The notes below the pieces were generated by a model, which saw only the letters and a list, made by a program, of their open reading frames with translations, was not told where the DNA came from and did no database searches. From NCBI GenBank assembly GCA_949152475.1, contig OX424555.1, positions 97,745,515 through 97,809,514 of the forward strand: a stretch of DNA of 64,000 bases, in the 5' to 3' direction. A program made the translations under genes and the position numbers. The stretch comes from Terebella lapidaria. Its lineage: Eukaryota; Annelida; Polychaeta; Terebellida; Terebellidae. How positions within the stretch are numbered: position 1 is the first letter of the stretch; every line of letters starts with the position of its first letter. Below, piece after piece: positions 1-64,000 of the stretch.

Positions 1-1157
1 AGTCGGGTAAGTTGTGAGACCGCAGGTCATATGAGCTAGAAGTCGGGTAAGTTGTGAGACCGCAGGTTGCACAAGCTAGAAGTCGGGTAAGTTGTGAGAC
101 CGCAGGTCGTACAAGCTAGAAGTCGGGAAAGTTGTGAGACCGCAGGTCGTAGGAGCTAGAAGTCGGTGAGGCCGCAGGTCGTACAAGCTAGAAGTCGGGA
201 AAGTTGTGAGACCGCAGGTCGTAGGAGCTAGAAGTCGGTGAGGCCGCAGGTCGTACAAGCTAGAAGTCGGGTAAGTTGTGAGACCGCAGGTTGTACAAGC
301 TAGAAGTCGGGTAAGTTGTGAGACCGCAGGTCATATGAGCTAGAAGTCGGGTAAGTTGTGAGACCGCAGGTGGTACAAGCTAGAAGTCGGGTAAGTTGTG
401 AGACCACAGGTCGTACAAGCTAGAAGTCGGGTAAGTTGTGAGACCGCAGGTCGTACAAGCTAGAAGTCGGGTAAGTTGTGAGACCGCAGGTCATATGAGC
501 TAGAAGTCGGGTAAGTTGTGAGACCGCAGGTGGTACAAGCTAGAAGTCGGGTAAGTTGTGAGACCGCAGGTCGTACGTGCTAGAAGTCGGGTAAGTTGTG
601 AGACTGCAGGTCGTACGTGCTAGAAGTCAGGTAAGTTGTGAGACTGCAGGTCGTACGTGCTAGAAGTCAGGTAAGTTGTGAGACGGCAGGTCGTACAAGC
701 TAGAAGTCGGGTAAGTTGTGAGACTGCAGGTCGTACGTGCTAGAAGTCAGGTAAGTTGTGAGACGGCAGGTTGTACAAGCTAGAAGCCGGGAAAGTTGTG
801 AGACTGCAGGTCGTACGTGCTAGAAGTCAGGTAAGTTGTGAGACCGCAGGTCGTACGTGCTAGAAGTCAGGTAAGTTGTGAGATGGCAGGTCGTACAAGC
901 TAGAAGTCGGGTAAGTTGTGAGACTGCAGGTCGTATAAGCTAGAAGTCAGGTAGGTTGTGAGACTGCAGGTCGTACGTGCTAGAAGTCAGGTAAGTTGTG
1001 AGACCGCAGGTCGTACGTGCTAGAAGTCAGGTAAGTTGTGAGACGGCAGGTTGTACAAGCTAGAAGTCGGGTAAGTTGTGAGACCGCAGGTCGTACAAGC
1101 TAAAGGTCGGGAAAGTTGTGAGACCGCAGGTCGTACGAGCTAGAAGTCGGGTAGGTT
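1..1157 (+). repeat. 40-bp minisatellite carrying an exon tail and 5' splice site (SLC25A17 last intron)
   Basis: About 29 head-to-tail copies of a 40-bp unit, with some shortened units of about 31 bp near 166-250. On the + strand each unit reads CAGGTCGTACAAGCTAGAAG followed by TCGG and then gtaagttgtgagacc. Read in frame, the first part encodes QVVQARSR, which fits the end of a carrier-family exon (PLQxVQxRLR in PMP34 proteins). It is followed by a consensus GTAAGT donor. The unit is therefore an exon 3' end plus intron start, copied in tandem. Some units have GAAAGT or a deletion in place of the donor. The array runs off the left edge of the window, so the real exon is at or beyond position 1. 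Confidence 0.85.
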
Positions 1158-1489
1158 ATTTGGATGTCAAACATAACCAGGAGAGAAAACTGTAATCAGT
1201 GTGAAAAAATGGCAATTTCATATCGTATCCTGGTAACAGACTATAGCTTACAAATACTGGAGGAGACTAGATAGTATAAGGAATACTTTGTTGGCTTCAG
1301 GCCGGCCGTGTGGACAGACGTGGTCAGGGACTGATTGGAATGATCCAGGCCATGAACAAACTTGCCAAGTTAGTGTTAGGCATCATATATTATATGATTA
1401 ATCACCCTAACATATGTAGATTTAATGTAGATATGTAAACAAGTAACCAAAGTGATCACCCTGTGGATAACTCTGAGCTTTAATCATAG

Positions 1490-1687
1490 ATATTCCCTAT
1501 GACCCAAAAAACTACAACACTTATAAAATGTTTCAGGACACAGGGTGTGACTGGACTGTACAAGGGCTTAGAGGCGAAACTGACACAAACAGTTCTCATG
1601 GCTGCTCTCATGTTTCTTACGTATGAAAAAATTGCAGCCGTCGTCTTCAGAGTAATGAGGCAGGAGATAAGTAAACAGAAGCATTAA
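1490..1687 (+). CDS. SLC25A17: Last exon of peroxisomal membrane carrier PMP34 (partial gene)
   Basis: Terminal coding exon of a mitochondrial-carrier-family protein. The peptide contains [13 protein letters not shown], then [13 protein letters not shown], which matches by eye the C-terminus of peroxisomal PMP34. That protein carries CoA, FAD, NAD and similar cofactors across the peroxisomal membrane. I place the acceptor at 1488-1489 (ATAG) because this start is in phase 0, as is the CGG|GTAAGT donor in the upstream array. That gives ...[16 protein letters not shown]. An alternative AG at 1535-1536 breaks that phase. The rest of the gene lies left of the window. The stop is at 1685-1687 and a poly(A) signal follows at 1834. 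Confidence 0.85.
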
Positions 1688-1833
1688 CAGCTCGACAACT
1701 TAGGTTTTTATCCTGGCTGTGGGAGTTTTGTGCTGTTATGCTACGCTTGTTATTTATGTTTTAATAATCATGACAGTTTCCTGACCAATTGCATTGTTAC
1801 AGTTACATAATTATATAGTTACTCAAGTAACAA

Positions 1834-1839
1834 AATAAA
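1834..1839 (+). terminator. Poly(A) signal AATAAA for SLC25A17
   Basis: A canonical AATAAA lies 147 bases after the stop codon in AT-rich sequence. Nothing else recognisable lies between the stop and the transposon at 2069. Confidence 0.5.
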
Positions 1840-2202
1840 TTAGTTATTGTTTTTAACATTTATAACGTGGACATATATGTGATTGGACACTCAACAGCTT
1901 TTTTATGTAGTTCTCCGAATGGGTCTGCTAGCTTAATATAATGTATTGATATATAATCAATGTAATATAATAATACTTGTGATCTCTACAAGTAAAAAAG
2001 CTGAAATAACCACATGCATTTACAGTTTCTATCAGTTATGAAGACCCACCGCCAAAGAACATAGTTTAGGCAAAAAAAAAAGTATTATGGCTCTGGTTAT
2101 CGGGGTCCCCGAAAAAGTGATAAGTCGACGCGATTTTCTTTTTTTTTTCATTTTTAGGTTACCGGACCTATGGTCTGATAACCTATTGGCATGGCGTTGC
2201 GT

Positions 2203-2247
2203 CCGTCGTCCGTCGTCGTCCGTCGTCGTCGTCGTCGTCGTCGTCCA
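2203..2247 (+). repeat. (CGT)n microsatellite
   Basis: Imperfect CGTC/CGT trinucleotide run inside the Harbinger-like element. Confidence 0.9.
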
Positions 2248-2589
2248 CATTTTTATCTTTTTTGTTTACAGGCGAATTTTTCTGAAATTTTGCACAAAAA
2301 TACTTAAAAATAATTCAAGAAGGAGGTATTTTTTAGTTTTTTGATTTTCGCATTTTACTCAAAATGGCGGCCGTTTTCATCAAAAAATGCCTGATTTTGG
2401 ACTTTGGCGGCCATTTTCTCAAAATCTGTTCAGTAACTTTTTTTCTTTTTGATACATAACACTCCTCGTATGTACTCCTATGATGTCTATAAATTTCGTT
2501 GCGCTTGAATCGCTCGAAGTGGGCCATTTTGGCCCAAACTCGCCCCAAATAGGACTTTCCCATGTTAAATTCTCCTATGCTTTATAATG

Positions 2590-3545
2590 GGACATATTAT
2601 GCCTAATATCTCACTTAATATTGAGATTAGAGACTAATATTGAGAATCAATTGTGGACATATAGGAAATGATATATGCCGAATATTCTCGTGACCTTGAA
2701 TTTGACCTCTGACCTCAGTTTCAAGGTCAGAGCTTAAAATGGCTTATATCTCGCTTATTATCGACGCTACAGCTTAGGAATCAATTGTGGACATATAGGA
2801 AATGATATATGCTGAATATTCTGATGACCTTGAATTTGACCTTCAACCCCATTTTCAAGGTCATAGGACAAAATGGCTAATATCTCGCTTGTTATCGACT
2901 TTACAGCTTAGGAATCAGTTATGAACATATAGGAAATGATATATACAGATTATTGTCATGACCTTGAATTTGACCTTTGACCTCATTTTCAAGGTCACAG
3001 GACAAAATGGCTAATATCTCACTTATTATCGACTCTACAGCTTAGGAATCAATTGTGGACATATAGGAAATGATATATACTGAATATTCTGATGACCTTG
3101 AATTTGACCTTTGACCGCATTTTCAAGGTCATAGGACAAAATGGCTAATATCTCGCTTGTTATCGACTTTAGAGCTTAGGAATCAGTTATGAACAAATAT
3201 AGGAAATGATATATGCTGAATATTCTCGGACCTTGAATTTGACCTCTGACCTCATTTTCAAGGTCCAAGGACAAACTTTCTCATATCTTGCTCCTCTATT
3301 GACTGTATGGCTTGGGAATCAATTGTGGACATGATATAGAAAATGATATTCACTGAATATTTTGATGGCCTTGAATTTGACCTTTGCCCCTTCATTTTCA
3401 AGGCCACAGCACAAAATTGCTAATATCTCGCTGATTATTGAATTTACAGCTTAGCAATCAACTGTGGACATGATATATGCTTAATGTTATATATGCTGAA
3501 TATTCTCTTGACCTTGAATTCAACCAGTGACCTGGCTAACATCTA
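2590..3545. repeat. Seven tandem ~134-bp units rich in nuclear-receptor half-sites
   Basis: Each unit has GGAATCAATTGTGGACATAT, GGAAATGATATATGCTGAAT, then ATGACCTTGAATTTGACC, TTTGACCTCATTTTCAAGGTCA in part or whole, and an AATGGCTAATATCTCGCTT block. The TGACCTTGAA blocks begin near 2691, 2825, 2959, 3094, 3230, 3366 and 3509. The last unit is degenerate. The repeat lies wholly inside the Harbinger-like element and is missing from its short relative. Confidence 0.85.
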
Positions 3546-3951
3546 AAATATTAAACATTGTCCGGTAACCTATCTTCGGCCCTTGGCCTAATTTTTTTTT
3601 TTTTGCTAAAATTGTCAGCCGATGACTGATCCGGTCAAATATGGCCCATTTGGCCAACCATTTTCCCCTAAAATTGGCTGTCGATAAGCGACCCGGTTGA
3701 ATTTGCCCTGTTTGGCCAGCCATACACCAAGTTTTGCAATTCAAAGACACTCAGGACCATTTTACTCGATCATTATCACCCAAAAATCGGTGTACGGGTG
3801 ACAATTTACTATAAAAAAAAGAGAAATTCAGCTCTCAAAAAGTGATGCGCATGATTTTTTTTGGGGTTTAAAAAAAAAACGAGTGATGCGTGGGGTTAAA
3901 ACTGACGCGTGCGCCTAACCAGAACCATAATATTGATTTTTTTTGGCCTTA

Positions 3952-4683
3952 TTGGTAATACATATACATGTATTTTGCAAGGTCTTTTACTGCAGTTTGA
4001 TTGCTATATTTTTGTATACATTTATTGTACATTGTTTTAGTGATCAATCTAATCAGTTTCCAAATTGCAAGAATTAACTTTGATGCATGTCTTTTTATTA
4101 ATTTCATTTCTGTGCTTTCCATGTCAGTCAGGATTATCTCCAATGATGGATTTGTTTTTATTAGTCTTGTTCATTTCTTGTCCTGTACACTTTCGTATCT
4201 AATAAACATGTGCCCAGGCCATGACATAGAATATTGAATTCATTCCATGTTGGTATTTATTCTGGGACATGATAGTAGTGGAATAACATCTGATTGTGTT
4301 ATATAATTCTCTTAGATTTATTTCAATATAAAGAAATATTATTCAGTATACTTTCTTAGCAATACATATGTAGTTTTCCCCCAAATACATGGTCACTACT
4401 GTATATTGACAGGATCTATTGAATGCTATGTAATTATATTATATAATAAAAGTATTATAATACATTGGTAGTTGTTGCATTTTATTCTTTCTACACATCA
4501 ACCGTATTTAATCAGCAATATCAGTGACATCAAGAAATTTTTGCCGGGGTTCAAGAGATAGTTCTTTGATACGGAGTTTATTGTATGTTTTTGTTCTTCG
4601 TGCTTGATTTTCTAGATATTGATCATGTGACCTGAAACCGAAACATGTTTTTTTTGTTTACATTGGGAAATAATCTGAATACA
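3952..4683. other. Intergenic stretch upstream of SGSH
   Basis: AT-rich sequence between the Harbinger-like element and the SGSH start codon. Short open frames here have no recognisable content. The SGSH promoter presumably lies here, but I see no clear TATA box or motif that fixes it. Confidence 0.5.
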
Positions 4684-7600
4684 ATGAAAAGCTATACATT
4701 ACAGTATTTTGTTGCTCTATACATTCAAGTAGTTCTTGGCAAAAAGAGAAATGTCCTGATATTTGTTGGTAAGTTTAGATCAGTCACCATCACAGACCGA
4801 TCAGCATGTTTAGTCTTAGATATAGATCTAGTACAGTAACAGTAGAGCCAGCCTGAGCACGCATGTATAGTCCACCGATCGGGGTATACCACGTCGGCCG
4901 CCTGCTGATTGCAAAACAAAAGTTATACCAGTATGTTTGTCAGCAGAATCACATCGTGCGATTTCGATTAACCAGCCCCAACGACAGCTACGAGCCGTCC
5001 GTCCTAAATTTGCCGCATTCCCAAATTCGCCAACAGGGTTTCAGACCTTGTGCTGCAAATGAAACGAACCAGTTCTATCATCAATCGAGACTCTGATATT
5101 CAATCTTTGTACCAGCAGTTTCTTGCCATAAAACGAGTTTCTAAGCTCTGATAATATTGAGTTGGCGAATTTTGGAATGCGGCGAATTTAGGACGGATGG
5201 CTCGTATGCGACTATAGTCGCGTTGGCGGCCGAGTACGTCACACTGGTCACAATGAATACAGACTAGGGCCCGGACGAGTCGAAAATTTCCGACCCGGGT
5301 ACCCGTGTTGTCTGACCCGACCCGCCACGGGTAACCCGTCCAAATATAGATAAAAATTTGAACGGGAATCACAGGGACAAATACGAGCAATATGTAACAC
5401 GAAAACGCCAGTCATCGATCTTTGACACACATTATTTGTTTCGTCGCTGTTTATTTTCGAGTTTGATAGATATCATATGATCTCATAAAACTACTTCCGA
5501 TTTTTTCCCGATTAATTTTTGGTCATTCTTGTGATTTTATTAGCGTTTATCGCAAATTTTCTAGACAAAAACTATATCATTATTCGTTCTCGGGTACGGG
5601 TAATGAAATTCCGACCCGGGTAATTGTTTGACCCGCCCCGAATTCGGGTACCCATCGACTCGTCCAGGCCCTAATACAGACAGTAAACAGTACACACTCG
5701 GCATTACGACTTTGTGCACTGTTGCAATGCAGATGAATGAAATTACTAACCACACTTAATCACTTGGAATAATTACTCGTCTTCGCACCGTGTTGAAATG
5801 TTCTTTACCAAAGAGAGTATTTCATTGACTCTGGTAAGTGATTCCAATCTACCAAAGGTAGGTAATACAAGTATCAATCAAGAATACAGGTTCAGCCGTG
5901 GAGCATGGTTAGTACTTCATGTAGCTGCAGAGCACAGTGCAGCATTTCTATAATGCTGAGGATTGGAAGTTATATTTTGTTTCGATCAAAATTGTAGATC
6001 CAGTTGAATTTGAAAATTAATGTGCATGCATGAAATGTTTGATTCTTGTAAACTGATTCCACACATGGGAAAATGGTTTTAATTTTTCACAGCTGATGAT
6101 GGGGGTTTTGAGCTTGGATCATACAACAACAGTGTGTGTAAAACACCAAACCTCGATGCTCTTGCCAGACGAAGTGTCCTCTTCAAGCATGCATACACCT
6201 CCGTCAGCAGCTGCTCTCCCAGCAGGTAACCTTGGCAACTGAGCTATTATATCCATGCTTGGTGATTCGCAATTTCTGTAAATGTCACTGGTACTGGCAG
6301 TCTCTTGAAGAATGAATGTTCCCATTCCTATGAACTCCACCAACTGCATATTACATTTCAATCTGTTCGAGGTCACTATTCATTTTGTACCTGACCAACA
6401 GGTACATATTATTATATTATACATACCCGGTTACATACCCTATTACAAACAAATAATGAATAAAATATACCAGGTAATGTGCAAGGTGTTTTATCAGAGG
6501 TTTTGTTAAGAAGAGAGAATTCCCACGGTCCCTGGTGAATGTGAGACATAAAGCAACAAAGTGCTCTTGTTTATCATTCAAAAATTGTATTTTGGAACTG
6601 TTGACAGATCTGCGATCCTGACTGGTCTCCCACAACACCAGAATGGAATGTATGGATTACACCACGACGTCCATCACTTCAACTCCTTTGATGGAGTTCA
6701 GAGTTTGTCGTATATCGCCCGGCAGCACAGCATCAGAACAGGTACTGCCTATATACATCGTACTTATAATCATGGTGAAGCATTTTAAAGACAAAGCATT
6801 TGATTGATTTTGAGAACTCTTAATCAAACAGGTATAATTGGCAAGAAGCACGTGGGCCCAGAATCTGTCTATCCCTTCGACTATTCACAAACAGAAGAAA
6901 ACCACTCGATTTTGCAAGTTGGCAGAAACATCACTTTCATGAAACAACTTGCTCGTGAATTCCTGAGCAACCAAACTGACAGGTGTGTGTACCCTATGAC
7001 TATATAAAGTATCAAGGTGTACAATGCTGTTTCTGAATGCATGGCTGCACATATACACAAAACAACAGTTCGATGTTCTGTGAATCATCTCATTTCCAGC
7101 CCGTTCCTGTTGTACATCGGCTTCCATGATCCCCACCGTTGTGGTCACACCCAGCCACAGTACGGCGCGTTCTGTGAGCGGTTTGGTGCCGGAGGGGCTG
7201 GGATGGGGGTCATACCCGACTGGCGACCCACTCACTACTCTCCTAGTGAAGTTATCGTGCCACCCTTCGTACAGGATACACCAGCAGCACGCAGGGATAT
7301 CGCTGCACAGTACACTACCATCAGCCGGCTTGACCAGGGTACACACATGTACTACCCGGTACCTCATTGAATGTTTGTTAGCATTAAGTTGTTGAACGTA
7401 CTGTAAGTTACTAGTATGTCCTTCATTGAGATCAAAGTTTCCTTGCGAAGTTAAGTGCTATTCAAATCATTACACTTCACGTTGAAGTATGCTTTGTCAA
7501 CAAATATTTTGTATCAATATCAACATTACTGATGATACCTGGTAAGAGTTTGACCTCCAAGAAAATTTAAGAAGAAAACGTGATTGTTTCCCTATTTTCA

Positions 7601-8548
7601 GGAGTGGGGCTGATCCTGGCCGAGATAGCCGCTGCGGGTCACGCAGACAACACTCTCGTCCTGTTCACCTCTGACAACGGAATCCCGTTCCCTAATGGCC
7701 GAACCAATCTGTATGACGCCGGAATGGCTGAGCCGATGTTTGTTTCAAGTCCTCTCCACCGACAGAGGTGGGGGCAGGTGTGTACAGCAAAAACATTGTC
7801 TCTAATGTTGTCATTATTGCACAATACACAACACTGAGAACTGTCAGATGTTCTTGCTGCTGGTTGTGACGATAGATACCTACATTATGAACATTGTACA
7901 ATCAAATTTATAAAAGTCTGAACTTTATTTTAGGAGTCTAATGTACTGGTGAGCTTGGTGGACATTGTACCGACTGTGCTGGACTGGTTCGGCATCAAGT
8001 ACCCCAAGTACAGTATATTTGGACACCACAAGCCCCCCGTGGAGTTGACAGGTCAGTCACTGCTCCCGGTGCTAGCGACAGAGCCGAGGACCGGCCGGGA
8101 CGCTATCTATGCCAGCCACAACCACCACGAGATCACCATGTATTACCCCATGAGGGTCGTCCGCACACTGCGATACAAACTCATCCACAACCTCAACTAC
8201 TTGATGCCGTTCCCAATCGACCAGGACTTTTACGTGTCAGCAACGTTCCAGGACTTGTTGTCACGGACCCGGCGCCACAAGCTGCTGCACTGGTCCAAGA
8301 CACTGAAGTCGTACTACTACCGCCCTCCCTGGGAGCTATACAACCTGGAGGGCGACCCACAGGAGCTAACAAACCTCGCCACAGATCACCAGTACACAGA
8401 TGTGCTGCAGTCACTGCAGGCGAAACTCATCCAGTGGCAGAACAGGACCTCTGACCCCTGGATCTGTGCGCCGACCGGCGTGTTAGAGGACGCAGGGCCA
8501 TACAAACTCCACCCGCTGTGTATGAGCATGGACAACCGGCTCAGATAG
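4684..8548 (+). CDS. SGSH: N-sulfoglucosamine sulfohydrolase (heparan N-sulfatase)
   Basis: Lysosomal sulfatase that removes N-linked sulfate from glucosamine at heparan sulfate ends. I read seven exons: 4684-4768, 6093-6225, 6608-6741, 6832-6982, 7100-7338, 7602-7777 and 7934-8548. All junctions are GT-AG and in phase, giving 510 residues (human protein about 502). Residues 1-20 look like a signal peptide. The metal-binding DDGGFE motif spans residues 30-35. The sulfatase signature C69-S-P-S-R73 is intact; C69 is the residue converted to formylglycine. [29 protein letters not shown] and [12 protein letters not shown] match human SGSH by eye. The start at 4684 gives the best signal peptide; an in-frame ATG at 4645 is possible. 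Exon 1 is the least certain, supported by [15 protein letters not shown] and by phase. Confidence 0.93.
4991..5204. mobile_element. MITE family A, copy 1 (TA target site)
   Basis: 214 bp with inverted ends: CGAGCCGTCCGTCCTAAATT ... and the reverse complement AATTTAGGACGGATGGCTCG, each continuing as CGCCGCATTCCCAAATTCG. It is flanked by TA on both sides. Related copies lie at 50906-51121 and 60696-60911. TA duplication and size fit a Tc1/mariner-type MITE. It lies in SGSH intron 1. Confidence 0.85.
5265..5673. mobile_element. hAT-like MITE with perfect 8-bp target duplication
   Basis: 409 bp. The ends are TAGGGCCCGGACGAGTCGA and the inverse TCGACTCGTCCAGGCCCTA. Further in, both arms carry (G)ACCCGGGTACCCG-like stretches. 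It is flanked by ATACAGAC at 5257-5264 and again at 5674-5681. The 8-bp duplication places it with hAT-type transposons. It lies in SGSH intron 1. Confidence 0.85.
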
Positions 8549-8658
8549 CATACCTTGTAACATATACCGGCGTGTTAAAGACACAGGGCCACACAAACTC
8601 CACCCGCTGTGTATGAGCATGGACAACCGGCTCCGGTAGCATACCTTGTAACACTACC
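8475..8658 (+). repeat. 92-bp tandem duplication of the SGSH coding end
   Basis: The block from CCGGCGTGTTAGAG through the stop codon to CATACCTTGTAACA (from 8475) is repeated from 8567 with a few changes, including the stop (AGATAG versus CGGTAG). The second copy lies in the 3' UTR and is not translated. Confidence 0.9.
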
Positions 8659-9423
8659 GAAAGTGTACAGACATCATTCCTACAGTGAGGTGCTATTGGT
8701 CTATATCGTTTCATTGCTCTATATGCGTCTAGATATCCCAGGTGCTAAATTTGTATTTGTAAGCTACATTTGTATGTAAAATATGTATGCCTGTATTTAA
8801 TTTTTACTACTGATACTGTGTATATTAATGTATATAAATTTTAACTGGTGTCATTTTAACTGGTGTCAGTGTCAGATCGAAGTTTGCTGTGCAGTTTTAG
8901 GGTTCTGCTACACACTATTTATAGTACATCACAGTAATTGTGGCCTAACTGCTGTACATGTACAGGTTTCAACATCATCCACATGGCAACACTGATTTCT
9001 GACAGATTTAATCACAGTATTTGAGTGAAGTCATGTAATGAAGACTTACCAAATTCATATATGACATAGATTTATAAATTGTTATGCAAATTTGGGAAGT
9101 TGCTATCCAATTGACCTTACGACTGTCATGGTTGAACACCTTTTCTGAGAATCGTACATCTCGGACAAATATTGCTGAGCCCTCAGACAAACAACTCAAA
9201 GCATTCACCGTTGTTAGGTCAATTTGGATATTGTATAGAATTACTGCAGCAAAACTGCTATACAAACTTGAAAAAGTAGGATGTTCCCTGATATGAATGT
9301 ACACGTATGTGATATTGCATGGACTTGAAAGTAATCACAAGACAGTGTCTCGAACAGTGTCAATAAATTTTTTATTATAAAATATTTATCACAATAAATT
9401 GTATAATACATATAAAGATATAC
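8659..9423 (+). other. SGSH 3' UTR and tail-to-tail spacer
   Basis: AT-rich sequence with no gene seen. AATAAA occurs at 9362-9367 on the + strand. TTTATT (AATAAA on the - strand) begins at about 9370, so the convergent SGSH and LRRC45 transcripts could end close together here. Confidence 0.4.
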
Positions 9424-9548
9424 GGCCCAAGTATCATACACTGCGCCTTTTTCTATATTCAATAAGGATTAAAAAGGTGACAGACAGATTAAATGGCATT
9501 CATTTAATGGACGAGTAGTATTAAGGCGCAGTGTATGATACTTGGGCC
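9424..9548. mobile_element. 125-bp MITE with 26-bp perfect inverted repeats and 8-bp target duplication
   Basis: The left end GGCCCAAGTATCATACACTG (continuing CGCCTT) is exactly inverted at the right end. AGATATAC flanks both sides (9416-9423 and 9549-9556). The 8-bp duplication suggests a hAT-type origin. The whole copy could fold into a long hairpin if transcribed. Confidence 0.88.
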
Positions 9549-9948
9549 AGATATACAATCCTATGCACAACTACAAGTTCAATGCATGCATTGAGAAATA
9601 GACATACAATTAAAACCTGAAGAATATACAGTCAGAATGGACGGAATTACATAAGATCTAAAAGACATTCCAAACTCAATAAAAAATATCTACTACTTCA
9701 TGTCCTTGGTGAATGTCCATGCTCTTTTTAAAAAAAATATAGCTGGGATTACCAGGAAACCAAGCTGCCAATCCCTGTAAATATAAGATATATACATGTG
9801 ATGACCATAAATACACATTTAGAAAGATCATCATCTCTGTATTAACGTATGAACAAGACACACTGACAATAGTCAAGATATAACATTACGACTGTAACCC
9901 AGCTCCTGAGCTTAAACACAAATTAGTTCAATACACGTAAAGATTAGT

Positions 9949-10507
9949 CAGGGCACGACACTAAGGCTTTTTTGTTACTTGTCTGAAGGACAAGTAGATA
10001 TTCAAGTCAATGTGCCCCGAAACAGTCCGGTACTTGTCCCAGGATTTTCAGAGGTGCAGATAGATAATCGGTTAATGAACAGGTAACCTTGCTGAGACAG
10101 TGAGACTGGTCAGTGTCAGCTACTAAGTTCCTTGAGTGAATTTGATGATAATTTGAGGAAATTCTGAACATATTTTCTGAGCAACTTCGATGAGCTACTG
10201 CCAAGATATGACTGCCAAACAGCGTGATTGTCATTGGCTGAAAGACGGTTGGGAGCCATCACTAATGCTAAGGCTGACCAATCGGAGCACGTGTTTCTGA
10301 TTATTGCTTTTGAACCCCTTATGATCTTGACTCTTTTGTTCCTAGGAGCGGCTAAATTAGATTTAGATGCAACAAAATTAGTGATGTTTCATAACGATAT
10401 GGTTGAATCTGCACTTGTCCGTCGGGCAAGTGTTGTGGACAAATAACTTGTCCGAATGCCAGATCTGCTTGTCCCGGACAAGCGGACGAGCATTAATGTC
10501 GTGCCCT
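9949..10507. mobile_element. hAT-like non-autonomous element, 559 bp
   Basis: The ends are CAGGGCACGACACTAAGGC and the inverse GCATTAATGTCGTGCCCTG. Subterminal copies of ACTTGTC/GACAAGT repeat in both orientations. CAGGG termini are common in hAT elements. The flanking duplication is imperfect (ATTAG-like on both sides), so the superfamily call is tentative. The short frame inside is not a transposase. Confidence 0.65.
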
Positions 10508-11419
10508 GATTAGAAAATGCATACGAGAGAAACAAATTAGGACAGCAAAGATGCACTCGGAGAAGTAAAAGTCATCTAATATAACATACATGTACAGCCA
10601 GGAATGAAATGGAAAGTTAATACAGAAGTGTGACTGTACATGTATGTTGGTTATGTTAAATTCTAACCTGCTAAACAGTTATACAGAAAATCATTGATCG
10701 CTTCTATGGGTTTTTGCCGAGGTCCAACAGCTAATATACCAGTACATGTATGTTCAATTTCTAGGATATATTTGATACATGTAGGTGATTATGCAGACTT
10801 TTAATTTCTAATAAACATTTACAAGTTTTTGAGCAGGTATTGATAACAAGAAGCAATAATACACAACTTGACTGTTCCTATGGGGTTATTCCACACATAT
10901 TAATGGGAGTTAAAGACTAAAACAGGAGGAAACCTAACAAATGATTAGGTATGAGTAAGATGCAGGAGATAACAGGGACTATAGCAGGTATATAGGGAAC
11001 ATACATGTATCAATACAATAACATCTAAAATTATTCCCCACAAATTACAACAGAGAACAGGTTAGTTTAAAGGAGTAGGTACAGACATCTATAACTGTTA
11101 CCAAGGATACCTGAAGTTATTGATCATGCCGTAGCCTCACTGTCAGAAAGATACATCAAAACATGTAAATAATCAAGAACATACAAAATCAAGTTACAGT
11201 GCATTTCTGATCTGAATTCTAACACCCTTTAAATCTTTAAGTGAAACCAAACAGAGCAAAATAATGTGAATATGAATACAGGTGACAAACTTCTTCTAAA
11301 GGGGTTCCTAGTCCGATATTGGAAACACTTCTGCTTTGGTATGAAGTTTGCACTTCATATCAAATACGAGCAAGCAAATACATGTATCTCACTGCACACA
11401 TTTAGTGACCTGCTCCCCC
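10508..11419. other. Probable LRRC45 3' UTR / spacer
   Basis: No gene, repeat or RNA was recognised. It is AT-rich and lies directly after the LRRC45 stop codon (- strand). Confidence 0.4.
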
Positions 11420-14400
11420 TCACCTGGGCATGAAGGGTGACTTGGTAGTGTAGCTGTGGAAGGCTGACTGTAACATTGCCATGCGCTGGTGGTCAGAGTC
11501 GACCATGTGTCTGATCTCGGCCTCCTTTGTCTTCAGGCGCTCCTGGAGCATGAAAATCTCCCGGTCCTTCTCCTCCACCGTCGTCCGCAGCTTTGTGTTC
11601 ACCTCTGTCACAGGGAAAGAAGAAATATTACCATTTTAATAAAAGTCTGGCTCTATCCTCTACAACATGTTCCCTCTAAAAGGCCTGAGTTTACCTGTAA
11701 GCTCCCGTTCAAGGCGGCTGATCTTGTCGTAGAGTTCAGACTGCGAGTGACGTTCCTCCTCCATCTTCTGTATTTTCTGGTTGAGGTCGAGTTTCACCTT
11801 GTTGACCTCTGCCATAACTTCGTTGTTCTTCCCAGCGACCTCCTGCAACAAAAACCAGCCTCAGATATAAAATGAAGGTCCTCTGGTGTAGTGGTTTAGC
11901 TGCAGAACTCAAAGTTGTGGAATGGTTGGTTTGAATCTCATAATTGTCTTGGGTGTTCAAGTATAACCACACTAGGCCCATGCTCTGACCTGGTTGAGGT
12001 TGTCTATGCGGTGTCGCAGTGTCTCGTTCTCCAGGACAAGGTTGGCATTACGGGACTGCAGCTCGGTGATCGAGGTCGCCTGTTGTGCCGAGTGACTCTG
12101 CAGCTCGTCCTTCGACGTCGTCAGCATCCGGATCTTCTCCATCAGCTGCTGACAGCGCTGCTCCTGTGGACAAAGTTTTTGCTGGTCTGTAACTCTGCAC
12201 AGAATATTCCTCAGAGAACTACATGTGGGATTGTGTGATCAAAGTTTGGGATACATGTAGTGAGCCATTGGAAACATATCCTGATAAACGATTGAAAACT
12301 TTTATTGCTCCAAAATAAAGACTGAGATTGTTTTCACACCAATCATGGGAACAAACAATGATGTTGGCGATGTAGAACAATACACACACGTGTTTGAGCA
12401 AACAAGGATGTTAGTGATGTCAACAACACATCATGTAGAGGTACATAGGCGATTGATATGGTGGCTATGTCAAGCTTCATTCCAGCTGGAACTTTGATCA
12501 CCTGATGATATTTCTTTCTATATGTAAGACTCAATCTTCCTTTCTATGTGTAGGGCTCAATCTATAAATGCAGGAAATGGAACTTGGAATTCCCCCCAAC
12601 AGATGAGAAGCAGAACTAAGTACCAGCAAACTTACCTCCTCGTGTTTCATCCTCTGTTTGGCTGCGGAGAACTGCTCCTCAGCGTGGAGTTTCTCGGTGG
12701 CGAGGTGGTTTTTGTGGCGACTGACTTCCTCCTCCAGCTCAATTCGAGTCAGCTCCAGCTTCTGGATACGCTCCTTCAGCAGCTTCTCCGTGTCCTCGGC
12801 GTCCTGCCGGATACGCTGCATCTGGGGGAGGAGAAGGGGGAGGAATGTTTAGGAGTGTGTCCAAGGAATCCATTGATACCTAAACTGTTCCTTACCAGTA
12901 TGTCAGAGTACAGTGGTCCCCCTCAGATAAGACCCCCCTCAACAAAGACTTCCCCCTCTGTAAAGACTTTTTCTTGTGGCGCTAGGGTGATTTTAACATG
13001 TAAATGAACCCCTCTAATAAGACATCCCCTTAGATAAGACCTTAATTTTGTGGCTGAAGGGTAGGTCTTATCTGAGGGGGACCACTGTATTGTATAACAA
13101 GTATCACATGCATAGCTCACTATATGTATTGTAAGTTAGAATGTTTCTATTGTAAGGAACTGGTATCGAACCTCTCTGACTTTGATCTCATCATTCTCTC
13201 GGTATGCGTCCTTCAGCTTCTGTTTCTCAAACTGTAGCTTCTCTGTTGAAAGAGGACATATAAAAGAATTGAAATTGAACATTCCACTCTGTCCTGTAGG
13301 ACCTGTTCTTTGGCTTTTTTTCCCCGATTACTCACCCTCAAACTGAGCACCCTTGATCTTGCTCTCAGCATGAGCTGAAGTCAATTGCTCCTTGAGGTCA
13401 AAAATCGTCTCCTGCTGACCTTTGCACTTCCGTTCAAGATCATCAACCTGTGTGAGATATATCATCTCTTTGTTTCAATCTGTTCAAACGTCTAGAAATC
13501 AATAATCTCAACTTACAGCTATTGTGTATGCTCGAAGATATGTCACAATACTGTTTGAGCAACAGTACTACATACTGACCTTATTTGTCAGCTCTACTGT
13601 AGTACACATTACTATTTGGGCCACAGTTCTATGTACTGACCTTATTTGTCAGCTCTACTGTAGTACACATTACTATTTGGGCCACAGTTCTATGTACTGA
13701 CTTTATTTGTCAGCTCTAATGTAGTATACATTACTATTTGGGCCACAGTTCTACATACTGACCTTATTTGTCAGCTCTACTGTAGTACACATTACTATTT
13801 GGGCCACAGTTCTATGTACTGACCTTATTTGTCAGCTCTACTGTAGTACACATTACTATTTGGGCCACAGTTCTACGTACTGACCTTATTTGTTAGCTCT
13901 ACTGTAGTACACATTACTATTTGGGCCACAGTTCTATGTACTGACCTTATTTGTCAGCTCTACTGTAGTACACATTACTATTTGGGCCACAGTTCTATGT
14001 ACTGACCTTATTTGTCAGCTCTACTGTAGTACACATTACTATTTGGGCCACAGTTCTATGTACTGACTTTATTTGTCAGCTCTAATGTAGTATACATTAC
14101 TATTTGGGCCACAGTTCTACATACTGACCTTATTTGTCAGCTCTACTGTAGTACACATTACTATTTGGGCCACAGTTCTACGTACTGACCTTATTTGTCA
14201 GCTCTACTGTAGTACACATTACTATTTGGGCCACAGTTCTACGTACTAACCTTATTTGTCAGCTCTACTGTAGTACACATTACTATTTGGGCCACAGTTC
14301 TATGTACTGACCTTATTTGTCAGCTCTACTGTAGTACACATTACTATTTGGGCCACAGTTCTACGTACTGACCTTATTTGTCAGCTCTACTGTAGTACAC

Positions 14401-17400
14401 ATTACTATTTGGGCCACAGTTCTACGTACTAACCTTATTTGTCAGCTCTACTGTAGTACACATTACTATTTGGGCCACAGTTCTATGTACTGACCTTATT
14501 TGTCAGCTCTACTGTAGTACACATTACTATTTGGGCCACAGTTCTACGTACTAACCTTATTTGTCAGCTCTACTGTAGTACACATTACTATTTGGGCCAC
14601 AGTTCTATGTACTGACCTTATTTGTCAGCTCTACTGTAGTACACATTACTATTTGGGCCACAGTTCTACGTACTGACCTTATTTGTCAGCTCTACTGTAG
14701 TACACATTACTATTTGGGCCACAGTTCTACGTACTAACCTTATTTGTCAGCTCTACTGTAGTACACATTACTATTTGGGCCACAGTTCTATGTACTGACC
14801 TTATTTGTCAGCTCTACTGTAGTACACATTCCTATTTGGGCCACAGTTCTACGTACTGACCTTATTTGCCAGCTCTACTGTAGTACACATTACTATTTGG
14901 GCCACAGTTCTACATACTGACCTTATTTGTCAGCTCTACTGTAGTACACATTACTATTTGGGCCACAGTTCTACACACTTACCTTATTTGTCAGCTCTAC
15001 TGTAGTACACATTACTATTTGGGCCACAGTTCTACGTACTGACCTTATTTGTCAGCTCTACTGTAGTACACATTACTATTTTGGCCACAGTTCTATGTAC
15101 TAACCTTATTTGTCAGCTCTACTGTAGTACACATTACTATTTGGGCCACAGTTCTATGTACTGACCTTATTTGTCAGCTCTACTGTAGTACACATTACTA
15201 TTTGGGCCACAGTTCTACATACTGACCTTATTTGCCAGCTCTACTGTAGTACACATTACTATTTGGGCCACAGTTCTACGTACTAACCTTATTTGTCAGC
15301 TCTACTGTAGTACACATTACTATTTGGGCCACAGTTCTACGTACTGACCTTATTTGTCAGCTCTACTGTAGTACACATTACTATTTGGGCCACAGTTCTA
15401 TGTACTGACCTTATTTGTCAGCTCTACTGTAGTACACATTACTATTTGGGCCACAGTTCTACGTACTGACCTTATTTGCCAGCTCTACTGTAGTACACAT
15501 TACTATTTGGGCCACAGTTCTATGTACTGACCTTATTTGTCAGCTCTACTGTAGTACACATTACTATTTGGGCCACAGTTCTACGTACTGACCTTATTTG
15601 TCAGCTCTACTGTAGTACACATTACTATTTGGGCCACAGTTCTATGTACTGACCTTATTTGTCAGCTCTACTGTAGTACACATTACTATTTGGGCCACAG
15701 TTCTACGTACTGACCTTATTTGCCAGCTCTACTGTAGTACACATTACTATTTGGGCCACAGTTCTACGTACTGACCTTATTTGTCAGCTCTACTGTAGTA
15801 CACATTACTATTTGGGCCACAGTTCTACGTACTGACCTTATTTGCCAGCTCTACTGTAGTACACATTACTATTTGGGCCACAGTTCTACGTACTGACCTT
15901 ATTTGCCAGCTCTACTGTAGTACACATTACTACAGTAAAACCTGCAATGTAAGGACACCCACATATCCAAGCAAAAGTGTCCTTACATTGGAGGTGTCCT
16001 TTCATTAAAGGTGCGCCGTTATGTGTTCATCACCGTTTCAAAACAGTATTGAATACAATGTATTCACTGTTGCTTCAGTATATTTTCATTCATTCACTCA
16101 TTTATATATTTCAATATCAAGTATTGATTTCTTTTAATATATACTAGTATAACCCAGTATATTTATTCATTTATTTGATACTTCTAATGTCAAGAATATA
16201 AAAAAAAAATGCGGAGCTTTCAGTCATTTTATCAGAATGTTTGACAAAAACAAATTGACACAAATAATACACACACATACATGCACACACAAAAATTTAG
16301 ATTTGTAAAAAGTCTGTGATGTTCTTCTGCTGGGCTTGTGATTGCTGGTTGACACGATATTGCCGGAACTGTTCAAAGAACTGGTGTCCAAATTTATGCA
16401 ACTTCTTGTCACTGGTTGTCTGCACAAAGTCGATGATTTCGGACAAGCTTCCAAACGCCTTCTTTGAAGTTAGTGATGGCTTGTCTTCTGGCTTGTCATC
16501 CTTGTTATCACCGTCGTCCTGATCACTGTCATCATCACTGGCAGGCTGCTCACCCCGGGCAATGGCACGGAGCTCGTGCTCCCACTCGTCACTAGTGGTC
16601 TCTGTCGTGGGAGTGTCCTCATCGAGGGAGACAAACTCCTCCCATGAAGTGGAGCCGAGGACACCACGGATGGCGAGCTGACTGAGGGGAATGTCATCCT
16701 CGTCGTCGTACTCATCTGGAATTGATGGCGCCTGAAATCCGCACTTCACGAAGCACTTCGTTACCGTTGACTGTGGAAGGTTTTCCCAAGCCAAGTTTAG
16801 CCACACAATGGCATCGCGAACAGTCACACGTTTGGCAAAGTCCTTTGAGGTGGCACTGTCTTGCTGGTCAACCATTGACACTAGGTGGCGCATCAGTCGC
16901 TTCCTGTAGTTAGCCTTAACTGCGTTGATGATCCCCGCATCCAGTGGCTGCAGGCGTGACGTGGTGTTTGGCGGCAGGAAAGCGAGTTTCACGTTGCTTC
17001 GTTTTATGTCAGGATGTGCTGCACAGTTATCAATGAAAAGCAGAATGTTCCTTTTCTGACTGCGCATGATAGAGTTCACCTTGTCAAGCCACTCTGAGAA
17101 AACAATTGACGTCATCCACGCTTTTTTGTTGGCCCGATAAGTCACAGGCAGCACGGAGGCATTCCCCTTGAAACAGCGAGGGTTGGCTGATCTGCCGATC
17201 ACGAGTGGAGTAAGTTTTTCACCAGTCACAGAACATGCAAGCAGCACTGTGAGGCGCTCCTTTGATTGTTTTGTCCCCTTGCTGGAGTCTCCTTTAACAA
17301 TCATTGACTTCGGCGTCATTGTACGGAACAGTAGAGCTGTCTCGTCGGCGTTGAATATGTCCTGCGGACGGTATCCCTCTGTGATAGAAGGTAGGCGTTT

Positions 17401-20400
17401 GGTCCAGTCAGCAACAGCATCCTCACACACGTCGGCAGCTTCACCACACAGTCGCGCGAAAACAACGTTGTGCCGTTTCTGCCAGGCGTCCAGCCAACCA
17501 TTCGATGCTGTGAAGTTTTCCTTGCCCTGGTCCGCAGCGAGCATCAGTGCTTTTTCTTTAATCATAGGTCCGCTGATTGGAACGTTTTTGGAACGAGCTG
17601 TCGTGAACCATTCCCACACCAGTTTGTCCAGTTCGTCGTACACAATCTTGCGTCGCTTGACATACTTTAAGTCCGACCGAGCTCCGGCTTCCCATTCCTT
17701 GAGGATGGCGGCGCGATTTTCTTTGATGCCTGCGATCTGTGTTTTACCGCAGTTAAGTAACTGAGCAACGGCTCGACAAGACTTTCCACTGTCGAGCTCC
17801 TTGATTACGTTTACACGTTGTTCAAGTGTGAGAGTTTTGCGTTTTCCGCTCATTGTATTGAATTGTGATTTCTTGAATTGTAAGTCTGAGACCAGCAAAA
17901 ATTATGAAAAGGATTAGATATCCTCCCATATTTATACCCACAGAAATCAAGGTGTTTTTATCACGTTTGTATGGGACATGTTATTGTAATTGTGAAAATA
18001 GACACCCAGTGATGCGCTTCATTTCCGATGTCACAAACGACAATGCAAAATTACTGATGTGAAAAATTGTTGTAAAAACACTGTGGCGGCAGACGAGTCT
18101 GCATGGTTACACACTTCATTAGTTACATTTGGGTCCACACTACCAGGCCTACGTCCTCCCCCCTACTTCTCCCCCCACTCCTCCCCCGATGTTTCCAATT
18201 CAATGAATGGTTCACTGAATGCCTGGCTCAATGCTTGTTGATACTGACAGCCAATCGCAATCGCGATCTCTGACACCTGGCGACTAACGATGTAAACACT
18301 GGCGAGATTTCGTGGCGAGACATCAACGTGATTAAGATTATGGACGTTTTGGCCGCTCATTACGGCCGGTTTCTACAGTAGTTATTGTCCGTTGTCCGCG
18401 TTCTGCGGGTGTCCGTCCATCTGGGGTTGTTTATCATTGAAGTGGGTTCGTGAATGAACAATTGTCCGTACATGACAGTTTGGCCGTTCATCTGGGGGGC
18501 CGTCCATTGGAGGGGGGAGTGTATTTGGGCCACAGTTCTACGTACTGACCTTATTTGTCAGCTCTACTGTAGTACACATTACTATTTGGGCCACAGTTCT
18601 ATGTACTGACCTTATTTGTCAGCTCTACTGTAGTACACATTACTATTTGGGCCACAGTTCTATGTACTGACCTTATTTGTCAGCTCTACTGTAGTACACA
18701 TTACTATTTGGGCCACAGTTCTACGTACTGACCTTATTTGCCAGCTCTACTGTAGTACACATTACTATTTGGGCCACAGTTCTACGTACTGACCTTATTT
18801 GCCAGCTCTACTGTAGTACACATTACTATTTGGGCCACAGTTCTACGTACTGACCTTATTTGTCAGCTCTACTGTAGTACACATTACTATTTGGGCCACA
18901 GTTCTACATACTGACCTTATTTGTCAGCTCTACTGTAGTACACATTACTATTTGGGCCACAGTTCTACGTACTGACCTTATTTGCCAGCTCTACTGTAGT
19001 ACACATTACTATTTGGGCCACAGTTCTACGTACTGACCTTATTTGCCAGCTCTACTGTAGTACACATTACTATTTGGGCCACAGTTCTACATACTGACCT
19101 TATTTGCCAGCTCTACTGTGGTCTCATTCAGAGTTATCAACTCCTTCTGTAGCTTCCCCTCAACCACTGCTCGGTCCTGTTTGGCAAAAATATCATGAAA
19201 CAGTTTGTTGTCTTCAATGTCAGTACTTACAGTGAAATACTATGGAAAGCTGGTCAATTCTCACATGTCGCTTCTTGGATGTCACACTATCTTCCATAGA
19301 AATCCAGTTGGTTTCAGCACTTTTTTTTACACTAGATTACCCTTGAGCACTATCACATAATTTTCCGTTGAACATAAGTGGCGGATTCAGTTGTTGTACA
19401 GACCTCCCTGTCACGTCTGAGTTCGAGCTGATGTTGCCGAGAACTCTCTGCTTGCTCCTCCTTTGCTCTAGCAACCACCGCGCTCAGCTCCGCAACTTTG
19501 CTCTCAGACATCGCTAGCTCTGACTCCGCAAGTGAAAACCTACCGAAACGTAGAAGACAGGCAACTGGCAAACAGTTCAAAACCAAGTCAGAGACCATAC
19601 CAAGTTGTGGTGAGAATGATTTGCACATATGAGAACAAAATGATGATTGACACCACATACTTTGTAGCCAGTGTGTTGAACTGTTCCTTCCGTTCCTCCA
19701 GAGCTTCCTGTAGAGCAGCGATTCTCTCTGCAGCGGTCCTGAGACAACAAAAACATTGCAACATCACAGCATGGCAACCTCTGCCATAAGATTCAACAAT
19801 GACAATCATACTTACCTGTTTGTTTTCTTCATAGCAGCTTCCTGTCGATCCAGTTTGCCCAGCAAATCAACCATCTGCAACAGGTCACAAGTGACTATTG
19901 CCAGTACTTCACAGACACACATATTCCCAGGATCAACATCACACAGGATTAGGTAAGAATCAATACCAAACAGTCATACCTCAGTCTGACGAGTTTTCTT
20001 CAAGCAATGTATCTCTTCACTCAGCATGTGCTGCCTTTGTTGGAAGTCTGTCGTCATGGATGCGCGATCACCGTTGTGTGAGACGGCTTTCTCTGAATAC
20101 ATATTACACAATTCATTCTAACAGACTTTAATCAACAAGTACATTTTGATTGAGGATTTGAAAGTTGTGCAAAACTTACCGATGGACCTGAGAATGTCTG
20201 TAGGAATGTTGTTTCCAGCCAAGTCGATCTTGACGATCGTTTTGTTGTAATCAAGGGCACTGAGCAGAGCTCGTCCTCCGATCAAACCAATGTTATTCCA
20301 TCTCAGATCTGGCCAGAAACAATGCACGCTACTGGTAACGACTGGCCCGCATCTATAGGTACTGAGCAATTCAATCACACAAAACTATCAACATTGCGGC

Positions 20401-21743
20401 TGGAGTCTTGCCTCACCAAGTGACCGGAGCGTTGAGTTACGCTTGAGAGCAGCCGCAAGCTCTGTCGCCCCGTCATGGTTAATTTGATTGTTCCGCAGGT
20501 CCAGCACTTGTAGCACTGGGTTAGAACCCAGACCCTCACAGAACACACTGAACGATGTATCCAGCATCCCCATCGCATTCCACTCTAAGCACATGCTGCG
20601 GGTACAGACAAACAATCAATCACTGCTGATATATTTGAGACTAAAGTGACAGTAAATAATAATAATAATATAATAATAATATTCAGATTTATTTAACGAC
20701 GGTCCATGATGATAGGCAATTCTGCCTGTCTTCCCCATCCCCCGTCGGGTGACAATTTAGAATTTGGAAAGCACATTCGAATGGAGAAACCTTTGCATTG
20801 CCAGGATGAAAACTCCACCTACTTTGTGCCGGTGACGGGGATCGAACCCGCGTCACCTACCGCCTCTGAGCTTCGTTGCTATCTGTTGCTATCTGCAGAT
20901 TTGCTATCTGTTGCTATCTGCAGATTTGTTATCTGTAGTTACCTGAGCAGGGATTTGTTCTGCCGTAGCAATCGACCGATACCTTCAGTAGCTGTCCCTC
21001 GGATGTTGTTACCCTGTTAGAAACATGATAATTCACTCAAATACATCTTATAATCATCACCGACATACATATTACACTGTCATCATGAGTAAAAGATAAC
21101 CGCACTTTCCAAGTTCCAACAACGGATTACATTATAAAACAGCTTAGCCTTAGACAGTTTGCATAGTAAAAGTAGATCTAGATAGATAGACATATTTATA
21201 CTAACCTTCAGATCAAGTTTTTTGCAGGCCACATTTCCAACCAGCCCATGTGCAATAGCTTTGATACCTGAAATCACAGTAGACAAATTATAATCCATGT
21301 TTTAAAACAACAACAACAACAACAAAAACATGACAAAAACCTATCATCATATAAGTTGCACAGACTGCTACTTACCCTCTTCAGGAATCATGCAGTCATT
21401 GAGTTTGACCTCAAAGAATGCCCTGTCACTGGTCAGCACCTTGGCAAGTACAGCACAGGTCTGCACAGAGAGGCTGTTTGTCGACAGATTTAGGCAGTAA
21501 CCGCCACGCCGTGGGTTTTTCTGGCAGCTACAGGACATAAAACAACAAGTGAAGTATAACATGTATTGACCACATTGATGACTGACATATGTAAACATTT
21601 CTTCAAATCAGTGTCACTTTACCCCCAATAACTTAATTATATCATATTCACCTGGCAACTTGATTCAGAATGCAGTCTTGTGGTTCCACTTTATGATTCT
21701 TGCAAAGTCGCAAGTAAGTATCGCGAAACTCCTCCAAATTCAT
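11420..21743 (-). CDS. LRRC45: Leucine-rich repeat-containing protein 45 (centrosomal linker protein)
   Basis: Seventeen exons on the - strand: 21652-21743, 21376-21527, 21206-21267, 20943-21013, 20417-20595, 20180-20308, 19980-20092, 19816-19874, 19661-19738, 19404-19539, 19099-19176, 13336-13447, 13172-13242, 12636-12821, 11990-12163, 11695-11842 and 11420-11604. All are GT-AG and in phase, giving 674 residues (human about 670). Residues 1-40 begin [14 protein letters not shown]. Leucine-rich repeats fill about 45-228 ([26 protein letters not shown]). A long coiled coil fills about 230-660 ([20 protein letters not shown]). In vertebrates LRRC45 is a component of the fibrous linker between centrioles. 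The exon 10 acceptor (GGTAG, at 19540) was chosen by phase. Intron 11 (13448-19098) contains a minisatellite and a transposon. Confidence 0.92.
12911..13087. mobile_element. Tigger/pogo-like MITE, 177 bp
   Basis: Perfect 24-bp inverted ends beginning CAGTGGTCCCCCTCAGATAA, flanked by TA (12909-12910 and 13088-13089). CAGT ends with TA duplication are typical of pogo/Tigger derivatives. It lies in LRRC45 intron 13. Confidence 0.8.
13540..15930 (-). repeat. 61-bp minisatellite, downstream part (LRRC45 intron 11)
   Basis: About 39 copies of a 61-bp unit. Read on the LRRC45 strand, each unit has CAGTAGAGCTGACAAATAAG followed by gtcagtacgtagaactg, then tggcccaaatagtaatgtgta. The first part is the 3' end of exon 11, and GTCAGT is its 5' splice site. 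Units with gtcagt, gttagt and one gtaagt (near 14965) alternate, and every unit I read keeps GT. A six-unit block (366 bp) is duplicated: the marked units near 13693 recur near 14059. The leftmost units are degenerate. It is continuous with the part at 18522-19120. Confidence 0.93.
15933..18521 (-). mobile_element. Tigger/pogo DNA transposon, apparently full length
   Basis: 2,589 bp between TA duplications at 15931-15932 and 18522-18523. The left end is CAGTAAAACCTGCAATGTAA. The right end, read inward, is CACTCCCCCCTCCAATGGAC. The two match at about 18 of the first 28 bases. It interrupts a single 61-bp unit at CATTAC|TA|TTTGGG, so both boundaries are exact. It encodes one uninterrupted transposase on the - strand, the same orientation as LRRC45. 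Confidence 0.9.
16297..17853 (-). CDS. Tigger/pogo-family DDE transposase
   Basis: 518 residues starting at MSGKRKTLT, placed where homology begins; an in-frame ATG at 17898 would add 15 residues. The N-terminal half carries two helix-turn-helix DNA-binding regions: a psq-type at about residues 5-55 and a CENP-B-type at about 65-135 with [11 protein letters not shown]. The DDE catalytic core follows: FNADETALL (first Asp), [12 protein letters not shown] (second Asp) and LQPLDAGII (third Asp, 29 residues after the second). [10 protein letters not shown] matches TIGD/Tigger proteins. The C-terminal tail is acidic ([18 protein letters not shown]). The frame is intact, with no stop or frameshift, and the catalytic triad is present. 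The protein could be active if expressed. Confidence 0.9.
   Translation of the reverse strand: MSGKRKTLTLEQRVNVIKELDSGKSCRAVAQLLNCGKTQIAGIKENRAAILKEWEAGARSDLKYVKRRKIVYDELDKLVWEWFTTARSKNVPISGPMIKEKALMLAADQGKENFTASNGWLDAWQKRHNVVFARLCGEAADVCEDAVADWTKRLPSITEGYRPQDIFNADETALLFRTMTPKSMIVKGDSSKGTKQSKERLTVLLACSVTGEKLTPLVIGRSANPRCFKGNASVLPVTYRANKKAWMTSIVFSEWLDKVNSIMRSQKRNILLFIDNCAAHPDIKRSNVKLAFLPPNTTSRLQPLDAGIINAVKANYRKRLMRHLVSMVDQQDSATSKDFAKRVTVRDAIVWLNLAWENLPQSTVTKCFVKCGFQAPSIPDEYDDEDDIPLSQLAIRGVLGSTSWEEFVSLDEDTPTTETTSDEWEHELRAIARGEQPASDDDSDQDDGDNKDDKPEDKPSLTSKKAFGSLSEIIDFVQTTSDKKLHKFGHQFFEQFRQYRVNQQSQAQQKNITDFLQI
18522..19120 (-). repeat. 61-bp minisatellite, exon-proximal part
   Basis: About ten more units of the 61-bp repeat. 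The array meets LRRC45 exon 11, whose last 20 or so bases (GAGCTGGCAAATAAG, ending at 19099) form part of the first unit. The real donor is at 19097-19098, and the array extends from there downstream into the intron. Confidence 0.93.
20655..20880 (-). repeat. tRNA-derived SINE
   Basis: Read on the - strand: AGCTCAGAGGCGGTAGGTGA, then the Pol III B box GGTTCGATCCC (about 20837-20849 on +), a unique body, and a tail TTAAATAAATCTGAAT followed by (ATT)n. The B box, weak A-box-like head and (ATT)n tail support a SINE. The body family was not identified. It lies in LRRC45 intron 4. Confidence 0.75.
20881..20940. repeat. Short ATCTGTTGCT tandem repeat
   Basis: A 26-base unit of the form GCTATCTGTTGCTATCTGCA is repeated about twice between the SINE and LRRC45 exon 4. 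Confidence 0.7.
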
Positions 21744-23486
21744 CTTTGGTTATATTCACTGAAGAATCAGGTCACAAGAAAGAATAGTCCACTAAATTAT
21801 GATGAGGCATATTCAGATGAAATAGTAACACCCTTTGATCCAATTTTTCATCCAATTTTGTTTCTGGAAAGTCTGGGAGGCTGAATTGTGGTCAGGGGGA
21901 TGATACATGATGGGGTCACACCCTAAAATCATAATGTCTAAAAAAAAAAAGGCAATGAGGCCAAGAGTGATGCGTGTGTGAATCCACGGGGAAAATGACG
22001 AAACACACCCGTGCACTGAAAAAAACAAGCGATGTGTGTGAATGTATATTTCTGCGTGAATTGTCAACTTGAATATTAAGTGACCAGGGGTGTTTGCTTC
22101 ATTTTCTCCAGGAATTCACAAGCACATCAATTCAAGGCAAACAGGGTGAGAAAAACCTCAAAACACACCAGCTTTGCCTTTTTTGTAGGGCTTTTTTTAG
22201 CAGTTCAGTGCACAGTCCACCCGGGAACGTGACTGACCGACTGACCCGGGAAAATGTCAAAACAAGTTCAAACAAGAGACCAGACTTGTGCCGTCTGTGC
22301 TTTCTATTTTCACTTTAACTGCATCTGGGAGGAAGACAATGGCAAAGTAAAAGAATGCACTGTGGTAGTAACTCACAAAACACCAATCTGAGATAAATAT
22401 GCACTGCAAATGCGACAAGTAACGAGTTTTTCAGGAATTCCAATCCATTTTTGGCGTCTGTAGAAACCACTTCCGGTTCTCACTTGTCGTACCTGAAGAA
22501 CAGAATCCAAAAGGAATACTCCGTTATATAGAGGTAATATGTGGATTCTTTTCTCTCTGGTTTTACTTGGGAATAATTGATGTAAGTATATTGTGTATAT
22601 ACAAAATTTTTAACGTATACATTTATAAATATCATATAGTGAAACCAAATATTGCATTTTGATGCAACATAATTATATATAGGTACATGTGTACCTAATG
22701 GTTTGAATTTTGCAGGGTGTGCTTGACCCACGCATATGACACTTGAAGGTTTTGACATAAATTCAAGTATTATGAGGTCATTCAGTTTGTCAACTAGCAT
22801 ATAATCATAATGAATCCTTAATTATCGTTTTTAAAAATATTTGTTACGAACTATGACCGGATTTCTGCAACAACTTGATGAATATGTTGATATCAGGCCC
22901 ATAAAATGACAAGTTAGTCTTATATTCATTTCTTTTCACAGAACGTTGATGTAAACTTCGTTCGTATGTATCATCGTTATCATGTAGTATTTATTTTATG
23001 AGAATTTCCAGTGTATCATTCAATTAACTGATTATGCAGTAAACTCCATGTACATGCCGATGATTTACGAGAAATTGCCCCTCAATTGAGGTTCATTGAT
23101 ATAATCAAATTACGCAAGTTCACGTGTACACATATAATCAGGTTGAAGGAAAGAATGTATCACATCCTCATAATTCGAATGGTTTTGCGGTATTAATCAC
23201 CTGATGTGGTATCTTCAGATTCTTATGTTTTATTCTCAAGTAGTGGCTCTTGTAGATAAGAAAACGTTTACATCGTTGCTGTGACGTAGTTACGATTCGT
23301 CATGTGCAAATGAAAGATAAGCCAAAACCAACCGGGCTATTTAAACAGAAGCTATGATACGTCCCTATTTATTTCTTATCTAGAATCTTGCCGTGAAGGG
23401 TATAAGCAATATATATTCGTGATTTGGCAAAATAAATAACTGTGCACATACCTAGCCATAAAAAACAAACAAAGACCACTGTGACA
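21744..23486. other. Divergent promoter region between LRRC45 and formin
   Basis: Head-to-head spacer of 1.7 kb. It presumably holds the LRRC45 promoter (-) and formin 5' UTR/promoter (+). No TATA box or CpG island stands out. The short frames are not recognised. Confidence 0.45.
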
Positions 23487-26400
23487 ATGGTCAAGGGCGA
23501 AGTGTTATTCAGTGACCGGCCCACTGGAGTGAAGTCCCCGCCAGTTTCGTGGAGAACGCCAGCCTGTGACAACAGTATAGCCGCCCAGTACAGCCTCAGG
23601 ACGTGGCACCCGGCTCCCGGGACCGGGGACACGCGCTCCTCACGCCGGCCTTCTGTTGACGCCAGCCTGTCGACGTTTGCCAGCGGTTCGCTTTCCATCA
23701 GTGGCGCATCTAGTGACGTCTTCAGGGACGCGTCCAGCACCGGCACTGGCACTACAGACATGAGCACCAGTCTGCTCGGTGAGTCTCCTTGGCATCTCTT
23801 GTTTGATATTCAGCTGTTTCTCCCACTTTCACTCAATCTGATCTATTTATATTAAGAAACACTATTATAGCTATAAATGCTATTATAGCTTGGCCTAGAT
23901 CTATAAATTTGACTTTAAAATGGAAGACTTCAAAATCACTTTAACAAAATATTAAATACACCAGGTTTATTCCTGTTGCAATTGAAACAAAATCTGAATT
24001 TGTAATGGAAATGCTTGACTGTTTTTCTGAACATCGCACCTAACTGTTATTTCTTGACATTACAAGGGTGATATTTGGAGTAGGTGATACCGAGATATCA
24101 CGTTAGTAGAGGTGTGGTCACAGAGTGCGTTTCGTGTAAAGATTATCAATCAGATTATTACGTCACACAACGTAAGTGTTATTTACCTTCACAAAATAAT
24201 AACACTGTAGCTCGAAAAGTCGGATCGACCTCTTCCATGCATACTTTTGTGATAGCAATAGATCCTCAACACTCTCCAATCGAACAAGCAATATCTCACG
24301 AAAATTGAAAACATGCGTTAGTAATTACCACTTGATATAACGTTTCGTGATGCATGCGTGCAAAGAATATGCTACATATAGTAGGTCTAAAGTGTGGATT
24401 ATTGTCCAAGTGGGGCTGATTTCGCTCCATGTGTGAGTTTTATGAATTACCAATAAGCCCCAATAAATTTGCTTCATCATTTCCGCATGTGATTTACACT
24501 TGCCATACAGCATGTTGGTCGTACTGCATGCGTACTGCACCAACCTGGAGATATATCATCAATCGTGTTAATCAGTTTTAAAAAAAAACTGAGCTAAAGA
24601 ACGATTATCATACATGATTATTTAATTATCCAGTGACATAAGCTGCATGGGACAAGTCAATAATAATTTATATATATATATTTTTTAAATCAAACGTAGG
24701 GCCACCAAAGTTTGTGTTATTAAAATACTCTTCGGGTGCGCTTTATGTTTGGCTCATCATAATAATAGTGATATATACAAATCAAAATGGATATAAACCA
24801 AGAGCATGCGTGGGATTTATCTTTTGGAGGGGGTTCATAATGAGTCTGTGTGGAATTTATACTCAAGAGCTACCATAGAAGATAAAATCACTGGCTCCTG
24901 AGGCCCTTCACCGGGCCACAGAGCCCCGGTCGAGAAAGGCTCCCTTAAGTGAAATTTTTACTCAGGAGTGGCCGGCAAGCAACCAAGAACTTAGTAAAAG
25001 GCTATGGCGTCTTGGGCCCTCAAGCGGACCCCAAACCCCTGGTTGCAAAGGGCTTGCTTCGGTCCCTCCTCATCCTAAAATCCTGATTCCGCCCCAGCAT
25101 TTTACTTCAGTGCGATTACACATATGGTCACTTGGGAGGCGGAGTTAAGATTGTTAATCTGTCATTCCATGATACATCCAACCTACCACATGTATTGTTT
25201 TTTCACCGCCCAGTCGCCTCCAGGAAATTACGAAGTAGGCCTAAGTTTGGTGGCTTTACCAGATTACCCTCACCCCTCACCTCCTCGGGCTCCTCCTACA
25301 TAACATGGTCTTGCCCCCTCCCCCCCCCCCCCCTTCAAATCTATGGATCCGCCCCTGTACTGTGGTGTCCGATATGCTGACACGTGGCAAAGTTTCGCGC
25401 CAGAGCGGTCCGTTTACATAGGTGGCGCCACTAACGCAGTCTGCGGCTCCCTCTAGGTGGCGGTGGTGTCGCCCCACAATTTTGGAGGGAAAGTCTCAAG
25501 CGTGTGAGGAAAACTGATGGGCATCTGATCATACACGAGGAGGAGGATTTATGAAGATGGAAACCATCAAACTTATGCTCTGCCATTTCAATCTCTGATC
25601 ATTGCCCGACATCATTTATCTTATTCTACATCAGTGAGACAGTAAAAACACACTAGATAGATGTAGTATTGAAGACAGCCACGTGACATCGGCAAATTAA
25701 ATGGTTTTATGATCGATCATAACGGCAGCATAGCTGCATTACTGGAGAACATGTATCATAGATCAGAGATATTACATCCATAATCAGCAGCTTTTACATT
25801 TGTAGATGTGTAGTAGATCTATTTCCGCTCCATGTGTCCAATCCTCAGATACATTCAGATCTACAAGGTCTACAAAGATGTACATCTTTGAATGTTTACA
25901 TGTCTTCAAATTTCTCATCCATAGTTAGGAAATGCACATCCTCATGAACAATATAGTGTAGTGACCAGTGCTCGTACTAGGACCAGTGCTCGTACTAGGA
26001 CCAGTGCTCGTACATCCAATGAAATGTGTCATATGAGCTGCTGACATGGTATAAATTTGGAATTATTTGTTTTCATGTAAATTTACTCGAATTTGTCCTT
26101 ATGTCTGGAGAATCATAGCAAATGGCGTTTGCCATAATTTGATTGCTTCATGGACTGTAAGAGCACTGGTCCCTGTACAACTACTGGTCACTTTATGCTA
26201 GTCCACTGACAATTAGGTGGATCTTTAAGTGTGAATATACATCATATATATTCCTGCTAGATCAGATAGTAGATCTATTCCCCAATGCCAGGAGTTTTCG
26301 TAAATTATAGGTTTTAATCCATTGTTTTGTGTCGATTATGAACTCTACAGTCTACATTGTGACATTGTGTGATACAGCAGGCCCAAAGATTCCATTCTAC

Positions 26401-29400
26401 TTTAAATAGGACTGACTTTACATGCATTATAAAATTGGTCAATAATTGAGGTGGGCTATAAAATTGCTGTTTATCTCCCAGTACAGATGTAAGACTCATA
26501 AATGTCATTTATAATGTTTGTGTCTGCGGTAACCAAACCCGTAACCAAGTCCTGGCCTTCAAACAGCAATCTAGTTATTGACTACATATGGTTACTTATC
26601 AAAGAGCCCAAGCTATCTGACTCTATCACGTTTGCAATGATAAGCCAATTTGCTAACGTACATATTGGAAATCTATAAAAGTGCTTGTAAGTTGGCACAC
26701 ATACCTGGTAAAGATCAAATGCACTTCATATTTAGAAGTAACAATCGAAACATCTACTGTGTGTATTGCATTCACTTCAGTCAGCGAGCAAGGGAACGGC
26801 TACAGATGGTGCACATAAAAAAAAACTTCTTCTGACAAAACATTAAAATAACCAGCCAAGTGACTACTCAAGAAAATGAAGGTGTTATTTTGGATAATTA
26901 AGACGCAGGAGATGATCGTGTATTAAAATACATCAGGAAAACAGTGAATATAAATCTAACAGAAGGAAGACTGTGGACTGAACTGTTGTCATGATGGATT
27001 CCAGGGACAAAGTAAAGCGACATCACTCCAAACTGTCAACAATACAGTGGGAGTTCATGAAAAGAAAAACAAGTTTCAGGAAGGAAGGTGAATTCTCCAC
27101 ATTTGAATATGTTAATGTAATTTATTATTATGGGAAATTATAAAGGTGTATGAGCTTTTTCTTGGAGGAAAGGAGGGTTCAAGTTCAGTTTCAACTTTAT
27201 ACCACCAAAAAGATTATGTCATGTGAGAGTATGAGGCAAAAAATCAAAGAAAATTCAATCATATTTGAGCAAGAGGCTCAAATGGTGATAACAATTTTGG
27301 TTGGAGATCAAAATATGCACTGTTCACAAGAATGTAATATAAAGTCTAGCTCAGCATCTTTTATATTTTAGACTTTAACTACTGTCACACATTACATGTT
27401 TGGAGATAAATATTCAGTAATTCAAATTGATGTACATTTCTGGTATTCCCTAAGTTGTACCCACAATATGAAATGATATCTACGCCCTACATTTGCCATA
27501 ATCCACAGATATCCTTACCTGTTGTTGGACCTGTCAGGGTGTTGTGTCTTAAGGCAGATCTACTAATTATGATTGATGGACTAATTAATGCAGTAGATCT
27601 GGCAGTGGGTGTTGTGTGTACACAAGCCCTGATAACCCACTTGACCTGAGCATAAATCTAGGAATACCGGTACAACGCAAATAAAACTCTGATCAGCATT
27701 CCTGAAATAACTAATTGTGAGTACACAGGGTCCATAAAACCAATCCTCCAGGTTACCACACCCTATATGTACATATACTTAAGTTTTATTTTCTCCATCT
27801 TATCACATTAACACATCTGTAACTCCTAATACTCTGATAAATAATTCAATATCTTTGGAAATTCAATAAGCAAATGAGATAACAAGATACTGTGCATTCA
27901 CATTTCTATCCAAAACAATTTTCGTGATATTGGCAGCTGGTGATTTCTGATTTTATCAATAATCAATAACTGATGAACACAGTTCTCCGCCCCAGAATGA
28001 CAGACTAAAGCTGTCTCCGCCAGGGTTTTTGTTTTCAATCAATGTACACCTGTTTAGATAGCTAGCGGATTATATTATGTGGCATGAAGGATTAAATTAC
28101 TACAGTTCCACAGAAAGGATAATTCATTGTGTGTATGAGTAAAAGTTACAGGTATGAATTGTTTTGTAGTGAGGATCATGGATTCATGACCCAGTTATAT
28201 AAATGTGTAGGGAAATGTACATATACATCCATGTGTGGCAGAGGCAGCAGACACTGAAATAATGAAGTCGATGTCAGGGAACCGAACAACCCAAAATATG
28301 GGAAGCAAACCCATTGGGGGTGGGGATACGGGGCGCACTGAAGTGCCCCGCCGGACCCAGAAACCTGAGCTTTATGTTATGGTAACTTCTTGGCCTCTCC
28401 TGAGTATAAATTCCACACAAACTCACTCTAATTACCCTGTTTTCAAACATGTTCCAACACTGTCATGGGGCCTGCAACGTCCCCTCGCCCCTCATCTCTA
28501 TGTTTATCTCTAAACCCGTCCTCCTGGACACGCCTATGGACGTGGTATATGTCTGCTGATGGGAACTATTCTGTTTGATTCTGCATTATTATCATCATCA
28601 TAGACATTGTATGATGCTTGTATTTTTGTGTATTCAACAGGCTCAGCGTCACCGTCAGGTCACGGAGAAATGTCCCCCGAGTGGATTGGTAACCAGGCAA
28701 CCAGACCCTCTGCCGACCTCATCCATAGGGCCTTCGAGGAATATCTGGTCAGTTTTAGCAGAAATACATAACGAGAGATTTCTGATTTTAGGGCATGAGG
28801 GTGAGGTTAGGGGGTACAACCATTCAGCTGATCTCACCCATAGGGCCTTCGAGGAATATCTGGTCAGTTTTAGCAGAAATACATAACGAGAGATTTCTGA
28901 TTTCAAGGCATGAGGGTGAGGTTAGGGGGTACAATCATTCAGCTAATCTCACCCATAGGGCCTTCGAGGAACATCTACTCTAGTCAGTTTTCTCATGTTT
29001 TAAGGCATGAGGGTGAGATGAGGGGGTACAGCCATTCAGCTGATCTCATCCATAGGGCCTTCGAGGAACATCTGGTCAGTTTTAGCAGAAATACATAACG
29101 AGAGATTTCTGATTTTAAGGCATGAGGGTGAGGTTAGGGGGTACAACCATTCAGCTGATCTCATCCATAGGGCCTTCGAGGAATATCTGGTCAGTTTTAG
29201 CAGAAATACATAACGAGAGATTTCTGATTTCAAGGCATGAAGGTGAGGTTAGGGGGTACAACCATTCAGCTGATCTCATCCATAGGGCCTTCGAGGAATA
29301 TCTGGTCAGTTTTAGCAGAAATACATAACGAGAGATTTCTGATTTTAAGGCATGAGGGTGAGGTTAGGGGGTACAACCATTCAGCTGATCTTATCCATAG

Positions 29401-32400
29401 GGCCTTCGAGGAATATCTGGTCAGTTTTAGCAGAAATACATAACGAGAGATTTCTGATTTCAAGGCATGAGGGTGAGGTTAGGGGGTACAACCATTCAGC
29501 TGATCTCATCCATAGGGCCTTCGAGGAATATCTGGTCAGTTTTAGCAGAAATACATAACGAGAGATTTCTGATTTCAAGGCATGAGGGTGAGGTTAGGGG
29601 GTACAACCATTCAGCTGACCTCCTCCATAGGGCCTTGAGGAACATCTACTCTAGTCAGATCTAGTTTGTGTGGTGGTTGCAGGGGGGGGGGGGGGGGGGG
29701 GGGGGTTAGGGGTACAATATGGAGGAGTCCGTATAGCTAGGAAGTTGAGAACTTGACTACCGTGGTCAAGAATACATCTCTACCACAACTGAACATGTCC
29801 TGAATATAAACACATTCATTACCATTTCCTTGACAGCTATATCAGGAGACTTCAATAACATGCGATAAATTTTGTTGTATTGCAAATTTTGTTGATTGAG
29901 TGGCGTCATCTCGTTAAGGTATTTACCGGTATTCACGAGTTTGAGAGTCATATTCAGCAGTCTGGGAAATGCAGGGAATCCAAAACTTATAATCCATCGA
30001 GTACCGGTACCTATGCTATTTGGCATGAATAATTAATTTATTGCCGCCAATTTTGCCTGCTTTATCTCGCAATAATGCAATATCTGTAAACATGATTATC
30101 TGAGTGTAAAGTTGTTGCCAGTCTGTCAAGGTGTTTGAACACTGTTGGACGCCTCTCTGTACAAACAGTGTTGGTGGGTCAATGTTGGGACTACTGCCAA
30201 TATACATAGTATAAGACAATCGTTATCCCAGACGTGAATCTTGTTCAAACTGGTGGTTGAACTGTTGGAATCAACTCAACATGCAAGTTCTGTAAAAAAA
30301 AATTATAGCAATAATATTTGTCATGAGAATTTCAAAGTCCAAATCAATTGAAGCTTTCGGAGTATTTTGGATATTATTTTGGATGATACCGGAATCTACA
30401 CCTAGATCAGCAAATACTCGAGAACACCTGAATATGTTGAATGAGCACGACTGAATCAGAGGACTAAAGTTCATGTTTTGTGGAGAGTTATCAACCAGGT
30501 GCCAAGGTGTCCTGGACTGCTGGTTACCATGGTGATTGTGAGGTGTGATATCTTGGCCACAACATGAGCAGACATGTAGGAAATACCTTGGGCTGCTGAG
30601 AACACACAAGACGGCCCTTGTTTGTGGTCATGCCACCAGCAAACCATAATAAAATACCTTGGTGATGTGAAGAATGTGCTTGATGTTTCAATATTTCCTA
30701 GTGCAAGAAATATACGACTCAGACCACATAACTTTTGTGGCGTAGGGGAAAATTAATAACCTATATAGGTTCCTCTTCACAACGATGACATGAAGGACTT
30801 TCATTCATGGGATAGTGACATTTGTAAATGATGGAATGCTCATTTCTGAAGTAGACATGCCTGATATGAGTACAATGGTGAGATTTTTTCTGAGTTTTTT
30901 TTTTCTCTTTACAACTGTATGACTTATTGTAGCTCCTATATGGGATAAATGTTGAGGTGAAAGTATAGAGTCTGCACGATGAGGTCACATGGAATTTATT
31001 AAAAATACTTATATTATATATTCAATTTATATTGTAATAGTTATGACTCCATTGTGTTGATATAAATTATGCATGCTTCCAGCAAGAGTTCACTGATTCT
31101 AAGTCAGACTCTGCCTGATGTTAATGATGTGTGTGCAATGAATGTTATTGTGGCATATATATGTTGTTTAACTCCTGTATCTATTTGCAGGAAACAATAT
31201 CCCCTCTCTCTGAGGAGGACGAAAACGCTCTTCGCTTGAAGTCAATCGATGAAAAATGGCAAATTGTCTTCAATGTGGTGAGTTTCTTCATCAGAAGAAC
31301 TATTTTTTATACTTGTATGTATGACACATACCGTATTGGTCCTAATAGTACCACGACTAGCCAAAGCAAGACCTCATGCAGAAGCACGCATAAAAATGAG
31401 GAAATTTTAGAAAATCACTGAATAACATACCTATAGCCTTCAATCCCCTTTAGGCCATTATTTTTTGATCAATTGTTTTACAAACCCGCCGACTCTAGTC
31501 AAAATTGGCCGCTAATAAATAAATTTAGCAGTTCATGTTTTTATTTTTATTATCCCGCCGACTCGGAACAAAATGCGCTGAAAAAAAGTGTGTTGCATCG
31601 AGATTGTATGTGGCTGAGAACTGTTGTATGGAGCGCATTGTATGTCTTCAACAATCGTACGTTGATGGAGCAGGAAAAGATGAAAGTATACATCAGCAGA
31701 ACTCTCTTAATCACACTGTCAAACTTTGTCACAAAATTTATGTAGTCTAGTAATTAACAAAACAATGACAGTAATCCTTTCGTTCATATACATATTTCAT
31801 GTGATTTGTTATTTCTGGTCAGGCTTTCTGTTCTACTTTTGTTTTGTTTTGGGTTTTTTTTTTGTAGATAAAATTGAAGTTTTACCACTTTTATGTGTTT
31901 GATATGCCTCAGAATATCATGAGATGTGCATTTCATTCCATTGTTGTTTTCAGAAGTCATGTACATCAAACATAATGTTGAGTCATATTTTAGAAGCGAT
32001 ATAAAATCATAGCCACCATTTTATGTGTTTCCTGATACGTCTTGGTGGTATCCCACTACAAAATGACAGGAAGGTTTAGTAATATTGTACAAGGAGCGGA
32101 AGTACGAGCACTTCAGCATGTATAGTATTGAATTTATTGTCCAAAATTGGTTTGTATTTTTTTTTATCCGACCGACCACATATTTCCAGCTACATTTATT
32201 TTTATTCGCTCCTACCGACCGACTGTAAAGTTTTAGCAAAGATTTTTTCGTAAAACAATTAAATAAAAAACGATGGCCTTATTATGATTCAAACAACATA
32301 AATGTGTGGATTAGAACACTACAAAATTTTATTAGAAAGATGTGAATTACAAGGTTAAAAAAAATTGGGGAAGAGAGAGGGGCGCTCTACTATTAGGGCA

Positions 32401-35400
32401 CATGCCAGTATTAGGTCCAACACGGTACACTTATACAATCTGTCAATCAGAACACAATCACAAGCTACTACACAGTATACACGACCTTGAGCCTGCAGCG
32501 TTTTACCGTCCTAGGAGCACCTTGGCCACTGTGTCACACACCACATATGATGTTGGCGACTGCTCAGAAACTTATCACATATATTTGACATGTTTGTGGT
32601 CACCATGGCTACAAAGGAAGGTGTTATGGAACAGACATGGAGAACAAATGTTTCTGATAATGAGCTCTATATCATCTACATGGACATTACCTTTACAGAT
32701 AACAGCCCGTGTCACTCCCACAAACACTGGCCTAGTCCAGGCTGATAACAGGCTACATATATATGTAACTTCACTCTAACCAATGGCTGTTTGACCTGAC
32801 ATTTATCACTGCATGTTATTACCATAACTATTCAAAAGTATTTCTGTTACTTCACAAAATGGCTTACATCAAATGTGCTCAATACATGTATAACATCATA
32901 CACATTATAATAATTCACTGCGTATATACCAGTAATATAATTTTATTATATACTTATATACCAGCCTCATAGTGTATGTAAACCAGTAATTTATATTTAT
33001 ATACCAGTAATGTAAATTTGCAATTTTATTGCAATTTTATTGCAATTTTGAATGCCTTGTATGATATGAAAATACCTGGTACGGTATAATATTTGTGTTA
33101 CAGAAAATATTTTGTTCACTAAACTGTCAGGAGCATGAAACGAGTTACTCGGCCGGCACATATGTGGAGAACCTCCGTAAACACACGGGGACGGCAAAAC
33201 GCCAGAGCTCTCTACGGAAGGCCGACGGACCTGCCTCGCTGTCGTACTGGCTCCGTAAGCTCAAGCTGGACCTTAGCAGACATCCCGAGAGGTGAGAGTC
33301 GGTCGGGAGGGGGTGGGGGGGGGGGGGAGAGGGGGTCTAGGGGAGGGAGGGGGTTACTGGGTCACGGGTCTGGGTGAAAAAGAGCTGGATTACTTTGTGT
33401 CATAATGTGTCCTTTTCACTGGAAAAAGCTTCATCAGTCATAATGAATTCATATCTCCTTGCGACTAGTAACTAGCTTCAGACAGGATGCGCAGCACCAT
33501 ATGTATGGCATAGCAAATCATTCATCACAGGAAAAAGTATATAAATTTGTAAAACTAAGATATTTGATGGCATATTGTACCTCGTCATAATGCACTAATC
33601 ATAACGTTTGCAGTACGTTCACACATGAGTTTTTGGAGAAGCCTCACAGCGGTCTGAGCCTGCTAGTGGACGTTCTGGGTCAGATTCATAAGGATCTTGA
33701 GAAACTTCAGTCCATCCGCAAAACCAAGAATGATGTCTTAAAACAGGCTCAGGTGACTTGTTTGTAACATATATAATGATATCTTGTTTGTAATAGAACA
33801 TTCATTGACTGATACAGAACATGTTATTGTTCAGAGTTGTTATATTGACATTTACCATTCAGTTATTTTTTAGTGATTTACAGCAAAAGTCATAATGTGG
33901 ATATTTTTCAATACACAGTTGGATGAGTATGACTGCCTTCTTTGCCTGAAATTTGCACTGAAATCTTCAGTAAGTCACAATGTATCAGTAGTAATGTCAC
34001 ATGTCATCAACTTTTTGTAATTATAATGAGCCTGAAGACAGTACATGCACAATACAGTTTTTCAGTATATGTTTGAGTACACCCAGGAACAAGTGCTTCA
34101 TTTCTATTGTTGCTAACTACTATATCAGTTAAATCTATTTATATTTTAACTAGCGTGGACATAATAATTGGAGTCATCAAAAGCTACCTGGTAGTTCTAA
34201 CTATATTGTTTTCACCTGGTATAAAACTGCATATATCTATGTTAATGTATCTCGATCTAAGTCACATAGATATATTTCTAGATGTTACGTTTTAATTGCC
34301 TTCCAGGAGAACGTCAGTCTGTTGCTGAGCACCTGTAGTTCTGCTGTGGATTTGATAGCGATGTGTCTGCTCAGTCCATACAGGAAGACAACAGTCGCGG
34401 TGATAGAAGTAAGAATATCATCTGTCATAATGCACCCATCATAATGTGAATCACCAGTTACACAAGATGTATAGGAACTCACCATCGAACACTTGGATTT
34501 ACATGTCGATTTTTACAATGTTCCAGATTCTGACAGCACTCTGCGATACACCTGCGGGGTACAAACTTGTTCTCGATGCCATCACGATGGTGCGACTCAA
34601 AAGTATGGAGAGTGTGCGCTTCAAGCTGATTGCTAACATGCTACACAGTCAGAACCCCAACAAACACTTCCAGGTGGCTGTCTCAAAAGGCATTTTGTGT
34701 GTTATTACTCTGGTATATGGATGCTAATGACAATAATGCTGGTTCCCTAACTTTTATAACTATCAGATGCTTGTTGACAGGCGGTTTGTGTAAGATTCTT
34801 CAATAAGCTAGTCTTGTGTACGGACAATGCCAATGCCAAGGTTTTCCTACAATATGAGCTGATCCAAGCTGGTTTTGAGCCTGATACACTGGAAAAGGTA
34901 TGTTACGGGGAAATTTAATCAAACAGCTAATAGCTTCAGCTTTTGTCAATGACTAAAATTCAATGATCAATATATTTAATTTGAAAATTCAATTTAATTC
35001 AACGAAGATTCAGTTATTAATGTTTTCAGTTTGTAAAAATCAATAAAAATATACACATGTACTATATTGTCGATATAGAAAGTTGCAGGAAATATCATAT
35101 AGTACATGTGTCCTGGTCCTAAAAGCTGAATATTTGTACAATTCTCGACTGCAGCAATCCCTGGACGAGGCTCCTGAGGCAGACGAGCTACAGATTGAGC
35201 TCGACGTCTGGCGAAAGAACTATATCAGTGTGGATGAGCGACATCAGGAGCTGTTTGAGCTACAGAACCGTAACCAGTATCTCCGAGACGAGATAGACCG
35301 CCAACAAAAACAGATCAAGGTCAGGGTCGCGGCCGACTTCCTGGGTCAAAATCAGATTTTTTCACTATGTGTGACACAGGTATTGCAATAGAATATGAAA

Positions 35401-38400
35401 TTCTGAATCAGTCAGCAACATATACATGTATGTAAAAGATGAATTTTGAATTGCTCCTTGCATTTAATCAAAACTGATTGGAATTTACTGGCCGATAGGA
35501 CCTCGAGGAGAAGCTGAGTGCGCTGACAAAGGATCAAACTGAGGCAGCGACGAGACGTGACAACCTTCGGGAGAAAGTCGCAGAACTGCAGGAGATGTTG
35601 GCACAAGTTGTGGTGAGATAACGGAGACCCAAATAACTTATAGACGATCAGAGATATTTGTGTTACATGTTACTAAATTTACTAATATTTGTCCAGGTGG
35701 ACTAATATACTAGTAACATAATATAATTTGCCGTTTTAATCTTGTTGTGAAATGTTTATACATAAATGTTGTACTACATACTTGTCTTGGTCGACTTGGT
35801 GGAGTATGTATGAAAATAAATCCGAAGAAAGAATTATCCGATGAACATGATCAAGAGTGTAAATTTTCTCACACATTGTCCAGGATTTGTACAAGGAGAG
35901 ACTCTGTGAGAACCCGGCTGACGAGGTGGACGGTCTGGATAACTACTACACTCCCATCGACACGTACGCCACGGTGCGAGGGAAGTACAACACCGTCAGC
36001 AGTACCAGCTCTCGGCTCCTCGGCTCCATCGGTGTGTGAATCTAGGGGTATATCTTGTTACAAGTGTGTCTTGATAGGAGTGAAAATTATAACAGACTAG
36101 AAACCAGATTATCATCTAAGTTAGAAATATGCCACTGAATATTTATTTCTGTGAATGCCTATTTTACAGATCAGTGGTTTGGTAAGGATTATGTTCTTTT
36201 ACTTTTCACAATTTTTCCTGAATATTTCACACCACTTGTTGCGCACTGTCTAACATAGCATGTGAATGATTTTGTACGAGTTGGTTTTGCATGTTAGTAT
36301 AGCTCCAGGTTATGGATTTTACAGCATGTGTGGAGTCAGACTATCTTTTTTCTAGCTCTTTAGGATATAATATGGTGTAGCTGACACATTATCGCACTGT
36401 ACAAGAAAATTTGTGTTTTTGTTTGCAAATATTTGTTCCATAGTTCGAAATATATAGTTTTATGGATCAATTTCTCTGAAGTTTCACATAAAACCTTCCA
36501 ACATCTTGAACATGAATCTAATCACTTCGAACAATGCAACAATTGCATACTAATTCGTGTGAATTTGAGTCACCATAGACAACAACCAGATGAAGCATAC
36601 TGTATTTGACACTGACTGACGCGATGTTGTCTCCCTGACAGCTACGGTCCCAGATGCCCCGCCCCTCATTCCCCCTGACTTCCTGAGTAGAACCGTCCGC
36701 CACAAAGTCGAAACTCACAGCAACCTACCGACCCTGAACTGGACCCCACTCCCCAGCATCAAAAACACACTGTTTGAGGTATGTGACATTATATTGATGT
36801 GATCGATCACACATTGTATCCACTATATGATAATATTTTGACCCAATAGGTGAATTCTATGAAGGATATACATGTATTAATATTTTCCTTCTATTAAAAT
36901 ACATCAATCACTTGAACACCAAAATATGTATTACGAAAAATATTAGGACTAAAGATAAAGATCTAAGGATTTTCTCTTACATGTTTAGATTATTGAGGAA
37001 ATAACATTCAGCGGTATAAGTATACCTATTCTGATAGGCCATGTGATGTTATCTCTGCGTCTAGGACATGGACGATGAGGCCAAACTCAGAGAAGTCGAC
37101 TTCTCCGAGTTTGTGAAGGTTTTCCAGCTGCCACAGAAGGAGGTCGAGGCTAGAAAGCTCGGAGAGAGGATTGTGCTCCCCAACTCACGGAAAATCACCT
37201 TCATGGAACATTCCCGCGCCAGAAACCTTGGTCAGTTCTCGGGCAGGTTCTGCTTCCAGACTGAAACTAGATGCGACTTTTGTGAAAAATAACAGTTTTT
37301 ATATTCAAATAAAATGTTGCATAAATTGTTACGTAAAATAAATTCCATGCAAAGATTGCAGCAAACTTCTAGAATTTTTCAAATAAATTTCATTGCACTA
37401 TATACATGTACAAGAACCACAGTAATTTTGCCAAATAATGACATAACTTTGACATTGCAGTCATCACCATGAAAAGAACTAGTCTTGATGCAGCACGACT
37501 CAAAGATGCGATTGAGAACTTTGAGATTGACAAGTTACCAGGAGAGTGCGCTGAACTGCTGCTCAAATTCATTCCAACAGCGGCTGAGGTACAGTACATT
37601 CATACATATTTCTACATTCGACCAATATAAACAACAGAACAATGAGTCAATTGTATTTCCAGATTTTCAACAATACCTTTACTCACCTATTTCAGTTGAA
37701 GAAGCTGGCGGAACATCACTCAGAGTATAACAATCTGGGAGAGGCCGAGGCATTTCTTTATCAGGTACTAATTGGCTTCATTAGGTATGATTTAAAAACA
37801 TATATTTGATATTGTTGGTAGTTAGTCAATTCCCACACAGAAACCAGAAACTCATGTCTTCTGACAAATCTGTGTCCCCCACACTCTCACACACATACAT
37901 TTGTTTCGCAAAGAAAGTAATTACTGATATATGATAAGATTTGCTCTCATTTATTTTGACAGATGACCAAAGTGGATCGTTTGGAGCGAAAACTGTCACT
38001 GCTTGCATTTATGGGAAAGTTTGATGATGTTGTTGAGATAATCAAACCGGTGAGAATTGTGATGTTAATTCTAGGAAACATGTCCAAATCTTTATGTAGT
38101 ATTTCAGAGATGCATTTGTCATTTATCTTTATTTTGTTTCGCAGGAAATGGAATCAATTTACCGATGTTCCCAATCCCTACTCGAGTCTCTGAAGCTCAA
38201 GAAAATATTTGAGGTGGAATATCCTGATATTGGATGATATTTTGATGTATTTCTGTTATTATCAGCGTTTTATAAGTTTCTTGCATATTTTGATACTTCC
38301 ACCATCATCTAGCTCATCCTGGCCTTTGGAAACTACATGAATAGCAACAAACGAGGATACGCTCTCGGCTTCAGGCTTGAATCACTCTCAAAGGTAAATA

Positions 38401-40894
38401 TCCCCAGGGTTCATATGTAGTACATGACTCAAGAACTCAGTACGAGAATCTTATACTGAAGTGATACTCGTTCAACATCAATATGGTGACTTGGCTGGGA
38501 AAAAATTTGACTTACCAGCATGATAAAAATATAACAAATCATAAATTTATCATCATTCATTATAATTTTTACCATTGGATGGAATGTTTTACCAGAATTG
38601 AAAAACTTTTTGATAGCTGGCTCTGATAAAGTCCCGGGACCGCTCCCAGCAGACGTTATTACACTATCTAGCAGACTGCATACAGACACGCTACCCAGAA
38701 CTACGCGACTTTGGGGACGACCTTGACCTTTGTGTCGATAAAGGAGGTATATGTCTGTAATACCGAGTGATTCGTCGATATTAATATCAACTTCAATAGT
38801 ATTATTCATTATATGGCTTCAATATGTATAATCCATTCAGAAACCTTGAACTGTATTGTTTGATTTTGTTCAGATTTCTCACATGGAGAAATGTGTTTTG
38901 TAAACATATGATCTTTCAACTTACTATGATAACCTACGAATGCTGATAACTTTTAATTGCTACATTGCGATGTATTTACAGTGTCGTTCCAGTCTGTGAG
39001 TTCTGACATCCTCAGTCTGAGGAAGGGGATGGAAATGTTGAGATCTGAGAGAGAAAAACTCAACAGCAATCATGTTCTTGATGTATCCTTACTGGTTCAA
39101 GTCCTTTAATTGTCAAGGAAAATAACAGCATTTCAGTATTATGCTGATATATACCTCATCAATATATTTATGCTAATATTTCAAGATTCACAGTCATAAG
39201 AATGTTATGAATGTAGTTGGAATCAAAATAGGAAAATCAAGTTTTGTTTAAATAAATTCAAGAAATACCTGTTTACAAATTAAATGAGAAAGCACCAAGA
39301 ATGTTTCTCCTTGACGGCCTACCAGAGTTTCCACCCCCGTGCCTCTCCAGTGGTCACCGAGCTGTTTGACAGTTTTCGGCGGATGGAGGAAGTTTACCAG
39401 AAAGTTTGCACATACTTCGGAGAGAAGCATCGAGAGATGGAACCAGACGAGTTATGTAAACACATCAGTGACTTTGTGGCTGCTTTCAGGGTGAGCATTT
39501 CAGAGCACTGTGGCATCGAACAGAAAGAAAACAAAACTGACCTATAATGATTACCGGTATTGACTTTAATGCATCATATAAAGGTAGAATATAACCGCTG
39601 CTAACATCTAACAACATTTCGCAGAAAGCAACAGAAGAGAACTATCAGCGCAAGCATCCAGTACAAGCTCTTCGTCTCCCACTCAGGACACACTCATCCT
39701 CCACGAGTGAGCGCTCCAAGTCCCCTTTATCCACCCCAATAACGTCGTCCACACTGCCCAAACCCGCCCCAGCCAAACAGCCGCAGCACCAGACCAGCCT
39801 GCACCGCGCTACTAAACTCACAGCGAACAGAGCCGATGATACAAAGGCCCAACACCTGGCACATCATCAAAACAGGGACAGGTCACTGGCAGTGTCCAGC
39901 AAGAGTATCACATCGAGTCCTGTGTCGTCGGAGAGGAAACCCGACGGTTACAAGGTCGTAGTAATGAGCGGCCGAGACAAGGAGGTTCTCTACGATGACA
40001 CAGTCTCGCCTCTCTCTGAGCGTCGGCTTGTTTACGACCAGTCACTGCCGGAGAACACGGGGGTGGTGTATCACGACATCCCTCCCATCCAGGACCTCAA
40101 CCCTCGGGACAGTAACCATGGCAACCAAAACATTGCTGCACCGAGAAGGATCCAGAAGACAGTGGTGACCACGGAAGGAGATATCAAGCTCAAAGATTCA
40201 CACTCGTTTTACTACGGAGCAAAGAAACCCGAGGAGTCAGTGTACGCTCAAGTTAAGAAAACTCCATCACTTCGAGACACGACACAATCAACCGGGCCCA
40301 AAGTGGGAGTGAAACGAACATCGACAACCCCCGCGCGATCCCAGCCGCTTGTACATCGGGTCAACAACACACACCTCAACGGCTTCTACACAGACCCGCC
40401 ACAGAACCCTTCCAGGTCATCCGTCATCTCACAGTCGGAGCCAGTCTATGAGGAGATATTTGTTCCCGAGGACACAGGTCACCTTCCTAACGGTGACACA
40501 TTCAGCACTAACTCAGCTAGCAGTCTGTCGTCACTCCCGGCCTCCAGCCTCACGTCGCCAGGGGATACCGGAGCCAAGAAACCGTCGGCAACCAGCAGGA
40601 GTGTTCTACCCAGTGAATCTGAGGAGATTGGTGCTGCCATAGAAACACTGGATAAGGTCCTGGATAACGCACTCACAGGTGATGTAAACATTCAGGGTTG
40701 ACTAAACTCTGCCACAGAGTTTAGATGTAACATGTAACTGTCCATGAAATTAGCACTATACACTTTTTCGGCACTTTCCTAATGTTAAAATGTTACGACA
40801 TGTACAAATATAAATGAATTACAATTATGATAACACAGTCTTCCTCATTTCAGAATCAAACGTGGCCAGTGAAGATGAATACACGGTGTTGTAG
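23487..40894 (+). CDS. Formin (FH2-domain actin nucleator) with tyrosine-rich tail
   Basis: Twenty-four exons: 23487-23778, 28641-28747, 31191-31277, 33104-33291, 33614-33752, 33919-33969, 34307-34408, 34527-34673, 34781-34897, 35155-35319, 35499-35612, 35884-36031, 36642-36778, 37065-37230, 37461-37588, 37696-37764, 37963-38049, 38145-38213, 38313-38393, 38617-38746, 38982-39082, 39326-39490, 39625-40678 and 40854-40894. All are in phase, giving 1,294 residues. An armadillo-like GBD/FH3 region lies at about 140-410 and a coiled coil at 411-505. The FH2 domain spans about 570-945 (LNWTPLPSIKNTLFE, HSRARNLVITMKR, LILAFGNYMNSNKRG). FH2 dimers nucleate and cap-track actin. By eye it is closest to FRL/FMNL-type diaphanous-related formins, but FH1 is reduced to APPLIPPDF. 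The 350-residue tail is Ser/Tyr-rich and ends YTVL. The exon 18 and exon 21 donors (GTGGAA, GTATCC) are weak. Confidence 0.88.
23779..25962 (+). other. Formin intron 1, 5' half
   Basis: No gene seen. A segment near 24843-24870 (TGTGTGGAATTTATACTCA) has an inverted partner near 28397-28425. The stretch 25071-25360 contains transposon-like ends (ATTCCGCCCC, ATCCGCCCCTG) and a C-run near 25318. These look like worn DNA-transposon remnants that I cannot delimit. Confidence 0.4.
25963..26189. mobile_element. MITE family B, copy 1 (uninterrupted)
   Basis: 227 bp. It begins with three copies of GACCAGTGCTCGTACTAG and ends GTACAACTACTGGTC. The arms are imperfect inverted repeats built on GACCAGT..GTAC. 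A second copy at 60493-60919 is interrupted by a family A MITE. It lies in formin intron 1. Confidence 0.75.
26190..28640 (+). other. Formin intron 1, 3' half
   Basis: AT-rich sequence with no gene recognised. The repeat-like stretch 28310-28540 shares TGAGTATAAATTCCACACA, inverted, with 24843-24870. Confidence 0.4.
28718..29650 (+). repeat. 115-bp minisatellite carrying formin exon 2 tail and 5' splice site
   Basis: About eight copies including the one in the exon. Each unit reads CATAGGGCCTTCGAGGAATA, TCTG, then gtcagttttagcagaaatac and a G-rich middle with gaggttagggggtac. CATAGGGCC...ATCTG is the end of exon 2 (HRAFEEYL) and GTCAGT is its donor. The first copy (ending 28747) is the real exon; the rest run downstream. 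Two units are shortened variants with ACTCTAGTCAG at the junction (near 28975 and 29650). Confidence 0.93.
29682..29705 (+). repeat. 24-base poly(G) run at the end of the minisatellite
   Basis: An uninterrupted G run on the sense strand directly follows the last degenerate repeat unit. Its true length may be uncertain because of sequencing. Confidence 0.9.
29706..31190 (+). other. Formin intron 2, remainder
   Basis: No gene, RNA or clear repeat recognised in this AT-rich intronic sequence. Confidence 0.4.
31278..33103 (+). other. Formin intron 3
   Basis: AT-rich intron. A 145-codon open frame at 32342-32779 has no recognisable domain or splice partners and was not called. CCGACCGACC-like fragments recur near 31490, 31555, 32168 and 32215, perhaps relics of a repeat. 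Confidence 0.4.
33292..33360 (+). promoter_or_regulatory. G-tract cluster just after formin exon 4 donor
   Basis: Starting at the donor GTGAGAGTCGG, the intron has at least six G-runs of four or more within 65 bases on the sense strand. This can form a G-quadruplex. G-triplet intronic enhancers near 5' splice sites are known in vertebrates; any role here is inferred. Confidence 0.5.
36170..36181 (+). CDS. Candidate 12-nt cassette microexon of the formin gene
   Basis: ATCAGTGGTTTG lies between a good acceptor (CCTATTTTACAG) and a good donor (GTAAGG). It enters and leaves in phase 1, exactly as the flanking exons 12 and 13 require. Inclusion would add DQWF between GSI and ATVPDAPP, just before the FH2 domain. 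This is a prediction from splice signals only. Confidence 0.4.
40447..40458 (+). other. YEEI motif in formin tail
   Basis: Codons for Y-E-E-I (Tyr about residue 1205) in the context EPVYEEIFVPED. pYEEI is the textbook Src-family SH2 ligand. Neighbouring tyrosines are VLYDDTVSP, VVYHDIPP and SVYAQV. No phosphorylation evidence can be seen in DNA. Confidence 0.6.
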
Positions 40895-41449
40895 TCCACT
40901 GAAGTTAACACTCACAGACTTGTGCAATCGAATCCACTCTGATGTTAAAACTTTTGCTTCCTGCAGACGGAGAGGAGCATAGACATTCAGTGCATATAAA
41001 TCTATGTATCTCGACACTCTGGCTGTAGATTGAGTGATACTATAAGTGTATGTTACTGCATGTGATAATATAAGTTGTACAGTCAAAGGTCAGGTCCATA
41101 AACTCAGGTGTATATTATCTGTAATATTTGTATTGTATTACCGCAGGAGCCGAATGCCAATAGTTTGCCATAGATGTTACCTGTAGATATATCATTTACA
41201 CATATATTTTTCATTTTAATCCTTTTGTACCTGTTATGGTTATCTTATATTGTTTATGTTATACTGTAATCCTAAATTATTCATCACAGTGTGGAAATGT
41301 GAGAAAAAAATTGCAGAAACTGTGTTTTTGCTAGAATTTCCAATAATGATACCGGTACACAAATTACCTGAGTAATCTACATGTCATATGTTCCAGTGGA
41401 GAAAAACTGCCATAAAAACCAATATTTTTTCACACTTGTTATATTGTGT

Positions 41450-41455
41450 AATAAA
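41450..41455 (+). terminator. Poly(A) signal AATAAA for the formin gene
   Basis: AATAAA lies about 555 bases after the stop codon, in AT-rich sequence. Confidence 0.5.
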
Positions 41456-43205
41456 CGAAATGATTTCCAATAACGGTGTTCCATATATTCCAAGAAAACA
41501 CAAGATGCAGAAATAACATTTATTTTAACGCGAGATCAAACAACATGGAATCGTTTTTTTCTGTTTCCCAAATAGCATCGTTTTCTTGATGTCCAGAATG
41601 TTTCAAACACAGGTAAACTTATTTCATGAATGGGTGATTTAAAAGACGTGATATGTTTTGTAAAATTTCAAAATGACCAAAAAATATTTCATAAATCCAG
41701 AAACAAACAACACATTAGAATTAAAGTAGTTAGTTCTATTCAGACTATAGGGAATGTAAAACCGTCAAAAGATGTGTACTTACAACAGAAAATTGTTAAT
41801 CATTCAATACCAACAAACCCATTTTCAATACATCTATTTTCAATTTCACCCAGAGACAGAATCTGTTGTCTATCTTACAATGTCAAACTAAATATCGGTG
41901 GAAATAATTCTCCAAATCTGCAAGTTTACATGAACACTCCACACATGTATATGATTGATATCCTAATGATTGCAGATTACAATAATGTGAACAAACCTAT
42001 CACAGAACAAAATACCACAACAATCATTCAACAATTGTATCTCTCCCATTCACTGCAGGATCACTTCACACACAGAAACCATCTCGGTGATAAACTTACT
42101 TCAACCAGACCCTCAGCCAAGGGACCATCTCAATAGTGAGCGACAAACTTGACAAAACCCAGACGTTGGGATCCTATGAGAAGTAGCCCGCTATCGATCC
42201 ACTTGGGATGTTTTCATCATCATACCCCTGGATCACTCACAGTAATGTCACCGCCTCACACATCCGTTCCTTTCATCAATGAATTTGATTTTTAAAACAA
42301 TACCAACAGTACAGACAACATTGATTATAAGTTGGGTATGAACAACAATATAGTGGCAAATATTCTGATTCCTACGTCAAGTACATCAGTATTGTGGCTG
42401 AACTGAGGGACGATTGTATATCATATACATGTACATATGCGTATGTTATATACACACACTATATACAGAACCGTTTGGCGTGTGTATGATATGCCATACA
42501 CACTGAAATTGTACGCTTCTCCATTTCATAGAATACATTGAGAGAATACAAAGATCTAAAAGATTAAGAAAATCGATTCTTGTCTGGTCTTGTGACTCGA
42601 ACAATAGGTGGGAAGAAAGTAGAGAAAGACGTGGTTAAGGGTGGGAAACTATACATGTAATATCAACTAAATCATGGTGCTCGGAATTCATGACTTCTGG
42701 AATGATTCGTAAATAGCCATTCACCTGACTTATTGGCAAATGTTGGGGAGCGGTCAGCCTCAGATTATTTGATTCACTGAATTTGACTGAATTTGATTCA
42801 CTGCATTGAGAATCATGCCCTGGTGTATCCAGATATATGTTAAGATTTTGGCAATGAATTGATCTATCTGAGACAGACCCTCGCTCACAATTATGGTATG
42901 AATATTCTGACAAGCAAGTCACCATGATAATGATTATCACAATATACAATGACAAATAAGAATAGATTCACTCCAAACCTCCTCATTGCCTGACTAGGTA
43001 TACACATCAATTACATACATCCCTGTAAGACCAACAGTAGATATTATGTTCCCTTATATTTGTTATAAACCAAAAACCTTCACTACAGCAACTCCATCCT
43101 TGAAATTTTTGCCTTGCTCTTCAACACAGCATGATATATCCCCAAAATATTCATTTCCAACTATAATGGAATTTTACTGGTAAGATAATGAACAAAAGTT
43201 GTTAT

Positions 43206-43375
43206 TGATACTTGTGTCATATTGCCTTGCCATATCTGTGTGGTCTATAAGTCCTTGTATGGTCTGGTGTAGTAAGTAGTTGTTATTACACTTGTGATTG
43301 ATACTTGTGTCATAGCCTTGCCATATCTGTGTGGTCTATAAGTCCTTGTATGGTCTGGTGTAGTAGTAATGTGTT
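43206..43375. repeat. 93-bp tandem duplication in CPE 3' UTR region
   Basis: TGATACTTGTGTCAT...GGTCTGGTGTAGTA, starting at 43206, is repeated from 43299 with a few small indels. Confidence 0.85.
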
Positions 43376-43564
43376 GTGTATGAATATGTGCTTGTGTGGA
43401 CAGATTCTTCGGCCGTGTTATGTTCGACTTGTGTCTTGTTTTCAGTGAGAGCTTGTGCAGCATATTGCATGTTTTTCATGGGTTGAAATGTTTGTAAAAT
43501 GTATTTTGTGTTTGGAGTATTTGTAGTCAGTGTTTAGTGTTTGTGGTATTTGTGTAGTCAGTGT

Positions 43565-46500
43565 TTAGTAGTTGTCCCTGAGTCGACGTCTCCAATACTC
43601 CGCCAGAAGTCCCTTCAATTCATCAATCTCGTTGTTGTAAGCTTCGTTCACGCCGCGTGGTTCATACCCGTCCTGTAGATGTCAACAACATCAAGGCGCA
43701 ATCATCGTGAGCTCATAACACACTGTGCTAACATGTAACATTTTTATGATTTGATAAAAAGCATATGAACAGCTGAGGGATCCTTTATCATGATTACAAC
43801 AACTCACGATGGCGTTTTCACTGGAGTCCTCCTCCTCCGAGCTCTGATTCTCCTCTTGCTGGGCGGTTGGCAGAGTGAAGTCAACAACCTGCGCGGGCTG
43901 GTGGCCAAGGTTCGTGACCTCCACGGTCTCGGAGACACACTCGTACTCCGGCTCAGAGCACACCTCCACGCGGTACGTTCCCTCCACCAGAGGGCGCCAG
44001 TAGTCGCCATCGTGGGCTATAAATTGTAGAGAATAATCGAAGATCTCATCATTGAATACCGGTAGTAGGTGAAAAGATAAGCAAACTTCATATGTACACA
44101 TAATACATAGTCTACACATATCATGATAACAATATGGACATCCGACAGCCACATAGATGACAAACTTGTCACAAAGACATGGTTCAGGAAGATGATCTGT
44201 ACCTGAGGTGACGTCATGTTCTATGCGATGATCTTGGCCGTTTGTGATATTGGTAACTTTGATGATGGCATGAGCGATTCCGTTACCGTTCTCATCCCGA
44301 ACCACTCCCTTGAAGCCGAGGTGAGTCTACGGTAAAAAGAGTTATCCACTGAAGGACTCTGATCAAAGGGCTGACCAACCACATAAACCTTTAAATCTAG
44401 GTATAATTGAATGTCAAATTCGACCAATCCAGCTCAATCAGACCCCCCAGCTGACCTGCCAGATGTACTCCACAAGAGCCTGCTTGTTGTCCTTCCAGTA
44501 GCTAGGCAGATCCTCGGCCTCAGGGAACTTTACACACCCCAGCTCCAGCGTAATCTCAAAACAGTTGCTGCTCAGGTAGTTAAAGTCCTGCATACCTGCA
44601 CGACAATCGTCAAAATCAAAGTAATAAGGATGATACCACACAATATCAATAACACTTTATATTTCAAGAAATATCGACATCAGCCAACACGAAGGGCATT
44701 ATGCATCACATTTTGCTGTTTTGTTTATTGTTTTGTTCACTTATGTTTGCCCACTGACCTCCAGCGACTGAGTACCAAGCGGCGCCGTTCGTGATCCCGC
44801 CCTGTTTGACAAACTCGTCGTCGTCGGACATGTCACAGCTGGGGTGGGGTTTGGCCATGGTGCTGTGAGTCGCGGCGTAGCTCTCTGCTAGGTACCTGAT
44901 CACAATACACGGGACATGGGGGTCAGTGAGAGTCAGGCGTGGTGTCAGGGAACATTGTGTGTGCCTCAATAAACTTTGAACCATGTTGAATTGACCAGGT
45001 ATATTCTGTATGTTTCATTGCAAAACTTTGCATTTTGCCAAATTCATGAGGAAACATTTGACCACGTATTGTATCTTGTTTATAAACCCATCACCCACAA
45101 ATTGAGCTAACAAATATTATTGTACGCTTTATCAAAACAGGATCCTGTATCTTAAACACATAACACCACACATTACACATTCATTACAAAACCGAAAGAG
45201 ACATAATATAGGTCTGACATTCATGAACTAAAAGTACATGTAATTACAATTGTGTTGTAAACACAAATATACTGCCTTGAATCACCGACTAACATCCTTA
45301 CATTTATCCCCATCACCAAGTTTTATATTAGCACAGTCATGAATATCTATAGTTATACCTTGCACAATGTAAGCTACAACTACGCTTATAGCGATATGAA
45401 ACTAAGTTTCTTACTCTGCAGTAACATTTAAAAACTTCTGAAATGTGGCAGTAAACAGACAATTACATTATGATTATCAATATGATTATGTGGCAAATGA
45501 AAATCCATAATGATATTTCACCTGATTATATTATTGTATCGCACCCAAACTATTTTATTTTTCCAGAACATGTATTTATCTCCAATATATAGTCAGTATT
45601 CATCATGCTGATGTACATTACGATTATGTCACATCCATGCAGAAAGAACTTCTATTTAGTACTGTGCCATTATTGTTGCCATCTTATCCCCCCCCCCCCA
45701 CCATGGGTTACCATGGATACGTACTTGAATGTGGCATCATCAGGGCTGGCGGCGTAGTCCTGAGACTGTCCAGTGCGACTTTCGTCATACGGGTAGTTGG
45801 CCACGAGGTCCCCGCCGTGAAGGTTTGCCGACACAACGAACGGGACGTTCATGATCCACTCGATCACCATCCTGGTCTCCGGCTGCAGCTGTTAGCAGAT
45901 AAGAGACAATACATGAAAGTTTCAAAAAGTTTTGAAAGGAAACAATTATCCTGTAGCAGGTCCATGACATTTATTCAAATTGAGAACATGAGATTGTTCC
46001 CAGAACCTGAGAACCATGAAAATGTAAGATACATATTTCATCAGATTAATACAGGCTCAGACTAGATTTCATACATGATGAAAGACGAACTGTCCACAGA
46101 AGCTTCCAATATATGTGATTGCTTCACTGAACTAATGCAATATTATTTGATCTCATCTAACCTACAAACAGAAATATCATCTTTCAAATTACATTACCAC
46201 ACAGTCAGAAGTCATAAAAGCTATTGACACATGACACAAAATATGATATGCATTCAACAGATGTACAACGTACAGACAGGAAATTGATACGTTTATCATG
46301 TTTATGAGTTTGGTGGAAGTTAATATTGTCATGGAAATTGTAATTCCACATAAAGTTTATCATCGATATTATTATTCACACATACATGTGCATGCACTAC
46401 ATTGTACCATGGCTTACACCTTTCACAATAGCCCCGACTATCGTATATACCATGTTGACACACCTGTGGTACAAGTACAATAGACAACTCATTAGCCTAG

Positions 46501-49500
46501 GGTATGACTACACTGGTTAATCCTCTCGCTATAGCTAACTACTGTATTCGTCATACCCATCAGCTCTTCCATATGTCATATGGAATTGAATCTGGCAACA
46601 AATGAAGGCAGTTTGATCATCCAAGATCTAAAGCTCTCCCCCAGTACCTGTTTGTTGTCTGCCCCACACCTGCCTTCTAAACTCCCCTCGCCCACCCACC
46701 CCTCCGGCCCGTAACTGTTTGTTGTTGATGAGGGACTGTCGCATCAGATGATTGTTCTCCTCGTGCCGCTTCTCATTGCTGTACCCCCCCCCCACCCCCC
46801 CGGCCAGTATCTGTTTGTTGTCTGCCCCGCACCTGCCTTCCCACCTCCCCCCCCCCCCCCCACCCCTCCGGCCAGTACCTGTTTGTTGTTGATGCAGGAC
46901 TGTCGCATCAGATGATTGTTCCCCTCGTGCTGCTTCTCATTGCTGTACCCCGCCCCCCCCCCCCCCCACCCCTCCGGCCAGTACCTGTTTGTTGTTGATG
47001 GGGGACTGTCGCATCAGATGATTGTTCTCCTCGTGCCGCTTCTCATTGCTGTACCCCCCCCCCCCTCTCCATCCCCCCCCACCCCCCCGGCCAGTACCTG
47101 TTTGTTGTTGATGAGGGACTGTCGCATCAGATGATTGTTCTCCTCGTGCCGCTTCTCATTGCTGTACCCCCCCCCCCCCTCTCCATCCCCCCCCACCCCT
47201 CCGGCCAGTACCTGTTTGTTCTTGATGAGGGACTGTCGCATCAGATGATTGTTCTCCTCGTGCCACGTCTCATTGCTGTACCCCCCCCCCCCCTCCCCAT
47301 CCCCCCCCCCCTCCGGCCAGTACCTGTTTGTTCTTGATGAGGGACTGTCGCATCAGATGATTGTTCTCCTCGTGCCGCTTCTCATTGCTGTACCCCCCCC
47401 CCCCTCCCCATCCCCCCCCCCCCCCCCTCCGGCCAGTACCTGTTTGTTCTTGATGAGGGACTGTCGCATCAGATGATTGTTCTCCTCGTGCCATGTCTCA
47501 TTGCTGTACCCCCCCCCCTCCCCATCCCCCCCCCCCCTCCGGCCAGTACCTGTTTGTTGTTGATGAGGGACTGTCGCATCAGATGATTGTTCTCCTCGTG
47601 CCGCCTTCACTGCTGTACCCCGCCCCCCCCCCCCCCCCCTCCGGCCAGTACCTGTTTGTTGTTGATGAGGGACTGTCGCATCAGATGATTGTTCTCCTCG
47701 TGCCAAGTCTCATTGCTGTACCCCCGCCCCCCCCCCCTCCGGCCAGTACCTGTTTGTTGTTGATGAGGGACTGTCGCATCAGATGATTGTTCTCCTCGTG
47801 CCGCCTTCACTGCTGTACCCCGCCCCCCCCCCCCCCCCTCCGGCCAGTACCTGTTTGTTGTTGATGAGGGACTGTCGCATCAGATGATTGTTCTCCTCGT
47901 GCCGCCTTCACTGCTGTACCCCGCCCCCCCCCCCCCCCCCTCCGGCCAGTACCTGTTTGTTGTTGATGAGGGACTGTCGCATCAGATGATTGTTCTCCTC
48001 GTGCCGCTTCTCATTGCTGTACCCCCCCCCCCCCCCCACCCCCCCGGCCAGTACCTGTTTGTTGTTGATGAGGGACTGTCGCATCAGATGATTGTTCTCC
48101 TCGTGCCGCTTCTCATTGCTGTACCCCCCCCCCCCCCTCCCCATCCCCCCCCCCCCCTCCGGCCAGTACCTGTTTGTTGTTGATGAGGGACTGTCGCATC
48201 AGATGATTGTTCTCCTCGTGCCGCTTCTCATTGCAGTACCCCCCCACCCCCTCCGGCCAGTACCTGTTTGTTGTTGATGAGGGACTGTCGCATCAGATGA
48301 TTGTTCTCCTCGTGCCGCTTCTCATTGCTGTACATGATGCGGTTCAGATCTGGGAAATTCCGGTTCAAATCAACGTTACCATCATTTGTGCGTCCTTCCA
48401 ACCAATCGTTGCCTCCCTGTTAACATAGAAACACAAAACAGTCAGCTACTGACATTGATTACTAGCATAACACTGACAGCATGACGATGACTCGTAGTCT
48501 CGACTAGCTCAGACTACTGAAATAGGCTCAATTGATTCAATATTTCAGAGTCAGGCATGAGGGCAATGTTCCGACCTGTCCATGGACAGAAAACAGTATA
48601 CAAGGTAACATACCGAAGTGTATGCGGTCTCATAACCGTCTGGGTTCATGGAGGGCATGAGGTGTATCCTGGTGTTCTGTATCAGGGAGACAATGTCGGG
48701 ATTCCCCGCGGTGTAGGCGTCACACAAATACTCCATCAGGTCCAGCAACAGCTCCCGACCAACGATCTCGTTACCGTGCATGTTGGCTACGTACTTGAAC
48801 TCTGGCTTGCCTGGAATCAAACAAATATACATGAATGTTGTTTTAAAAGCACTTTTTTATTCATTATATATGAATACAGTATTCCCTCGAACAAGGGCCG
48901 GGGCTTTAATAAGTGCATGCTTGATTAGCCGCCGGGACAACCGAGCAGTCTAAAAGAATAAACGCTAGTGTTTGAATAACACGAGGGGGGGGGGGGGGGG
49001 GGTGAGTCTACGGTTAAAAGAGAGCTAGGAATTATCCACTGAAGGATAAGATTTCGCCAAGCAATAATAGTTCAGAAATGGTGTGTTTTGTTGATTTTCT
49101 TTTGTATCTCGCATTGACACCAATTCGATATTCACCGTTCTAAACAGACATGTATTACACCGCCGAAAATCATATTGAACTTTTCCCATATGAATGCCAC
49201 AAATCACAAAAGTCAAACACTCGTCCAAAGTGATCTATCAGCGGAATATTTATCTGTGCAATCACGAGGAACCTGAGGAAGAGAACGCCGCCGAAACAGC
49301 GGGGAGACGAGATCGTGGTGGTCGAGAGCGACAACAAGGACAACATTCCACTCACTGATTTTATACTGCAGTATTTGGGTAGTACATGTGTTTCTAGTGG
49401 ACAATTTTCTAGTAATGTATGACATGATTCGGCTACAGTATATTAACTATATCGGCCATTCAACTCAATGTTAAATGCTCTTACTTTGACGGTCCATAAT

Positions 49501-51914
49501 ACCTTCCTAAAAAAAAATCCCAGCCTAACCACTATGCACTTTTTTTCAATTGACGTATTGGGCATCGCGTGATAAGCATGAATATATTCGACGACACATG
49601 GGATTTTTTACTATTCTGCCTTGAATGGACCCGGGATGAAAATACCCGAAATTGTGGGTGCTGATGGCCATTCAAAACCCCTTTGCTTCCTCATCTCCTG
49701 AGAAAAACGATAACAAGATACTGCCTTGAAAACCGGGTTATTATTTCCCAGCAGTGTGTTCTCTCAAAAGAATATATACTCGTCCATAAATCTGGCATGA
49801 AAAAATATATGAGGTGATGTCACACAATAGTTTTCCTTTAAATTGCCTAAGTGAGGTGAACGCTTGCTGATTGGCTGAGCGAGTTACCGTACTATGCCCA
49901 TTCTATGCGGTGTTATGTGTCTGAGTCTTATAAGTCGATTTATTGAGATACTATCTCGATAAATCGAGATAATTAACTCGATATTGTGGGAATTGTGGGA
50001 TATTGTGGGAATCGACAATACCTACGATGGCATACTTGGTTAGCATGCCAAGTTTAGGAAGCAGTAACGATTCTTATACCATAATAAGCAATACCACAGA
50101 ACACCGCCACAATTGACATATATTGATTTGACATTACAAAGTACGTGGTCCTGACACAAATCATAATCACACTAATTGAATTGAAGGACTGAAGAGGACC
50201 TGACAATCGGGTGGTAATCATTCTAATGCCTGTGTGGGTGTCTGTAGCACTGAGACATTGGGATCATCACCTGTTGTTGTAAGTCTAACTGAGGCTCACG
50301 TGTACCTCAAGCTGATCATAGTAGTAATGTAATGATACTTGTAAGCAGATATCATTTGCCAAAGATTGATAAATTGAAAAATACTTCAATTACATATTAA
50401 TTTCATGCCCATATATCATTTTACCTTCTGGCAGAATGGGCCTCAATCCCACTAATTTTCAAATATTTAATGAAGTAATGTGAGTGGGATGTCAGTGCTT
50501 GATTTACAGCCATACCTGTACCTTTTATAGATTAACTGATACTCCTTCTATAACATATACTTTCTCTGATTAAAACTGTAGAATACTCATACTTTGCAGG
50601 AAAAATTAAGAACGAAATATATAATGCTGTTGATATAATTAATTATATGCAGAATCATGCCAGAATGTCAGGTGATATGCTAATATATGCCAATATTTAT
50701 ACCACTGGATTGGTTGATACATAATTTTATGTGGTGCTGTGTCAGGAGAGTTCCACTTCTGGTTATTATTATTATTACGTTCCTTTCCCGTTTCTTTGTA
50801 AGTGCCTGAAACTTATATTGTTGCCATGAATAGATCCAAATGTTGAATCTCGTCTATGTTGAATTTTATTCAACACCTAATTTACCTAATTTCCTATACT
50901 ATATATGAGCCATTCGTCCTAAATTCGCCGCATTCCCAAATTCGCCAATTTGGATTTCAGGCCTTGTAATGTAAAAGAAACTAACTAGTTTGATCGTCAT
51001 TCGAGACTCTGATATCCAATCTTTGTTCCAGTAATTTATTTTCCACAAAACGAGCTTCTGAGTTCTAATAATATCAAGTTGGCGAATTTTGGGAAGCGGC
51101 GAATGTAGGACAGATGGCTCACAGTATTTGAAATCAGGAATGACAACTGATAAATAATTTTTTAAGCCGCAGTTAGCATTTTGAAATACTCATAAGCTCA
51201 TTCTTAAATCAGTGACTACCACTGTCAGTGGACAAAAATTGCCATACGATTTGACAAGTGTTTTATATACAGAACCTATACACATGTACACAGAAATATA
51301 CACAAACACAAACCAAGTGAGCTAATCCCACTAGTCAAGCTGGTAGGAATGCTGACTATCCAAATAGGCGAATCCTGCATGAGCACACATACAGGTGACG
51401 TGACTATTCCTGAGCGAGAACACCCCTCAGATCATCGCAGTCATCGATTGTACAACATTGTCAATGTGTGATACATGTCAAAACGAATGCATAGAGTGCA
51501 AAGTTTAACAAATGCATGCTACCAGCCTACCACAACAAAACAAATACATCTATAGACGAACAAACTAGGCGCGCACTACTCGGGTTTAGGCCCCTGCTCG
51601 GAAATAGGCAAGTCACCTGTATTTAAAACAAGAAAACATTTCTAGATTTGACAAATCAGCAGCATACCTGTTTCGTGGGCCTGAGGGTTGGTGGAAATTA
51701 CGATAACAGCAAGATGTCTGTCTTTCAGGGTGTGATCCGGATGGCCAGTAGCCGTCAAGTTGTACAAGTATGTGATGTCCGGACACCTGTCATGCACATC
51801 CTGCATCACTTGCAGCATCTCGCCGTACCGGTGGTGGTGGGCTGTGTCAAATCCCTGGCATATTGACCCTAATACACACAGCCCTAGGGCCAACAGCAGG
51901 GATTTCGGCTGCAT
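43565..51914 (-). CDS. CPE: Carboxypeptidase E-like prohormone-processing metallocarboxypeptidase (M14, N/E subfamily)
   Basis: Nine exons on the - strand: 51668-51914, 48614-48810, 48264-48416, 45725-45888, 44759-44895, 44456-44595, 44203-44326, 43808-44016 and 43565-43672. All are in phase, giving 492 residues (human CPE 476). Residues 1-21 are a signal peptide. Zinc ligands are H94 and E97 (NMHGNE) and H223 (SANLHGGD). The substrate-binding block is [11 protein letters not shown], and the catalytic Glu lies in [11 protein letters not shown] transthyretin-like domain spans about 347-440 ([25 protein letters not shown]). The acidic segment [13 protein letters not shown] precedes a C-terminal amphipathic stretch ([17 protein letters not shown]), like the secretory-granule sorting helix of CPE. 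CPE trims C-terminal Lys/Arg from peptide hormones in secretory granules. CPE fits better than CPN/CPM because of [12 protein letters not shown] and the tail. Confidence 0.9.
46640..48263 (-). repeat. ~100-115-bp minisatellite carrying CPE exon 3 tail and 5' splice site
   Basis: About 14 intronic copies plus the real exon. On the CPE strand each unit reads TACAGCAATGAGAAGCGGCA, then CGAGGAGAACAATCATCTGA, then ...CTCATCAACAACAAACAG, then gtactggccgg and a G-run of roughly 8-25 bases interrupted by a few other bases. The first part is exon 3 ([23 protein letters not shown] in part) and GTACTGG is its donor. The real exon is the rightmost copy (ending 48264) and the array runs downstream. Units differ mostly in G-run length. 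Confidence 0.93.
49002..49047 (-). repeat. Displaced copy of the CPE exon 7 3' splice-site region
   Basis: GTGAGTCTACGGTTAAAAGA...ATTATCCACTGAAGGA resembles 44321-44357 (GTGAGTCTACGGTAAAAAGA GTTATCCACTGAAGGA). On the gene strand this is the end of intron 6, the AG, and the first seven bases of exon 7 (ACTCACC), here abutting a C-run. Confidence 0.7.
50906..51121. mobile_element. MITE family A, copy 2
   Basis: 216 bp with the family ends TGAGCCATTCGTCCTAAATT and GTAGGACAGATGGCTCA. It is more worn than copies 1 and 3, and the flanking TA is kept only on the left. Confidence 0.8.
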
Positions 51915-52692
51915 AACTGAAGCACGTTAGAGTATATTGTCTTTTAGTTTGGTTGTTATCGACAAATATGTTTGGTTGTGCGTCTGCCAAAAGAAAATAG
52001 CGACTACTTTTTAAGAGCTGTGCTGTCGATCTGTCAAACTTGTTTCTGTCTGCTTAGCATAAACATTGACGTCACGGGGAGAGTTCGTTGTTTTGTTTGT
52101 CACACCCACGCACTAACATCATTAGCTATGATTTTTTTCTGTTTAGAGGCATTATATTATATCCATTCATAATTTTACCGTCGGAGTGGAATAAAATTGT
52201 AATCATTTATATGTTTAAATACATTAAATATTGCCCAAAATTGAACAGTTCAAGTCATCAAAAAATGACGAGTCCCTAAATAAGTTACTTGCAGTACACC
52301 GAATATCACAGTGTTGCACCAGTAAAGATTAGCGTCAAATGAAAAAGTACACTATCCGACCACAAAACCACAAGCTTAAATTCCCGCTCTTTTATCCCTC
52401 AAACTTTGGCTTTCGGCTTCCGTATTCATGAGCAATTCTTACACACCCTGCACCCTTAGATAAGTTTATTAAATGAGTTTCACGAAGGCTCACATGCATT
52501 CAAGAATAACAGTCTGAGGGTTCTGATTGGGACGATTGGGGGTGCTTCTATTCGTTGGGCAAACCTGGAAATCCAGACTAGGTTCGTTGGATCGTGGTCC
52601 GTCTCGTCCGTGGTCGTGACCCTACCAGTGTGGCAATTTTTCCCGTAGATTAGGTCACCACGGTGGCGTTTGTCACTGGTTTCACTGTTTCA
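51915..52692. other. CPE upstream region
   Basis: AT-rich sequence 5' of CPE, between it and the LTR fossil. The CPE promoter should lie here. No specific motif was identified. Confidence 0.4.
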
Positions 52693-52852
52693 ACGCCAGT
52701 ATCTTCAAACTATTCACTGATAACACAAACAACATGATCCCTCAATCGAACGATGTTTATACAAGACAACCGGAAGTACAAAAATCACCACAACAATAAT
52801 ACGGAAACATTCAATGGACATTCGAAATATAGACAATTATATTATGGCGCAA
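52693..52852 (-). repeat. 3' LTR of the fossil element
   Basis: 160-bp direct repeat, the same length as its partner at 57981-58140. Confidence 0.85.
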
Positions 52853-55800
52853 CACTTTTTCCACTAACCACTTGAACTACTAATGACCATTACCAATTAA
52901 CATTTCAATAAACACATCGTCACAGAACATTTACGCAAGGTCCCAGTCATTGCTCCACAGCCGTGATCATCAATGGATCCAATGTTGCTTTCTCTTCCAA
53001 CCTCCCCTACTGGCATGTCTTCACCACCAGCATCCGAGGAGCTGCTTGCATGAGGCCCTTTGTCATTTTCATCAGATTCAGAAGAATCTGCCTCAGAGAT
53101 ATCCCCTGCCGAAGGTGGGACGGCAGGTAGTGAAGGACATGGGACTTGGAAACTTCTGACTGTTCCAGCTGGTATCCTTTTGAACGGAACTGTGAACTGT
53201 TATGAATTCATCCCCAAGTTCAGTCACAATGAATCATTCACGAGCTCTATGCTTGGTACCATCAGATTTGATATACACCAAATCCCCACGGTTGACAGGG
53301 GATGACTGAGCAGGCTCGCCCCTAGAAGCTTTCGATTTTGCACTGGGAACATGACTGGCCAGTCTGTGATCGTGTTGTAACGATGCAAGAAGGCTGTTGG
53401 TAACAGTGAGACTTTCACCGGTGGAGTCGTCTCTCTGGAAGAGTATATCTTTAGCACTCCGTCCTCTGTTGTGGATGCATGAATTAGGAGAAGCAACTGC
53501 CACTGCCAGTTCAGATGAAGAGATAGTTGAACCATTTGGGTGGTGTCGCCTCAGCTCTCCCTCTAACTCCTAAATAGCTCTCTCTCTGCAATGGGATTCT
53601 TGTTAACATTGTGGGTGTGACCTAGTTCTAGGGAGATCCCGTGTTGCATGAGGCCGGCGTCCTGGACAAGAGACTGGACCATTTGGGTGGTGTCGTCTCA
53701 GCTCTCCCTCCAACTCCTGAATAACTCTCTCTGCAATGGGTTTCTTGTTAACATTGTGGGTGTGACCTAGTTCTAGAGAGATCCCGTGTTGCATGAGGCC
53801 GGCATCCTGGACAAGAAATCCAGGTGCATTGTCGACAGGGATATGGACCCCATGAGGTAACTTCAGTGTTGCCGTTGTTTCGTTTATAGCTTGACGAAGG
53901 GTGTCAGCACGCTCATCTTGGATGAGTTTGGCTGTCATGTATGATGAAAAGGAATCCCGCAAGACGAACACCAACACCTTCTGCTTGACACGACGCATAA
54001 CGTCACACGTGAGCATGCACCCAGGAACAGTGGAAGGAACAGAAGTTGACTGTTTCACGATCTCCTGTGGCAGGCTTGCAAGGGCTGCACATTGAGCACA
54101 GTTTTTAGTGATAACTGCTACCGCACTTTCAACGTCAAGAGTGACGTAATGCCTTTGGAAGACTTTCTGTAGCTGTGACTTGGAAGGGTGCTGGAACTGT
54201 AGATGTAAGGCATTCAAGAGGCCAGGTAGAATATGGCGAGGTATGACCGTGAGCTTTCTGTCTCCGAGAAAAGGCACCTCTCTACTAACAATGATTAGAC
54301 CATCCGGACTCAGAGTGGCAACTTATAGATATCGTTTCACATCTTTGATGGAAGTCATTTTCTTGGTGGGCCTTTTACTTTGTGACAAGTGAGAGTAAAC
54401 CCGACGCAGGGTTGGACAGTCTTGTTGCGTGAGTTTCCAAGAACAGGTGATGAATGAGGCATTGGTATTTTCCCCCGAAGGACATCGGACACAGAGACGG
54501 TGCCAATTGTGCAATCAGATGCCTCGTCTACAAACTTACACACTTGGCACAGATTGGTTGATTTACAGGCAGAATGGTCTGCTGGCTGACGTGAAAGATA
54601 ATCAGCTGGCAGATTTTCTGATCCAGAAACGTGTTGAAGATTCATCCTGTACCTACTAAGAGTAGATAGGAAAGTAGAAACTCTGGCACTCGAGAACTGG
54701 CCACGTTCCAACTTCTTGAAAGCCTGGATACAAGGTTTCGAATCCGAGAGGACCTGACTTTTCTGTCTGGCCTCAAGGATGTAAGGACCGCAATGGTTTA
54801 TTGCAGCAGCTATAGCTAAGGCTTCAAGTTCACAGGGAAGCCATCTCTGTTGATGGACCTTCAGTCGAGCACTAAAATAGCCTCCAAGCCTGGTTTTGCA
54901 ATTCCGAACAATGTAAAGCACTGCACCAATACCACCAGTTTTAGATGCATCTGCATCAGTAGTTACAACCAGTTGATCTGCAGGTTTGAGTATGATGATA
55001 GCTGCGGGGTGCTTCAATGCTTCTTGTGCAGAATTGAATGCACTCAATAATTTATCCGTCCATTTGATATGGCTGTGGGATTCTTGACCAGCAACTGCAG
55101 TGTCTAGAGGAGCGAGATGCAGGCCACTACTTGTAATGCATGGTTTAAGATACTTGAATGCTCCAATCCATGATCTGAGACCCTTCACAGTTTTAGGTTG
55201 GGTGCAGTTGATCAATGGATTCAACTTGTGTGGTGACACTGAGATTGAACCATTTGACCATACCCAGCCAAGCATTGTAGTAGTACCCGAACATATTTCA
55301 GTTTTCTTTGGGGATAACCGAAGATTGTTGGCTAGGAACTTTGCGAGCACAAGTTCCCAGTTTTGCAAGAGAGAATGGACTGTGTTCCCATCAATGTAGA
55401 GTTCATCAGCGATCTTGACCACGAAACCTGCATGAATGAAGTCGCCAAGAACCTGGTACATTAGTTCGTCTAGATGTTCTGTTGAGCCAGGCATGCCCAT
55501 GGCAGCTCGGGTGTACACGCGCATGCCTTTGGATGGAGTCACCACACCAAGGTAACGCATTGATGACTTTTTGACAGGTAACTGAAAGAATTGACTCGTC
55601 ATGTCAGTTTTGATGATATAATTCCACTGTGCAAGAGATCGAAGAACATCTTCACAAGTTGTGACTCTGGATGGAGGAGGCTTAGCATAGGCTGCAATGT
55701 TATTGAATGCTGTAACCAGTCTGGTCCCTCCATTAGGTTTCTTGACAAGGAAACTCGAGGAAACGTGTTCCACAGTCACACCAACCTTCTCAGGCTTCGC

Positions 55801-57980
55801 TAGGATGCCAATTGTTTCAAGTTCATCCATTTTGTTCTGGAGGTTTTGCATTGTGGAGTGGTTGTATTGTGGTAAGCGACCTTTCTGTGTGGGAGGTTCA
55901 ACAGGGCCTATTTTTATTGAGGCACGAATTTTGCCTGATGCATCATTATAACAACCTTGAGGAGTCAGCTTATTTGATGGATCGATGACGATATCTGTGT
56001 GATGTGTGGATCCGCTAATGATTGGTGATGTAGGTGCAGGCTTGGGATTCACAGTAGCCCCAGTGCAACCAAGAGGTGAAAAAACCTCATTGACCTCACA
56101 AAGATGTTGATGTTTCCATATGCAGATTGGTTCAGGTGTGTCATTGGGAATTCTTACATGGTCTGAAACAATGGATGCTATCTCAGGCTCAGGCCATGAT
56201 GAACTAGGATTGTCACTTCGGGGTTGTAAAGCAATGACCATGTCATGATCAATATTGTCCACTTTCAAGTCAATGTACTCACCAGGCAGGAGGATTTGAC
56301 TGATGTCGGCCTTAATCAGCCGGATACTGCTTTTTTTGCGGTCACCAAGGTTGTCATACGGGATATGGTGTTAGTTTGCAATGATGATGTCATTATAGGG
56401 GATATCGAGCACAAAATTATTGTCATGCATGAACGGCATGCCCGCCAGGATTTCACAATCTGATTCCTTCACTACAACCGCTTCAAGTCAAAACTTCATG
56501 TTGCCTCTGGAGAGGGTGATGTGAACTTCTCCACAAGCACCCTGTGTTGTTTTACCATCTGCCTTACCATCAATGTGGCTTGTTTGGAGGATTGGGATGT
56601 TGGCAGATATGGCAGTTGATAACTTTATCAGGGAAGAAGTGGCCCCCAAATCACATGTGATGGACACTGGTTTTGACATATAGTAGCACATGAAGTTAGG
56701 TGATCTCGCTGTGGAGACTCGTAGGGAATGTGATATGACAGGTTCATTGCTATTGTGGCCTATTCATTCCTGATGAGTGCCCAGCGCAGTGTTAATGTCA
56801 TCAAAGTTATCATCCTGGTCTTCAAAGGACAGTGATCGGATGGCACTTTGATTAACCTGGTAGCACTCATGCAGAGCGTGATCAAATCTTCTGCCAGTGA
56901 GTTTGCAGATGATGCACTGTTTTCCACCTGAGTGTGTTGGATTTTGCTGGAAAGGAGTTGTTCGTGGTTGATATGACTTTTGGTTCCTTGACAGATTTCT
57001 GGTAGATTGATAGCCTCGTTGGCTTCTGTTGGGTTGTTTCCACCTTGGTTGTGCACCTGTGAATGATCGCCGGGCCTGAGCAATCTCGTCATCTGGGTCA
57101 CCGACAAATGACGCATGAACTCGGTCAGCGTTGCACTCTTCCTGCCGGATTTCCTCTAAAAATCTATCAAGGGCGTCAGCAATTTGGGGTTGTAAATCTT
57201 TTAGGGTGGACCTCTGTAAATCGTATGCAAATGTTCTTTGAACAAGGATTGGGATTTTGGGATGTATCAAATCCATCCTGCGAAAAACGGCGAGGCGTTC
57301 CACAGTAGTACTCATATCTTAATTTTTCTCGGGGATTTTGCCATTGTGTTTAAGTTTGGAGCTCTTCTGCGGAAGATTATCTTGGAGGTGTGCAAGGATT
57401 CTCTGGTAAAGTCACTGTGGTCTCTCATTTCCTTCGTGTGTGATTGACAGTAACTTCATAAACTGTACCTCGGACTGACCAAATCTGTAGTATTCAAGAA
57501 AAGACTGCCAGACATCTTCCATACTGGTACAGTTCTTTTCAATGTCAGTGGACAGGGGCAAAGCTCGATGGGGCGAAAAAAGCTCGAAATGAAGCCAAGC
57601 ATTTGGTTCAAATTAGGGACTTTTCCCTCAGCATTGTCACCAGTGAAACCACGACAGGGGTTTGCAGAAGTCAGTGCTTCCCATGTGATAGGATCAGCAT
57701 CATTCAGGAATATCTTATATGCATCTTCTTCAAATTGTATGTTACTGTGTTTTTCAACTGGAGAATGAAGAAAAGGTCTCCTCCTCTGTCAATTTCCACG
57801 GCTTAGCTCCCCGACTCATCTTTTTGTTTCAAATGTCACTTTCGGTTTTCCGTACTTTTTGGCCCATCGAAACAACGTTACTCGTTATTGTTCTTCAATC
57901 TTGAATTATCGAATGTCCTTCACATCAGATTAGTCTAGGCCTCTACCTGAGAGGTGTAGGGTTCGTTTGGCGCTGCCACC

Positions 57981-58140
57981 ACGCCAGTATCTTCAAACTA
58001 TTCACCGATAACACAAACAACATGATCCGTCAATTGAATGATGTTTATACAAGACAACCGGAAGTACAAAAATCACCACAACAATAATACGGAAACATTA
58101 AATGGACATTCGAAATATAGACAATTATATTATGGCGCAA
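57981..58140 (-). repeat. 5' LTR of the fossil element
   Basis: 160-bp direct repeat paired with 52693-52852. Its outer end lies six bases from the Harbinger-like MITE. Confidence 0.85.
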
Positions 58141-58146
58141 GTATTA

Positions 58147-58574
58147 GGCCAAAAAAAAGTATTATGGTTCTGGTTATGCGCGCGCATCTGTTTCAACCCT
58201 GCACATCACTCGTTTTTTTTTCAACCCCCCCCCCCAAAAAAAAAATCGCGCGCATCACTTTTTGAGAGGTGAATTTCTTTTTTTTTAGTAAATTGACACC
58301 CGTACTTCGATTTTTGGGAGATAACGATCAAGTAAAATGGTCCCGAGTGTCTTTGACATTGCAAAACTTGGTGTATGGCTGGCCAAACAGGGAAAATTCA
58401 ACCGGGTCGCTAATCAACAGCCAATTTTAGGGGAAAATGGTTGGCCAAATGGGCCATATTTGACCGGATCAGTCATCGGCCGCCAATTTTAGCCAAAAAA
58501 AAATAGAAAATCGCGTCGTCGCATCACTTTTCGGGGACCCCAATAACCAGAACCATAATACTGTTTTTTTGGCC
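58147..58574. mobile_element. PIF/Harbinger-like MITE, short copy
   Basis: 428 bp. The ends are GGCC, an A-run, then AGTATTATGGTTCTGGTTA, with the inverse TAACCAGAACCATAATACTG, a T-run and GGCC. TTA flanks both sides (58144-58146 and 58575-58577). It shares ends and subterminal sequence (ATGGTTGGCCAAATGGGCCA, AACTTGGTGTATGGCTGGCC) with the long copy at 2069-3948, in reverse orientation and without its 1.4-kb middle. Confidence 0.82.
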
Positions 58575-58577
58575 TTA

Positions 58578-59941
58578 TGACGTTTTCGCTCATGCGCTGG
58601 CACTATAGCCAGTGTCTGGAAATTGGGGTGTTTGATCTTCCTGATTGCCGGAGAGCATGACGGTGAATGCTACTTGCTGCTCCGGTTCGAGCCCAGAAGA
58701 ACATACTCCTAGAGACTCCTAAAAATTTGTAGGCAACCTCGGGAGAAATGCCTTTTTGACTTATTCTTGCATGTTGAGCAAAAGGCCCTAACCTGAGGTT
58801 GTACCCAAAGCGCCCATGTGCCCATGCTCGTCATGCCGCTACCATGGCCCGGGCACATTGGAATACATGTGTAGCATTATGACGTGGTAGCTACATTAGT
58901 AGTGACACCACAGTTATGGCTCGAACATGCGGACGTGCGAACATGTTGACTCACATCACATGTAAATATCGGGTTGCTGGTGCCTGGCCGCAGACAGGTA
59001 TAGCACTTGTCTGGGGCACCCATATGGGTGATAAACTGGACCAGTGTGATGTGCCTCAGCAGTAGGACAGCTGACCTCTTGGACGAGGTCTCTCCGAAAG
59101 GGGAATGCACTTTATCGTTATGACGTGGTGGCTACATTAGTAGTGACACCACAGTTATGGCGCGGACGTGTGGACAGGTTTATAAGACATTCGCTGACAC
59201 TCCACTTTATCGTGAGGTCGCCAAACTTGACTGTGATGAAGCTCTTCTGAGTCATGTATCATAGTCATGTTTCAGTCAGACTTCATATGGCCAACTAGAT
59301 ACTTGGATAACGAAGTGTAAGAATTGCTCAAGGACCGTGCTGAATGGCGGGGTGCATGCGCCTTAGAGTGCCGGCGTCAAACATTACATTGGTGCTGTGA
59401 CCAGGATTAATCCGATGACAAACCCATTGCAGATCCCGTTCCGATTCAGGGGTGGGAGGAACAAACTCCTAGGGACAACCAAATTGTAGGCAAACTCAGG
59501 GAAAAGCCTTTGTAACCCATGCTTGAATGTTGAGCTGAAGGCCTTCTGCTTCTGCCAAGTCCGTCGGGATATCCGAGGTTCTATCCTCGTGGTGGCCACG
59601 TATCATGATTATGTGTGGCGATTTTGCCCAAAGATCGCGGCAGGAGATTCTTTGCTAAACACTACCGGTACATGCGTGTTCAAACTTGATTTCATGCGGT
59701 GGAAAGATTCATTCAAATAAAATCCACCTTGTACAAATATCCGATGTCAGAACAAGTATTATCTTTGACTTGAAATTCTGCATGGACCTCCGCTAGACAA
59801 GTAACATCACATTTTTTTTCTCACAATTTTATTCAAATAAAGCTTATTTGTTTGTAGCGTAGAAAAATCATTAATATTTCATTGACGATTTTTGACACTG
59901 TAGGACGCGTAAGAAATCGGAAATATATTCGGACCGTGAAA
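58578..59941. other. Spacer upstream of TFAM with diverged duplications
   Basis: No gene recognised. The segment GACGTGGTAGCTACATTAGT plus AGTGACACCACAGTTATGGC (from about 58880) recurs at about 59121. A second pair, near 58700-58790 and 59450-59550, shares ACTCCTAG, TTGTAGGCAA and TTGAGC..AAGGCC. These may be remnants of one duplicated repeat. The TFAM promoter should lie at the right end. Confidence 0.45.
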
Positions 59942-62900
59942 ATGGCGCTCCAGCATAGTCTTTTGTGCTTCAAAAATGTTTCAAACACCCTTGCTAGAAG
60001 CCTTCCCAGAATAGCATATTGGAAGTCCGGGTATACATACCTTAGGACTGTACTATTATGTTCAGCATGATAATCAGAATTGTCAACAATTACATATGAA
60101 ATAGTTGCTGAATATTATTTGTCGTGTGAGCGATAATGTAGGCTAGTGATCAGACTGATGTAGTCACAGATAGGGCATGTGCATGTCATTTTATTTTCGA
60201 AGGTCTGAATGATTAGTCCATTTTGTAATTCATTAATCGTCAGGTATTTATTGAATTGTAATCCATTAATCGGCAATGTTAATAAATTATGCAAGACTGT
60301 TAGCGTGAACAGGAATCGTTTCATCTCAATTTTGATACATTCTTTATAAATTATATATGCATAAAAACTTGAAAACTCATACTTTGAACAAGTTTGAAGT
60401 AAACTGTGGAATTGCTTGGCAACAACTCAGATCATGAGAGCGTTTCCTGGCTATACCGCCGTGCAAAAGATGAGGATCCTTCTAAAAACACAGACCAGTG
60501 CTCGTACTAGGACCAGTGATCGTACATTCAATGAAATGTGTCATATGAGCTGCTGACATGGTATGAATTTGGCATCATTTGTTTCCATCTAAATTTACTC
60601 CCATTCGTCCAATATGTCTGGAGAATCCTGGAAAATGTGTCTGCCATAATTTGATTGTTTCATTCACTGTACGAACGCTGGTCCCTGTACGACTACGAGC
60701 CATCCGTCCTAAATTCGCCGCATTCCCAAATTCGCCAACAGCATTTTTGGGCTCTTTTATGTCCTTCAAAACACCCATCAAAATCGTTATTCGATAGTCG
60801 GGTATCAGGACTATTTACCATCATTTTGGTTTTCACAAAGACAGCTTCTATGCTTTGCTAATATGCAGTTGGCGAACTTAGGGTTGCGGCGAATTTAGGA
60901 CGGATGGCTCGTACTGGTCACTTTATGCTATATATATTTCAACGTCTCCTGTACAATGGTTGCTTAATCGATTGATTGTAATAATTGAATCATAATCAAG
61001 TACGTGAGTACTTGATTATGTACGCACCTATTTATTTCACAGCTTGTGAACAATATTCCTGGTTGTCAGCTGAGTTTGCTGCTGACTTCTTCTGTGGCAC
61101 ACTGATAAATTTACACCCTTGAGAAAAAAATCTCTTCGAAAAATATTTCATACAAGATGATGGATTTTGATCAACATTTCGTATCTTTTATCATTCATGG
61201 TTAAATTTATTGTACGCTGTAGGCTTCGTTCGTGTGATTTCCATGAAATTCATTACCGGTAGATCTAATTTAAATCAGGTCAAATTTGACATAATATATT
61301 CCTTTCGGACTCACAGATATGATGTTACAAGCCCTGTGCAAGCCTGCGGTGCGGTATACTCGACCACAGGCCCAAATGTTCCACCACGCCCTCTCCTGCA
61401 GACTGATGCAGGTCGTCTCATTCAGTTCTCTCAGCTTCTCTCATCCCGTGGGTCATCTACGCGGGGACCAAAAAAACCTCTCACCTCCTATTTTCTCTTC
61501 AAGCAAGAGTTTTATCCCAAGCTCGCCAGAACAAACCCAAGTATGTGTAGTAGAAAGAGAACATTGTTTTGCAGCTCATGCTGTGCGAAAATTTGATTGT
61601 AATCTACATTTCAAGATGTGTTTTGTCAATAAAGACTAGATAAATTAACCTGTGGAAATGCAGTGGCAGTATTTTCTGGCCCCCCATATGTTTGTGCAGC
61701 AGAAATGATGTCATTCCGGTATTATTTTACAGATCGATCTGTGACAGACATCAGTAAAGAACTCGGGCAGCAGTGGAAAAATCTTCCACACAGTGAACGT
61801 GAGGTAAGGAAAAGATAATCACCTGATGAAGACACATGTTTAAATTTCTAGTCCATCGGTTTTTAAAACTTGTACATTAAACATTGTCCTAGAAAAGGGT
61901 CATAAGGTTACCTGATTTTGGTTTCATCACTCGAAGTTCTGTGACCCTTGTTTTAGAACACCTTGTACCAAACTCACCATAATGACGACCAAGTCGAAGG
62001 ACAATTTTTACAAACTTGACACATGATTATTCCATTGGATATAGAAATACATTGAAGCCGCCAAGCAAGAGAGTTTGCGATACAAACAGCAGAGAGACCA
62101 ACTGAGTGCTGCTCAGAAGGAAGAAATACACGCTGAGGCAACCAAACGACGTAAACACCTCAAAGCCATTAGATTGAAGAAGGTAATAAAATTATTTTAC
62201 ATTTTCAATCTTCGGAAAAAAATTACATTCTAATTCTGAAATGCAGTCTGCATAGTAGATGCATGAAAACTATGGATATGTTTTTCACTTTTAGCAAATG
62301 CGAGAGCTCCACCGACCTAAGCGACCCCCAACACAGTACAACTTGTTCATGCGAGACCGTGTCACTACAAGGGGTGTCACTCCACCTCGGGTACGTCACC
62401 TGGGGGGCAGTCTAAACACTAATATATATGTCACAGTAGCCTGTTGGGTTTTGGAGGTGCTTAGAGCATGATAGCTCCTCGTGCATGCCATGTATGTAAA
62501 ATAACTTTCTAGTTTGGTGTTTATGTTCTTGGTGTTACAGTGAATATTTCTTCGGCAGGATTTCATGAAACAAGTGGCTATGGAATGGAGGGCTCTATCT
62601 CCCGAACAAAAACAGGTAAGGTGCAGCGAATCTTCGTACCAACAAAGGAAGATAGATAGAAATAGTCCCAGAATTGTCATACTATCTTATCAAAATAACT
62701 CCATGGTTTGTTTCACGATAGCCGTACAAGCTGGAAGCTGCTGAATTGCTGAAGCAGTACAGTGCATCCATGACTAAGTGGGAGGAGCAAATGAAGAACG
62801 AAGGTCACCCCGAGTTTGTGCGTGGTTATCGAGTCGCTAAACCCCGCACACGCAAGACCCGGAGGAAACCAGCAGCAAAGAAAGCAGCTTCTCGAAAGAA

Positions 62901-63033
62901 AAAGGCAGCTCCCAAAAAAGCTCTTTCTAAAAAGACTGCTCCTAAAGAGAACAAACCTACCAAGAAAACTTCGAGTCGTAAATCAAAGAAAGCCGAGGAA
63001 CCTGAAGACGTGTCTTGGATGAGGGAAGAGTGA
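59942..63033 (+). CDS. TFAM: Mitochondrial transcription factor A (two HMG boxes)
   Basis: Seven exons: 59942-60030, 61317-61540, 61733-61803, 62045-62182, 62295-62390, 62559-62615 and 62722-63033. All are GT-AG and in phase, giving 328 residues (human 246). Residues 1-30 (MALQHSLLCFKNVSNTLARS) lack acidic residues and look like a mitochondrial targeting peptide. HMG box 1 spans about 81-147 (PKKPLTSYFLFKQEF, LGQQWKNL) and HMG box 2 about 181-250 (RPKRPPTQYNLFMRD, AMEWRALSPEQK). MTKWEEQMKNEG matches the post-box-2 region of human TFAM (MKSWEEQM). The protein bends and packages mtDNA and starts mitochondrial transcription. The C-terminus adds a histone-like tail of about 50 residues (about 266-316) rich in KKA/KKT. 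Exon 1 is supported by phase and targeting character only. Confidence 0.88.
60493..60919. mobile_element. MITE family B, copy 2, split by a family A MITE
   Basis: Same family as 25963-26189: GACCAGTGCTCGTACTAGGA start, AAATGTGTCATATGAGCTGC core and CTGGTC end. It is interrupted at GTACGAC-TA by MITE A copy 3. It lies in TFAM intron 1. Confidence 0.8.
60696..60911. mobile_element. MITE family A, copy 3, nested in a family B MITE
   Basis: 216 bp, ends CGAGCCATCCGTCCTAAATT and AATTTAGGACGGATGGCTCG, flanked by TA (60694-60695 and 60912-60913). The uninterrupted family B copy shows the empty site GTACAAC-TA-CTGGTCAC at 26175-26191, which proves both boundaries and the TA duplication. Confidence 0.92.
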
Positions 63034-64000
63034 CATGGAACCATTCTTCGGTCCACCACAGCTAGCAATGTGCAGTGTGTGTGTGAGCCAGTGATCACCC
63101 ACTGGTGACAAGACATGATCATAAGACTTTTGCTGAACATTTCAGAGACCCTGCAATTATTTGTAGATGTACAGGGCATTTCACCCCAAAATATCATCGG
63201 TGCTTACAGTCGTAAAGTGACTGCAGAATCCATTATCAGTAAATCAAACGTAACCCAAGATGGGACATTTTTGACTTGTTATTTGTTCACATTATTGGCA
63301 GATTGCAGTTTGATATATTTTGCTTTGATTTTTGATAACATATTTCCTGTAGGACACTTTCTTGTGTAAATTTTTCAGCAAACTTTGTTCACTCCCAGCA
63401 AAACGATAATAACTAGCAGATATTGATATTGTTTTGCTTACATTTGAGTCATTATGTACCTCAATCAGAGGCCTATCTAGTGTGGACAGAGAAATTAGGT
63501 TTCAGCAATCACTATAAATGAAGGGATTTTAGTATCTGTATTCTTGGTTTCTTATACATCAGTGAACATTACAACCATCATTTGTCAAATGGAACGAAGA
63601 TCTCAAGGTCTATACCTACAAAGGTCAGATGACCATTCATAAATACGACGTTGCTCAGGATATTGTTCATGAATGGAATAAGATACATATAAATGTGCAT
63701 TTATGTGGTAAATGACTGCTATATTCTGTTACTCATCATTGTAGTACATCTTTGTAGTGTGGACGCATTGCTCGTGTGGTTTGAAACCTGCGGTGCTGTT
63801 ATTGCTGATCAGTTATGGAAGTTTTTTTTATAACATATACTGGAAAAGTCCTGAAAATTGTGATGTGGTCTTACTTGATTGTGGTGTGACCAATATATGA
63901 ACATTAGAAAATATTTCCATGTTATGTTCAAAAGTAATTAATGATGATATTGATAAATTTCTAAAGAATCTTTGTAATATACTAGTAGTCATATTTCACT
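63034..64000 (+). other. TFAM 3' UTR and downstream sequence
   Basis: AT-rich sequence to the window edge. I saw no canonical AATAAA close after the stop. No other gene recognised. Confidence 0.4.

Follow-up and report, generated by a model that had tools for sequence, protein, structure and literature searches.

The window (the whole stretch of DNA analysed here, 64 kb in length) contains four genes with a minisatellite array at a 5' splice site: SLC25A17, LRRC45, a formin and a CPE-like carboxypeptidase. The four donor arrays were identified with TRF at the positions claimed in a sequence-only reading of the same DNA, which had also named the four genes. The layout is common to all of them, as read directly from the DNA: each unit is formed by the tail of the upstream exon, the GT donor and the head of the intron, and the units follow one another head to tail, as that reading had described. 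Its claim that the array begins at the real exon, made for the three genes where this exon was visible, also stood, and with the DNA upstream of SLC25A17 the real exon 3' end is the array start in 4 of the 4 genes. Pfam matches back the gene identities (Sulfatase and SGSH_C, LRR, FH3 and FH2, Mito_carr, HMG box), and PDB matches that of the metallocarboxypeptidase; the names SLC25A17, LRRC45, CPE and TFAM are more specific than these domain matches and are putative. The features of the window are as follows.

1..1157, + strand: SLC25A17 donor array, 40-bp unit, 29.3 copies in the window by TRF (sequence and unit table)
1301-1368 and 1537-1687, + strand: next SLC25A17 exons, downstream of the array (sequence, exon finder, Mito_carr match)
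8474..8653, + strand: SGSH-like sulfatase, 91-bp x 2 duplication across the stop codon (TRF)
13544..15932, - strand: LRRC45 array, distal part, 61-bp unit, 39.2 copies (TRF), GT intact in 39/39
15933..18521, - strand: Tigger/pogo-like DNA transposon, DDE_1 transposase (Pfam), TA on both sides
18522..19119, - strand: LRRC45 array, exon-proximal part, 9.8 copies (TRF), 10 walked, GT intact in 10/10
19099..19176, - strand: LRRC45 exon, its last 21 nt opening the first array unit
28642..28747, + strand: formin exon, its last 30 nt opening the first array unit
28718..29647, + strand: formin donor array, 115-bp unit, 2.3 + 5.7 copies by TRF, about 8 in all
46641..48333, - strand: CPE-like donor array, variable unit of about 94-119 bp, TRF periods of 94-115 bp and multiples
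48264..48416, - strand: CPE-like exon, its last ~70 nt opening the first array unit

The SLC25A17 unit comprises 24 nt of exon tail and 16 nt of intron head (GTAAGT plus 10 nt). The whole array has about 31 copies and its onset is located within the exon, about 58 bases before the window. This exon lies outside the window (L039 9868-9966), with its end 34 bases upstream of the window start, and its last bases read CTGCAGGTCGTACAAGCTAGAAGTCGG followed by the donor GTAAGT; the array begins in the last 24-25 of them (common tail L039 9943-9966). By coordinates, the array represents 89% of the intron, with 143 bp remaining. A search of the genome (761.6-Mb assembly, 438 contigs) with this unit reported 30 matches, all 30 within its own array.

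The LRRC45 unit comprises 21 nt of exon tail and 40 nt of intron head. The two parts listed above form a single array of 49 units, divided by the transposon at a TA. The transposon contains a long transposase reading frame, and its position within the array indicates that the array is older than the insertion. Array and transposon together make up 98% of the intron by coordinates, with 96 bp remaining.

The formin unit is formed by 30 nt of exon tail and 85 nt of intron head, and the array represents 37% of its intron by coordinates if the exon at 31191 is the next one. In the CPE-like gene the unit comprises about 70 nt of exon tail, about 11 nt more and a poly-G run (coding strand) of variable length; the array proposed earlier is there, and the unit of about 100-115 bp given for it is corrected to a length that varies with this run. 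It takes up 68% of the intron by coordinates. When the exon at 48264..48416 is spliced at its first donor to 45712-45888, the alignment of the product with carboxypeptidase N (2nsm) continues through the join with a gap of one residue, so the first donor is compatible with a conserved protein. Two of the five PDB matches (2nsm and 3mn8) span the join in one stretch; in the other three the best stretch stops short of the residues that the array repeats (query ~89-117), and the homology argument for the first donor therefore rests on two chains.

Three further donor arrays, with units of 43, 44 and 32 bp, were identified in apparently one myosin gene on contig C6.

L075: 43-bp donor array
L087 and L078: 44-bp donor array
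L101 and L085: 32-bp donor array

The exon tail equals the units of the 32-bp array over 10-11 nt (22 nt if three mismatches to the consensus are allowed) and those of the 44-bp array over 10 nt. The 43-bp array adjoins the donor, has a divergent first unit and has in common with the exon tail 4 nt only, or 10 with one mismatch, being the weakest donor case. Thus 6 of the 7 donor arrays clearly start within the real exon end, at a distance of 10-70 nt from the donor, and the 43-bp one is the exception. The 44-bp array is the largest: its intron measures 6,925 bp, and by coordinates the array fills about 99% of it with about 156 units, ending about 49 bp before the acceptor. Both of its ends were read (L078 and L087) and its middle is known through genome matches alone; all 72 two-unit matches reported (94-100% identity) fall within the array, and they cover 92% of C6:376,356-383,201 with 12 gaps, each of about one unit (40-44 bp). 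The exons flanking this 6.9-kb array match adjoining parts of the Pfam myosin profile (380-422 and 415-517). The 32-bp array represents 66% of its intron by coordinates. A myosin gene on contig C1 (G000:C1:67002015-67016119) presented five matches at profile ~99-165 and three at ~593-640, which look like clusters of alternative exons.

Exon edges other than donors are also affected. A 57-bp x 2 duplication crosses a 3' splice site in L030 and a 78-bp array crosses another in L013. Besides the stop-codon duplication of the SGSH-like sulfatase, a second stop codon is crossed in a mitochondrial-carrier gene.

L038 2649-3240: 55-bp x 10.7 array, from the last codons past the stop

In these four cases one complete boundary is kept beside the exon and the extra copies are located on the non-coding side. 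The sequence-only reading had stated that donor arrays start at the exon and run downstream only; the anchoring was found in 4 of 4 genes, and the polar process that it might imply is unneeded, since in any tandem duplication spanning a donor the upstream copy is the exon itself. Two candidates were set aside: a 20-bp imperfect repeat at C15:27970032, which on reading is a repeat within an exon, and the L022 array, which lies before an exon with no demonstrable boundary and was left uncounted.

The unit lengths leave 1 modulo 3 in four arrays (40, 61, 115 and 43 bp) and 2 in two (44 and 32 bp), and vary in the CPE-like one. The value of 1 noted earlier for the units of 40, 61 and 115 bp is correct but not general, as 2 of the 3 further arrays depart from it. 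The arrays are homogeneous, the walked units being 72-100% identical to their consensus (the walk of the 43-bp array ended after one unit and the CPE-like array was unwalked). The GT was intact in 27 of 31 units of SLC25A17, 49 of 49 of LRRC45, 7 of 8 of the formin, 8 of 8 of the 44-bp array (part read) and 10 of 14 of the 32-bp array. These counts would suit a function for the extra donors, either as docking sites of U1 snRNP against early polyadenylation in long introns or as splice redundancy. However, donor and other bases of the unit presented no consistent difference in conservation across the walked arrays, so donor conservation was rejected as a sign of function; this is what homogenisation without selection on the extra donors would give. 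Moreover, the coordinates of three cases leave only 49-143 nt from the array to the acceptor, so that the introns were probably short to begin with and offered little to protect, and arrays at acceptors and stop codons can have no such role. We regard functional donors as highly improbable.

The reading that we favour, and hold to be somewhat more probable than its rivals together, is that these are minisatellites of the type called mirages: tandem duplications spanning a boundary, amplified by unequal exchange and tolerated where the original exon and the first donor stay intact. The first event would be a small tandem duplication, its ends probably joined by a few homologous bases, that by chance spans an exon/intron boundary. 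The copy adjacent to the exon would retain the full exon and its donor, and if the first donor is used the mRNA would be unaltered, the other copies being intron. With two copies present, unequal exchange and slippage could amplify and homogenise the units, in a growth that would be neutral, and the intron would lengthen as its head is copied again and again, in the extreme to near-total filling. Duplications that break an exon would be purged, while those across a stop codon or either kind of splice site would survive. The arrays found at two acceptors and two stop codons are as this tolerance model predicts. Short homology between the joins and the exon bases that immediately precede the copied tail (by eye; e.g. 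ACxGCAGG, ACxACAG, GCyGAyCTC and GTAC) is as expected of a duplication assisted by micro-homology. The first donor of an array might not be used in every case. As for the mode of growth, LRRC45 has its exon-like variants close to the exon (11 G vs 35 A, P = 0.0003) whereas those of SLC25A17 are found in the distal half; a common polarity of growth was accordingly rejected.

Array positions were compared with chance in two sets. The first is a contiguous region of 104 kb, formed by the window and 20 kb on each side. It has 56 donors and 58 acceptors, a count that takes in four SLC25A17 exons of L039; exon borders in the window were obtained with a home-made exon finder and filtered by eye. When the 24 merged arrays of this region were placed at random, the donor arrays were 4 observed against 1.3 expected (P = 0.037), and the acceptor arrays 0 observed against 1.35. 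With the 12 locus-specific arrays, a hand-picked set with dispersed satellites left out and neighbours merged, 4 straddled a donor against 0.48 expected (P = 0.00075, 4000 random placements), an excess that is post hoc, as the region was flagged for these arrays. A limit of 40 bases gave 3 observed (P = 0.001) and one of 110 bases gave P = 0.0015.

The second set is a separate sample of exons with Pfam matches to carriers, kinesins and myosins (91 donors, 97 acceptors and 22 arrays), located in loci of large contigs and in stretches of ~1 kb around further matches. The loci used were 8 of 30 for kinesins and 21 of 30 for carriers, those of small contigs, many with in-frame TAA or TAG, being left out; the further myosin and kinesin stretches were chosen by hand from the match lists. 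The exon list comprises 104 match rows (45 carrier, 27 kinesin and 32 myosin), 103 of them located within 52 segments (111 kb in total) and one (C8:5180536) extending beyond its segment. The donor excess was not significant in this sample (3 vs 2.2, P = 0.38), which is small, has its three donor cases in apparently one gene, and consists of small exon-centred segments that raise the expectation; an exon at ~C6:375654-375785, which entered the list when its array was already known, favours the 5' count. The acceptor arrays were 1 by automatic count and 2 by reading, against 2.1 expected, the difference being the L013 array, missed by the automatic acceptor pick.

Together the two sets contain 46 array rows in ~216 kb, of which 11 match another sampled locus, and none of the boundary arrays is among these 11. 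Within the scope searched the boundary arrays are thus locus-specific. The earlier argument that four unrelated units cannot derive from a single mobile sequence was borne out by this result and by the 30 self-matches of SLC25A17, and, judging from these comparisons, a mobile origin of the boundary arrays is unlikely. The locus-specific arrays straddling an exon edge are 11 of 28 (35 non-dispersed rows, merged by hand).

One interpretation of these counts is that boundaries are not special, the genome being rich in minisatellites of which some straddle edges by chance, and the window having been noticed for its four. With all arrays counted, the separate sample fits a uniform placement and the contiguous region departs from it marginally, and many arrays are indeed intronic or intergenic. 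Given the 11 of 28 locus-specific arrays at an exon edge and a P of ~0.001 in the contiguous region, we consider chance placement improbable.

The other interpretation, less improbable though still doubtful, is a mutational process specific to donors, such as breakage linked to transcription close to the donor (through R-loops, a stalled polymerase or nascent RNA bound by U1) followed by a repair that duplicates. A position-specific process at 5' splice sites had been proposed from the four genes, together with a count of arrays at exon edges as its check, and the outcome was divided: the flagged region gave the post hoc excess, to which the three arrays of the myosin gene may be added, and the separate sample gave none that was significant, with two acceptor arrays by reading and stop-codon arrays that include no donor. 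The coding strand of 7 of 7 donor-array units has a positive GC skew (0.20-0.35), as R-loops would suggest; however, 37 of the 56 donors of the region, the four array donors included, have a positive skew, which gives 7 of 7 a probability of ~0.05, and the skew was rejected as a sign of R-loops. A uniform tolerance of boundaries does not readily account for the flagged region, where donor arrays exceed the expectation and 4 of 56 donors but 0 of 58 acceptors bear an array. We conclude that arrays at boundaries are no rarity in this genome; that they favour donors in particular is suggested rather than demonstrated.

Mirages were originally described, reportedly, in a 2002 paper on Adh. In amphioxus they are intragenic minisatellite-like repeats with a unit across the exon/intron boundary, present in Adh3, globin, troponin C and PGBD5, as PMC3087553 and PMC3902484 relate, which agrees with the remark of the sequence-only reading that the type was known there. 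According to the same papers, many units keep the AG/GT, 5' and 3' boundaries are affected, normal splicing is reportedly undisturbed, and the units range from 10-72 bp (Adh3) to 150-160 bp (globin). The arrays described here are likewise tandem repeats internal to genes, with units of 32 to ~119 bp in 7 introns, and here too arrays occur at 3' as well as 5' boundaries; the unit spans the boundary with a copied splice signal, clearly in 6 of 7, the exon part of the 43-bp unit being short and uncertain. Protein homology over the first donor, in the carboxypeptidase (2 of 5 PDB matches) and in the myosin (profile coordinates), would be compatible with undisturbed splicing. Unlike the amphioxus globin BflGb6, for which 3 and 6 units are described, the arrays reach ~156 copies, one of them nearly a whole intron; the host is probably an annelid and not a chordate, and arrays at stop codons were seen.

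Two other systems are comparable. Intron gain by tandem duplication of AGGT-containing sequence (e.g. PMC4974935), as summarised in that paper, is likewise a duplication of splice signals that alters gene structure, but here pre-existing introns are enlarged and no new intron is shown. The minisatellites of intron 1 of earthworm metallothionein (PMC12783039) are also large, intronic and located in annelid genes; as far as described, their monomers include neither exon ends nor donors. The "mirage" of PMC7960049 is unrelated, being the name of a transposon. Among the titles and abstract openings of the open-licence literature searched, no mirages were described outside amphioxus.

The mitochondrial COX1 of the host reads with ATA as Met, AGA as Ser and TGA as Trp. 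The erythrocruorin-linker domain (Eryth_link_C), not known outside annelids, has seven matches above the curated cut-off (best E 5.4e-12) in two large contigs. The GFP family is expected in amphioxus. It gave no match in the genome, nor did the molluscan haemocyanin domain, in searches that had no positive control and are not proof of absence. We take the host to be probably an annelid.

The arrays are thus of a known kind in what is probably a new phylum; they are larger and include stop-codon cases, and mirages are probably not confined to amphioxus. Their greater length and their presence several to a gene in a probable annelid suggest that intron growth by boundary duplication is more general, and that an intron could lengthen through copies of its own splice site while the gene stays functional. 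A stronger version, in which duplication of the 5' splice site is a recurrent, lineage-crossing form of intron enlargement in annelids and amphioxus, the donor region being copied to near the whole intron by a process that targets the junction, is proposed only tentatively and is rather unlikely. The arrays also constitute natural tests of spliceosomal choice among tens of near-identical consecutive donors.

Other repeats were identified in the same DNA. A dispersed satellite-like repeat of ~134 bp (beginning GACCTTGAATTTGACCTTTGACCTC) is present at 2644-3520 of the window, in L040 (2962-4741), in L042 (201-1163 and 4155-4799), in L011 and in L028. At 53767-55884 (- strand) there are retroelement-like frames, one resembling reverse transcriptase by exon-finder reading, which adjoin a 145-bp x 2 repeat at 53531-53816. 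Finally, carrier, kinesin and myosin genes with in-frame TAA or TAG are found in small contigs (C34, C60, C75, C92, C103, C110, C178, C234, C303, C351, C414 and others), and a second COX1 in C417; both are probably ciliate contamination.
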